Below, one piece after another: positions 1-64,000 of a DNA stretch of 64,000 nt (positions are counted from its first letter, which is position 1; every line of letters begins with the position of its first letter). The DNA is from Labia minor (taxonomy: Eukaryota; Arthropoda; Insecta; Dermaptera; Spongiphoridae). The stretch is taken from contig OY720350.1 in assembly GCA_963082975.1 (NCBI GenBank), forward strand, positions 45,896,734 to 45,960,733. The letters run 5' to 3'. The notes below the pieces were generated by a model, which saw only the letters and a list, made by a program, of their open reading frames with translations, was not told where the DNA came from and did not search any database. A program made the position numbers and the translations under genes.

Positions 1-1280
1 CTTATTGTATATCTATATTTATATGTGATATACAAGAGGAAAATTAATTTCTGAATCAATAATCAAATTCAAAATATTTAGTCACTTATATAATTTATAT
101 TCATATATAAATTCATTTCATGTCAATTTTAATTATTTGAACAAATATGATTTTTTATATATTTATTAATATAATATTTAAACAATAATTTTTATTTATA
201 TTTTAGAATCTATTTTATAATATTTCAAAAGATATAGTATATATATAGAACACATTAATATATAATAAATTAGAAAAATTTGGCATAACAACAATGATCG
301 AATTGCATTTTGATTTAAACCACCCTACTATTCCCTCCTCCACCCCATTGATTCCCTTTGACCATCACTTTTAATCATTTATACTGAAATAGCTATGTTA
401 ACTGTGCGGAAATTTCATCCATAAAATGAATTTTTTAAATTTTACGAATATTAACCAGATATAAAATATATTTTTTTAATTTAGTTAAATTGAATAATAT
501 TCAATGTCAAAATGAAAATTGAAAATATAATCATGGAAATGTCACTAGTGGTACGGGATGCGGTTAACCACATTCAAGCTGGGTGCGCTTTATTCATTTT
601 CATTTCGCTTTGTCTTTTCATATTGTAATAATAAACAAATATATATATATATATCTGTATACAATATTTAATGTTTGTTATAACACAAAAGAAAATTTCC
701 TAATAAAATAATTATAATATATAAAATATATACTAATAATTCGAATTAAAACAATTGGGAATAGTCAAGAGTATAGAGTGTACCAATTCAACTTTTTAGT
801 CTTAAAAAAACCAAATTTTTAAATTAGTTACTTAACTTTACCTATATATACATGAATAAGGGGAAATGCAATCAATAAAAAATTCAAAATTGAGTTTTTT
901 GTTTTATTATTGTTTGAATGTGAGCAGTGTAGCTCAAAAAATTTAAATCGACTTTAAGATGTGTGTATGCATGAATTCAGTTTTACCAAAATTGTATTTT
1001 TATTTAATTTAATTTTTTTACTGATCGAAAGAACTACTTTACATCATTGATTTTACACATTTTTGCAAGTTTATCCACAACAATTTAGGTATATTGAATA
1101 ATTGACTTGAAGAAGGATTTCCTATTTTCGGAATTAGTGAGTAGATGAGGTTAAATGACATGTCAAAGATTTTAAAAATAATTATTGAATAAAAAAATAT
1201 TAAATAAATAATTCTTTATTCAAAAACATTATCTCTGTGTATATGTAATATTTTTTTTAATAACATTTTTTTTTGTAAGT
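1..1280. other. AT-rich non-coding stretch
   Basis: I see no gene here. It is A+T-rich with TA runs near 240 and 640. A slightly GC-richer patch at about 540-610 contains no frame of note. Confidence 0.6.
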
Positions 1281-1288
1281 TCATTTTC

Positions 1289-2206
1289 CAGTGCCGCCCT
1301 AACCACATGGCTAAATGGGCTATAGCCCCAGGGCGCAAGCCTTTTGAGGCGGCAATTTTTTATTTGCGATATTGTAAAAATTTATTTTTCATTTTATTAG
1401 TTTTTACTTATTTTTAAATTAAAACACTTCTTAAAATATTAAACTGATTTTTATTTCTTTCAAATGTGCTGAAAAACGATAGATAGAGAAGGGCAACGCG
1501 AAATAGGAGTAACATCCTACCGATCGTACTTTTGTTTCAGTCGCATTTGAACTGTCGGAGCTGTACTGGAGTTAATAGTACTGGAGTTAATATAAGACCA
1601 CCAATTATATAATAGTTCCGATCAAGTTCTAAGGATTAGACTAAAAACTGATCGGAACTGTCATTATTGAGATAATCCCCTCAAATCTGGGTAAACATTT
1701 ATCTCTTCGTTGTCGATAACTTCCTAGTGGAAGTGTCGTGGCCCTAATAACTCCACAGGAGTCATAGAGTGTTCATGGGAAAATTTGTGGTTTCCCCTTG
1801 CCTTCTTCGGTGGGGCAGCCGATGTTAAATTGAATTAAATTTTTATATTTATTAATTTTAATTAATTAATTAATTAAATTAATTAAATTAATTAAATAAA
1901 TATATAATCTTGAGTTCTATGCTGGGATTCGAACTCAGCCTTCCTGTGTAGAAATCTAGTACTCTACCCACTCAGCCATGCTGCCCCTCAAACATTTATA
2001 CCCATCTATTAAATAAGTGACTTTAAAGAAAAGTTACAATAAAGATAACAGTTTATTATAAAAGTAATAAATAGTTTTTTTCTAGTTCTGACACTTGTTT
2101 TGTATAACTTTTCCGACTCCCATTTGCCATTCTGTGTATTTTCTTAGTAAGAAGGGCGGATTATTTTTAGTAGCCCATGGGCGCCGAATTCCTTAAGACA
2201 GCCCTG
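1289..2206. mobile_element. Non-autonomous hAT element with perfect 8-bp target duplication
   Basis: The left end reads CAGTGCCGCCCTAACC. The right end read in reverse is CAGGGCTGTCTTAAGG. These are imperfect terminal inverted repeats of hAT type, opening with CAG. The flanks are TCATTTTC at 1281-1288 and again at 2207-2214, a perfect 8-bp target site duplication as hAT makes. The 918-bp interior has no transposase frame. It contains a nested tRNA-derived SINE, so the hAT is older than that SINE insertion or carried it along. Confidence 0.85.
1600..1988 (-). mobile_element. tRNA-derived SINE nested in the hAT
   Basis: Read on the minus strand from 1988, the head has an A-box-like TGGCTGAGTGGGTAGAG and a B-box GAGTTCGAATCCC, as in a tRNA promoter. 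The acceptor ends do not pair, so it is not a functional tRNA. An AT-rich spacer (about 1840-1905) follows, then a GC-richer body (about 1735-1835). The body is followed by two inverted copies of AGTTCCGATCA near 1612 and 1650. The 3' limit is uncertain. Confidence 0.6.
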
Positions 2207-2297
2207 TCATTTTCATTAAAATACTAAAAATGATTAAATTATAATTTTTTTTTAGAAAACAACGTTGTTGGTATAAGTAGGTTATAAAATTAAAAAT

Positions 2298-2867
2298 CTG
2301 GAGTGTCTCCACTCGACTACCTCGCAAATTTGAATGGAATTAACATATATTATATTTAAATTAAATTTAATTAATTAATTTATAAATTAAAATTAAAATT
2401 AAATAATATTTATTAAACCAGCGCGTTCCCCTCTTTGTTGATTTCACCACGTAACGTGCTGGCGCGAGATTGCCGGTCAACGTATTAAAAAATTAATTCC
2501 GGTACTTTCAGCGGTTCAATCAAGCTGAAATTTTAGATATAGCAGTTTTATACAATTTTTAATCATGTGAAAACTATCAAACATATATCTTTATTTTTAC
2601 GGTCAGTTTAGAGGAAAAAAAATGAAAACATGGGGCAGGTAATGACCCACTTCCGGATGAGCTACATAAAAAACTACGAATTTTGAATAATGCCCATGTA
2701 CCAAATTTCATGATTCTAGCTCAAACCGTTTTTGCGTAATCTTATCTACACACACACAAACATTTTTGTCAACTTTAGTGAAAATGACTCAGGGACCTTC
2801 AAAACGTATAAAATCATCAAAATCTCGAAATTGAAAATTTTTGTGATCACAATACTACTATAGTAAA
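2298..2867 (-). mobile_element. HINE-like family A, copy 1
   Basis: Family A read 5'->3' (here on the minus strand) should start ACTATCTCGCC beside T. It runs through a TGTCTGTG-type microsatellite and a GATGAAATTTGGTAC-like box to GCGAGATAGT, then the hairpin GTGGAGACACTCCAG. The 3' end is clear at 2298. The 5' hairpin is eroded (tactactatagt near 2855). The layout matches Helentron-associated non-autonomous elements. There is no coding capacity. Confidence 0.65.
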
Positions 2868-3361
2868 AAAAACAACTTCATTGAACTTATCTAAACTCGT
2901 TTTCTAAAGTCATGGACCATGCCTCATATCTATTGAATATAATTTGAAATTTTTATTAATCTTTGAAAATACTTGAAATAATTATTTTTTAATTAATATA
3001 ATTCTTATCCACTTCTGGAAATTTGTAAATATTTGATAAACACAATTTTTGAATAGTTTTATAAAGATTAAATCAATTGGAATTTACATAAAGTTCCCAC
3101 TTGAATGCATGAAAATGAAGAAGGGATCTATCATTTCATCCAAACTAGACGCACATTGACAATCTATATAGTTCCGTGGGGGTGGCATCCCCCTCAGGGA
3201 GTATTTCGGTGATCGACTTGCTATGATTAATGGACTGAATGTTCCCCTGTAATCAACATCCTTGCCATCGCGATTTAACCATTTATCTATTTACGATTAC
3301 GTGGCCAACCAACAAAAGATTCATGAGGAAATTTTTCCCCAATGAAAAGTCTTTTAAACAT

Positions 3362-3398
<37 letters not shown>

Positions 3399-3613
3399 CA
3401 GTGTTGAAATTAATGGTACAGAAAAATTGTCTTCTTTTTTTTTGATGCAATCAACTGATATGAATCTGTCCAGTGACCTTTATAGAGTATATAATGCGTT
3501 CAATTTGAGTTTTATTCAAGCATGATCAATCTCTCGTTTCTAATAAATTACTCATTCAATAAAATATGAAAAAGTTATCTCATTTGTATGAATCAAAATA
3601 TTTAAACATCTAT

Positions 3614-3662
<49 letters not shown>

Positions 3663-3731
3663 GTAAATATAGATTATAGTATTTTAAAAATTTATTAGTT
3701 AAAAATCCAATGTAAAATCTTTTTCTTATGG
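2868..3731. other. AT-rich stretch with two (TA)n microsatellites
   Basis: No gene is seen. (TA)n runs lie at about 3362-3397 and 3618-3656. A short frame between 3239 and 3445 reads through one of them and is not credible. A GC-richer patch near 3175-3260 includes a small gggggtggcatccccc palindrome. Confidence 0.6.
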
Positions 3732-4324
3732 TTTTACTATCTCGCCAGAGATAATTGCGATCACGAAAATTTTCGATTTTGAGATTTTGATGTATTTATA
3801 CGTTTTGAAGGTTCCTGAATCATTTTCACTAAGGTTGAGAAAAATGTTTATCTGTGTTTGTGTAGATAAGTTTACGCAAAAACGGTTTGAGCTAGAATCA
3901 TGAAATTTGGTACATGGGCATTATTCAAAATTCTTAGTTTTTTTATCAACTTTTGAGAAATGTAGCTCAACCGGAAGAGGGTCATTACCTATAACATTTT
4001 GATTTTTTTCTTCTAAAGTGACCGTAAAAATAAAGATATATGTTTGATAATTTTTCACATAATTAATGATTGTATAAAACTGCTATATATAGAATTTCTG
4101 CTTGATTAAATCGCTGAAAGTATCAGAATTCATTTTTTAACACTGCAAATCTCACGCGCCAACACATGACGTGGTGCCATCAAAGAGCCAAACATGCGCA
4201 TGGTTTTAAAATATTATTTATTAATTTTAATTTATAATTTATAATTAATTAAATTTAATTTAAATTAATATATGTTATTTAATCCAATTCAAATTTGAGA
4301 GATAGTAGAGTAGAGACACTCCAG
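3732..4324 (+). mobile_element. HINE-like family A, copy 2
   Basis: This is a near-complete copy in plus orientation. The 5' end is ACTATCTCGCC with the hairpin partner GAGATA. The core box GAAATTTGGTACATGGG lies near 3903. The 3' end shows an eroded terminal repeat (gagatagtagagt) and the hairpin GTAGAGACACTCCAG, followed by a T run. The 5' flank is also T-rich. Confidence 0.7.
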
Positions 4325-4533
4325 ATTTTTTTTTATTTTATTTTGGAATAACCATATAAATTTTACAAAAATTGTTTAATTAATTTGTATAAGTTTATTA
4401 TACATGTATATGGGTCTTTAAAAAAAAATTTTCATTTTTCTTTTAATTGCTTCAGTAAATTTCCTCTCTTTATATCAATTTTCAAAAAATAATTCTCTTC
4501 TTGTATTTTAGATAAAACTTACGATTGTATATA
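4325..4533. other. Short AT-rich spacer
   Basis: T-rich spacer with nothing recognisable. Confidence 0.5.
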
Positions 4534-4685
4534 CGATGGTGGGGTGAAAAATTTCCGGCCTGACCAAGAAATTGCGCCACTAGGTCTACTTTTGGAGCGG
4601 CGTCCTACAGTATCATTTTTACCGAGCTTGTATGTGTATGTACGCAATTTCTTGGTCAGGCCGGAAACTTTTCACCCCACCCTCG
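4534..4685. mobile_element. Mariner-type MITE, 152 bp, TA duplication
   Basis: The ends are near-perfect inverted repeats of almost 40 bp. The left begins CGATGGTGGGGTGAAAA, and the right read in reverse begins CGAGGGTGGGGTGAAAA. Both continue into TTTCCGGCCTGACC. TA flanks both sides (4532-4533 and 4686-4687), the target of Tc1/mariner elements. Only about 70 bp lies between the repeats, so it has no coding capacity. Confidence 0.85.
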
Positions 4686-4764
4686 TACGAATATATATTG
4701 ATTTATAAATGTGTGTAGATAATTAATATTTATTTTCTTTTATTAATAGATATGTCAACAAATT

Positions 4765-4915
4765 AGAAGGTTGAAAATGGCGCCAAAATGGGCGCCAAAA
4801 TGGGTGCCAAAATTTCGAGACTCAATTCTTTCAATTAAACTTGGAAATAATTTTTCTTAATAATAAAATCTTTGGGGAAACCTAAACGAACAAATTAATA
4901 TATATATATATATAA
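4765..4915. repeat. Diverged low-copy repeat E (GGCGCC-rich)
   Basis: A short stretch with two GGCGCCAAAATGGG units is followed by an AT-rich tail ending in (TA)n. A diverged relative lies at about 34815-34980, with the same order of landmarks (ATGGGCGCC, then GGAAATAATTT, then AATTAATATAT or a variant). The element class is unknown. Confidence 0.35.
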
Positions 4916-6090
4916 ATTTCTCAAAACTATTATGTAAATATGTAAATAATTTAAACTCATGTTAATCCATAATTAATATGTTGTTAATATAATAAATTAA
5001 ATAAATAAATTAGTAGAGATAATTTCATAAAGCTATTATATTTGTTTTTGTTTCCTTTGTTATTCTGCTTTTGGAATAAATTAATCTGCTTATAAATTAT
5101 AATAATTATTTAATTAATAATATAAAATATAAATTATTTTTTAATAATTTGTTTTTTTTAATCCTAGTTTAAAAAAAATGAAGAATTATAAACATTAAAC
5201 GTGGCAATTGAAATTTATTTTTTGATATCATTATTTAATTAAAAATTCATTAAATAAAAAAAAAATGTTAATTATTGTTTTGATAAGTTATAGCTCATAA
5301 GATCCGGTTACTTAGTAAAAAAAATCTTTATATATGATTCTATTAAACTCTACTTCTATCTATTCATATTTAATTTGAAGTTTAAGTTCCACGTTTTATG
5401 GACGCATAATTTCGCCAAAATAAATAGTTCCAAGTTCTTGTACTAAACTCAGTCCAATTCTGATGATAACGCTGACGAAAAGCAGAATTTATTATCCATT
5501 AAAATACTTTTCTCTCTTGCAGGATGGAATCTAATTAACAGTTTTGACCATGCATTGGCTCTTTTCAAATCCATTTAAATTCTTTCTGGCTTAAATACAT
5601 TCACAAAGACATTCTAATTTACTAAAAAAAAAAAATTCCATTTGGAGTTAAAGTCATCTTTTTTTTTTTTGTAACTCACTCGGCACTTTTTTTTATAATT
5701 TGTGCCTAATATACATGAGAGGCTAACGAACAAAAATAATTAATATTATTCTATTTAAAATAAAAATATATACTGATGAGAGAATTATTCAATTTTTTTT
5801 TTTATATTATTAATTAAATGATTAAGTTCAACAATTATTTTCACTTTATAACCTTTTAATTTTCGAAATTTTATAAAAATCTACTGAATTAATGATAAAT
5901 CAAAACAAAAAATCAAGCCTTTATTAGAACAGAGTTCCTTTTCTTATATAGTTTTCTGTATAATGAATAATAAAATAATATGTGTATTAAATTAATTATA
6001 AAAGAGTTTAAAATTAAGTAATAATTTTTTACCTGAAAAAAGATTAAACCAAATTATTATATATTTGAATTTAATAGTTTTTTGTTTTTT
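4916..6090. other. AT-rich non-coding stretch
   Basis: No gene and no repeat shared with the rest of the window was seen. Several homopolymer T and A runs occur. Confidence 0.5.
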
Positions 6091-6474
6091 GTAATTATTC
6101 AAATAAACGCATTTTCGTGGATATAGATTGGTTCCTTTTGCAATTCCAAATAAACTTTTCTTATGATATTTTTTCGGGCCTCTTCTAGTTTAGGAGATAA
6201 AACTTATTAAAATTTGCATATATTATAAATCCATTGATATTCTATTTAGCTAGCATGTTTTATCCATTTGGCTACCAGAGGACGCACTTTCGGTTTTTAT
6301 AAGTTCGGTTTGGATAATAAGTGAATTAGCCAATAAAGCATCACTTACACATTTCTACGTTCATAACTAATCTGTCAAACTTAAAAAATCTTTATTTGAA
6401 TAATTTTTATCTCGTAAACTAAAAGAGGCCCGAAAAATTTCCTCTTTGCAAAATGCGTTTACTTGAATAATTAC
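6091..6474. mobile_element. Foldback element with long inverted repeats, copy 1
   Basis: The outer ends are GTAATTATTCAAATAAACGC and, in reverse, GTAATTATTCAAGTAAACGC. Inner inverted arms contain TTTCGGGCCTCTT and its partner AAGAGGCCCGAAA. The flanks tgtttttt and cgtttttt form an 8-bp duplication with one mismatch. The interior shares GTTTGACAGAT and GTTATGAACGT with the element at 27508-28037. The superfamily cannot be decided from the ends. Confidence 0.7.
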
Positions 6475-6589
6475 CGTTTTTTTTCAACTATACTACCTTC
6501 TTTAAGTGAATAATTATTTTTTTTTATTAAAATAATTCATTTATACATATAATAATAATTAAAATGAATTATCTTTTCTTGTTGGCCAC

Positions 6590-6895
6590 TCATTTTCCAA
6601 ATCACTCCCCTTGCCCGATCTGAAATTCATATTCAGAGGAAAGCAAATGGAAGAAGATTATTTAGAATGGAAGATGAGGCATCTTGCTTTTAACCACGAA
6701 GATCGTGAATTTATAGCTGAATTAACGAATGAATCCCCGCTTTGCCAAAGAAGATCGAGTAAACCGCCTCTTATCTCCTTCAAAAGAATGAATATCATTA
6801 TCCACTCTACCCTTCCCCTCTCATATCCATATTCTTCCCCCCCCCCTATCTCTTCATACACCCACCACATCGTCATTTTACCCAATTGTTAATTT
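6590..6895. other. GC-richer island with overlapping open frames
   Basis: This island is clearly less AT-rich than its surroundings and stays open in one frame on each strand. The plus-strand frame would have to begin at a TTG unless it is an internal exon. An in-frame ATG at 6647 gives a start reading MEEDYLEWKMRHLAF. No family is recognised and no clear splice signals were found. It may be a host exon or a conserved non-coding element. Confidence 0.25.
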
Positions 6896-7889
6896 CATTT
6901 CTTCTCAAGTCGTAAATATTATATGAATTTAATTCATCTGGTGAATTCTAATTCTCTACAAATCTTATCGTAATTTTGGCTTTTATCAAATTAACTTTTC
7001 ATACTAAAAATATAGGAGTTAATTTGGTACGAAAGAATACGTATTCCATTTGTTTAATTAGATAGTAATAAATTTCATTTTAAATAACGAATTTAATTTA
7101 AATGGATATTAACAAAAGAAATGGTAACTATAGGTAAACAAAATTTATTATTATAAAGTCTATATCATTTGAAAGAAGAAACAATAAATAAATCATCTAG
7201 TAAAGTTTCTTTTGATTTAAATTCCTTTTGATAAGTGATAAGGACGACAAGAAAAAAAATATCTTTAAATATTTTATTGAAAAATACTCTAACTATAAAT
7301 ATTTTTATTGGATTTTTATATTTAAAAATATGTATATAAAGAGATATTTAATATCGTATATTCCTTCAAAACAACGAAAATGTTATTTGTTATTATATTT
7401 AAAATTACCAGGAGGCATCGATCCTCGTCAAGTTCATGTATTTTAGAATTTAATAAAGTAAATATTGAATAAAATATTTAATGTAAAAAAAATAAATAAA
7501 AAATAGTTGTGGGACTGACTAGAATGGTTTATGCCTGAAGCCAATAAAGCAAAAGAAAATTTACAAGAAAAATTACGTTTATTATCCTAAAAAAATGTTT
7601 GGTTATGATAATATAAATAAGATAATAATAATAATAATTAAGATTTAATAAACAAAGAGAACATGTTTAATATTTTTCATAATTTTACTTTTTCTTCTTT
7701 TTTTTTTCTTCTTTAATATTTACTAATCTAAAAAAAAGTCCCAAACTTCAAACAATATACATAAATTATATATATATAGATATAGACAATAATGAAAATT
7801 TAATAAATGCTTCTAACTCTTAACTAAAAAGAAAGTAATTAAAATTTTCTATTTAAATTTTTTATTTTTAAATTTTAAATTGTTGTTTA
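6896..7889. other. AT-rich non-coding stretch
   Basis: No gene seen. A 72-codon frame at 7228-7446 is Ile/Lys/Tyr-rich, as expected of AT-rich random sequence. Confidence 0.5.
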
Positions 7890-8088
7890 ACATTAGCCGT
7901 GCTCATTTCAAAACTATGCATGAGGCAAAAAGACAGAATAAGTATCCCTAATCATCACAATTTTTATTAGACTGCTTAAATTACTCACACATTAAAATTA
8001 TATAACATATTATATTTTTATTTCACATGTTTTTTTAATTTTGCGCCCACTAAAATATGGCGCCCAGTGTCCCCTTAACACGGCTCTG
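7890..8088. mobile_element. Probable hAT terminus remnant
   Basis: The right end read in reverse is CAGAGCCGTGTTAAGGGG followed by ACTGGGCGCC, typical of hAT ends. A weak left partner, TTAGCCGTGCTC, lies near 7893. No target duplication could be matched, so the left boundary is tentative. Confidence 0.35.
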
Positions 8089-8374
8089 GAAACTAGGCAT
8101 TATAATTTATTATATAGAGAATATTAACAAATAATTTATCGTAAAATTGCTGATTTTTTAGATTTATTTTAGAATTAAATCAGTTACTAAAATAAAATGT
8201 GTTAATAAAATGTGTTTATATATTATATATAAGCATGTCTAATTGGATAAAAGTCACCAAGGGAATTTTCAGATTACGCACATCTAACAAAAATTACCCT
8301 TTAAATTCTATTGATTATATTATTATTTATTGATAAATATAATTAAATTTATGTTTTATCATAAAAGAGAATAA

Positions 8375-9010
8375 TTTTTACTGACCGACGATAGTAAGGG
8401 AGGTATTGTTTTCACACCAAATTTCACATGTGGAGATTTTTACATATCTCCACGAATCATGCATTTTCTAAACAGAAAAAAGTATTTTTAGCATGATGTC
8501 TGTCCGTCTGTCCGTCCGTCCGTATAGATGTGTACAGCCTGAACGGCTCAACCGATTTTGATGAAATTTGGTATATTTACTTAATGCATCAGTGGGAAGA
8601 ATTGATCAACTTTTGGTGCAATTCCGGAAACCGGAAGTGGTAGTATTAGCGATCGACGATAGGAAGGAAAGGGTTATTTTCACACCAAAGGAGATTTTTT
8701 TATATATCACCACGAATCATGCACTTTGTATTGGTTTTATCCTCGAGAAAAATCATATTTATTAGTTTTTTCTTGATTTAAAATTATATGACGTCATCCA
8801 GCCATTCATGACGTCACAGCCTGGTCTTGCATATATATTATAAATAAAATAAAATTAATAATGTTTATATTTATTATTTATGTATCCATATCTGTTTTTT
8901 ATTACATTAATAGATATATTAAAATTATTTGAAATTGTTTCTGTAGCTGGAAATTAATTTATTTCAAACAGTCGGTCGGGTCGGACCTGGCCACAGGTCA
9001 ACTTATTTTT
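8375..9010 (+). mobile_element. HINE-like family B, copy 1
   Basis: It starts beside T with ACTGACCGACG. Two direct modules of about 85 bp follow (8378-8475 and 8647-8730; both run from CGACGATAG through CACACCAAA to CACGAATCATGCA). Between them lie a TGTCTGTCCGTC microsatellite and the box GATGAAATTTGGTATA. Near the 3' end comes the inverted terminal motif (GTCGGTCGGGT), then the hairpin GACCTG-GCCA-CAGGTC and AAC before a T run. It has no coding capacity; an open frame over it is incidental. Confidence 0.7.
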
Positions 9011-9840
9011 TTTATTTAGAGCTTTCAGGTAAAATTCATTTATTTTTTTAATAGCCAATTTCACTCACCCTGTAGGCATTTTAGTTCTTTCCCTAAATAA
9101 GAAGTTTTGTTCTAATCCCTTTTTCCATTTCATTGGATTTTTGTTCAAGAGCTTTTTTTCACATAGAAACCCACCCACACATCAACCCAAAAACCACTTC
9201 GTCGATATAAAAGCTCAGGATTTGTCAAAATTATCAGACCGAGTAATATATTTTCTAAAGAGCATTAAGTTAAAATTTAGATACTATTTACATCAGCTAA
9301 ACTAAATATGATGATTAAATAAAAAATCCCCACAATTAAAATGAATTAATTGAGAGAGTAGAGAATTTTTCGTATTATTTTTTTTTTTCTCTAAGAGTTA
9401 AAAATACATTTATTTATGAAAATCAGAATCTGTATTTATGGCTTCTACTCCTCCTCTAAAGGGAACGAAATTACTATGATAATTATATATTTATAAATAG
9501 AAGAGAATAGAGTGGGGCTCAAATTTTGGAACCCTAATTTGCTTCCATATTAATTATCTGTGTCCAACCTTCAGAAAAAAACTTCATATAAAAAATCAAT
9601 ATTTGCTTTTACTCGCGAATAGGAGGAGTATATATCATCTATCAACCTTCTTTTTATTCATTTTACGTATATATTATTAGATACAATTTTCTAATTCAGT
9701 GAATACTTGGATGTCGTCGTTAATTCTTTCCAGGAAAACCGACGACAAGCAAATTGAATTTTCCTATAAGAAATATCTAAAAAACAGTTCCAATCCCCCT
9801 AATATCACTCAAGTATATTCTAATTTCACCATGATTTTAA
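9011..9840. other. AT-rich non-coding stretch
   Basis: No gene or shared repeat is recognised. Confidence 0.5.
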
Positions 9841-9979
9841 CAATATTATTTAACACGTCTTAAAGCCCTTATTACGACCCGAAAGGGAAATAATTCGGAA
9901 CTAGAAGCTGTTGGGAGGGGATTTAAAGATAACTAGCCAATGGAAAGTTATCTTAGATTGGAATGACCGTGATATGGAA

Positions 9980-10070
9980 GGAAAATAAAGATAGGTATAT
10001 AAAAGAGTAAGTCGCCAGTCGTATTTTGTTCAGAACACGACAAAACTGTATTGAAATTAATTAATGAAAT
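9980..10070 (+). promoter_or_regulatory. Possible TATA-type core promoter
   Basis: TATATAAAAGAG at about 9997 is followed roughly 30 bases on by TTCAGAAC, resembling an arthropod initiator. This suits a Pol II start near 10030. No coding frame follows. A solo LTR of an old retroelement is an alternative, but I could not match any ends, so this remains a motif observation. Confidence 0.25.
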
Positions 10071-10079
10071 ATAAAAAGG

Positions 10080-10670
10080 GGTGTGCCTAATGGAAAAGCG
10101 AAAATCGGATCTTGTTAACTCAACAAAGATGCTTTAGGTACCTTTAAATCGAAATTATTCCCATCTAAATTTCTGGAAAGAAACAATGAAATAAAAAAAT
10201 GGATTGATTAAATAAAACAGAATGTTTTATGCAACTGAATATAGAATTTAATAAATGAACAAATAACAATACTTAAAATTAAAATTTTAGATATAATATA
10301 AAGTTAAAGATTTTTTGATATTAAGCTGATATCAAATGAGACAAATTGTTAAAAATTAAATATAATTATATCAACAGTATTGAATATAATTATAATGAGA
10401 AAATTAAATATGATTTTACAAACGTAAAAATAACAAACAATTGTTCTGGATAATAATTAATTAATAGTTATATAAAGAATTAATTGGATAAATTAATAAA
10501 TTATAATGAAAACTGTTTGTAAATACAAACAGTATATATATCAATCCAATTGGTAAATTATGAATGAATATAAAATTTCCGAAAGGATTACCCAAAAATG
10601 GAAATATAAAAATAATTAGTATAAAGAAAAGATTTATACAATACCAAATTGGGTGATAAAAATAAATATA
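10080..10670. other. AT-rich non-coding stretch
   Basis: Nothing recognisable. Confidence 0.45.
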
Positions 10671-10679
10671 TATCCTGCA

Positions 10680-10870
10680 AGCCTGTTAGAATCAGAAGCA
10701 ACCCGAAATGAGTACTTTCTTCGAAGAAACATATGGCAAGCAAGCTACTAGCGAGGCGTTGTGTGTTGCATGAAGGTTTGTCCAGAAGTGGGCTTGAAGT
10801 AGCGCCGAGTAAGCTTACCCACGCTATGTTCGACATGCCAAGTCAAAAGAGCTTCTTGACATTTGGAATT
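10680..10870. other. GC-richer island
   Basis: This block of about 190 bp is open in both directions. The minus-strand frame begins at an ATG at 10836 and reads MSNIAWVSLLGATSS. No family is recognised and neither strand is favoured. It may be an exon fragment or part of an old repeat. Confidence 0.25.
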
Positions 10871-11093
10871 ATAAACTATTTAATTATAAAACCAAGTGAA
10901 CAGGTAACAAAAAAGGTTCCCTTGATTTTATAAATATTAAATACAAATACTTATACAATTAATACAAAGAAATTAATAATATTTACAAACATCAAAACTA
11001 TGTTTCAAAAGGGGGGAAATTCAAAAATTTATTTCTACTAATTAAAAAATGCAAGGCGCTTGCGCCGACATTATTGTTAAAAAATAAAAAATT

Positions 11094-11710
11094 CGGGAGT
11101 GTCCTCCCCTAGACTTTCACGCATATAAATAGGTAATTAGGTTATTATTATTATTATGTTTTAACAACAATAAAAATAAACAAACTAATTAATTTAAATT
11201 ACAAAGTAAAATGGTTTAACACTATTATATATATTTATAATTTACACCTAACGCTACTTGTATAGGTAAAATGTCACTTCCGGTAGTCAGATCATGATGA
11301 AATTTGGTATCTGAATTTTTTTCATATTTTTAAATCTATATACAAAATAGGAAGCAAATATCTCGAAGCAAACTGGTACTTTACTTGAAAGGTAAACGCA
11401 ACCAGTGTAGGTAAAGTACCACTTTCGGTTAACCGATTTTGACGAAATTTTGATAGAAATCTACAAACTGTGAATAATATCGGTGTACCAAATTTCGAAG
11501 TCCTAGCTTGATTAGTTTTAGAGGAAATTTGCTCACTGACAAACATTACATACATCCATACATCCATACATACACACACACAGACATAATTCGAAAAATG
11601 GTATTTTCCGACTCAGGGAGGTCTAAAACGTCAAGATCTATCGAAATCTCGAAGTCGAAATTTTTGACGATTCCAATACTTCCCTTATACGAAGTATGCG
11701 GAAAAGTAAA
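11094..11710 (-). mobile_element. HINE-like family F
   Basis: On the minus strand it starts beside T with ACTTTTCCGC and the stem ATACTTC/GAAGTAT. It passes a TGTCTGTGTG microsatellite and the box GAAATTTGGTACACC, followed by ATTATTCACAG. It ends with the inverted motif GCGTGAAAGT and the hairpin GGGAG-GACA-CTCCC beside T. Long stretches align with family A, but the terminal repeats and hairpins have different bases that still pair. A second, oppositely oriented core box lies near 11291. Confidence 0.6.
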
Positions 11711-12325
11711 AATAAAGTTAAATTACATTATTAATAAAAGAAATATAAATAAATAAAAAGAAATAAATTATAAAATAAATAATAAATATAAGTAAAGCAT
11801 ATATCAATTGAGCATATACTATATAACAGGTATGGCCAAACTTTTAGCTTTTAGGGACTACTTTTTGAATAAAATATAGTCTGCGGTCGATTCTGGATAT
11901 GGGAAAATAATTTTAATAATATAAATAAAGTGCTAAAAAATGGGAAAAAATTATATATTATTAATTATATAGTCAAATACTAAAATATAGAAAGGTTAAA
12001 TCAATAATATATATGTTCTTAGATATATGTAAGATATGTTAGTTTTAATTATTATAATAATATTAATAACAAAAAATTGTAAATGAAAGGGCTGTTATTT
12101 TTCATTTAAATTTATAACTTCAATTAAAATAAATACTTCATTTTGGAATGGATATGAGAAGAGGGGGAGGTAGAGGCGAAATTTGGGTAGAGTAGAGTAG
12201 TCAATGAGTAAACGGTGTTTTGAGAAAGAGAAGCCATTGGATAAAAAGTATATAAATTATCGGGATAAGAAAAATATATAAATATATGGTATATAAAAGA
12301 TGTAATAACATATAGGATGATTATG

Positions 12326-12610
12326 ATCTAAAATTATTTTTTAATAAATTTAAAAATAATATCCCGTGTAGCGAGTAGATTCTTTTCTATAAGCCCAGTA
12401 GAAAAGAATTCTATTTCAGGGATTGGCGCCCCTGCCCTCACGTGAGCTCTTGATTTCTTCTAAATCCCTCTTCTACCTGGAGGAATCATGTCCTTTACCC
12501 ATTTGACTCCTTTCCATCCATTCTCTTACTCTTAGTCTCCCCCCCACCCTGATCATTCAAAAAATCAAATTTATTTGGATGAAGGAGAATACCTAGCATA
12601 GCTTCATTAA
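12326..12610. repeat. Left direct repeat of family C, copy 1
   Basis: It shares with 13905-14195 the same series of blocks: AATAAATTTAAAAATAATAT, then AGATTCTTTTCTATAA, then CCTGCCCTCACGTGAGCTC, then ATCATGTCCTTTACC. By eye the two repeats are about 80% alike. CACGTGAGCTC includes an E-box/palindromic core. Confidence 0.7.
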
Positions 12611-12641
12611 AAAGAAAAAAAATTGAAATCTTGTCTCTTAT

Positions 12642-12708
12642 AGGAGACTCTTTAGAGTCTCCTATATATATATGAATTAACCCCCGAAGGGGGTTAATTC
12701 ATATATAT
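12642..12708. repeat. Twin hairpins of family C, copy 1
   Basis: Hairpin 1 (12642-12663) has arms AGGAGACTCT and AGAGTCTCCT around TT. Hairpin 2 has perfect 20-bp arms (12666-12685 and 12689-12708) around the triplet GAA. In copies 2 and 3 that triplet is TTC, the inverse. Both hairpins could form cruciforms or strong RNA stems. Confidence 0.85.
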
Positions 12709-13159
12709 CCAGATTACGTCAATTCTCCGATTAGCAAAACCCGGTATATTCACGAGTGAGACATGTCTTATATGCCTCTGAGAGGACCCACCTCTCCTAC
12801 GCTTCATATTAGTAAAAACTTGGAACTCATATTTATAGTACGTTTTGAAAAATTAGAAAAACCACTCTAATCAAAGGTTTTTATTTTATTAAAATTTTTG
12901 ACTAAATCTTGTAAATTGTGACCAAGACCAATCCATTGACCATAATTTTAGCCAGATTCTAAATAAAATTGATTTTTTGTATCATTAAATGGAAATTTTT
13001 AATTGATTTTAATATCGGTTTATTTTTACAGTTGAACAAAAATCTTGCCTCATAACAACAGATAAAACCTATACGAATAGATTCATCATGAAACGTAGAT
13101 TAATTTTCACTACTATTATATAATTTTACGGTGCTTCGTTGATTAAATATTAATTATTG

Positions 13160-13345
13160 AATTTTGACAGATTGAAAAGATTTGCCGCCATCTTGGCCCC
13201 CTCCGCCACCTCTTCTCACCTCCCATCCACCCTCCCTCCTGGCCTGCCGGTGAGCTTCGAGCGCTTTCAGTCGCATTCCCTTTCCAGTCGAAGACGTTAA
13301 CCGGCGTCACCACCGAAATCATCCCTCAATCAAGAATTAATTGTA
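13160..13345 (+). other. GC-rich exon-like block inside family C, copy 1
   Basis: A block following a tttttgacag-like acceptor starts at about 13170 and reads, in one frame, RFAAILAPSATSSHLPSTL. It is pyrimidine-rich and far less AT-rich than the rest of the element. It could be a captured exon or a structural segment. The corresponding block in copy 2 differs by several indels. Confidence 0.3.
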
Positions 13346-13904
13346 AATTTATTTATTCCTATTAATTTAAATGAAGTTTAATAGATTTTAGAAAAGATTC
13401 AAATACAAATTTAATTTTATAAAATATAGATTTTTAACTTTTTACTGATATATTAATTATATTTATTTAATAAATTTCGCCCCCACCTCCAATGCTTTGC
13501 TTCTCGGTGACCTTGAAGGGGACAGCATAGCAATGCTGCATTGCTTACCCCCAATGGATGAGATTCAACTGCCTTTGACTTTATTTTCAAAATAAATTAT
13601 ATTATTTCCCCTTCGTTAAATGAAATTATATACAAATTAATTATACTACGTATTATACGACAAATAAATTAATACGAATTATTTTAATAAATCGATTTAA
13701 CCAACTTTTCCATCCCAATCATTCCTTATTTTTTGTATTTTAACATTGAAACATTTTTTCCTGCTATTCTATTCTATTTTCAAATTCTATATTCAAAAAT
13801 AAATAACTTAAAATAACATAAAAATTACTTGAAAAGGAAGGAAATAATTTTATTGTTTTTCTATATGAAGCAATAAGAAAAAATTGAATAAGTTTCATGA
13901 AATG

Positions 13905-14200
13905 TAAAATTAATTTTTAATAAATTTAAAAATAATATCCTGGGTAACGGGTAGATTCTTTTCTATAATCCCAGTAAAAAAGAGGGGATTGGCGTTCCTG
14001 CCCTCACGTGAGCTCATGATTTTTTCTGCCTTCCCTCTCCCATGGAAAAATCATGTCCTTTACCTTTTAACTTTTTTCTATCAATTCCCTTACTAGTCCC
14101 CCTCTGCTCTTTAGTAAAATTCAACCTTATTTAGAGGAAGAGGAATATCACTTATCAATTCTTTAAATAAGAAAATAAGCTTAGTTAGGGGATTAATTAT
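13905..14200. repeat. Right direct repeat of family C, copy 1
   Basis: Partner of 12326-12610 in the same orientation. It ends just before the right terminus at about 14208. The match to the left repeat is weaker than the match between element copies. Confidence 0.7.
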
Positions 14201-14459
14201 ATATACAGGTGAAAGTGTTTATTCCCAATTTTAAAATGTTTAGTCCCAATTTGAAGTTAAAAAGGTGTAGATGTGAAATTTTGACTAGTACTAAAAGTGA
14301 TGACATGCAAATACGACGACTGTATCAGATGAAAAAAAGTTTTAAATAAAATGAATGAAATGAAAATAGCTTCCTATGTAGTTTTCAAAATTAATATATT
14401 AAATTTTCATAGACCCTGAATATAATGATTTATTATTTTTATTTTTTATTTACAATCTA

Positions 14460-14790
14460 TAAATTTCATGTCCGTTGGCATTTAACCTGTCGACCCTGGA
14501 AATTTCATCCCCCAACGGGTATTAAAGACGAAGTAGCAAGTCCATCCCTTAGGTGTAAGTTTGCCGACATAAGATTCTCCAATGATGCTGTTATGTGCTG
14601 GTTTAGTTCCTGATGGAAGTCGGGGGATGAATAATGCAAGCGGAGCTAATTGACGGGTGGGCCCTCCTTTTGCGGTCCCTTTTTATTACCTCGCCGTTCC
14701 TCGTTCAGTGGAGAACCATGTTCTCGCCAATTCATCTCGATTTTTACCTTTCACCCTTTATTGGAGCTGTAAAACTGACCAGTATTTTCT
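14460..14790. other. GC-richer island
   Basis: A roughly 330-bp block stands out in base composition. An ATG frame at 14634 gives 96 hydrophobic residues (MQAELIDGWALLLRSLFIT), but a second frame is open as well. No family is recognised. It may be a host exon or conserved non-coding DNA. Confidence 0.25.
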
Positions 14791-14924
14791 CATCTCTTTT
14801 CCCATTTCTCGCTCTCTTTTTTTCTATTCACTTTTCATTTTTAAAGCCGATATGCCTTCTTAGAATAAAAGAAAAAAAAATAATTGACGAAATTTTAGAA
14901 CTGAGAAATATAATTCAATTATAA

Positions 14925-15953
14925 ATATAATATTTTCATAAATTAAAAACCTTTTTAATTTTTTGTATTTTTTTTTTTTTTTTTTCAAGTCAAGGATTAT
15001 TTATTATAAATCCAATTCTACATGTATTAAGTTTCCCCGGCTTGAAAATTATTCTGTTGGTTTTAATAAATAAACGTGTTAGAAAATTAAAGTTGATATA
15101 AATGGCGGGTATAATTATCTATTCGAAGGATATAACAGGGTTAACAAGATTACAATTCATTTGATTTATAAAAAAAAAATTATATTGATTTATTATATAA
15201 ATATTAAATTTCGACTTATTAGTAACTATACATTATTTTTTTTTTTTAAATGATTTGATAATGAAATTAAATCAATGAATTTTTGAAAGACTCAGTAAAT
15301 ATTTCTATAAAGGTTAAAGATTTTATTATACAAAACGAATGTTGGTGGGATTTCCAATTTAAGTTTTAAAATATTCGAATAATTAATCATCTTAATTAGG
15401 AATTCAACTCTTGTTTATAAATTATTCATTCTATGTAGGTATTTGAATCAATGAATAAATAAAAATAGAATTTAAAGCTTTCAAATTACACCACACAAAT
15501 AAGATTTTATTTATTAAAATAGAAAAAAAAATATATTAATCAAATCAGAATTAGTTAGTTGTGGGTTTTTAATCTTTCTCGGTGGACGGGAAGAGAGTGA
15601 AATTTAATATTCTATTTAATAAAAAAGATTTATATTGAATTATATTGTAATGTAATAAATAAAATATTTGCATTGTTCATTTACTTTTCAGTTATTGATA
15701 TTGTTATTTAATTGTGGAAAAAATTGAATGGTATTAAAAGGTTAACTACCACTGCTCTAAATAGATTACTTAAAATTCGATTTAAAAAAATTTTAAAAAA
15801 TAATTTAAATGTTTTGCCATCGATTGGATTAAAAATATCCAGTTTACAAAATTTCGATAAAATATATGTCTAATATTCAAATGGAGATATTCACCCAAAA
15901 TAATACTTGAAAAAGTTCACCCATCAAATTTTGTGTTTGTAAGTTAAAAAAAG
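14925..15953. other. AT-rich non-coding stretch
   Basis: Contains a run of about 22 T near 14969-14985 and otherwise nothing recognisable. Confidence 0.5.
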
Positions 15954-16412
15954 CTGGAGTGTCTGCACTCGACTATCTCGCAATTTGAATTGGATTAAAT
16001 AACATATATTATATTTAAATTAAATTTAATTAATTAAATTATAAATTAAAATTAATAAATAATATTTATTAAACCAGCGCATGTTTGGCTCTCTGTTGAT
16101 TGCACCACGTCATGTGTTGGCGCGTGATTTGTAGTGATAAAAAATTAATTCCGGTACTTTTAGCTATTCAATCAAGCTGAAATTCTATATATAGCAGTTT
16201 TATACAATTATTAATCATGTGAAAAATTATCAAACATATATTTTTATTTTTACGGTCACTTTAGAGGAAAAAAAATCAAAACGTTGTAGGTAATGACCCT
16301 CTTCCGGTTGAGCTACATTTCTCAAAAGTTGATAGAAAACTATGAATTTTGAATAATGCCCATGTACCAAATTTCATCATTCTAGCTCAAACAGTTTTTG
16401 CGTAATCTTGGT

Positions 16413-16444
<32 letters not shown>

Positions 16445-16516
16445 GACATTTTTCTCAACCTTAGTGAACCTTCAACCTTTCGTGATCGCAATACTATCTC
16501 TGGTGAGATAGTAAAA
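15954..16516 (-). mobile_element. HINE-like family A, copy 3
   Basis: The 3' hairpin end lies at 15954 (slightly eroded) and the 5' hairpin GAGATAGTAAAA at 16505-16514. It has a (CA)n run of about 20 bases at 16424-16443. Part of the segment between the microsatellite and the 5' end is missing relative to copy 6. Confidence 0.7.
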
Positions 16517-17400
16517 ATATGACATAAAAACTTCCCTCAAAATTAGATAAATATAAAAGCGCCTACAACTTATGCAACCCACTTTATAGCTTAGGCAAGA
16601 TTTCATATCAGTATAATTTCAGGGGTTCACATTAAATGATCAAGCATAGTTAAATTAAATATTAAGAGTATTTTTTATAATTATATCATTAAGTATTCAT
16701 TATTATACGTTTTTTTATCTTTATTGATACAATGGGAGTATTTTAATTGTATTTTTAATTATTTTTTATCATGATTGTCTCTTTATTAATATTAAACTAT
16801 ACATAGCGTAGGTATATTTATAAGCTATAATATTTTAATTGGGATAAAGAAATTATTTTGGTTGGTAATTATATTAATTCTTTAGGTTATATATATATTG
16901 ATTCACTCTTGTTATTTTATATAAAAGAAAACACAATTTCATGATCAATGTTTAAGTTTTGATTTGGAATCCCCTTTAACATCTACAATATCATTTCCTA
17001 AATTCATAAAACGTTTTTTTTTTCTGATCTTTCTATGACATAAATGATTCTGATGTGGAAATTTTTATTTTATGAATATCTTTTACATTAAGTATATTTA
17101 TCTAAATACAAATAAGATATTGTTTAATGCCCATTCCTCAAACATTCATCATTCATTCAATTAGATTAATTGAATTTACATTCATTTAATTCAATTTAAG
17201 ATTCATTAATAACAATTGATCTTTTCCAATTAGAGAAATCACTGATAATTAAATTTTAATTGTTAATATTGTATCATAATGAGTGTTGGCGCCTTTTCCA
17301 TGCGCCATCTGGGTGAAGTGTCATGCTTTTTTTTGTATCATGTGGAGAGACTCGCTGTTTTTTAGAGGGTTAGAGAGAAATTTGCATATGACATATTTTC
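16517..17400. other. AT-rich non-coding stretch
   Basis: No gene. A less AT-rich patch near 17283-17375 (gttggcgccttttccatgcg) is unassigned. Confidence 0.5.
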
Positions 17401-17402
17401 TG

Positions 17403-18240
17403 TAATATTATCAAACAATTGTTATTATACAGGGTGGGGTAGAAAAACCTATCCGATTTCAAAATGTTATAAAATTAAAACCACTCAGCTTGTCAAAAAA
17501 TTTCTTTTATTAACATATCGCAAATTTTATGCCATTTTTAAATTTAAGTTTTGTAAAGCACATCACTCAAATGTCGTCCTTGGGAGCGGATACACTGATT
17601 TAGGCGCTCGCGGTAACTTTCCATGACTTCAGGTCCTGGGACGTCCAGGCGACTTCTTTTTCAATGCTGAACCCGTCTGTCGAAAATTTGACACCCACAC
17701 TGTAATCGTAGCGTGATGTGGAACAGGATCATGACGCCCGAGTCCGAAATGAATTCGAAAAGCACGTTGTGTAGCAATTATCGAACCGCCGTTTACGATA
17801 AACCGCTCAATACAAAAGCACGATGTTCACCAGACCAAGGCATGTTGACTACTGATATATGGCATAAATCCGGCTTTTTAACGGTTTTTACCCCACTACT
17901 CTACCTGCTCCCTCTTCTGAGAAAAAGGGATTTGAAATCGAATAGGTTTTTCTGCCCCACCCTGTACATTTGGCTCTCCAAATATTCAACCTGTTTTATC
18001 TACATCTACATTTATGTACGTTTTATACATGTTCTCAGATGATTATCAATATTATCAAACAATTATTATTATACATTTGGCTGTCCAACTATTTAAATTG
18101 TTTCATCGACATCTACATTATATATATTCATGTTCTCCTATGATTATTATTATATACTTGGCTTTCCAAATATTCAACCTGTTTCATCTACTTATACATT
18201 TATATATATATATATATATACAAATTATCATATAATTATT
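17403..18240. repeat. Tandem repeat of about 105 bp, three units, first one interrupted
   Basis: The unit runs from AATATTATCAAACAATT through CATTTGGCTCTCCAA and CATCTACATT to CATGTTCTC. Unit 1 is split by the mariner derivative at 17430-17964. Units 2 and 3 (about 18047-18145 and 18146-18235) are uninterrupted. Short frames on the plus strand here only reflect the repeat. Confidence 0.75.
17430..17964 (-). mobile_element. Mariner/Tc1-type deletion derivative
   Basis: Terminal inverted repeats begin CAGGGTGGGG and continue AGAAAAACCTAT on both ends, with TA on each side. On the minus strand a fragment reads SIIATQRAFRIHFGLGRHDP, then WVSNFRQTGSALKKKSPGRP. This is the N-terminal helix-turn-helix region of an insect-type mariner-like transposase. 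It is followed almost at once, in another frame, by ESYRERLNQCIRSQGRHLSD, a typical transposase C-terminus. The catalytic core is missing, so this is an internally deleted, non-autonomous copy. Confidence 0.88.
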
Positions 18241-18879
18241 AATATTCATAATTTGAGATATCTCAAGTTTGCCGCCCTTTTTATTATAAGTCAATCAAAT
18301 AGTGATATTTATAAATTAATGCACATAAATAAATTATTAAGTTATTTAATCAATATTAATTAATACACAGAGTAAATTTTTTTACACATATTTGTATGCA
18401 CTTGTAAACATATTACATTTACTTTCTAGCTTTCATACTAGAAAAATCGTAAAATATTTTTTCCGCCGGCCCTGCTTTTCAAAAGAAAAATCTATGATTT
18501 AAAACAATATTGGTATATTACTTCAAAGTAATCATATAAACTTTTCAAAAGAAATGGCATTTATAAACTGATATCAAAAAATTTTAGTTAGGAAAAATTG
18601 CCGAACAAAATCGTAAAGATGCGTTTACGAATTCAACGAATTTTAATGAATACAATAAAATAAAATTATTATCCTGTTCTTGGAATTAGAATTCAAAATT
18701 TATACTAAAATGCATTTATATACACCGAGGAATAATATTCGAAATCATATAGTTGATCATAATTTATATAAATCAAATAGTAAACTTATAATAATCATAA
18801 TAATCATTTATTATTCAAGAAAGAAAAAAAATAAATATGAAATGAATAAGTTACTTTTTACAACTATAACTAAATATAA
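18241..18879. other. AT-rich non-coding stretch
   Basis: No gene. Small GCCGCCC-containing patches near 18265 and 18465 may be remains of other hAT ends. Confidence 0.4.
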
Positions 18880-18950
18880 AAAATGCCGCCCCAAGATAAG
18901 TGCCGCCCGGTGCGGACCGCACCCACCGCACCCTCCTAGGTACGCCACTG
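18880..18950. mobile_element. hAT right terminus, left end not found
   Basis: Read in reverse, it begins CAGTGGCGTACCTAGGAGGG and continues through GCGGTCCGCACC and GGGCGGCA, a very characteristic hAT end. No CAGTGGCGTACC partner exists upstream in the window, so the element is truncated or very diverged. Confidence 0.65.
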
Positions 18951-19505
18951 ATAGAACAGTAAATTATAAATTATAATTAAAATTAAAAATAGGATTAAAG
19001 AAAAAATTAAAATATTTTGCATTCATTTGAAATTTCTTGGAATAAATTTGATTTAATTGCTTCAAAGTAGGAGTAGAGCTTAAATGCTCCAATGTGTAAG
19101 AATATAATTTATACATGCCCATTTGTCTCATTTATCAAGGATAGATAAATATGTATATACATATATCATTAATCCAATATACGGAAATGATACTGACAAC
19201 ATTTTTTTAATATAAGAACGTTATATTTGGACCCCCTATTGTTACATAGTAAATTTATTTAAATTAATTCATTTGAGTTACATATATTAGCTGAAATTTT
19301 TATAAATATACGTTATTCTATATATATATATATTCATGTTAAAAAAAACAATTATCTAAATGTTTGTTATTTTCTTTAAATAATATTATAATTTGATGTT
19401 ATAATTAAGTTCTTTAGGAATAATTTAATTTACATTATTATATGGTGTCTCAAAAGTAATTGACATTTTTAATAAAATATTTAATTTATTTTAATACATT
19501 TAATG
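18951..19505. other. AT-rich non-coding stretch
   Basis: No gene. TATGGTGTCTCAAAAGTAAT at 19441 resembles a transposon end, but no partner was found. Confidence 0.35.
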
Positions 19506-19980
19506 GTTTAGAACAGTGGTTCTTAAACTGTGGTCCGCGGACCCCTGGGGGTCCGCGAAGCCTTTACTGGGGGTCCGCGGTCCTCGGAAAAAAATCATCG
19601 TAAAAATATATACATATATAAATATTTAAAGTTCATTGTTTAACTATATCCTCCTAGAGAATTACGGCTATAATTTAATACTATTAATAATACTATTTTA
19701 TTTTATTAAATTGATAATTATGTCAATTAATTTTTTGTGAATAAATAAACATATATAAAAAACTATATATAAAATTTGAATTTTCATCCATTCATTCATT
19801 TAAAATCATTTTTCGATTGTTCCTTTAAAATAACCCCTCTTAGGGGCTCGGAAGGGGAGGCATATAAGGGAATTTTCTTTCACTTTGTTATTGGGGAAAA
19901 CCAGGGGAGGGGACAGTCTTACCCGGAAAAACCCAAATTGTCAGCGTCCACTCTGGGGTTTTAAACAGTTTTAAAGCAAA

Positions 19981-20090
19981 TGTTAATTATAAGTTCATTT
20001 CTCAACGAGTTGTATCTTTAAATTATTTTTATTAATGTTAATTATAAGTTCATTTCTCAACGAGTTGTATCTTTAAATTATTTTTATTAA
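19981..20090. repeat. 55-bp tandem duplication inside the Buster element
   Basis: Two identical adjacent units (19981-20035 and 20036-20090) beginning TGTTAATTATAAGTTC. They lie between the left terminus and the coding region. Confidence 0.9.
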
Positions 20091-20280
20091 TTTAATTAAT
20101 TATAATTAAATTATAGCTAATAATAGTTTATTATAGCTAATAATTTTTTTTAATTTTTAGTGTAATTTGCATGATCATTATTTTATAAAAACACTAAACA
20201 CATTTTGCAATTTCCCAGAAAGGCTGTTTTTGAGAGTAAGTATAAGTTAGTTTTATGAATAAAAAATATTTATTTTAATA

Positions 20281-20365
20281 ATATTTTAGAATCAAATTAC
20301 GAAATTAATAATATTTTAGAATCAAATTACGAAATTAATAATATTTTAGAATCAAATTACGAAAT
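20281..20365. repeat. 30-bp tandem repeat, about 2.8 units
   Basis: Unit ATATTTTAGAATCAAATTAC plus ten further bases, repeated without change. It is followed by looser 20-25-bp units built on AAAACATTCATTTAAAATGA up to about 20510. Confidence 0.9.
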
Positions 20366-20594
20366 ATATTTATTATATAAATTAATATTCATTTATAATG
20401 ATATTAAATCATTTATTTAAAATGATTTAAAACATTTATTAAAATGATTTAAAACATTCATTTAAAATGATATTAAAACATTCATTTAAAATCATATTAA
20501 AACATAGCTAGTAAATAATAATTCGTTATATTTATATTATATTTATATTATATTTATATTATTGTAGTTCAATGTTAATAAATTACTCCATAAA

Positions 20595-22454
20595 ATGGAT
20601 CGTTGGCTACAAACTGGTTCAACACAGAAACGGAAAGAATCAGATGATGAGGCATCAACAGCAAACTCTACCAAGAAACGCAAAACTAGAAAATATTCGG
20701 ATGATTATTTATCATTTGGATTTACTTATATTTGCAACAATGATGTGGAAAGACCAGTCTGCGTTCTATGTCAGGAAAGTTTATCCAATGAAAGTATGAA
20801 ACCTGCTAATCTCAGACGTCATTTACAAACAAAGCACAGCGAGCATGTTAGTAAGTCTATCGAATTTTTTAAAATGAAAAAAGAAGAACTTAATTCAAGT
20901 CAGAAATTGATGGTAAAGACGGGATCTGGTGGTATGAGTAAGAAAGCAGTAATGGCATCATATGAAGTAGCTCTACTTATTGCTAAAGCAGGAAAGCCGC
21001 ATAATATAGCAGAGCAATTAATTCTTCCTGCTACAAAAGTAATTACAAATATAATGTTAGGAACTAAAGCAGCAAACGATATAAATTTGATTTCATTATC
21101 AAATGATACGGTTAAGAATAGGATTGAAGACATGTCATGTAATATAAAAGAAGAATTAATATCGAGAGTGCGCAAAAGTCACTATTACTCATTACAATTG
21201 GATGAAAGTACTGATGTCACTAATAATGCCAATTTGTTAGCTTTCATTAGATATGAGTTTGAAAATCAAATACAAGAAGATGTATTGTTTTGTGATTCAC
21301 TACCTTCACGAACGACAGCTAATGACATATTTAACAGTTTGAATAATTTTATAACCGAAAATGAAATAGAGTGGCCAAAATGTGTTGGAATTTGCACTGA
21401 TGGTGCTCGTGCAATGTCAGGTACAAGAACTGGATTGATTGCTCTTATTAAAAATGTTGCGCCTCAGGTTGTTTGGAATCATTGCTGCATTCACAGAGAA
21501 TCATTAGCAGCCAAAAATATGTCACCAGATTTGAAAAGAACATTAGACGAAGTAGTTAAAATTGTCAATTTCATTAAGGCTCGTCCACTTAATTCCAGAG
21601 TTTTTAAAATTTTGTGTGAGGAAATGGGTAGTCAACATACACATTTATTATTACATACAGATGTACGTTGGTTGTCCCGCGGGAAAGTACTCATTCGCCT
21701 TTTTGAGCTTCGAGATGAAATACGATTGTTTTTAATAGATGCGCATTTTGAACTGACCGAATGTTTCAATGATTTTATCTGGTTAGCTAAGGTGGCTTAC
21801 TTGACTGATATTTTTACAAAATTGAACGAACTTAATTTGAGCCTGCAAGGTACTGTTGTAAATATATTTAAAGTTGAAGATAAAATAGAAGCAATGATTA
21901 AAAAAATCGACTTGTGGTCGAAACGCATCCAGAACGGTGTATATGAGTCTTTTCCAACTCTCAATGATTTCATAGAAAGCTCCAGTGAAAAATTGCTTAA
22001 TCAAACGCGTCAATTATTTGTTGAACATTTAATTACTTTGAAAAGCAACTTCAGGAAGTATTTTTCTACTCCTGATCCTTGCAATAACTGGATCAGAGAT
22101 CCATTTAATATGGAAATTACAAATGCTAAACATTTATCTGCACCTGAACAAGATATTCTCGTGGAATTATCATGTGATACAACTTATAAACTAAAATTTA
22201 ACAAAACTGAATTGAGCAACTTTTGGTTACTTCTCAGGTCAGATTATCCTGCGCTTGCAAATAAAGCACTTCAACACTTGATTCCATTCTGCACAACATA
22301 TTTATGCGAACAAGCTTTTTCGGTACTATTTTATATTAAGTCTAAATATAGAAACAAATTAAATGTAGAGCCGGATCTTAGATTAAAAGTTTCCAATATT
22401 AAGCCAGATATTGAGATTCTTGTTTCAAGAAAACAACTGCATACATCTCATTAA
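20595..22454 (+). CDS. hAT transposase, Buster/ZBED5-like, 619 aa
   Basis: This is a DNA-cutting and strand-joining enzyme that would act in the nucleus on its own element ends. It starts at ATG 20595 (MDRWLQTGS), followed by a basic nuclear-localisation-like stretch (KKRKTRK). A BED-type zinc finger follows: C56-x2-C59-x16-H76-x4-H81. The catalytic residues are all visible: D203 in QLDESTD, D269 in CTDGARAMSG, the C297-x2-H300 motif, the DVRW motif at 356-359, and E572 in CEQAFS within the C-terminal dimerisation region. The tail KSKYRNKLNVEPDLR matches the family. Length is full for this group and the frame is unbroken. Vertebrate relatives such as ZBED5, SCAND3 and FAM200 are domesticated forms; here terminal repeats and a target duplication show it is still a transposon gene. 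No intron is needed. Confidence 0.95.
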   Translation: MDRWLQTGSTQKRKESDDEASTANSTKKRKTRKYSDDYLSFGFTYICNNDVERPVCVLCQESLSNESMKPANLRRHLQTKHSEHVSKSIEFFKMKKEELNSSQKLMVKTGSGGMSKKAVMASYEVALLIAKAGKPHNIAEQLILPATKVITNIMLGTKAANDINLISLSNDTVKNRIEDMSCNIKEELISRVRKSHYYSLQLDESTDVTNNANLLAFIRYEFENQIQEDVLFCDSLPSRTTANDIFNSLNNFITENEIEWPKCVGICTDGARAMSGTRTGLIALIKNVAPQVVWNHCCIHRESLAAKNMSPDLKRTLDEVVKIVNFIKARPLNSRVFKILCEEMGSQHTHLLLHTDVRWLSRGKVLIRLFELRDEIRLFLIDAHFELTECFNDFIWLAKVAYLTDIFTKLNELNLSLQGTVVNIFKVEDKIEAMIKKIDLWSKRIQNGVYESFPTLNDFIESSSEKLLNQTRQLFVEHLITLKSNFRKYFSTPDPCNNWIRDPFNMEITNAKHLSAPEQDILVELSCDTTYKLKFNKTELSNFWLLLRSDYPALANKALQHLIPFCTTYLCEQAFSVLFYIKSKYRNKLNVEPDLRLKVSNIKPDIEILVSRKQLHTSH

Positions 22455-22488
22455 ATATGTAAGTTATATTTAATGAGATAGATGCAGT
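22436..22488. terminator. Hairpin straddling the transposase stop codon
   Basis: Two 23-nt arms (22436-22458 and 22466-22488) pair with two mismatches around a 7-nt loop. The TAA stop (22452-22454) lies in the left arm. In RNA this would form a strong stem at the end of the coding region. Whether it acts in 3' processing or is a by-product of template switching is unknown. Confidence 0.6.
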
Positions 22489-22848
22489 TATTTTTTAAAA
22501 TATTTCTTATTTAATATTTTCTGAAAAAAATTATAAAATATTTATATGAATTTAATGTAAGTACCCATTATAATTTGTGAGATTTGTTGCTATGACAATG
22601 TTTGTATTTTCTTTCTTCAATATTATAATTTCTAATAAAATGTGTTCTACAATATGCAAAAAAATCGTTATTCACCAATCACTGTTAGAAATATTCATCA
22701 TATATCCTTGTCCTTATGAGATCGTAAGCCAGAAATTAATTAATAAAATGACGTAAAGTACCTAAAGTTGTGATGGGGGTCCGTCAAAAAAAATTTTTTC
22801 AAGTGGGGGTCCGTGGAGTACATAAGTTTAAGAACCTATGGTTTAGAA

Positions 22849-23455
22849 AGCAAATACATCGAGTTTATGTGTTGCATTTGCATATTAAACTCTGGAAAGA
22901 CAGAATATTGTGAGTTTTTTAGATAAATAAATAAATAAAAATATAAAACATAATCTTGCTACAAACCGGTTATTCATCTTACCGGCTACACTGTTAATAC
23001 ATAATTTGCCGAAATGAAGAATCCAATTTGATATAAACTGGGGTATGGATTACTAAGTTTTTGGAAAATGAAAATGAAAATGCTATTACTCTAAATTGAA
23101 TTCGATATTCTAAGATGATTTCAAACATTTTATTATTTGAAATATTTAGTTAAATAAAGCGATACAACTTTTCTTATTGCCAATGAAATCATGCAGTTAT
23201 AATAAGAAACATTTCTTAGGAAATGTTTAAGTAGTTTGACACTTAGTATATTCTTTCTATGGGATTCTTTTAAGGAAAGCGTATATCAATTAACATGTAA
23301 CAATTAAGGATCTTAAAAATGAAATTCGCTTTAAACAATGCGAATTATGCAAACAAGTTCAGGATAATTTCTTTAAAACGGTTAAATATATGCTCTGAAA
23401 GAAAAGGTAGATATTTGTTTGAAACCGAAAATAATTATTATATAAAATGTTTTAT
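22849..23455. other. AT-rich non-coding stretch
   Basis: No gene or shared repeat recognised. Confidence 0.5.
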
Positions 23456-23459
23456 TAAG

Positions 23460-23600
23460 GGACAGTAGCATAGTCGTTATAAGTCTCGGAATGGAAGGTT
23501 GAAGGATCGAATTTAGCCAAGTTCACTAAAGAATTTGAGGCGCATATATTACTCTTTCGATGTCAAGCAAGATGTGCCTCTCCAATTTCATGCGTTAATT
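23460..23600 (+). mobile_element. Old tRNA-derived SINE
   Basis: An A-box-like TAGCATAGTCGTTATAAG and a B-box-like GAAGGATCGAATTT lie about 30 bp apart, followed by a unique body (TTTGAGGCGCATATATTAC). This order is that of a tRNA-headed SINE. No second copy is in the window, and both promoter boxes are eroded. Confidence 0.5.
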
Positions 23601-23639
23601 TTAATAATTATCTAATTTTATTTTAATAACTCAAAATAT

Positions 23640-23820
23640 TATATTGCAAAAAAATGCAAACAAGATAAAAATATGATAGAGAGACCAGTGTTTATTTTTT
23701 TAAATAAAAAATAAATCTATAAAATACCTAATACCATTATAATGAAACAAAAATGTTAATTGCTCTTTAAAACCTTGGCAATTATGTAAATTGTAATTTT
23801 TAGCCCTTTTGTCTCCAAAG
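23640..23820. repeat. 181-bp direct repeat, left copy, flanking family C copy 2
   Basis: I found this identical to 25228-25408 base for base. It runs from TATATTGCAAAAA to TTTTGTCTCCAAAG. Together the two copies bracket the family C insert exactly. Confidence 0.95.
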
Positions 23821-25224
23821 GTATATAAATTATCGGGATAAGAAAAATATATAAATATATGGTATATAAAAGATGTAATAACATATAGGATGATTATGAT
23901 CTAAAATTATTTTTTAATAAATTTAAAAATAATATCCCGGGTAGCGAGTAGATTCTTTTCTATAAAACCAGTAGAAAAGAATTCTATTTCAGGGATTGGC
24001 GCCCCTGCCCTCACGTGAGCTCTTGATTTCTTCTAAATCCCTCTTCTACCTGGAGGAATCATGTCCTTTACCCATTTGACTCCTTTCCATCCATTCCCTT
24101 ACTCTTAGCCTCCCCCCCCCTCCCCTGATCATTCAAAAAATCAAATTTATTTGGATGAAGGAGAATACCTAGCATAGCTTCATTAAAAAGAAAAAAAATT
24201 GAAATCTTGTCTCTTATAGGAGACTCTTTAGAGTCTCCTATATATATATGAATTAACCCCCTTCGGGGGTTAATTCATATATATCCAGATTACGTCAATT
24301 CTCCGATTAGCAAAACCCGGTATATTCACGAGTGAGACATGTCTTATATGCCTCTGAGAGGACCCACCTCTCCTACGCTTCATATTAGTAAAAACTTGGA
24401 ACTCATATTTATAGTACGTTTTGGAAAATTAGAAAAACCACTCTAATCAAAGGTTTTCATTTTATTAAAATTTTTGACTAAATCTTGTAAATTGTGACCA
24501 AGACCAATCCATTGACCATAATTTTAGCCAGATTCTAAATAAAATTGATTTTTTGTATCATTAAATGGAAATTTTTAATTGATTTTAATATCGGTTTATT
24601 TTTACAGTTCAACAAAAATCTTGCCTCATAACAACAGATAAAACCTATACGAATAGATTCATCATGAAACGCAGATTAATTTTCACTACTATTATATAAT
24701 TTTACGGTGCTTCGTTGATTAAATATTAATTATTGAATTTTGACAGATTGAAAAGATTTGCCGCCATCTTGGCCCCCTCCGCCGCCTCTTCTCACCTCCC
24801 ATCTACCCTCCCTCCTGGCCTGCCTGTCGAGGTGTGCTTCGAGCGCAATCAGTTCCCATTCCTTTTCCAGTCGAAGACGTTGACCGAAATCATCCCTCAA
24901 TCAAGAATTAATTGTAAATTTATTTATTCCTATTAATTTAAATGAAGTTTAATAGATTTTAGAAAAGATTCAAATACAAATTTAATTTTATAAAATATAG
25001 ATTTTTAACTTTTTACTGATATATTAATTATATATATTTAATAAATTTCGCCCCCACTTCCAATGCTTTGCTTCTCGGTGACCTTGAAGGGGACAGCATA
25101 GCAATGCTGCATTGCTTACCCCCAATGGATGAGATTCAACTGCCTTTGACTTTATTTTCAAAATAAATTCTATTATTTCCCCTTCGTTAAATGAAATTAT
25201 ATACAAATTAATTATACTACGTAT
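23821..25224. mobile_element. Family C, copy 2 (right part missing)
   Basis: It begins GTATATAAATTATCGGG with no hAT-like head, which supports this as the true left end of family C. It carries the left direct-repeat unit, both hairpins (24222-24284; central triplet TTC) and the GC-rich block. It stops at CTACGTAT, about 580 bp short of the right end. Three extra bases (AAC) join it to the right 181-bp repeat. The GC-rich block (24755-24900) differs from copies 1 and 3 by several indels, although the rest is nearly identical. Confidence 0.8.
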
Positions 25225-25227
25225 AAC

Positions 25228-25408
25228 TATATTGCAAAAAAATGCAAACAAGATAAAAATATGATAGAGAGACCAGTGTTTATTTTTTTAAATAAAAAAT
25301 AAATCTATAAAATACCTAATACCATTATAATGAAACAAAAATGTTAATTGCTCTTTAAAACCTTGGCAATTATGTAAATTGTAATTTTTAGCCCTTTTGT
25401 CTCCAAAG
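25228..25408. repeat. 181-bp direct repeat, right copy
   Basis: Identical partner of 23640-23820. The original locus would contain one copy, continuing CCAAAG into TTCCGATTCC. Confidence 0.95.
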
Positions 25409-25486
25409 TTCCGATTCCTTCTTTAGAATCATGCTTGATACAAAAACAAACCTCTGAAAAAACCCTCTAATTACGGAAGTAAGTTA

Positions 25487-25725
25487 ATTTAATTAGGTGT
25501 TCTATGATCAGTAGAACGGGTCCTATCAACCTTTACCTTGATTTTCTTGATCGGAGGCGCTACTTTTTATCAAGTAACTTCCCAATGTTGATCCCGGAGG
25601 CTGGGAGGTCCGTCCCATGAGCCCAGCTAGATAAATTCTCTTGTCAAGTCCGGGATTTGAACCGAAGACCATGAGAATGTGATCCAGCTACGCTGTCCCC
25701 CACCCTGTGGCGCATCTCTTTTCTC
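25487..25725 (-). mobile_element. tRNA-derived SINE, family D, copy 1
   Basis: On the minus strand the head (GACAGCGTAGCTGGATC, then the B-box GGTTCAAATCCCGG) leads into a body with AACATTGGGAAG, GATCAAGAAAATCAAGG and CCCGTTCTACTGATCATAG. The same body occurs at 47622-47853. There is no A-rich tail. Confidence 0.75.
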
Positions 25726-26185
25726 TAAATAAGAGAGGTAAAAGTTGGGTTTGCTTTGAAATTAATAGGGATGATTTTATCGTTATTATAAGGAGAAGCC
25801 GTAGCAAAAATAAGAAGAAGAAGAAGTGATGATATAGTTTATTAAATTTTTAATTATTTCCTAAACCTAAAAATAAAAATTTTCATTGAAATAGAAAGAG
25901 AGATAGAGAAATATATTTATATATATATTCAAAACGAAGAAGAAATAGAATGAATGATATTAAAAAAGAAGATGATAGATGATCAAAGCAGTGGTTTTAT
26001 ACAATTGGAATATTAATCCGTTTATAATTGAATTCAGCTTTGTTGGGTGTAACTTCATTGATATCGCTTTTATTTCATTTCCATTTCTTTCTATTATTAT
26101 TATTATATTATTTTGATATCTTTTTTTTCCCTCAGAATTATTATTTATTCATCTCTTTTGTATTCTGCTCGTTTATTTTTTTTTC
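25726..26185. other. AT-rich non-coding stretch
   Basis: Contains (GAA)n-like and T-rich tracts and no gene. Confidence 0.45.
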
Positions 26186-26189
26186 CTTT

Positions 26190-26425
26190 CCCCCGTTGCG
26201 TGCACGTGATGACGTCGCCGAGACCCCCAGCCGATATTCTTGTTCATCTTTCATCGCTATCGCGATCATTTCACGACACGGTATTCCCTCTCACGTCATT
26301 TAGCACCACCTTCAAAGTAAACTACTCCAAGAAACCAGCAAACTTTTTTTCCCTACCAGATATGAATTTTTTAAAAATTGAGTCATTACATGCCGCCAAG
26401 ACAAAAAAAAAAAAAAAAAAATAAA
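26190..26425. other. GC-richer island ending in a 20-base A run
   Basis: The island carries CACGTGATGACGTCG (an E-box beside a CRE-like TGACGTC) and a palindrome-like TCGCTATCGCGA. It ends in about 20 A at 26402-26421. It could be a regulatory block or a retroposed fragment with a poly-A tail. Two frames are open through it and neither is recognised. Confidence 0.3.
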
Positions 26426-27499
26426 CATTTCATTCTTTTACATTTGCTCGAAATTCTTTGAAACACCATTTTCTATTTTTTATATTAAAAGAATCCCTTT
26501 TGATGATGCTTCTTCCTAAAAAATCAATCATTTAAATGGAAATGATAAATATAATTTATTTGTTTTCATATATTTCAATTTATATCAGAAATTTGTTTGT
26601 AAATAAACATTTTATTTTATTTTATTTTATTTATTTTTTGCAGTTTCTAGAAGACGCTGGGATTAAAAATTCCACCTTGAATCCCCAATATATATATTTC
26701 AAATTCTTTTGATCATAGAACACAAGCTTTCGCTTTTATGTTGTGAATATGAAATACGAAAGGGAATTTGTTGTGTCAGACACGCAGCAAAAAGCTTTTT
26801 ACCATCCATTCCCTCTTTATACGATAAAATATTAAAATTATAAAATAAACAGGTATAAATATTATAAAGGTTGGGAAAGTGGATTACGATTTATTTATTA
26901 TTTTTACGCATTAGATTATTTAAAATATTAAACATTTGTGATTATAAATAACTCTCAGGAATATAACAAAAAATAATATAATATTAATCAGCTTAATAAT
27001 AAATAATCATATATATTAAATTTATAAATATTATTATAATTATTACAATATATTACAATATAATTTAATATTATTTATAATATTCTCTATATCTGGATAA
27101 CAATACAATCCTATTAAGTATTTAATATCTAATTATCGGTACATAATTAAATATTTTATTATTTTTATCCTATTTCTAAAATATAAAAAAAATATATAAA
27201 AAATTCCGTTATATCTTTTTTATCTTTTTTTTTTGTCTTTGTTCTGTATAATTATTTTAATGATACTAAATAAACAATGAATATGTTACCCTTGTATTTC
27301 TACTCGTCAACACCTTTCACCCTTCTTTATATGGCCGAAGTGTGGGTGGGACTTTTAGTCTAAAGTCGATGTATAATGAGGTTAAAGTGGAAAAAAACAA
27401 TTTTTAAATTACTTTATACATTAATTAATAATAGTGAAAATTTATCGAAAAAATTATTATTATACTTTGTTAAAACGTAGAATTCAATAATTTTATATA
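26426..27499. other. AT-rich non-coding stretch
   Basis: No gene or known repeat. A (TTTTA)n stretch lies near 26610. Confidence 0.5.
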
Positions 27500-27507
27500 G
27501 GACTTTA

Positions 27508-28037
27508 GGTAATTATCTAATTATTCACTTTAGCATATGTATCATGAATTTATCAAACTTTACCAGAGGATTTCTTTTTTACTTCCAAAGAAACTTTCCA
27601 TAATCAATATTTGTAGGTCACTTCTAGTTTACGAGATAAAAATTTTTAAGTTTGACAGATCAGCTAGTTATGAACGTCGAAATGAGATAAGCCATTAAGT
27701 AATATTTTATATACTAATTCACTAATTATTCACTTATTCACTAATTTTCGGTTTTTTCAGTTCGGTTTGAATATATAGGAATATATTCAAACCGAAGGAA
27801 TATATTCAAACCGAACCGAAAAAAATTAGTTAAGCCCTCTTGTGGGCAAATCAATAAAACATTATAAATATGATAGCTAAATTGAATTTATATGCAAATT
27901 TTAATAATTTTCATCTCATAAATTAGATTTAACCTACAAATATTGAATAAAGAAAGTTGTTTTGGAATTAAAAAAAGGAATCCACTGGTAAAGTTTTATC
28001 CAAATACATGATACATATGCTAAAGTGAACAATTACC
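27508..28037. mobile_element. Foldback element with long inverted repeats, copy 2
   Basis: The left arm begins GGTAATTATC and contains CACTTTAGCATATGTATC. The right arm in reverse begins GGTAATTGTT and has the same block. The flanks GGACTTTA at 27500-27507 and 28038-28045 are a perfect 8-bp duplication. A central AATATATTCAAACCGAA array forms further inverted copies. It is related to 6091-6474. There is no coding frame. Confidence 0.8.
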
Positions 28038-28532
28038 GGACTTTAAACTGTAAATGACATGTTTAATAATATATGAAATAATGAATTTCACACTTTAATG
28101 GTAACACTTAAACATCTATTTAAAAGAACTAATATATTAAAATCAATATTTTTTTGAATAATTTCAATATTTTTCAAGTCCTACTGATTTCAAAAGTACT
28201 TGACCACAAAACCACGTTCTTCCAACCATCTGTAACCTGTGTCACCACCATCAAATTTCTATTTTCTTCAAATTCTCTTATAATAGTCAACGTTATTGGC
28301 TGACTCTTTCAATTGGCTTCCTTATTAATTAAAATCATTAATATAAAAATAATAACCTATTCTATAACCACGAACTACGATTTAAATCCATATAATAATT
28401 CATTCTGTAATTTAATAGTTTTATGTGAATGATTATAAATAATAAATTATAGATTAATTGAAATTTTTTCTATTGGTGATGTGCATTTAACAAAAAACTA
28501 AATATTCCATTAGATATTGTTCAAATAAAATT
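28038..28532. other. AT-rich non-coding stretch
   Basis: Nothing recognisable. Confidence 0.45.
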
Positions 28533-28748
28533 CTATGGTATAATATTTTTTTGCAATTTTAAATTTTGTCCGTCTGTGTAACATAATTCAATTTTTGACT
28601 GACAGACAACGAAACGACCATTTTCATCATTTATGGCACAAATCACATCCACATTTGCTATAATCCAACTGCTTTTGACTACATAACTAAACAATGAATG
28701 TTGCATCGATCGTTTATTAACCAAATCACATGAGAGTGCCGTTATCAT
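28533..28748 (-). CDS. Possible short ORF or exon, unknown
   Basis: A 71-codon ATG frame beginning MITALSCDLVNKRSMQ has balanced composition (Cys, Val, Asp and Gly present), unlike the Ile/Lys/Asn-rich random frames around it. The DNA is slightly less AT-rich than its surroundings. No domain or neighbouring exon could be recognised. It may equally be chance or a decayed repeat frame. Confidence 0.2.
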   Translation of the reverse strand: MITALSCDLVNKRSMQHSLFSYVVKSSWIIANVDVICAINDENGRFVVCQSKIELCYTDGQNLKLQKNIIP

Positions 28749-29648
28749 AATTATTGTTTTTTTTTGGGGGGGATTTTTTTTTGTTTTTATGAATGACTAA
28801 TTTAAAAAAATGTAATTCTAATTTAATTATTACATTAATTTCAATAGAAAGTATCAGTTTAGTATTAATAAATGAATGAATACATGAATGAAAATTTATC
28901 TAATGGAATTTCAAAAATGATTCAATTACAAAGAAGATTTTGTGAAAATTAATTTATAAAATATTTTATTTAAATTAAATTTTATTTGATAAATCTTTAT
29001 AAATTAAGGAATTAATTGAATATTAAAATTCATTATACACTACAATGTTATACGTATATATAATAAAAATTTTAATATGAATAAATTTATTTTATGGGCT
29101 TTATAAACGAAAAAATATTTTCTTAATTGAGTTTTTAAATATTTTTACTTTTTAATAATAGAAATAAAAAAATTTATATTTTCAATTTATTCAGGAAATT
29201 ATTTTGTGAACAAATAACAATTATTTTTTTTTATATATGTGTATAAATATTTTTGACTATTTTATAAAAGAATTTATTATACTGTATTATCTTAAAATCT
29301 GATAATTAATTTAATCACTAAGATAATAGGAATATGAAGAAAACTTGGTATTTATTTAATAATAAATATTTAAAAAAAAAATAAATAAAGAACAAACTTG
29401 TTTTCTATGGCAGAATTTGAGTACAACAGCTGTGCACTTAGATCTTTTCTCTCATAAAACTTACACTGCTTAGAAATATCCTGCACATTCTTTCCTCCCA
29501 CCTAGAATGGTGATCAACATCAGATGTTCAAAATTTATTATAAAAAGATACCTTGTCTGTGATGCATAGCATATGATTTTAAAATTCAAAAGGTTAAAAA
29601 AATATTTCTATCTTATCTTAATATACTAGCAAATATTGTATATATATT
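28749..29648. other. AT-rich non-coding stretch
   Basis: No gene. A small GC-richer patch near 29405-29530 is unassigned. Confidence 0.45.
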
Positions 29649-30360
29649 TCTATATATATTTAGGATTTTTTTGAAATTCACACCATATATAATATCTATA
29701 AAGATAAATCGATCTGTATTGGTTTCAGCCACGGGAAAATCATCTTCATTAGTTTTTTCTTAATTTACACAAATGACGTCATCCATATTTTCCTCTTATT
29801 TGTCTTGCATACATTGTAAGTTTAAATTATATTTCTGTGTTTCTCGATCTTCAAAATATATTATACATATTATTTATTATATTTTAAAAACAATTTCTTT
29901 TTTTAATTAATATTCATTTAAAATGATAATTAAAGAATATCTTATTCAAAATAAATAGGATCTAATAATATTAAATAGAAATAGAAAACTATAAATAAAT
30001 ATTTTTTTAAATCCTGTTTCTTTAAAATATTTGAAATTTTTTCACTTAATTTTTTAATTATTAGTTAAAATTTATTTTATTAATTTGTTATTATACTTTT
30101 TAAATAATTTTTTTTTCTCTAAAATATTTGAAATTTTTTAATCTGTTTTGTCGTTTAATTTTTTGTTAATTCTTATAAATTTTTATTAGTTAATTTTATT
30201 ATTTATTATTTTTATTTATTATTATTGAGGACCCCAAGTTCCATTCATTTAATCAGATTGATGCAATGATGTAATATTTAATAATTGTAATAATTAATTA
30301 AATAATTGTATATCAATACTTTTTAAAGGGTCGAGCGAAGCTCGGTGTTCCAGGTACTAA
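29649..30360 (+). mobile_element. Non-autonomous Helitron H2, copy 1
   Basis: It starts TCTATATATATTTAGG. It ends with a short GC hairpin (GAGCGAAGCTC), then GGTGTTCCAGGTACTAA, i.e. a CTRR end as in canonical Helitrons. A second copy lies at 63356-63865 on the minus strand. The first 180 bp share the GTATTGGTTTCAGCC to TTAGTTTTTTCTTAATTTA module and TGACGTCATCCA with family B. No Rep/helicase coding is present. Confidence 0.65.
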
Positions 30361-31420
30361 GTTGAGTAAAATATTAAATACTCTCATCCTAAAATAATCG
30401 TTATAATTGTGAACTAATAACCCCTTCTTTAACCCTAAATTTTATTGATTTGTTTTCTTCAATTACTAAGTTTAAGTAGAGAATATTGTGAATCAATTTT
30501 TTTTTACCCCCAAACTATAAGATCAGAGTATGTATTATAACCTACTAATTTATAATAATTAATTTAAGAAATAAAAAAAAAATTTATAATTTGATAAAAA
30601 TCAATATTTTTATAAGATTTTAATAAAAATTAAATGGATCTGTTCCAGATTTTATCTATCTAGTATCTTTTTGTTCACTATGTTTCCGTGACTATAACAG
30701 TTTATCTTTGAGACAGAATAAATATACGGGCGTCTGAACAAAACTTTGTCTCTTGTACTAAATATCAAGTGTAACGTATAAATTCTTTTAATCTCAATGA
30801 CCAGGAGTAAGCTTTTTATTTACTGTTCATTCTTGAAAGCACTCAGTTAGCTTAAAATAAAAAATAAAAAAAAGAAAAGCCTATCATTCTTTTAATAATA
30901 AATAAATCAATGATAGCATCGTAGTTGAGGGATTAGAAAGTTTATTTATTTAGTTTTTTTTTTTTGAATTAGTAATTTTATTTTATTTTTGAAAATATTA
31001 ATAAAAAAACTTTAAAATATAATATCATGAATTAATTCTGGTACTACACTTTAACTCCTTTTAATGGCTTCTGAGGACAAGCATTGGGTTTATACCCTCT
31101 ACTTAGGGAGTATTTAATATATTATAATTTATGTAGTAATTTGTAAATTGATGAAATTTCTTTAATGGGTTGGGTTTATTCGTTGCCATGGATATTGGAA
31201 TCGATAGAGGTAATTATGAAATCTCACCTACTGGTAAATTATTCCAAATTTTCTTCTATATTATTCTATTTTACATTATTTAAATTTTTTATTTATACAT
31301 ATTTTACAGAAAAATATTTTTAAAATCAATACTACTTTTCCGAGTCAGTCTCTGTGACGCTATCATACTGAAAATAGGAATGTTGAATTAAAATGAAATT
31401 AATATATGGATATTTAATTT
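30361..31420. other. AT-rich non-coding stretch
   Basis: No gene seen. Confidence 0.5.
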
Positions 31421-31714
31421 AATATTAATATTATTGTTAATTTAATTTTCAAAAAAATATTGTAAGAGTGTTGAATATGGGGTATGAATTTTATGTAAGT
31501 AAGTAAAATTCCCTTTAATGATTATAATCTGAAAGCACCTGTCATGGCGGGTTTATTTTCTGGTTTTAATATTAATATTATTATTAATTTAATTTTCAAA
31601 AAAATATTATTTTTGTGTTGAATATTGGGTATGAATTTTATGTAAGTAAGTAAAATTCCCTTTAATGATTATAATCTGAAAACATCTGTCATGGCGGGTT
31701 TATTTTCTAGTTTT
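31421..31714. repeat. 147-bp tandem duplication
   Basis: Two adjacent units (31421-31567 and 31568-31714) share AAGTAAGTAAAATTCCCTTT, CTGTCATGGCGGGTTTATTT and most bases between. A diverged single unit lies at about 43640-43700, showing that the unit is a dispersed repeat. Confidence 0.85.
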
Positions 31715-32626
31715 GTATAATCATTATAATAGAAATGGTCACATACAATTAACATTCATCTCCATATTAAAGTTAAAATCTAATAGTTCTGCTATAATTT
31801 GTATTATGCAAGTTTGTTTTTTTTATTTTATATATATCTTTCTATAGTCCATCTTTACTAATGTACTTGGCAAAATTTTCTTTTTTTTTTCTTTTGATTA
31901 TTTATTTAACAAAGCTACCCTCAACCATTAATTTATTATAAACATTCTGGGGAGTGGGTTGTCAAATGAATGGACGGTGCCCTTTGCAAATTCCTAAGCT
32001 TGTCTAAGTGACTTAATTAAAAATATTTTTATTTTATTATGTATTTTTTTCATTTCAAAATACCAACCACTTGTTTTTATATATGTCATAAAATTGTTAA
32101 TTAATTAATATACTTTATAAAAATTACAACTCTTGATGCTTTTTAAAACAAAAAAAAAAAAGATTTGTTTTTTTTTTGTCGGTGACAGGTTTTATCATTA
32201 AATCTCATCGAAACCTTATCAATAAATAAAGTCCAATAAACTATTGATGATTTATTTCATTTCGTGTGTCCTTTTTTCAGAGGATAGATGATAAACTTGA
32301 TTAAATAGATAATAAATTATATTAAAAAAAAACATAAATTCAGAAAAAAAAAATAGAAAAGTAAATCTATTTTGGAATATGGAGACATTTCCATTGAATA
32401 ATATATTAAAGTGACATTGAATTTATCTCGATTAATATAAATCAACATTGAAAAAATCATTATTAATAGTTTTTTATTTATTATTATTATAAAAATACCA
32501 GATTTTAGATTTCTAATAAAAAAAAACAATGCATTTATTTTAAAATAATAAATTCATACTTTTCAACGACTAATTATTTCATATACACTATATAAATAAA
32601 TTGTAAATATAACTTTTTATATTATA
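31715..32626. other. AT-rich non-coding stretch
   Basis: No gene seen. Confidence 0.5.
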
Positions 32627-32875
32627 CTAGCTGCTCAGAGCGCCTTCGCAGTTCTTCACACCTAGACGGGGGCTCCGCCCCCTGTACCCCCGAGTGGTAC
32701 ATAGTATTTGGTTGAAAGTAGTAAAAGGTTTTCATCCATTTTGCTTCAATCAGTATATTACATAAAACATTCATTTCTTTTTGTGTTCTTATTTAAAATA
32801 TATTTTAATTTAATCAGTAAATTAATTATATATATTATTATTATTGTATATGTTCTATCTATCTATGTGGCTTAA

Positions 32876-33258
32876 AGATACTCGAAAGTTCTTGGCCGAA
32901 ACAACATTTCTCCAAGTGTTCCTATCCTGAGCCCTTGTCCCATCTCTCTTACGTCCCTTCCTACGCGTCCTTGGTCTTCCAAGCGGACGTTTTCCAATCG
33001 GTCTCCTCACCAATATCTTTTTCCTCTCTCATTCTAGCCACATCACCTGCCTATCGCAGCTTTTTCGCTTTTATAACCCTAACTATTTCTGAAGATGCAT
33101 AGAGGTCATGCAATTCCTTGTTATGCAGTTTCTGCCATTCCCCGGTGACCTCATCTTTCTTTGGCCAATAAATGTTGGAAACGATCCTATTCTCAAATAC
33201 TCTGAATCTACTCTCATCTCCCAGGGTCATAGACCATGCCTCCCACCCATATATACAA
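32876..33258 (-). pseudogene. LINE ORF2 C-terminal fragment inside Helitron H1
   Basis: On the minus strand one frame reads YGWEAWSMTLGDESRFRVFE, then KDEVTGEWQKLHNKEL, then VIKAKKLR followed by a stop where relatives have Trp (LRWAGHVARM). The next residues are AGDVARM, then REEK. This is the well-known tail of arthropod non-LTR retrotransposon reverse-transcriptase proteins. Only the tail is present, with further frame breaks downstream. A more diverged copy of the same piece is in the Helitron fragment at 54283-54545. Confidence 0.8.
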
Positions 33259-33454
33259 CAGGCAAAATAATTGTTTTATATATTTTAATTTTGATTCCTT
33301 TTGATAATAATTTTGATGAGATAAACCTCTTTACATGATAACAGGCGTTTCGCGATTGCAACCTCGATTCTTCTCAAATATTATTATCCTTCGTGATTAC
33401 ATTCAATTTTTCTACATATTCAAATTCTACATTTTGTATATTTTCTATATACCG

Positions 33455-33720
33455 TTTTTTTTATTAATATTGATTTGATGTTCAATTTTTTATTAATATT
33501 AATTTGCTTTTCAAATTTTTATTAATATTGATTTGATGTTCAATTTTTTATTAATATTAATTTGATTTTCAAATTTTTATTAATATTGATTTGATGTTCA
33601 ATTGTTTTTGTTTATAGTTTTAAATTACCAAGTGTCGGTTAAGTGAGAATTTTTTTTTTTGATGTTCAATTGTTTTTGTTTATAATTCTAAATTATCAAG
33701 TGTCGGTTAAGAAGGAAATT
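33455..33720. repeat. Tandem AT-rich units in Helitron H1
   Basis: A roughly 60-bp unit alternates TTGATTTGATGTTCAATTTT with TTAATTTGATTTTCAAATTT over about 2.5 periods. It is followed by two roughly 65-bp units containing TGTTCAATTGTTTTTGTTTA and AAGTGTCGGTTAAG. Confidence 0.8.
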
Positions 33721-33802
33721 TATTTTTTGTTTGTTTCTATGACAGCAAAAAAGTAAACAAATTACATACATACATACACTCTCCTTTATATATATAGATA
33801 GA

Positions 33803-34589
33803 TTATTATTAGCAAGATTTAAATTTTATAAGGATAATAAAAATTCACCACTAAAATGTATTTGATAAACTTTTCCCTAACGTATTAATTTAATACCATC
33901 AATCAAAGTATAATAATTTCTTATTTTTATTTAAGTAATAAAAATAGTATTATTAGAAAATCGCCGATAAAGCGAAATTCCTTTTGTATAGAAAGTTTGG
34001 TTTGACTTGGATTTTATACCACCAGAAAGAATAAAATTTTTTTTTTCTTTTGTTCAAAAAGTTTATCTCTAAACGTGATGAATACAGGATGAATGAATGA
34101 ATGAATGAATATGAATCTATGGTGAATGTATTATACTTAATCACCCTTCTAGATGGATAATTTATTTTTATTAATTCGCAAATAGTATAGAAGCTTTTGT
34201 TTATATATATATATATATACACTTTTATTTATTCATATAAATTTAAAAAAATAATAATCCATGAACAATGGGAACTTTTTAAAACCAAAAGAAAGTTTTC
34301 GAATTCAATGGAAGAAAAGTTAAAATATTATTGAATGGCAATTGGATTGCGTGACTTATTTAAACGGTATAAAAATCATAGTCGGTTATTCAATGTTTCA
34401 TGTCTAATCAATTAAAAATCACTTAGGAAGATGTCCAGTCACCGCCCAAGGATATCCGTACCTTAATTGAAACAAATGTAACCGGAAGAAAGGGTTGCCA
34501 AGAAGTAAAAATATGAAATAATAATTAATTAATAATTCCAATTATATTACATGTTTGAAAATGTAATATTTTCTTAGAAAATTCTAAAG
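33803..34589. other. AT-rich non-coding stretch
   Basis: No gene. A (GAAT)n tract lies near 34090 and a TA run near 34205. Confidence 0.5.
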
Positions 34590-34940
34590 TCCTAAATCCT
34601 ACTAATGTAAGTCTGTTCCTGACGACAGCTCGAGGCCGACTGGAACAGAGGTGTATCAGTGCTAGTGTTAGTGCCAAAGATTCTTCGGAGTTTCGGAACA
34701 CATTCAGTCCAAAATCACCCACTCATTCAAACTAAAATTCCAATATCGACCTGAGCACACAGACTAAAACCCAAAATCTTAAAAAAACATTTCTTTCTAA
34801 ATAAAATCATCAAAATGACTCCAAAATGGGCGCCGAAACCTGAGACCCAAATTTCACAATTAAACGTGAAAATATAACCCGGAAATAATTTATCATAATG
34901 ATAAAAACATTCACAGAAAACTAACCGACAAATATTAATA

Positions 34941-34985
<45 letters not shown>
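34590..34985. other. GC-richer island joined to repeat E
   Basis: The first 150 bp (CTGACGACAGCTCGAGGCCG near 34620) are GC-richer and unassigned. From about 34815 the sequence resembles 4765-4915 (ATGGGCGCC, GGAAATAATTT). A (TA)n run of more than 40 bases ends it. Confidence 0.3.
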
Positions 34986-35149
34986 CTGCATGTTCGTTTA
35001 TCTGAATATGTTTTCACAATGTGTTTCAATTTAACTGCAAAGGTGCTGATACATAGGAGCATCTCATCCTTACAAAGACCGTAATGCTACTTTCAGTGTC
35101 CAATACGTTAATTTTCATTGGTGATTTTTCTGTTTTTTCATTATCAGAT

Positions 35150-35370
35150 TGTAACGGGCGGAACATTTATTTTATTTGCAATTATATTTAAACCTGGTGA
35201 ACCCATCCACTGGTATTGGCTCCCAGGAGGTGCTGCTCAGATGGAGCCCGACCAAACTAAAAGGGATTCCCACAAAATATCTTATCAAGCCCTTAGCTCG
35301 CTATGAAAGACAGTCGTTGCGAAACCATTGGGCTGATGATATAGGGCATGGTACCCAATTCTTAAATTTA
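35150..35370 (+). other. GC-richer island, possible exon
   Basis: Two plus-strand frames stay open; one includes TKYLIKPLARYERQSLRNHW. It stands out from the AT-rich surroundings, but no family is recognised. It could be an exon, a SINE body or an old coding fragment. Confidence 0.25.
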
Positions 35371-36175
35371 TGTTTATATGTTCCATATTCTGAAATATTT
35401 TGTAATTTTATCTTTATTTTTGTTTTCTTTCTTTCTATTAAACCCGTTAACAATATATAAATATTTTGTGAAAGTTATTTTTATCAACCCTTAATTATCT
35501 TGTCGCCCAAATTAAAGTTATATCTTGATCAAATTGTTCTTATTTCTACAAGATCCTAAATTCTAAGTATTTTATTTTTATGTTTAATTGCGTAAAGTTA
35601 TGTTTTTTTTTTTTTATAATTAATTTTCCATAAAGAATAGATGTATAAGAAAATAAGGATACTAAAAAGAAGATTAACTTTTCTTAAAATTTTAAGATAT
35701 TATTTTGTTCTTGTATGTTGTTATAATATATAATTCATTAAAAATAAAAACAAAAAACAAAGAGAAAATTATGGTTTTAATATACTAATATTTACTAATA
35801 GTACTTTTTAATTCTTAAACAAAATAAATTGCACTTTATTAAATAAAAAATGTAATTTCTATTTTTTTTTTTAGATTACACAAATCTGATTTAGAATTCC
35901 AAAAAAAAAAATTGAATATTTTTTATAGATTCTAAATACGTATGGAGAATTTATCTATGAATGTAATTTTAATGAGTTCAAATCAGCTGTTTTGATTGAT
36001 GGTAATTGCTATTGTCAATACTGACCTGATGCTTAGTCAGCACAAATGTTACGCTTAATTAAATGCATTTTATTCAACATTATTCATTAAACTAACAATT
36101 ATGACGATACAAGTATTTTTACACAATATATCAAAACAATAATACAAAATTCAATAAAACCTGAAAAAATACCCC
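35371..36175. other. AT-rich non-coding stretch
   Basis: No gene seen. Confidence 0.5.
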
Positions 36176-37012
36176 TTTTTAATATCTCGCCAGAGATAGT
36201 ATTGCGATCACGAAAATTTTCGATGTTGAGAATTTGATGTTTTTATACGTTTTGAAGGTCCCTGAGCCATTTTCACTATGGTTGAAAAAATATCTGTGTG
36301 TATATAGATAAGATTGCGCAAAATTGGTTTAAGCTAGAATAATGAAATTTGGTTCACGGGCATTATTCAAAATTCGTAGTTTTCTATCAACTTTTGAGAA
36401 TTGTAGCTTATTCGCAAGAGGACCATTACCACCACGTTTTCATTTTTTTCCCCACTAAACTGACTGTAAAAATAAAGATATATGTTTGATAGTTTTTCAT
36501 ATTATTAAAAATTGTATAAAAGGTTGAGAAAAATGTCTGTGTGTGTGTGTGTATGTGTATGTAACCAAGATTACGCAAAAATGGTTTGAGCTAGAATGAT
36601 GAAATTTGGTACATGGGCATTATTCAAAATTCATATTTTTCCATCAACTTTTGAGAAATGTAGCTCAACTTGAAGAGGGTCATTACCTACAACGTTTTGA
36701 TTTGTTTTCCTCTAAAGTGACCGTAAAAAAAAGATATATGTTTGATAGTTTTTCTCATGATTAAAAATTGTATAAAACTGCTATCTATAGAATTTCAGCT
36801 TGTAAAGTACCAGAATTAATTTTTTAACACTTCAAATCTCACGCGCCAACACGTGACGTGGTGCCATCAAAAAGAGCCAAACATGCGCTGGTTTAATAAA
36901 TTTTATTTATTAATTTTAATTTATAATTTAATTAATTAAATTTAATTTAAATATAATATATGTTATTTAATCCAATTCAAATTTGCGAGATAGTCGAGTG
37001 GAGACACTCCAG
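36176..37012 (+). mobile_element. HINE-like family A, copy 4 (chimeric)
   Basis: It starts with the 5' hairpin ATATCTCGCCAGAGATAGT. The first 345 bp carry the variant forms TTGCGCAAAATTGG and GAGGACCATTACC seen in copy 7. At about 36523 it jumps back to the GGTTGAGAAAAATGTCTGTG segment and repeats the middle of the element in the commoner form (GAGGGTCATTACC). It ends with GGAGACACTCCAG. Two subfamilies are thus joined in one copy. Confidence 0.75.
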
Positions 37013-37651
37013 ATTTTTCTAATATAAAACTGTTATTATTGATATAAGAATATAAGTATGTATATAATTAGAAAGCATTTTCACCATCACATTTTTTTAT
37101 TTAAATTGATTGATATTCGTATTTATGGTTTAATGAATAAATTTTATCTAGAAATATTGCATAGTTAAGATTCTACGAAACGTATTATTAGGGTTAAATA
37201 ATCTGATTCATTAATCAACGTCTGCATGCGGGATGAGAAGCGTTGGGGGTGTAGAAGAAAAAGTGATAGGCATGAGAATGTCTGCTTAATGGCAATTCAT
37301 TCAAAATAAATCCAGTTTCATGTAATTTACAAATCTCTATTAAATAAGTGGGAAGTTTGTAAAAGTTGGCATGTGTGGGTCAACCATGAACCACCCCTAG
37401 TATATATTAAGTGTTCCCCAAAATATTTGCATTTGAAACTGATTCAACTTACAAGGGAAAATAAAGTGGTAACCCACGGGAAATGGTTATCATAAATATT
37501 TCATTTTACTGATGAATATACATAAATGTGTTACGTTATATTTAATTATTATTTTATTTTAAGTGAAATTTAAAGTAAGGAAGCGTTTTCTCTAAATTTA
37601 ATTTACGATAACTAATTATTTATATCGATGTTATATTTGAGAAATAAAAAT
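37013..37651. other. AT-rich non-coding stretch
   Basis: No gene seen. Confidence 0.5.
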
Positions 37652-38755
37652 CAGGGCTTCGAACCGTTATTTTTTTCGTTTCGGTTTTCGTTCCGGCAAA
37701 AATAATGGTTTTTTCGGTTTTCGGTTCAGTTCCGATTAATTAATTTTAAAGACCTTTTATTTGTATTAGAAATTTAGGTCGGGGTATGCCGAGTCTGCCA
37801 TAAATATATAAAAATATTTCTTGCTACCACCCTAAATCATACTACATGAATTGATACAATATAATATAAATAATAATAATTAATTAAAGGTATAATAATT
37901 AGAAGTATATAATATAAGATGTTAATATAATTTATTAAACGGAACAAATAAGTATGAATATTTTTTTACATCCTTCTACTTTCAAACACTCAACAAACGA
38001 AACAAATTCGTATATTTAATGTTAAAGTATAAAGGATTCTTGGATATATTTACTTACAATTATAACTATAATTATAAAAGATGAAAATTACCTCTAATTA
38101 TTAAAATATCTTCCAATATATTTTTATTTAAACTATTTCTATTGTCTCGTAAAATAAACTTTAAACCAGAGAAAGCTCTTTCAACACTAACTTGTGTTGC
38201 AGTAGCTCCTAAAACCACCATTGCAATTTCGTATAAATGAGGATATGTATTTTTATTTTCCTCCCAAAATTCTAAAATAAGTTTTTTACTGTCTAATCTT
38301 CGTACTTGGTCAAAGTTATTCAATATTTGTTTAAATTTATTTAATAATTTTATTTATATTTATGAATCATTTTCTTTATATCAATACATAACCCTGTAAC
38401 AAATGAAATAAATAATTTAAAAAATTAATACTATCATTAAATCAAAATATCAGTATTAAACAAACGTTGAAAACATTAAATTCTGTATTGCGACTACGAG
38501 ACGCTGCCAACACAACCGAAGGGAGAGTATGACTAGGACACTAATTTTTGAAACAGTTTTTAGCGACACCATGCAGTGCGAGGCATAACTAATTGAAAAA
38601 AATTCGGGCTTGTGTGTTGCCAAAACACCTCTTCTGGCAACTCTGGATTGAACACGTACTGAACTTAAATAAACCGATATTATTTTTTTCGTTCCGACAA
38701 AAATACCGGTTTTTTCGGTTTTCGGTTTTCGGTTCAGTTCCGGTTCGAAGCCCTG
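37652..38755 (-). mobile_element. Internally deleted hAT element with 8-bp duplication
   Basis: Both ends begin CAGGGCTTCGAACCG. The flanks ATAAAAAT at 37644-37651 and 38756-38763 are identical, with T at position 2 and A at position 7 as in the Ac-type hAT consensus. TTTTCGGTTTTCGGTT arrays lie inside both ends. The only coding remnant is the C-terminal dimerisation region of the transposase on the minus strand. Confidence 0.92.
38072..38323 (-). pseudogene. hAT transposase C-terminal dimerisation fragment
   Basis: The 83-residue frame contains LILEFWEENKNTYPHL, the ATATQVSVERAFSGLKFIL block (with the SxERxFS-type motif holding the catalytic Glu) and a final RNSLNKNILEDILIIRGN. This is the usual last 80 residues of Ac-type hAT transposases. 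The BED finger and the first two catalytic Asp residues are absent, so it cannot be a working enzyme. The fragment might be kept only as filler in a non-autonomous element. Confidence 0.85.
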
Positions 38756-38763
38756 ATAAAAAT

Positions 38764-39566
38764 ATATAAAACTATGGATGAAATCCAAGTAATAAGTTTT
38801 TAATAAATATTATAACATAAAATTAAATGAAATATTTTAAAGAAAATCAAATCTATTCAATGAATCTTCAATTTTGAAAAATAAAATTTAAATAAATACA
38901 CCTAAATATATAGTTCAGGATCGTAACTTAATGTAGTTTTCAGGTTTTTAAAGCTTTTTCTAAAGATTATAAAAATTAATAATGTAAAGGCAATAATATA
39001 AAAATTAATTTGTAAGTACATTTAAATTGTAGTTTTAAGTATAACAACGAATAAACTACCATATATGGCACAAATTTGTTCTTTTTCATTAAATCTTTTT
39101 TAAAAATATGTTTAGTGATGATTTTTTTTTGTAAATATTTATTGAAACAAAGATGGCTTAACAAACATATTGACTCCAGGTTTACTAAACTTAATGTTTG
39201 AACATCGTTAATTCCCTTAGTTTTAATATTAAATTAAATTAAATAAAATCTGAATAAAATAGGCACAGATGTTAAAAGACAATTAAATTTAAATGTATAT
39301 TTAGTTCTGAAACGATGTACCTGAACTACAACTATAAACTAAATAAGATTATAAAAATACTTCTACACTAATAATTAATTATTTTTGTTTTTCAAATTTA
39401 AAACATTAAATAATTTAATCAAATACCAATAAGTAAATATAATTAGGTAGTATTAATTATCAGGAACTTAAAAGAAACAATTTGTCTAAATTCCTTTTTT
39501 TGTTCTTATTGACCCTCAGGATCTAAACTCGTTTTAACTACTCTGCAAAATTTTTTATTATCTATA
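38764..39566. other. AT-rich non-coding stretch
   Basis: No gene seen. Confidence 0.5.
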
Positions 39567-41977
39567 TCAGGTGTGGCCAAACTTTTGGCTTTTATGGGCT
39601 ACTTTTTGAATAAAATATAGTCTGCGGTCGATTCTGGATATGGGAAAATAATTTTAATAATAATAATAATAAAGTGCTAAAAAATGGGAAAAAAATTATA
39701 TATTATTAATTATATAGTCAAATACTAAAATATAGAAAGGTTAAATCAATAATATAATTATATATGTTCTTAGATATATGTAAGATATGTTAGTTTTAAT
39801 TATTATAATAATATTAATAACAAAAAATTGTAAATGAAATGGCTGTTATTTTTCATTTAAATTTATAACTTCAATTAAAATAAATACTTAATTTTGAAAT
39901 GGATATGAGAGGAGGGGGAAGTAGAGGCGAAATTTGGGTAGAGTAGATTAGTCTATGAATAAACGGTGTTTTGAGAAAGGGAACCCCTCGGATAAAAAGT
40001 ATATAAATTATCGGGATAAGAAAAATATATAAATATATGGTATATAAAAGATGTAATAACATATAGGATGATTATGATCTAAAATTATTTTTTAATAAAT
40101 TTAAAAATAATATCCCGGGTAGCGAGTAGATTCTTTTCTATAAGCCCAGTAGAAAAGAATTCTATTTCAGGGATTGGCGCCCCTGCCCTCACGTGAGCTC
40201 TTGATTTCTTCTAAATCCCTCTTCTACCTGGAGGAATCATGTCCTTTACCCATTTGACTCCTTTCCATCCATTCCCTTACTCTTAGTCTCCCCCCCCCCC
40301 TCCCCCGATCATTCAAAAAATCAAATTTATTTGGATGAAGGAGAATACCTAGTATAGCTTCATTAAAAAGAAAAAAAATTGAAATTTTGACTCTTATAGG
40401 AGACTCTTTAGAGTCTCCTATATATATATGAATTAACCCCCTTCGGGGGTTAATTCATATATATCCAGATTACGTCAATTCTCCGATTAGCAAAACCCGG
40501 TATATTCACGAGTGAGACATGTCTTATATGCCTCTGAGAGGACCCACCTCTCCTACGCTTCATAGTAGTAAAAACTTGGAACTCATATTTATAGTACGTT
40601 TTGAAAAATTAGAAAAACCACTCTAATCAAAGGTTTTCATTTTATTAAAATTTTTGACTAAATCTTGTAAATTGTGACCAAGACCAATCCATTGACCATA
40701 ATTTTAGCCAGATTCTAAATAAAATTGATTTTTTGTATCATTAAATGGAAATTTTTAATTGATTTTAATATCGGTTTATTTTTACAGTTCAACAAAAATC
40801 TTGCCTCATAACAACATATAAAACCTATACGAATAGATTCATCATGAAACGCAGATTAATTTTCACTACTATTATATAATTTTACGGTGCTTCGTTGATT
40901 AAATATTAATTATTGAATTTTGACAGATTGAAAAGATTTGCCGCCATCTTGGCCCCCTCCGCCACCTCTTCTCACCTCCCATCCACCCTCCCTCCTGGCC
41001 TGCCGGTGAGCTTCGAGCGCTTTCAGTCGCATTCCCTTTCCAGTCGAAGACGTTGACAGGCGTCACCACCGAAATCATCCCTCAATCAAGAATTAATTGT
41101 AAATTTATATATTCCTATTAATTTAAATGAAGTTTAATAGATTTTAGAAAAGATTCAAATACAAATTTAATTTTATAAAATATAGATTTTTAACTTTTTA
41201 CTGATATATTAATTATATTTATTTAATAAATTTCGCCCCCACCTCCAATGCTTTGCTTCTCGGTGACCTTGAAGGGGACAGCATAGCAATGCTGCATTGC
41301 TTACCCCCAATGGATGAGATTCAACTGTCTTTGACTTTATTTTCAAAATAAATTCTATTATTTCCCCTTCGTTAAATGAAATTATATACAAATTAATTAT
41401 ACTACGTATTATACGACAAATAAATTAATACGAATTATTTTAATAAATCGATTTAACCAACTTTTCCATCCCAATCATTCCTTCTTTTTTGTATTTTAAC
41501 ATTGAAACATTTTTTCCTGCTATTCTATTCTATTTTCAAATTGTATATTCAAAAATAAATAACTTAAAATAACATAAAAATTACTTGAAAAGGAAGGAAA
41601 TAATTTTATTGTTTTTCTATATGAAGCAATAAGAAAAAATTGAATAATTTTCATGAAACTTAAAATTAATTTTTAATAAATTTAAAAATAATATCCTGGG
41701 TAACGGGTAGATTCTTTTCTATAATCCCAGTAGAAAAGAATTCTATTTCAGGGATTGGCGTTCCTGCCCTCACGTGAGCTCATGATTATTTCTGCCTTCC
41801 CTCTCCCATGGAAAAATCATGTCCTTTACCTTTTAACTTTTTTCTATCAATTCCCTTACTAGTCCCCCTCTGCTCTTTAGTAAAATTCAACCTTATTTAG
41901 AGGAAGAAGGATATCATTTATCAATTCTTTAAATAAGAAAATAAGCTTAGTTAGGGGATTAATTATATATACAGGTA
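39567..41977. mobile_element. Family C, copy 3, with hAT-like head
   Basis: The head begins CAGGTGTGGCCAAACTTTT, and the core begins GTATATAAATTATCGGG near 40001. The left direct repeat lies near 40078-40350, twin hairpins at 40398-40464 (central triplet TTC), the GC-rich block near 40930-41090, and the right direct repeat near 41660-41945. It ends TTAATTATATATACAGG. It is nearly identical to copy 1 throughout, while outside flanks differ, so the whole unit (head plus core) moved or was copied as one block. Confidence 0.7.
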
Positions 41978-42544
41978 TAGTATATATAAATTTCTCACTT
42001 TCAATTATGAAATATTTAATTTGCAATGTTACTTTCACGTGCATTATTCGTCCTGATATAACTATTAGATATCTTCACCATTTCTTCTTCTTTCTTAATA
42101 TAATAAAATTTCTAACTCCTATATAATATTAATATATTAAAATTGACGAATCGAATGTGAGTTAAGTTAACATACAATTTTGTAAAAAACCATATTTACT
42201 TTTGTCAAAAAAAGATTTCCATCTATTTTAAAGAGCATCCAATAAGTTACAATGGACCCAAAACAATATCTTGAGTATAATAACTAAGGCACCAGTTAGA
42301 CTATTACATCGAGATCTCAAATTGGAAGTGATTAAATACATTTCTAATTAATTTGAGGATGATGCTTCTAGTTTAAACATGAAATGGAAAGTATGCATGT
42401 TTTCAATTCATTGTCAAAAACTGTTATTACGGAGTGAAAATTTAGACTCTATAAACGAAATTCTGGTTGAACACTTTCAGAAACGCTAAAACTATATATT
42501 CATTTATATAAAATTATTTCAGAATATAAATGATTGTATATTTC

Positions 42545-42890
42545 AGGTGTGGTCAAACTTTTAGCTTTTAGGGGTTACTTTTTGAATAAAATATAGTCTG
42601 CGGTCGACTATGGATATGGGCAAATAATTTTAAAATTTTAGAAGATAATTAAAGAAGTCATTATATCACACAGCTACCAACTAGCGCGACAGAGCGCGTT
42701 CAGTATTACTACATTGTTTTTCTTATCAGGATAAATATAAACAGTATGTATATGTTTCACAAATAATTTATTATTGTAAGATTAAATTATAGAATTAAGA
42801 ATTTCAAACATTTATTTAAGTTATAACAAATTGTCCAACTTTGGCTTCGCGGGCTACTTTTAAAGCCTTTGTGGTCGACTGATCTATATC
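42545..42890. mobile_element. hAT-like terminus related to the family C head
   Basis: It begins CAGGTGTGGTCAAACTTTT and matches the first 90 bp of copies 1 and 3 up to CTGCGGTCGAC, then diverges. About 290 bp on, GTCCAACTTTGGCTTCGCGG to GTGGTCGACT resembles the beginning again in the same orientation rather than inverted. A full element is not established. Confidence 0.4.
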
Positions 42891-42906
42891 ATCAAATATT
42901 CTATTG

Positions 42907-43416
42907 CGAGGGCAGGTCAATAAGTCCGTGACTTTTTCAATTTCCTGTCTCTTAAATGAAATAGCAACACTGCTCCTGTCAGCAGGCAACTATCAACTGA
43001 CTCATGTATAAATTTGAATCAGCTGGGTATTTTAGTTTATGTTTGGCATTCATTAATAGCAGACTACCTCATGAAATGAGAAAAAAATGGAAAAAAGTAA
43101 ATTTCCATGAAAATCCATGATTTGGAATACGAATAGTTCTCTAATCCTCCCTATTCTCCGGATTTAGCGCCGAGTGACTAATTCTTGTTTCCAAACCTGA
43201 AGAAATTGACTCCAACGATGAAATCCTCTCACAAACAAATACCTATTTTTATGTCCATCGACAAATCTCATTTTTTGGAAGGAATAAAATAATTGGAGAG
43301 AAACGTTGGACAAAGTGTATAGAGCTCAAAGGAGACTAATTTGAAAAGTAAAATAATTTTTTATCCAAAAACCTGGGTTCCATTCAAAAAGTTACGGACT
43401 TATTGACCTACCCTCG
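42907..43416 (+). mobile_element. Mariner element, internally deleted
   Basis: Inverted ends begin CGAGGG, followed by AGGTCAATAAGTCCGT on both sides. TA follows on the right, and the left TA is degraded. The plus strand reads NPPYSPDLAPSD, then FLFPNLKK, the mariner motif around the third catalytic Asp. In another frame come DEILSQTNTYFY and GEKRWTKCIELKGD, the usual mariner C-terminus. A stop replaces the residue after LAPSD, and most of the N-terminal half is gone. It is a dead copy. Confidence 0.88.
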
Positions 43417-44940
43417 TATATATATTTAATTATTTATTCTAAAATAATTTTGAAATTATTTAAATATTTACCCTTCTATTTACTTTATATACTATTATTA
43501 ATTAAATATACTAATTGGTCTCGGTGTCGGCCCGTCTCATCCGACGATTTCAGTCTGAAGTTGAAATATTGGAATTTTATTTATTTATTATTAATATTAT
43601 TAATTACTTTATAATTTTATGAATTATTATTTTTTATAAATAGTAAGTAAAATTCCCTTCTATAATTATAATCTAAAAACACCCGTCAATGCTGGTTTAT
43701 AATTTATTGTTAATTTTTGATGTAAAGAAATCAAAAAGATAAAATATAAAATATAGTAAGAAAGTTATATTTTTTGTTTACTTGGTGAAGTTTGATCATT
43801 CATCTTCAAGTTAATAATTCAATATTAGACCACTGAGTTACCACAATGTAGTTTAAATTATTATCAATTAAAAATCGTATATATTTTTTAATTCTTCAAA
43901 TAATCTTCTATTTCTTTTTGAAAAATAATATAATAATTTGTAAAATAAATCTTAATTTCAAATGGTTAAAACCATCTCCATTTCTTCAGAAATCTTTCTA
44001 TAAAAACATGACTGGATTTTTAAATTTAATTGGAACAAGTTAGAAATGCATTTAACTGTCTCGGTTCAAAATGAGTTGTGAGACAATTATAATTAGACAA
44101 TTAAGCGAACAATATGGTAATATATTTAGAAATGGGGAGGAGTGTATATTATTTCTGAGCCAGATTGAATATTGGGCAAGTTCCAGACGTCATGCTACAG
44201 CTATCTGTTACCGTTAATGATATCAATTTAGGTAAATGTAATATTCCCTCGCCAAGTTCTATTCTAAAGGAATTCGATAAAATATTCATTAATCTCGCAA
44301 GTCATTTAAAAAAAAAACGGGACAAAAATATTGGATTTTTATCTTATTATATCTTTTTACTAATCAAATAAATTATCATTTTTATTAGTTTTTAAAAGGA
44401 TATTAGAAAAAAATCATTATCTGAAAATCATAAATTCCATGATATCATGATAAGTGAAATCATTTTCTCTTTTTTAACTATTTTTTTATTTCTATTTGAA
44501 ATTATTTTTTTCTAATAAAATTGTGATAAATGATAAATTGCTGAACTGCTTGAGGACGAGGAATCAATCCTCATGAAAGTTACCATATATAATTTAAAAT
44601 TTTATATTTAATGCGATTAATTCTCTAATAAATGTGTAAATTGGCAAAAATAAGCTGAGATCCCGTGGACAAATACAATTTTAAAAAAATTATATTTCGT
44701 AGTATTTTTACTCAGATAAACATTTGTTTTCTTTTTAAAAATATTTAAATTCGTGAATTATAAAGTATAAATATTGAATGAATTTAATTCACAACTCTTA
44801 ATAACAAATATTAATAATATTAAATATGTATGAAAATTATAGTAATTCCATCCAGATATTCGACTTATTACGCGCGTGACACTTAATATTCCAATTCAAA
44901 CTATTCTTTAAATGTAATTTCCACAAACACTTAAAAACCC
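43417..44940. other. AT-rich stretch with one dispersed-repeat unit
   Basis: 43640-43700 matches part of the 147-bp unit at 31421-31714. A 68-codon frame at 44165-44371 opens at TTG and has no recognised domain. Otherwise nothing is seen. Confidence 0.4.
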
Positions 44941-45556
44941 TTTACTATCTCGCCAAAATTTTTGATGTTGAGATTTTGATGTTTTTATACGTTTTGAAGG
45001 TTCCTGAATCATTTTCACTAAGGTTGAGAAAAATGTTTGTGTGTGTGTATATGTGTGTGTGTATGTATGTGTGCATGTGTGTGTGTATGTATGTAACCAA
45101 GATTATGCAAAAACGGTTTGAGCTAGAATGATGAAATTTGGTACATGGGCATTATTCAAAATTCATAGTTTTCTATCAACTTTTGAGAAATGTAGCTCAA
45201 CCGGAAGAGGGACATTACCTACAACGTTTTGAATTTTTTTCTTCTAAAGTGACCGTAAAAATAAAGATATATGTTTGATAATTTTTCACATGATTAATAA
45301 TTGTATAAAACTGCTATATATAAAATTTCAGCTTGATGGAATCGCTGAAAGTACCAGAATTAATTTTTTAACACTGCAAATTTCACGCGCCAACACCTGA
45401 CGTGGTGCCATCAACAAAGAGCCAAACATGCGCTGGTTTAATAAATATTATTTATTAATTTTAATTTATAATTTAATTAATTTAATTTCATTTAAATTAA
45501 TATATGTTATTTAATCCAATTCAAATTTGCGAGATAGTCGAGTGGAGACACTCCAG
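44941..45556 (+). mobile_element. HINE-like family A, copy 5
   Basis: The 5' ACTATCTCGCCA is present, but the other half of its hairpin and the following segment are missing. The microsatellite is a mixed TGTGTGTA tract. The box GATGAAATTTGGTACATGGG lies at 45130-45149. The 3' end GCGAGATAGTCGAGTGG plus AGACACTCCAG is complete. Its 3' flank (45557-45620) recurs next to copy 8. Confidence 0.75.
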
Positions 45557-45620
45557 CTTTTTTTTAGTAAACTGAGTGAAATCATTCATTAAAAGCCTAA
45601 TTTATTAAAACATTTAATTC

Positions 45621-46457
45621 TTCTCAAAATAATTGAAAGTAATTTATTGTAATCTGTTATATTCAACAATTGATTAATATCCTACTATTAATTTAGTATC
45701 AATTGATTCCAATGACTATCAATATATATGTATATACCCGTATATATGCAATTAATTCAACATTGCATTCATTTTATTGACATATGTTTGAGTTTAAGTT
45801 AACTGTGTATATATAAATGTATAATCCATGACAAAAATAAATTTCTAACATAACAGTTTCCAACCCTTTTGAGTAATAGTATCCCTTTTTGTCTGGTTCG
45901 TGGTTATAGAGAAGAGTATTGTTTTATAACATGTTTTTTATTATATCATAAAAAAAGGGAGAGAAGACAAGTAGAATGAGAGGGGCTTGTGTAAGAGAAT
46001 ATACTATATATGTATATTTGAATATACATTTAAATAGAATTTGATAAAAGTTCTTTTTGTGTATTATGAGAGGTTAAACAGCCTCAGTGAACAACAACAG
46101 AACAAAAGGAAGGGACTATTTTTCTTTGCAAATTTTATGATATATAAAATTGGTTTAGATGAAAGATTTATCTTTCAAAGATTAGAGATGTGTTTGTAAA
46201 TTTGTTTTAGGCCTTTCAATCTTCTAAAAAGATGTCACTTTTCACTGAGATATTTTTTTATTCAGATTATAAGATTTCATGATTAAAAATAATTTGAAAT
46301 TTTTTTTTTTTTTGAGTTTATCTTAATCTTAGTTTGAATCTATTTAAAGATATACTTGTTATTGTAATAAATTGAAATTAGAAAATTTAGAAGAGAATTA
46401 CATATTAGGTGAAGCTTAGATCTGATGATTAATAAATAATTGAAACATAAAATAAAA
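45621..46457. other. AT-rich non-coding stretch
   Basis: No gene seen. Confidence 0.5.
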
Positions 46458-47033
46458 TAAGTTGACCTGTGGCTAGGTCCGAACCGACCTACGGTTTGAA
46501 GTAAATTAATTTCCAGCTACAGAAACAATTTCAAATAATTTTCATATATCTATTAATTCAATAAAAGACAGATATGGATACATAAATAATAAATATAAAC
46601 ATTTTTAATTTTATTTTATTTATAATATATATGCAAGACCAGGCTGTGACGTCATGAATGGCTGGATGACGTCATATAATTTTAAATCAAGAAAAAACTA
46701 AAAAAGATGATTTTACCCGTGGATAAAACCAATATTCGTGGAGATATGTAAAAAATATCTTCATGTGAAATTTGGCGTGAAAATAAATCCTTCCTTTCGT
46801 CGATCGCTAATACTACCACTTCCAGTTGCCGGATTTGATTAATTCATCATACTGATGCATTAAGTAAATATACCAAATTTCATCAAAATCCGTTGAGCCG
46901 TTCAAGCTGTACACATCTATACGAACGGACGGACAGACATCATGCTAAAAATACTTTTTTCTGTTAAAAATCTCCTCATGTGAAATTTGGTGTGAAAACA
47001 ATACCTCCCTTACTATCGTCGGTCGGTAAAAAT
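46458..47033 (-). mobile_element. HINE-like family B, copy 2
   Basis: A full-length copy on the minus strand. The 5' ACCGACCGACGATAG is at 47033, with both roughly 85-bp modules. TGACGTCATCCAGCCATTCA and ATGACGTCACAGCC form a paired CRE-like palindrome region. The inverted motif CGTCGGTCGGTTCGGACC and the hairpin (GACCTAGCCACAGGTC) end it at 46458. Confidence 0.72.
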
Positions 47034-47621
47034 AAAGTTGTATTATTTATAGATTATAATTGAAGTGAATTTCTCAATTGTACATGATAACTTGTACAAA
47101 ATATAAATAATAAGGGAAAGAAAGCATGGTTGTTAGGGTGATGATTATAAACCTAGAGAATCGATCGAAGGTACTCTTAAGAGGATAATGATTCTAATGA
47201 AAATTTAATGACCTAATGAGTTAAGTTAGAGGCTCAACTTATTGTTACTATCTTACTAGAACTCTAATATTACATAAATGAACTTAAACTAGCTGGTGGG
47301 AGAACATGACCTAACTGACACTTAACACCCTCCTATACAATTTTTTCAATTTATCTTTAATTTATTACTAATGTGTGCGTTTTGTCTAAAAAAAAATAAT
47401 TATATTAGATGGAGCTATTTTAAAAATTAACTATTTGAGAGTGGTTCAAAATGGATAAAGTCCTTCTAATGTTAAAGATAAATTTATTTGACATCGATAA
47501 AGCAAGTTTAATCAAAATTTGCTAAAAAAAAATAATGAAATTAATTATTGAAAATAGTACTTCAGGTCAATTGAATTTAGTGAAATCGTTTCTGAAATTT
47601 TTCCTGTATTTTATATACATA
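47034..47621. other. AT-rich non-coding stretch
   Basis: No gene seen. Confidence 0.5.
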
Positions 47622-47853
47622 ATATAGGCGCCATTGGGTGTGTGGGTAGCGAACCTGCCTCACATTCACATGGTCCCGGGTTCAAGTCCAGGGCCTGGCA
47701 AGGGAATTTCCCTAGCTGGGGTCTATGGGACAGAGTCAACTCAGCCTCCAGAAACAACATTGGGGAAAAGCTACTTGATAGCGCCTTCGATCAAGAAAAT
47801 CAAGGTAAAGGTTGAGAGGACCCGTTCTACTGATCATAGGACACCTCATTGAT
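47622..47853 (+). mobile_element. tRNA-derived SINE, family D, copy 2
   Basis: The head GCGCCATTGGGTGTGTGGGT serves as an A-box region, with the B-box CCCGGGTTCAAGTCC. The body, with AACATTGGGGAAAAGCTACT, GATCAAGAAAATCAAGG and CCCGTTCTACTGATCATAGG, matches 25487-25725. A frame across it is not a protein. Sequence up to about 47960 (GATATGGCCGGCTTGATAGG) may be extra tail. Confidence 0.78.
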
Positions 47854-49982
47854 ATGGCCGGCTTGATAGGCGTTGTCCTTGCTTGTTGTTTTAGAGCAGC
47901 TCTATTCACAGATTTTTACACTTTTTCCAGACTATCTTTTTTGGAAGCAAGGAAGGTTATTTATTACAGGTTATACTATATATATTATATATATATTAGA
48001 TCAGTAAAAGTAAAAATAGTTAATATTTTTAATGTCTAGAGTTAAAAAAAATAAATATAACTTTGAACCCCTGGAAAATTTTACTAATTTAATTCATTTT
48101 GTCAAAAATGTCAATTTTGGAACCATTTTGATTTTCAAAAGTTTTTTCTCAGTAACGAAAAGTCTTGTCATCAAATGATCTCATAATTTTATAAATCATT
48201 TAATCTTTTTTTAATTTTTTGATATTTATTTACTTTATTTTTTTACATTCCAAATACAATCAAATTTATTAATCAACTTGGAAATTATAATTTAGAATTC
48301 TATGCATTTACGTTTTCTAAACAAAAAAAAATTTATTTCACGCCCCTTTGGCCTATTTTAAATATAATTAATCTTGTAGTTGTAGTGCGTATAACCGTTT
48401 GCATTTGCGTGTTAAATACAACCTTATAATAGAAAGATTATCTTTCTTAATTTGGAATGATAAAAGCAAAAGCTTACCCCTTTTAGTGCATTGGACTTAT
48501 TAATAGACTTAAAAGCTGATCAATTTGATATTTATCTATCACGAGTAATGGATTGATTGATAAAAAAATGAAATTGAAACGAAAATGTATTTAATTATGT
48601 GTATAATATGGCGAAATATACACAAAAAAAAATTCTGTCGTTTTATCTACCCTTCTAACAAGTGAATTCTTTGGGGTAGTATTGTCTTTGGGGCAGCTAT
48701 CCTTCCAGTCCTCATGCTCATAATATTTAAATAATAACTGTATGAGATTATTCAAAGTACACCAAAAAAAAACAACAACATAATCTCACTTACTTAAACC
48801 GGAAATTTATTCCAAATGACAAAGCACTCGTGTAGAATGCTACCCATTTATATTTTCGTTAAAAATGTATAAGCCACTTAGAATATAACAGCGAGTTGAT
48901 GGGTACCGGAAACTAATATTAAATTATAAATGAAATTTTATTATTTAAAGAAATTATACGATAAATCATATTCTCAAAAATAAACGATTATGAGAAATTG
49001 ATTTTGAAGATCGATAAGTCCTAATCATATTCTCGCCAGGTAATACATCATTTTAAGTATAAAATTTAATCATTTAAATTTTAAATTTTCTTGTTTATAC
49101 CTAAAGAGTAAATTTCTCACTCTTTTTTTGATTATCCTTAACTTTAAAATTTTAACTATTAAAATGTTTTATTTCTCATATATAAGCATTAAGATAAATC
49201 GCTCTCAAAAAATAAAAATAAATAAATAAACGTATATCTACTTAGAATTCCAGTTTTATAGATTTATTTATAGATTCTAAGGATGAACTTCATTAAATAA
49301 AATAAATATAGAAATCATGAATTGCTGTTTGAAGAGATTTATTTATTCTTTGTTTAATGGTGCACTTACTTTTAATTACCAGCATTTACAACTCAAGAAA
49401 TTTGAATTTTCTAAAGGAAAATATAAATAATTTGCATTAAGTACATCATGAATGTAAATGTTTGAAGAACTAATATTTTTATTGAATTCGCCTGGAAGGT
49501 AGATTTCCAGCATTGCTGTGCCCATCCCACTTGTGCTTTCAATTTTATTACATATCTACAATATTTTGTCATCTACCAATCAAATTTAACAAAAATTCAT
49601 ATTTAGATAATAAAGAAAATTTTAAAATCAAATAATCAATCTATTGACTCAATATATTATAATAAGAAATGATGCTTTTTAAATAATTAAAATCAATTTA
49701 CATTTAATTTAAAATAAATTTTAACTTGAAATTTAATAAATTCAATCAAAATTAAAAAATGTTGATAAAATGAATTAATTAATTAATCTATATATCTATT
49801 AATGTGATAAAAGAAAATATATATGTTTTAACTATTTGATAAATTATTATCTCATATATTTAATTATTATTAATTGAAAATGTTATATTGAAGATGAAAT
49901 TTCAAACTCAAGCAAGTTCAGGTATATTTAAATTTAATCTATGTTATTTAATTGAAAATTTAATATATATATAAGAAATTAG
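47854..49982. other. Long AT-rich non-coding stretch
   Basis: More than 2 kb without gene, shared repeat or GC island beyond short patches near 47860-47930 and 48660-48720. Confidence 0.5.
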
Positions 49983-50595
49983 CTGGAGTGTCTCCACTCG
50001 ACTATCTCGCAATTTGAATTGGATTAAATAACATAATATATTATATTTCAATTAAATTGAATTAATTATAAATTATAAATAATAAATATTAAACCAGCGC
50101 ATGTTTGGTTTTTTATTGATGGCACCACGTCACGTGTTGGCGCGTGATTGCCAGTCAACGTGTTAAAAAATTAATTCTGGTACTTTCAGCGATTCAATCA
50201 AGCTGAAATTCTATATATAGCAGTTTTATACAATTATTAATCATGTGAAAAATTATCAAACATATATCTTTATTTTTACGGTCACTTTAGAGGAAAAAAA
50301 ATCAAAACATTGTAGGTAATGACCCTCTTCCGGTTGAGCTACATTTCTCAAAATTTGATAGAAAACTATGAATTTTGAATAATGCTCATGTACCAAATTG
50401 CATCATTCTAGCTCAAACCGTTTTTGCGTAATCTTGCCTACATACATATATACACACACACACACACACAGACAGACATTTTTCTCAACCTTAGTGAAAA
50501 TGATTCAGGAACCTTTAAAACGTATAAAAACATCAAAATCTCAACATCGAAAATTTTCGTGATCGCAATACTATCTCTGGCGAGATAGTAAAAAG
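49983..50595 (-). mobile_element. HINE-like family A, copy 6 (best-preserved)
   Basis: All parts are intact on the minus strand. The 5' hairpin is ACTATCTC-GCCA-GAGATAGT. CGATCACGAAAATTTTCGA and a TGTCTGTCTGTGTG microsatellite follow, then the core box (ATGCAATTTGGTACATG here). The subterminal GCGAGATAGT and the hairpin GTGGAGACACTCCAG end it. The middle also has ACGTGACGTGGTGCC (CRE/E-box-like). Confidence 0.8.
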
Positions 50596-51089
50596 TATAG
50601 TATGATTGAAATGTAATTAGATTACCAAAATATTTTTATTATATTAACTTTTATATGTTATCTGAAATTTTCTTCATTTTTTTATTGTTCCTTATTTATT
50701 TCTTTTTCAATTTATAGTAAAAGATAATTCAATTAGTCTCTAATCAATAATATTTCGATATTTATATTTTATATGCAATAATGTTTTTATATTTAAAAAG
50801 TTGAATAGATATAATATGGTAAATAAATTTTTAAAACCAATAATAAAAATATTTTATTGGTAAATTGATAAATCTTTAAATGACATTCTATTGATTTATA
50901 TCCAATTTAACAAATTGATTCAAATCATAAATGAAATCTTATATATATATATATATATATTTATTTATATTTATATATTTGAAAGTGTGATGTATGGAAT
51001 GGGAAAAAAAATGAAAAAAGTTGTTTTGGGAGATTTATGCTTAAATTTAGTGGAAATATTGATTGGAGCATTTATTTAAAAAGCTGCAG
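50596..51089. other. AT-rich non-coding stretch
   Basis: A (TA)n run near 50940 and no gene. Confidence 0.5.
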
Positions 51090-51345
51090 AGAGTGGAGTG
51101 AGAATGTCATCAAATTTGCTGAACGTTCACTGCCTCAAGTTTTGCCACTTGTGGCCTCCTTCAATGCTTTTTATATCTTCATACTTTAGTTGATTCAGTA
51201 GAAAGAACCCTTCCCTGTCGCTTGCTTTGCCTTCTCCATTCATATATACGCATTGACATGAAAAAAGAGGACTATAAGAAAATTGAGATAAATTGGAAAG
51301 AAATTCCTCTTGAAGGTTGATTGAATGGCAAACAACTTGAATCAC
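51090..51345 (-). other. GC-richer island with open minus-strand frame
   Basis: The minus-strand frame (containing SINLQEEFLSNLSQFSYS) is open for about 70 codons but lacks an ATG at its head. No family is recognised. It could be an exon of an unseen host gene. Confidence 0.25.
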
Positions 51346-51691
51346 TTGGGCTTGTTTTCCAATGGCAATTCATTCAACACAAATAGACAAGAATTGCTTT
51401 AAAAAAAAAAATGTTGGAGAAGACAACATCCATCAGTAATGATTATCGAAAATCTATTAAGATATTTTTTAAATTAGGTCAATATTGATTAAAATAATTT
51501 AATTTTAACTGGAATCATTATAGTATATTCAAAATATCTTAAGTCATTAAAAAGAAGAATAGAAAAAATTAATCGTTAAATTGGACTTTTATTATTTATT
51601 ATTTATATATTTTGGTACTTTTGGTTGGAAACGTATAGTTAATAAATATATAGTAAACATAGGATTCATTAATTTCAGATTTATGTTTGAA

Positions 51692-51910
51692 CTAAGAATT
51701 GTTTAACCCCTCCCCCCCCCCCCCCCAAATACGGTTATAGGTCATACAAACTATACAAAGACATTTCATCTGAATGTTTAACCAAATTAAATCGTTTGTC
51801 TGTCTACTTGTCTTATTAGTTACATCTGTTCCCTGGTATGCCTGGCATCCCTTCTCCTCGCTCTCTATCATCTTATCAAGTTTATATACATTAAGATCGA
51901 GCTCACTCAT
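51692..51910 (-). CDS. Possible short ORF or exon, unknown
   Basis: An ATG frame of 72 codons begins MSELDLNVYKLDKMIESEEK and ends in a run of about 17 C (51709-51727) read as glycines. Composition is more protein-like than nearby frames, but no domain or partner exon is recognised. Confidence 0.22.
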   Translation of the reverse strand: MSELDLNVYKLDKMIESEEKGCQAYQGTDVTNKTSRQTNDLIWLNIQMKCLCIVCMTYNRIWGGGGEGLNNS

Positions 51911-52130
51911 CCATCTTATTATAATTTAACGAGAAAATAAGCTTCCATCTATTTGATGTTATTGGTTTAATGAAATATTAATAGGCAACGTTCATTTGGT
52001 GTAAGGAATAGCAAGGTTTATAATCGATAAATCAAAAATTCTTAAGAAGCAATGGAAAATTAGTTAATCACAGGAGAGTGGGTTGTCAACTTCTTAAGAA
52101 TCTTCCTTTAATTGATATTAAAGTAAAAAA
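51911..52130. other. AT-rich spacer
   Basis: Nothing recognisable. Confidence 0.4.
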
Positions 52131-52832
52131 ATATGAGCTGTGGCCAGGCACAGAACCGACCGACGATTTGAATTAAATTAATTTCCAAACAATATTATAT
52201 ATATATTTTTTTTTGGCTTTTTCGGAATATATCTCCATTTAGCCAGCTTTCTCAGATTTGTTTATTATTTTTATTTATATTTATATTTTTATTTTTATTT
52301 TTATTTATATATCGATGCACTCGGCAAGGTTTGAACCCTCGAACTCGAGTCGGCCGACCTGTTACTATAACCTAGCGGCTAAGCTCCCGGTATATATAAA
52401 GTATAAAAAAAAATTTAAAACTTGGATTAAAATGACTAAATTATATTATCTTGGTTGTTATTTTTAGTTTAATTACTCAATTATTAATTACTACTATATT
52501 TTAAGTGAAATATTTTGGGACAATGAATATAAAATTAATACTTTGTAAACAACCACTTCCGATTTCCGGATATACATCAAAAGTTGATGCATTCATGTAA
52601 CAGATGCATTAACTAAATATACCAAATTTTATCAAAATCCATTGAGCAGTTCAAGCTATGCACGTCTATTCGGACATACAATGGACAGACGGACGGACGG
52701 ACAGATATCATGCTAAAAATATTTTTTTCTGTTAACAAATTGGATGATTTGTGAAGATATGTAAAAAAACCTCCTTATGTGAAATTTGGTGTGAAAACAA
52801 TACTTCCCTTAATATCGTCGGTCGGTAAAAAT
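52131..52832 (-). mobile_element. HINE-like family B, copy 3, interrupted by a SINE
   Basis: The 3' end (hairpin and inverted motif, eroded) is at 52131-52165, and the 5' end ACCGACCGACGATAT is near 52832. Between about 52205 and 52545 unrelated DNA with a tRNA-like head replaces part of the element. The middle with GGACGGACGGACAGA is conserved. Confidence 0.65.
52300..52400 (-). mobile_element. tRNA-like SINE head inside family B copy 3
   Basis: The minus strand reads GGGAGCTTAGCCGCTAGG (A-box region) and, about 30 bp on, GAGGGTTCAAACCTTG (B-box). It is too diverged in its acceptor arm for a tRNA gene. It follows (TTTTTA)n on the plus side, compatible with a tailed insertion. Confidence 0.5.
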
Positions 52833-52969
52833 AAACATAATCGGAAATAAAATAAAAAAATCATTTAATTTTGGGATTTGCCAAAATAGTTTGGATATTA
52901 GTATTGGTCTTATCTGAAATGGGTTCAAGTATGAAATTAAGTGGATTGAAGATATATTAAAACTTTCAG

Positions 52970-53345
52970 AGTAACCCTTTGTTGTTGTTGATGTTGTTGC
53001 TGGTAGTGGTGACAGTGTTGTTGTTACAGTCGGTAAGACTTAAACCAATAAGGGGGTAAGAGTTGTGGAATCGATAGAGTAGCTCTTCGAAAACACAGTC
53101 CTGGGTGAAGGAGAGAAGTGGTTGGCCTAAGAGTCGGGGGGTAAGGGAAACTTGATAGAGATCTCGATGGTGTTTGGCAGATATCGTCCAGCTGAAGAGG
53201 GGGAGGGAGGCAATGGCGAAATACGGGGAGACCATTCCATTGCAAATGTTTCAAACGCTTCGCTCTCCACCCTCTCTTTAGAGTATCTATACAAATAAAG
53301 AGATAAAAGAAACCATTCAAGAACAAAGCAACCAATCGGAATCAA
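52970..53345 (-). other. GC-richer island with three overlapping minus-strand frames
   Basis: The richest island in the window, with a (CAACAA)n tract read as Asn/Thr-rich residues (DCNNNTVTTTSNNINNN). Three frames are open at once, so composition rather than selection may explain them. It is a candidate first exon or UTR of a host gene. No family is recognised. Confidence 0.3.
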
Positions 53346-54061
53346 ACAAATAAAAAAAGGTTTTGTTTGTTTGTTTTTTCTATGAATAATTTCTATTTGA
53401 AAATATATGTATATTTATACATTATTGCTCTAGTGAAAGCGTTCGACTAACAAATCAATTAAAAAAATTAGACTTTTTCAAAATTATTTTAATAATAGAA
53501 ATAATGAATGGGTATTTTGTAGGTGTGATCGTTCTCTCCTTATTTTAAAAGAATTATATTGTGTTAAACAATATATTAATTTTATGTTTTAAAATACACA
53601 TTATTACATGTGTAATGATAAAAAATAAGTGAAAAATCAAGAAAAATTTGAATTGTTGAAACGATTATATAATTAAATTGTTTTTAATCGTTTTTAAATA
53701 TATGTATACAAAAAATTAAGTTGTTTTGATGTAATTAATATTGATAAAATATAAATTTCGACGTTTTGGCGCCCATTTCGCCTCAAGAGTGTTCTGGGAA
53801 AGGAATTGTTTAGGTCCAAAGCTGGATTTTGGGTTGAATGAAAGGGAAAAGTTTACCTAATACGTTGCACTCCAAAGTAGCACAGCCTCGTCACTGACAA
53901 ACGTGGTATCAAAGCTCGACATCAATGAAACAAACCCTTAATAGTTAATAAATTATAATTTGATTCTAATATAATTCTTTTAAATTTTTTATTTTAAAAT
54001 TATATGTGTATATTAGATAATTATTAAAGGTAACTTTAATAAATTGATTATTTCCTTAACA
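53346..54061. other. AT-rich stretch with a small GC-richer patch
   Basis: The patch at 53760-53935 contains TTTTGGCGCCCATTTCG, faintly like repeat E in reverse. No gene. Confidence 0.4.
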
Positions 54062-54282
54062 ATATAGGACAGGGATGGCAAATAGAATTTGGTCAAAGTG
54101 CCAAAATAAACTAAATTTAAATGCAATTTTTTTCGCGTGACCGTTTACCTTTTATTTATATGCATTATTTAATGGATTATAATAATTGATAAAAATACAA
54201 TAAAAAAAAAGGAAATAAATTGTAATATTAGAGATCATGTGATAACATTAATTAAATATAAAGATTTTATATAAATTACTAG

Positions 54283-54545
54283 CTGCTCAGAGCTCCTTCT
54301 TCGCTCTTCGCTCCGCCCCCTGGACCCCCCCCCCCCCCCGAGTGTCCCTATTCTGAGCTATAACCATCTAACTCCTAACCTGTCCCATCTCTCTCACGTT
54401 CCTTCCTACATTGTCCACCCTGTTCACAATTGGTCTTCCACACAGACGTTTTCCAATCGAACTCCCCACCTATATATTTTTCCTCTCCCATTCTAGCCAT
54501 GTGCCCTGCCGATCCCAGCCTTCTCTATTTTATGACCTATATCTA
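54283..54545 (-). mobile_element. Helitron H1 3' fragment with LINE tail, nested in hAT
   Basis: The plus strand starts CTAGCTGCTCAGAGCTCC, the reverse of the H1 end, followed by GCTCCGCCCCCTGG and a run of about 13 C. It continues with ACGTTTTCCAATCGAACTCC, TTTTTCCTCTCCCATTCTAG and GCCGATCCCAGCC. This is the same LINE-derived piece as at 32876-33258 but more diverged. The 5' end is missing. Confidence 0.75.
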
Positions 54546-54570
54546 GAGATATAAATTTTATTAATAATTA

Positions 54571-55029
54571 TCATAGAAAATTCTTACAATTTGTTTGTTC
54601 TTTATTATCAAAATCCTGAAACAAATTATCAGCCTCCTTTAACATAACCGTTTTTATAAACTCCCCATCAGAAAATGGTTTTGATTTCTTAGCAATCAAA
54701 TAAGAAATTTCAACACCAACTTCCGTAACATTGCTGTTGGTTTTTACAAATTTTGATAATAAATTCGATTGATTTTCAGCTAACTTTAACCGTTGAGAAA
54801 TTAGTTCTTTTCTTTCTTCAATATGTTTTTCGGCGATGTTTTTATGGTTCGTTTCAAAGTGTCGCTTAATAGAAGGCGTTCGACATACAATAATTTCAGA
54901 GCACAGGCCGCACCGAGTTTTATCTCTCTCTCCATGTTTAAAAAAAACCGTAATCAGCCGCCCAAGAGGATCCAAAGCTTCGAATATCTTGTTTTTTTGA
55001 AAACATTTTAATTCAAAAAAAATTTTCAT
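54571..55029 (-). pseudogene. hAT transposase N-terminal fragment (BED finger)
   Basis: It starts at an ATG (MKIFFELKCFQKNK). A BED-type finger follows, RCGLCSEIIVCRTPSIKRH plus FETNH, giving C-x2-C ... H-x4-H. Then comes a helical segment ending VGVEISYLIAKKSKPFSDGE and FIKTVMLKEA. This matches the start of ZBED/GTF2IRD2-like hAT transposases of the group that includes the intact Buster copy. It stops after 152 of about 600 residues, so none of the three catalytic acids is present. It could only bind DNA, and is most likely dead. Confidence 0.85.
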
Positions 55030-55262
55030 TTAAAGTTAAACACAAATTTTAGTAAAACTATAAACTCATTAAAGAATATATAAGAATTATATCACAATTA
55101 TATATATGCACGTATGCAAAGGCAGATAGAAAAAAAAAATTTTTTTGAAAAAAAAAACAAACTATTTTAAAATAAGGAATTTTTTTAATTAATTTTTTAA
55201 ATTTTTTGACGTGCCTGAAAATTTTTTTCGCGTGCCATGTAATTGCCATCCCTGATATAAGA

Positions 55263-55714
55263 TAATATATATATTTAGAATGAAGAATATTTAGGTAATT
55301 AATTAATAGAAAGGCGAAAGACAAAATAGGCCTCTGTCAAGCTCTCATTCGAAAATCTTGTATGTATGTTGAAGCTTTCGAAAAAACAATAGATATGAAG
55401 TAAGAGCGTGCACACATGATTAATTGATAAACTTGGTATTATTGATAAGAATACAAATAATATAAAATTTACCATAAAATTTAACTTTCAAAACTTGCAT
55501 CTAGGTATATGTATATAAGTATATCTGTATTTTATAATTATAATATTCTTACAAAATAATAGGTTTGCTTAATTATCGTTCTATAGAAAGCCGAATTTAG
55601 TGTCGACATTTTCTTCTTACAGAAATTATATATAATACATCAAGAATATAAAAGAATAATTAGAGGTAAATTCATAATATGGAAAACAAATTTTTGTTCA
55701 ATATAGCAGTATAA
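55263..55714. other. AT-rich non-coding stretch
   Basis: Nothing recognisable. Confidence 0.45.
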
Positions 55715-56327
55715 TCTATATATATATAAAGGCAATGTCTGTGTGTCTGTCTGTGTGTCTGTGTGTCTGTGTGTCTGTCAAATACTCAAAAACTACCCGT
55801 CCGATTACGGTGAAACTTTCAGGGATTGTTGTGGGCATCCCAGGGAAGGTTTTAATCTATATATATAAAAGGCAATGTCTGTGTGTCTGTCTGTGTTATT
55901 GTTTTGTGTTTTGTACATATATATGTAAAATAAAGAACAAACAGAAATAAGAAAATAAATATTAATTAATTTAATTTATAAAAAAAAATAATGTTCATAA
56001 ACTTAAAATATTAATTATTTAATTAATTAAAATCTACTTAAATAAATGCAAAGAGCCACAAATATATTAGTAAATATATAAATAATAATATGAAATAGTC
56101 CATAAATCTTACTTATTATACTAGAAAAATTTGTTGTTGATTAAATTAAAATATATTTTCCAAGAAAACAAATATATGTCTTATCTACTTATACTGATTG
56201 AAACAAAATGGATGAAAACCTTTTACATACAGACTTTCAACCAAATACCATGTATCACTCGGGGGTACAGGGGGCGGAGCCCCCGTCTAGGTGTGAAGAG
56301 CGCCTGGAAGGCGCTCGGAGCAGCTAG
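55715..56327 (+). mobile_element. Non-autonomous Helitron H1, copy 2, with doubled 5' end
   Basis: It begins TCTATATATATATAAAGG, then CAATGTCTGTGTGTCTG. The same 5' start recurs at 55856. The 3' end has GGGGGCGGAGCCCCCGTCTA, the hairpin GAGCGCC-TGGAA-GGCGCTC and GGAGCAGCTAG beside T. Apart from the terminal parts it is AT-rich. Frames over it are incidental. Confidence 0.82.
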
Positions 56328-57776
56328 TAATATAATATAGAAAAGAAAAATAATTTTAATTGGATCTTTTTAAATTAAACTGATTAATAATATCATTGTC
56401 AATTAATATCTAATTTAAAACATTACAATGAATCAAGATGGATTTGAAAAAGATATATTTATATCAATATTATTATTATTAGTAATATTATTAATATTAT
56501 TATTATGTATTATGTGTCTTTTTAAAGCAAATCTATTACTTTAATTGATATTCATTTAAAATGATAATATTAATTAATGAATATCTTATTTCTCTTAAAA
56601 AAATAAAAATAATATTATATAAAAATTAAATGAATTAAAATGCAAACTATTAAATAATATATTAAATAATATTAAATAAATATATATATTATATTTTTTT
56701 TAATAATTTCTTTTTTGTGAATTGCTAGAATTAATTTTAATATTTTTAGATTAATATAAAATTGTTTAAGACAGGTTCTTTGATCTGAAGAAGTGTAATT
56801 GGATTAAAAATAAAAATACTTTCTTTTCAAAAAAAAATAGAATCTTTTATTATTTTGAAATATTATTAAGAACAAGATTAAGTTGTTATTTAAAAAATTT
56901 AAATCTAACTATTAATGTTTTTTTTTTTTTAATTTCAGAAATAAAGAATTGTATCTTGAGGGCAATGTTTTTAAAAATAATGACCTTTATGAAAAAAAGT
57001 GAAAAATTAAAATCTCATTTTCTTTATATTTTTAATGTAAAAAAAAATGATATCCTTTTTATAGAATCTTTCCAAAATATAATTCAATTTTTGGAACAAA
57101 GAATTTGTCTCTAATTTCATTTGCCCTTACAAATTAATTTCTAACAAAAACATACATCCGTTGACCTATGTAGGAAAGCTAATCTATAAGGCTCAGATGT
57201 CCCTATTTAATCCATAATTTAAATTTAACTAAGATGCATAATTAATTACTTCGATAGAAGGAAACTTGACTCTCTTTCTTCTCTCTCTCTGCCTCCCTCT
57301 TTACCTCTTTCACTCTTTACCTGTATGATCCTTCTCAGGATATCCGTTAAAGGAATCGCTTGGCAACTTTACCATGTAGAAAATACGTTTTAACTTTGAT
57401 AAATTACAAGCGACAGGTAACTTGTGGAAAATTATTAAGAAACAATGACGATAAACCTGAACAAAAACAACTGAGAAAGATTTAACAAATTACAAATATC
57501 ATTTGCAAGCAAATAACTTATAAACATAATTATAAATAATATTCCAGATCTTAAAATCTATAAGTGTATTTTCATTAGTATAAAAAATAAAAAAAAGAGG
57601 TAAAACGTAATTAAATGTATCATAATAACATCAAAGTTTTTAAGAATTTTTTTTTTTTTAATAATATAAAATATTTTAATGAATATGTAGAAAAAAGGCA
57701 TGCTATTTTTATTCATTTAATTTACAATAAAAAAAAATAGAAAAATATATGCGAGGCTAACTGACTAGAAAAAAAT
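56328..57776. other. AT-rich non-coding stretch
   Basis: No gene. A pyrimidine-rich CTCTCTTTCTTCTCTCTCTC tract lies near 57270-57320. Confidence 0.5.
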
Positions 57777-58348
57777 CTGGAGTGTCTCCACTCGAATATC
57801 TCGCAAATTTGAATTGAATTAATTAACATATATTATATTTATATTAAATTTAAATTAATTAAATTATAAATTAAAATTAATAAATAATATTTATTAAAAC
57901 AGCGCCTGTTTGGTTCTTTGTTGATGGCACCACGTCACGTGTTAGCGCGTGAGATTTGCAGTGTTAAAAAATTAATTCTGGTACTTTCAGCGATTCAAAC
58001 AAGCTGAAATTCTATATATAGGAGTTTTATACAATTTTTAATAATATGAAAAACTATCAAACATATATCTTTATTTTTACAGTCAGTTTAGTGGGGAAAA
58101 AAATGAAAACGTGGTGGTAATGGTCCTCTTGCGAATAAGCTACAATTCTCAAAAGTTGATAGAAAACTACGAATTTTGAATAATGCCCGTGAACCAAATT
58201 TCATTATTCTAGCTTAAACCAATTTTGCGCAATCTTATCTATATACACACAAAATGGCCCAGGGACCTTCAAAACGTATAAAAACATCAAAATCTCGACA
58301 TCGAAAATTTTCGTGATCGCAATACTATCTCTGGCGAGATGGTAAAAA
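57777..58348 (-). mobile_element. HINE-like family A, copy 7 (variant subfamily)
   Basis: Complete at both ends on the minus strand. It shares diagnostic variants with the first half of copy 4 (TTGCGCAAAATTGG, GAGGACCATTACC) and lacks most of the (CA)n tract. Confidence 0.75.
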
Positions 58349-58759
58349 GAAAGATCATTCTAATCAATGATTCAACCATAATAATTTTTATTTTTTATTA
58401 ATTTATATACTATATAGAAATACAAAGTTTCAATAGGATTTATATATTAATAAAATGTCACCACCCCTCATTGATCATCTCAAATTTTAAGATAAATTTA
58501 ATATTTTTGTTTAATTAACACTAATTAATTTAACATTAATTAAAATTATAAATCTCAAATTTTTAATTTTCTCCTTTTTCAATTCAATATTAAAACTCGT
58601 CATTCATCATATGCCAACTAATATTACATTGTTTGCTGCCTATACTATATATATGCTCTATTTTCTGATTTAAAAAAATTATAAAAAATTTTTTAAATTT
58701 ATTTTTAAATTTCTTAAATCTTGTAAATGTTTTTATAAGTAAATTTTCTTTTACAATTG
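58349..58759. other. AT-rich non-coding stretch
   Basis: Nothing recognisable before the zinc-finger remains. Confidence 0.45.
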
Positions 58760-59140
58760 GAATAGCCTTTCGGTAGTATGCATCAATAAATTCTTAAAAT
58801 ATATCTTTATATTTCGTCTTCTAAATTTTATTACTTTTAAAATGTAATTTTTTATAAGAATGTATTTAATGTGTTTATTTAAAAAATAATTTGGTGTATA
58901 TTCTTGCTTATAATTATTTACCTGAATGCTTCTGTAAATTTACTTTCGTTTTAAATTTCCTTTTACATTCTAATATTTTTTTTTATCAGTGTAACTCAAT
59001 AAATGGATAGTTAATTTTTTTTTAGTGTAAATATCTTCATACAATGATTACATTTAAGGGGATTTTTAGCAGAATGATTCAACAAATGTTTTTTTCGAAG
59101 TTGTTTTTTGAATAATTCTTTTCATTTTCTTAGAATGATT
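58760..59140 (-). pseudogene. Decayed C2H2 fingers downstream of the zinc-finger exon
   Basis: On the minus strand, out of frame and with stops, fragments such as LNHSAKNPLKCNHCMKIF, KRKFKTKVNLQKHSG and THLIHSYKK keep the spacing of C2H2 fingers and their linkers. The original array thus ran at least two or three fingers further than the present stop at 59145. Confidence 0.65.
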
Positions 59141-59144
59141 ATTT

Positions 59145-60103
59145 TTAAATGTTATTTTCGCTTGAATGAATCCGTAAATGTCGATTTAAAGCCCCTCTTT
59201 GATTAAATCTCTTCTTACAATGGTTACATTGAAACGGTTTCTCACCAGAATGAAGCAATAAATGGGTAGATAAATATTCTTTTCTAGAAAATGTCTTCTT
59301 ACAATGATCACAGTTATATTTTTTTTCACCAGAATGAATTACTAGATGTCTATTTAAATGTTCTTTTCTTTTAAATGTTTTTTTACAATGATTACATTTA
59401 AATGATTCTGCAGCAGAATGAATTAATAGATGTCTACTTAAATGTTCTTTTTGATTAAATATTTTCTTACATTGGTCGCATTCAAATTGTTTTGAACCAG
59501 AATGAGTCGAAATATGTCTATTTAAATTTTCTTTTCGATTAAATGTCTTCTTACAATAATTACATTCAAAGGATGTTTCACTTTTAGGAGTTTGTAAATT
59601 TTTATCTAAATTTTTTATTTTATCAAATTTCTTCTTACTAGAATTAGATTTCCAAGGTTTGTCAGTTTCATGAATTAATAAATGTTTACGTAAATGTTCT
59701 TTTTGATTAAATTTAATCTTACAATAATTACACTTATATGGTTTTTCACCTGAATGTATCAGTGAATGTCTAATTAAATGATCCTTTCTTGTAAATGTTT
59801 TCTTACAATCATTACATTCTATTAGTTTTTCAGCTGAATGAATCATTAAATGTCTAGTTAACTCTATTTTTTTATTAAATATTTTCTTACAATGTTTGCA
59901 TTTAAATTCTAAACATTTATCATTTTTTTTAGTTATTTTAATTTTCTTAGAATCCTCAATATTCTCACAATTGGCATTAAAGAAATTCAATTTAGATTTT
60001 AATATACAAGATATTTTCAAATGTATACATTTCTTTTCATGTTTCAATAAAAAATATTCACTGATAAAATTAGTCAAGCAATAAGAACAAGTGGCTAGAG
60101 GAC
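59145..60103 (-). CDS. C2H2 zinc-finger protein, last exon
   Basis: A nuclear DNA-binding protein, probably a sequence-specific regulator. The exon holds eight good C2H2 fingers of the pattern F/Y-x-C-x2-C-KKxF-x5-L-x2-H-x3-H with TGEKP-like linkers (HSGEKPYKC, HSGEKPFQC). One degenerate unit between fingers 3 and 4 has lost its Cys and His (KPWKSNSSKKKF). The fingers resemble each other closely (RKEHLNRHL, QKEHLSRHL), so the array grew by tandem duplication. The frame is open above the TTG at 60077 as GPLATCSYCLTNFISEYFLL. This contains a further C-x2-C ... H pair and begins right after TTTCTTTTTTAG, a good splice acceptor. The start therefore lies in an upstream exon not identified here. 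The target is unknown. Confidence 0.85.
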
Positions 60104-61029
60104 CTAAAAAAGAAATTTCAATTAAATAATTAATAATTAAATTATTAGTAAAATTATGTTTTCATTTAATTTATTATAATTATAAATATAAGCTTTAGAA
60201 TTTTATTTTTATTCTATTCGTGTTTGTATATAATTATAATCTTAATGAAAACTTTGGAAATTTTATTTTATTTTGAATTCTAAATTTAGAATGAAGTAAA
60301 AAATATACCTATATATATTGGATATTTATTATTTTTTGGCATTTTTAGGTTTATTAGACACAAATAATCACGTATAGAAAAAACAAATAAAATACTATTT
60401 TTTTTTTCTTAGTAGAGCAGCCAACTGAAATAAATAAAATTTATTTTATTTTTTCAAATAAACTACCTGACAACTCCCGCGTTTATTTAATTACTATCAC
60501 TATCTTATTAAATATACATGTCTTCAAGTGTGTTTTAAAATAATAAAAATATAATAATTGATTCTTAAAATAAACATTTTTTGGATTGATTTTGATTTTG
60601 GATGGATAAAATTACGGATTTTTAAATATACTTCTATCCTATATATACTTTTAAATATACCTATATATATGCTCGAATATAGCTAATTTTATAAAGAAAT
60701 TATAAGAGAAACCTGTAATATTCTTAAAACAATATTCTTAGTTGATAAAGCAACAATAAGTAGTAGTAATTTGATGATGATGGCTCAAGATAGAGCAAGA
60801 TGGAAGATTCTTATTGATTTAGGGAAGTACTTACTTATTCACTAATGAAATTAAGATTGATACATAGATTGAAACTATATGAACATTTAATGGATTAATA
60901 AATATTTTTTTTAGTATAAAATTATGACATGCCGTTTGCTGGCCTATTTCCATGATATAATGTAATATGTAATTATTATAAATATTATTTTAATATGAAA
61001 AAGTTTTTATTGAAATAAAATAAAAAATA
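60104..61029. other. AT-rich stretch, presumably intron or upstream of the zinc-finger gene
   Basis: No exon could be picked out. It contains TA-rich and T-rich runs only. Confidence 0.4.
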
Positions 61030-61630
61030 ATAAGATGACCTGTGGCCAGGTCCGAACCGACCGACGGTTTGAAATCAATTAATTTCCAGCTACAGAAACA
61101 ATTTCAAATAATTTTAATATTAATGTAATAAAAAACAGATATGGATAGAGCATAAATATTTTTAATTTTATTTTATTTATAATATATATGTAAGACCAGG
61201 ACCACCATGAATGACTGGATGACGTCATATAATTTTAAATTAAGAACAAACTAATAAAGATGATTTTTCTCGAGAATAAAACCAATACAAACTGCATGAT
61301 TCTTGGTGATATGTAAAAAATCTCCTCATGTGAAATTTGGTATGAAAATAACCCTTCCCTTCCTATCGTCGATCGCTAATACTACCACTTCCAGTTTCCA
61401 GATTTGCATCAATTCATCATACTGATGCATTAAGTAAATATACCAAATTTCATCAAAATCCGTTGAGTCGTTCAAGCTGTACACATCTATACGGACGGAC
61501 GGTCATCATGCTAAAAATACTTTTTTCTGTTAAGAAAATGCAAGATTCGTGGAGATATGTAAAAAAATCTCCTCATGTGAAATTTGGTGTGAAAACAATA
61601 CCTCCCTTTCTATCGTCTGTCGATAAAAAA
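61030..61630 (-). mobile_element. HINE-like family B, copy 4
   Basis: The 3' end has the perfect hairpin GACCTG-GCCA-CAGGTC and the inverted CGTCGGTCGGTTCGG. Both modules, each with CTCCTCATGTGAAATTTGGT, are present. The 5' motif is slightly eroded (ATCGACAGACGATAG). The microsatellite is shortened to GGACGGACGG. Confidence 0.72.
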
Positions 61631-61739
61631 TAATTAATTAATAGAATTGCTTACTTTTTTAAACAATTAAAGAGTAAATCAATAATATATTCAATTTAAA
61701 ACACTTGAAAGATGAATTATTTTTAATTCTTCATGAAAG

Positions 61740-62062
61740 TGGATAGTAATAAATAGTCTGTCAAGGCAGAAGCCACCCCGCATAAATAATATGTACTAAG
61801 TGTATTCAACCATTAGTTAAAAATCTCGAGCCCTCTTGTCTTTTCATGCTTGAACAACAGTAAAAAGAGGGAGATGAGAAAGTTTGGACACTGGTTGAAG
61901 TTATACAAGAGGGTGGGGAAATTGTTCTGCAACAGAGTTAATTTGAAAATAAAGTCGGCACTTAATTTAAACGATGACCAGACGAAAATATTAACTAAAG
62001 TACAATATTTCATTGATATATATATATATCAAATGTCAATTAAATCTAATGATTTTTGGTGA
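61740..62062 (+). other. GC-richer island with one open frame
   Basis: A frame across 61850-62062 has basic residues (MRKFGHWLKLYKRVGKLF) but opens at TTG. No family is recognised. It could be an exon, since splice-like signals cannot be judged by eye. Confidence 0.22.
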
Positions 62063-62227
62063 CTTTCTAAATAAATCAAAGGAACAATTTCAATAAATAT
62101 ATCAAATTGTATTGATTCCTTTGATGTAATCTCGAAATGGAATACTAAGCTCCTTGATCAAGGTAACCTAATATCCATTTCATATATGCTTGCTTATATA
62201 CCAGACGAATATCATGTTAGTCACTAA

Positions 62228-62422
62228 TTAATACCCAATTATATATAATGAAATAGAATCATTAAGTATAAATATTACTTATTCATTTTTGTTTGAAGAA
62301 TATTAAACATTATTATTATTTTATTAGAAATTTGAATTAACTTAGTTAATTTTTTTTTTACAATTCAATAGATTTTATACTGGCTTTAAATAATTGTAAA
62401 ATAAATAAATAATTATATAAGA
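62228..62422. repeat. Direct repeat of about 190 bp, left copy, flanking family A copy 8
   Basis: Matches 62871-63060 with about seven substitutions and one small length difference. Begins TTAATACCCAATTATATATA. Confidence 0.9.
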
Positions 62423-62439
62423 TAATATTTATTAAACCA

Positions 62440-62870
62440 GAATTAAATGTTTTAATAAATTAGGCTTTTAATGAATGATTTCACTCAGTTTACTAAAAAA
62501 AAAAGCTGGAGTGTCTCCACACGACTATCTCGCAAATTTGAATTGGATTAAATAACATATATTAATTTAAATTAAATTAAATTAATTAAATTATAAATTA
62601 AAATTAATAAATAATATTTATTAAACCAGATCTTTGTTGATGGCACCACGTCACGTGTTGGCGCGTGAGATTTGCAGTGTTAAAAAATTAATTCTGGTAC
62701 TTTCAGCGATTCAATCAAGCTGAAATTCTATATATAGCAGTTTTATACAATTTTTAATTATGCGAAAAATTATCAAACATTTATCTTTATTTTTACGGTC
62801 ACTTTAGAAGAAAAAAATCAAAACGTTGTAGGTAATGACCCTCTTCCGGTTGAGCTACATTTCTCAAAAG
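62440..62870 (-). mobile_element. HINE-like family A, copy 8 (3' part) with extra 3' flank
   Basis: Only the 3' half of the element is present (62870 down to the hairpin at 62506). The next 66 bp (62440-62505) match the 3' flank of copy 5 (45557-45620) almost perfectly. This looks like transposition that read past the normal end. TTTGGCTCTT before GTTGATGG is missing. Confidence 0.75.
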
Positions 62871-63060
62871 TTAATACCCAATTATATATAACGAAATAGA
62901 ATCATTAAATATAAATATTACTTATTCATTTTTGTTTGAAGAATATTAAACATTATTATTATTTTATTAGAAATCTAAATTAACTTAGTTTTTTTTTACA
63001 ATTCAATAGATTTTATACCGGCTCTAAATAATTGTAAAATAAATAAATAATTATATAAGA
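62871..63060. repeat. Direct repeat of about 190 bp, right copy
   Basis: Partner of 62228-62422. The element fragment joins it directly at TCAAAAGTTAATACCC. Confidence 0.9.
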
Positions 63061-63355
63061 AGTTTACTAATTATATTAAGTTGAAATAATTATAAATGTT
63101 GATTAAGTCTGATGAAGCCTGGTCCACAACTTTAGAAAGAAGAGAATACTTATAGAGTATTTGAAATGAAATAGCTTTGTTGTAATTTTAGAACAAAAAT
63201 CATAAGATTTCAGGGTTGTGTCTAAGATTGCATAATAAGGAGTTATATAATCTAACATGTTATGTTATCAGAATATTAATTAATCAAAAATATAAATGTT
63301 TCGCCAAAAATCATAACAAGAACAAAATTTATCTTTTAATTGCTTCATATTATTA
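63061..63355. other. AT-rich spacer
   Basis: Nothing recognisable. Confidence 0.45.
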
Positions 63356-63865
63356 TTAGTACCTGGTTCACCAAGTCGTCGCTCGATACTTTAAAAAAAT
63401 TATTCCTTATGAACTATGAATATTTAAGATTAAGAATATTATTTCAAATAAATAATCGACAAAATATATGAAACAATTTAAAATAATTTAAAAGAACATA
63501 AATTAAAAAAAAAAAAAAAATACTCATAAAACATACAGATCTTAAATGTAGGTATTAATGCACTGAAAGACAGAAAAGTATGGCCTTTGTGGCTATAACA
63601 TAATATATATTTCGTAATTTGATTACAAAATATTAAAATAAATATTTTTATAATTTTATTTTATTTATAATATTTTATATTAAGGAAGCGGTTTCCGAAA
63701 TTACCCGGTGCCATTTTTTTATTATTAAAATCTCTATTTTAAATTAAAAAAAAAAAACTAACAAAGATGATTTTTACCGAGGCTGAAACCAATACAGATT
63801 GATTTTTCTTTATAAAAACTATGGTGTAAATTTCAAAAAATCCTTAGAGTTGTATTTCAAAAATA
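63356..63865 (-). mobile_element. Non-autonomous Helitron H2, copy 2
   Basis: On the minus strand it ends GTATCGAGCGACGACTTGG, then AACCAGGTACTAA beside T, as in copy 1. The beginning shares GGATTTTTTGAAATTTACAC, CTGTATTGGTTTCAGCC and TTAGTTTTTTT. The exact 5' end near 63865 is uncertain. Confidence 0.6.
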
Positions 63866-64000
63866 CAAATATATATACAATTTTAGCTAGCATAATAAGA
63901 TTAGATAAGATATATGATTTAATTATCTGGTTGAATTAAATATTTTGTAATTTAACTTAAGTTGTTTATATTATACAAAACAAAATATTTTTGACATTTT

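Follow-up and report, generated by a model that had tools for sequence, protein, structure and literature searches.

The repeat families A, B and F of a 64,000-nucleotide stretch of the Labia minor genome (the window) are very probably non-autonomous Helentrons (HINEs) that share one ancestral 5′ module, and family A is probably mobilised in trans by its own Helentron. Observed directly were the shared anatomy and homology of the families, insertion into T-runs, one empty site, and a Helentron whose ends match. The elements and the Helentron are of a known kind; the members are new. The Helentron/HINE reading had been put forward in a first-pass annotation of the window, and insertion into T-runs, constant ends, the absence of an excess of target duplications, and a Rep-helicase element with A ends now bear it out.

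The window contains eight copies of family A, four of family B, and one of family F, as first annotated (Table 1). All three families present the same elements in the same order: oligo-T, a 5′ subterminal repeat (subTIR), a partial inverted repeat followed by ATTG, a microsatellite, a GAAATTTGGTA box, and then a 3′ end made of the inverted 3′ subTIR, a hairpin, and a T-rich tail. The oligo-T start, the inverted repeat with its ATTG, the hairpin, and CTTATT or ATTTT tails are common to A, B, and F. The description of a canonical Helitron (5′ TC, 3′ CTRR, A/T insertion) does not apply, as AC follows the oligo-T as the first bases in nearly all copies and the 3′ tails of most copies read CTTATT, CTAATT or ATTTT.

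Table 1. Copies of the three families in the window and the unoccupied relative of one host repeat
Feature	Positions	Strand	Remarks
HINE-A	2292..2860	-	5′ palindrome shortened; one change in 3′ subTIR
HINE-A	3736..4334	+	both ends; 3′ end mutated
HINE-B	8380..9006	+	both ends
HINE-F	11088..11707	-	both ends; subTIRs point-mutated
HINE-A	15946..16512	-	both ends; internal deletion
Paralogous empty site	30274..30365	+	unoccupied relative of the repeat hosting HINE-A at ~L014:5685-6285
HINE-A	36181..37018	+	A-A partial tandem: contains a further, incomplete A 5′ half
HINE-A	44944..45562	+	both ends
HINE-B	46457..47027	-	both ends
HINE-A	49976..50589	-	both ends; 44 bases at 3′ end are those of the autonomous Helentron 3′ end
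HINE-B	52130..52826	-	3′ hairpin mutated
HINE-A	57771..58343	-	both ends
HINE-B	61030..61624	-	both ends
HINE-A	62501..62879	-	3′ part only; 5′ half lost

The common blueprint is upheld by a layout scan and by the ends of 24 full-length copies collected from the window and sampled loci of the genome. The majority end repeats of these copies are fully complementary in each family (10/10, 11/11, and 10/10 for A, B, and F, respectively). When approximately 336 kb (the window and loci L009-L043) were scanned mechanically for the complete blueprint, 14 rows were returned, every one of which is A, B or F; one control shuffled within 50-base blocks gave none. Both ends lie within the mismatch limits in 6 of 8 A copies and in 3 of 4 B copies. 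The exact A repeat ACTATCTCGC occurs eight times in the window against a shuffled mean of 0.04; genome-wide, the exact A decamer was counted 24,314 + 24,272 times, compared with 107 + 96 for the reversed pattern. The F ends quoted at first pass, ACTTTTCCGC and GCGTGAAAGT, are present in the window copy but represent point-mutated forms; the majority ends, derived from this copy and two copies of the C1 sample (L018 and L022), are ACTTTCCCGC and GCGGGAAAGT, which are fully complementary. By eye, the end repeats of A and F differ by two substitutions, each of which is matched across the 5′ repeat, the inverted repeat of the latter, and the 3′ repeat. The subTIRs are slightly shorter than published ones, which measure 12–15 bp in HINEs generally, 11–12 in oyster, and 13 in DINE-1; as in the published elements, the 3′ subTIR lies inside the end, being followed here by hairpin and tail. 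The GAAATTTGGTA box has 11 exact matches in the window versus 0.14 expected: five of the eight A copies, three of the four B copies, and the F copy contain one each, and one B copy and the F copy have an additional, reverse-oriented box. Mutated forms of the box occur in 49976-50589, 57771-58343, and 52130-52826; 62501-62879 has lost it.

The second line of evidence is the kinship of the families, which replaces the earlier view of them as unrelated-looking repeats. When the first 420 bp of one window copy per family were aligned and compared with 200 dinucleotide shuffles each, these 5′ halves gave z-scores of 19.1 (A-F), 9.7 (F-B), and 6.6 (A-B). Judged from these alignments, A, B, and F are diverged homologues. 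We assign next to no probability to the notion that unrelated AT-rich repeats acquired this layout by chance or convergence: while low-complexity T-rich sequence inflates some matches and the box core alone (F-B z 2.9) does not exceed its best shuffle, the 420-base score of every family pair is above all 200 shuffles, and the shuffled blueprint control gave no match.

For the 3′ palindrome, 9 of 200 shuffles fold as well in A, 8 in F, and 0 in B. Terminal hairpins had been described as having different bases and intact pairing; this is strong for B but weak for A versus F, the hairpins of which are, by eye, just one compensated pair apart. A GNNA loop common to the hairpins was dropped as a candidate because two folding registers are possible for the A hairpin. 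A hairpin at the B 5′ end is unsupported, with folds as low in 172 of 200 shuffles, and the best predicted fold of the F 5′ end differs from the proposed pairing of subTIR and inverted repeat.

The third line of evidence comes from insertion sites, for which counts were pooled over the three families. Two or more Ts precede the 5′ end in 23 of 24 copies against a background of 15%, and for runs of four or more the figures are 20 of 24 and 2.9%, in agreement with the T preference suggested at first pass. All 24 copies share the same end positions. Flanks match over at least 4 nt in 5 of the 24 copies versus 3.8 expected from permutation, which is no excess of target duplication; the longest match, 9 nt and AT-rich, was seen in one copy, and a very short duplication may be concealed within the T-run. 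One full empty site is available for family A, in which the L014 copy is compared with its unoccupied relative in the window (Table 1), and it places the insertion in a T-run; so does the comparison of a B 5′ junction with two copies of its leader repeat that lack the insertion. When 31 joined-flank queries were compared with the sampled sequence, five crossed the junction (two from A copies, three from B). The pairing of L025 with L029 as a further A empty site is unconvincing, being AT-rich, and the three B matches resemble AT-rich chance, one of them corresponding to an internal module. These data also bear on the former filing of such repeats as MITEs of a cut-and-paste transposon with subterminal repeats. 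Short length, AT-richness, high copy number, and inverted repeats near the ends would fit that assignment; however, the ends are asymmetric, target duplication is not above chance, and the same ends bound a Rep-helicase element, so that we find a MITE origin highly improbable.

The Helentron-type Rep-helicase element sought since the first-pass annotation is present in the same 604 Mb genome and carries the exact A end pair. This Helentron (L032) occupies 12.2 kb at G000:C1:47874777..47862606, minus strand. It begins with the exact A 5′ end and approximately 746 bp of the A 5′ module and ends with 44 bases identical to the window copy 49976-50589. Its open frame of 2181 codons encodes Rep (RGSPH) and PIF1 helicase, with Pfam matches to Helitron_like_N (84.6 bits), PIF1 (109.8 bits), and DUF6570, and closes with a weak Ulp1-like match. 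Exo_endo_phos_2 matches the whole protein at E 0.0013, below the Pfam cut-off, and the isolated piece, at the place expected of an AP-type endonuclease C-terminal of the helicase, reaches E 0.00014 and 22.2 bits against a cut-off of 27.4. The Rep motif reads EFQMRGSPHEH, and the S between G and P is diagnostic of Helentrons (Thomas et al. 2014, PMC4067079). A second copy (L042) is identical over its last 181 bases (181/181) and has the same A 3′ end with other host DNA beyond it; the A 3′ end therefore belongs to the Helentron. Locus L038, rejected as a 3′ end, is the leader and frame of this second A Helentron copy. In a third, decayed copy (L037), the A 3′ end has 3 mismatches and the preceding bases are as similar to HINE-A as to L032; this end may be a HINE fragment, which weakens a count of three Helentrons ending in A. 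Among the 85 of 1062 candidates scored, the lineage was detected at three places with 76–100% identity. Since a Helentron with exact A ends resides in the same genome, family A is, by the match of their ends, a HINE of that 12.2-kb element.

In the proposed mechanism, a single ancestral HINE-like 5′ module would have given rise to A, B, and F, the ends of which later drifted apart. The Rep/PIF1-helicase protein would read the 5′ subTIR of A together with the inverted repeat; one strand of A would presumably be copied by rolling circle, and copying would end at the 3′ subTIR and hairpin, the hairpin acting as putative terminator. The copy would then enter an oligo-T run without target duplication, the Helentron acting in trans throughout. 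The simplest reading for B and F would be that they move in the same way by means of sister Helentrons, none of which turned up in the loci examined.

The first pass had taken the co-varying ends to imply either a transposase that reads structure or a separate partner for each family. Family A has its partner with A ends; the loci examined, which make up a minority of the candidates, yielded none for B or F. Each family probably had a sister Helentron of its own, now rare or lost. Consistent with this, A has its own partner, and the genome contains further Helentron-type loci, namely L033, which matches the A protein at 50% identity across 1409 columns, and C1:55797593, at 41% in the C-terminal part. 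Against it, the stretches read at further loci of Helitron or endonuclease type, L030 (with 2 kb more upstream), L031, and L033 (with 3 kb more upstream), as well as approximately 2 kb downstream of the C-terminal matches L039, L040, and L041, gave only noise-level matches to A, B, and F ends; when six coding stretches were scanned for the blueprint with paired ends, the L032 element alone was recovered; and among the 40 of 564 candidate F places scored, none lies closer than 17 kb to a PF14214 match. Alternatively, the A Helentron could serve all three families by reading structure, leaving ends free to drift provided that pairing is kept. This is possible but unlikely. The features common to A, B, and F (oligo-T start, inverted repeat with ATTG, hairpin, and tails), the absence of a B- or F-ended coding element from the loci examined, and the ratio of A ends to partner-lineage places argue for it. 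However, the exact A 3′ end in both clear Helentron copies suggests sequence specificity, and the partner search read a minority of the 104 PF14214 matches in the genome. Moreover, Thomas et al. required 11 or more identical subTIR bases within a family, and identity between HINEs and partners was 84–99.9% in the mite, >95% in Culex, and 98% in Drosophila (PMC4067079). We likewise regard as rather improbable that one Helentron protein with a Ulp1-like (SUMO-protease-like) tail reads end structure in place of end sequence and so keeps three families, with ends that co-vary freely, mobile in one genome.

Homologous families within one genome make A, B, and F a natural series for what a Helentron transposase reads, a series that includes the mirrored A-F substitutions, one open partner gene with known ends, and tens of thousands of A ends against three detected partner-lineage places. 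Elements with this layout, genomes with several such families, and stems that change have all been published before, which makes the surprise moderate.

Among known systems, no match was found for window:44944-45560 in phage records or for the 26-base A 3′ end in viral contigs. Helitron2-type elements of Fusarium (PMC5148889) resemble the present families in having asymmetric terminal inverted repeats, terminal hairpins in some subgroups, and, in FoHeli1 and 2, a T-rich 3′ end, but are fungal and differ in sequences and insertion sites. The study of Cg_HINE of the Pacific oyster (PMC7492417) describes a subTIR, inverted repeat, microsatellite, 3′ subTIR, palindrome, and oligo-T targets, as here, in 11 elements of one genome that are related in part; these bear satellite-like tandem arrays, whereas none were seen in A, B, and F. 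In DINE-1 of Drosophila (PMC2374699), 13-bp subTIRs, a partial inverted repeat beside the 5′ subTIR, a GTCY-rich microsatellite, a conserved core, a 3′ stem-loop, and TT preference all have counterparts here; its stem changes between species, whereas three families with different stems share one genome here. The closest parallels known to us in this comparison include the HINEs and Helentrons of Metaseiulus, Culex, and Drosophila (PMC4067079), which have subTIRs, a 5′ palindrome or inverted repeat, a microsatellite, a 3′ palindrome, and insertion among Ts without duplication. Several families with different subTIRs coexist in a genome (seven in the mite), as in the present case. These HINEs are deletion derivatives of a Rep/helicase/endonuclease element, and A would likewise derive from a Rep/helicase element with a putative endonuclease. 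The sequences differ, and a partner was found here for A only. Furthermore, that study names OTU protease or RPA genes; the L032 protein has no OTU match at E 0.01 and has the weak Ulp1-like match instead. Overall, this Ulp1-like tail is the most unusual feature.

Families A, B and F, read as non-autonomous Helentrons (HINEs), share a single blueprint, as the first-pass annotation had proposed. In transposon direction, an oligo-T run is followed by the 5′ subterminal repeat (subTIR), a partial inverted repeat with ATTG, a GT- or GTCC-rich microsatellite and a GAAATTTGGTA box; the 3′ part comprises the inverted 5′ repeat, a hairpin and a tail that in most cases reads CTTATT, CTAATT or ATTTT. 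A mechanical scan for the whole blueprint over ~336 kb (the window and fetched loci L009–L043) returned 14 rows, each of which is A, B or F; a single shuffled control returned none. The window, C9:45896734–45960733, carries eight A copies, four B copies and a single F copy. Across the 604-Mb genome (71 contigs), there are 24,314 + 24,272 exact occurrences of the A decamer, against 107 + 96 of the reversed pattern. All three families recur along contig C1, as sampled by twenty evenly spaced 10-kb stretches, two of which carry full F elements. A DNA query made from the 5′ portion of one F copy found 564 candidates in the genome, of which the 40 scored were 88–100% identical. One further element is a chimeric HINE: a B element lacking both of its ends forms the middle of an F element.

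The ends co-vary by family, and the inverted recurrence of the starting repeat noted at first pass holds for the majority sequences. A both-ends search gave 31 rows, from which removal of four internal B modules and of repeat readings left 24 full-length copies (16 A, 5 B and 3 F), part of this sample coming from loci chosen for carrying the exact A decamer. In these copies, complementarity between the majority 5′ and 3′ subTIRs extends to 10/10 positions in A, 11/11 in B and 10/10 in F; individual copies pair perfectly in 7 of 16, 1 of 5 and 1 of 3 cases, respectively. Between A and F, two of the ten majority subTIR positions are different; by eye, each change has its counterpart in the 3′ subTIR as well as in the inverted repeat, which in F is one base shorter. 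The hairpins of A and F are near-identical, with one compensated pair, while that of B is wholly different. When folded as DNA, the 3′ ends of A, F and B had energies matched by 9, 8 and 0 of 200 shuffles, and the 5′ ends by 1, 1 and 172 of 200; the best fold of the F 5′ end is not the pairing of subTIR with inverted repeat. For other species, stems that change and the coexistence of several families in one genome have already been published. With the A/B/F set, it becomes directly testable whether structure or sequence is what the transposase recognises. By eye, the A 3′ ends in the window and loci apparently take two forms, with exceptions: AATTGCGAG with CTTATT or CTAATT tails, which is the form of the autonomous A Helentron, and AATTTGCGAG with ATTTTT tails.

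When the first 420 bases of a single window copy from each family were locally aligned and set against 200 dinucleotide shuffles, the scores were 282 for A–F (z 19.1; shuffle maximum 128.5), 171.5 for F–B (z 9.7; maximum 112) and 150.5 for A–B (z 6.6; maximum 127.5). Each score exceeds its shuffle maximum, and A, B and F are thus diverged relatives. With the box core alone, A–F (z 13.1) and A–B (z 5.8) stand out, and F–B (z 2.9) falls under the best shuffle.

The insertion sites show the expected preference for T. At least two Ts precede 23 of the 24 copies (background 15%), and at least four precede 20 (background 2.9%). Target duplications, which the first-pass annotation regarded as contrary to the Helentron reading, appear at about the chance level, with duplication-like flank identity in 5 of 24 copies versus 3.8 with permuted flanks. 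The host repeat of an A copy in locus L014 has an unoccupied relative at window 30274–30365 (79 of 107 columns identical), in which the T-run is read through. A B copy is nested in the leader of the A Helentron, downstream of the A 5′ module and ahead of the open frame; this copy is 3′-truncated, lacking approximately the last 100 bases, and adjoins a T-run that is unbroken in two other copies of the leader repeat.

A search for an autonomous Rep-helicase element carrying each end pair had also been suggested, and for family A there is a clear partner Helentron. A PF14214 search of the genome gave 104 matches, four stretches of which were read first. One of these, L032, contains an open frame of 2181 codons that is matched by DUF6570, Helitron_like_N and PIF1 and, weakly, by Exo_endo_phos_2. 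Its 5′ flank opens on an exact copy of the A 5′ end and continues through ~746 bp of A sequence that contains an internal duplication, and its 3′ flank terminates in the A 3′ end, identical at 44 of 44 bases to window copy 49976–50589. A search with the C-terminal part of this protein gave 74 matches; among the 85 of 1062 candidates scored, two further places, both broken, are 76–97% identical to it. At one (L042), the final 181 bases are fully identical to L032 and end in the same A 3′ end before different host DNA. At the other, the decayed L037, an A 3′ end with three mismatches lies ~2 kb downstream; it may be a HINE fragment, because the bases preceding it are equally like HINE-A and L032. 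Substitutions between A copies and the 5′ module of the Helentron amount to 3.8–13.3% across 22 alignment rows, each at least 250 columns long, once the self row and a single F row are excluded; this fits the description of HINEs as deletion derivatives of Helentrons in PMC4067079.

The last 200 residues of the Helentron protein weakly match Ulp1 proteases (Peptidase_C48, E 0.0007 and 19.9 bits, under the cut-off of 20.7; SENP8 in PDB, E 0.017), and by eye the order H-D-Q-C is plausible. PMC4067079 names OTU proteases and RPA in Helentrons, and PMC2836005 reports OTU from Helitrons, and Ulp1 from Ginger and Mutator. Within the accessible text of open-licence papers, none was found that brings "Helentron" and "Ulp1" together.

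Coordinates of Helentron-related and other features
Feature	Position	Strand	Remarks
A Helentron	C1:47874777 to 47862606	minus	12.17 kb span
Ulp1-like protein tail	L032:1595-2200	minus	
Rep-helicase	L030:4179-9533	minus	RGSPH-type, 1785 codons, Helitron2-like
Rep-helicase	L031:4072-9333	minus	RGSPH-type, 1754 codons, Helitron2-like
Nested B copy	L034 (reverse strand) 3403-3967		
Chimeric HINE	L022:8354-9414		
Shared leader, A Helentron	L032 (reverse strand) ~240-1060		
Shared leader, L030 element	L035 (reverse strand) ~1440-2000		
PF14214 fragments	C5:46739897-46792979		
195.7-bit PF14214 set (examples)	C9:43365333; C9:45506044; C10:14925745		
Endonuclease relatives	C63:5288-6172; 23019-23903		also L040
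Zinc-finger array	window 59013-60077	minus	310-codon open frame
Long repeat	window 12008-14037; 23817-25182; 39759-41793		
Open frame	window 20595-22454		619 codons

For B and F, no such partner emerged in the stretches read. Their ends are absent from those around L030, L031 and L033, a minority of the 104 PF14214 loci, and from ~2 kb on the downstream side of three further C-terminal matches; of the 40 scored F places, the closest lies 17 kb from a PF14214 match. L033, at 50% identity, is a broken relative of the A Helentron protein. The Rep-helicases of L030 and L031 have no endonuclease match, and their element ends were not found in the stretches read around each; the L030 type occurs at four places with identical PF14214 scores. 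By eye, the A Helentron and the L030 element have leader sequence in common, as though a piece of one had been captured by the other. Seven places, five with an open frame of 1652 codons, have the same PF14214 score of 195.7 bits and apparently represent a family with recent activity, belonging to another type of Helitron. On C5, PF14214 fragments with stops, spaced ~9.8 and 5.7 kb, look like a tandem array of broken Helitrons. Two endonuclease relatives lie 17.7 kb apart on the 25.6-kb contig C63, which looks GC-richer than other contigs and is possibly foreign or misassembled sequence.

The window also contains a long repeat outside A, B and F, in three mostly 96–99% identical copies, and an open frame that, by eye, looks like a BED/hAT-type transposase or derived gene. 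A C2H2 zinc-finger array with an 84-bp period, likewise named by eye, resembles one in L041.
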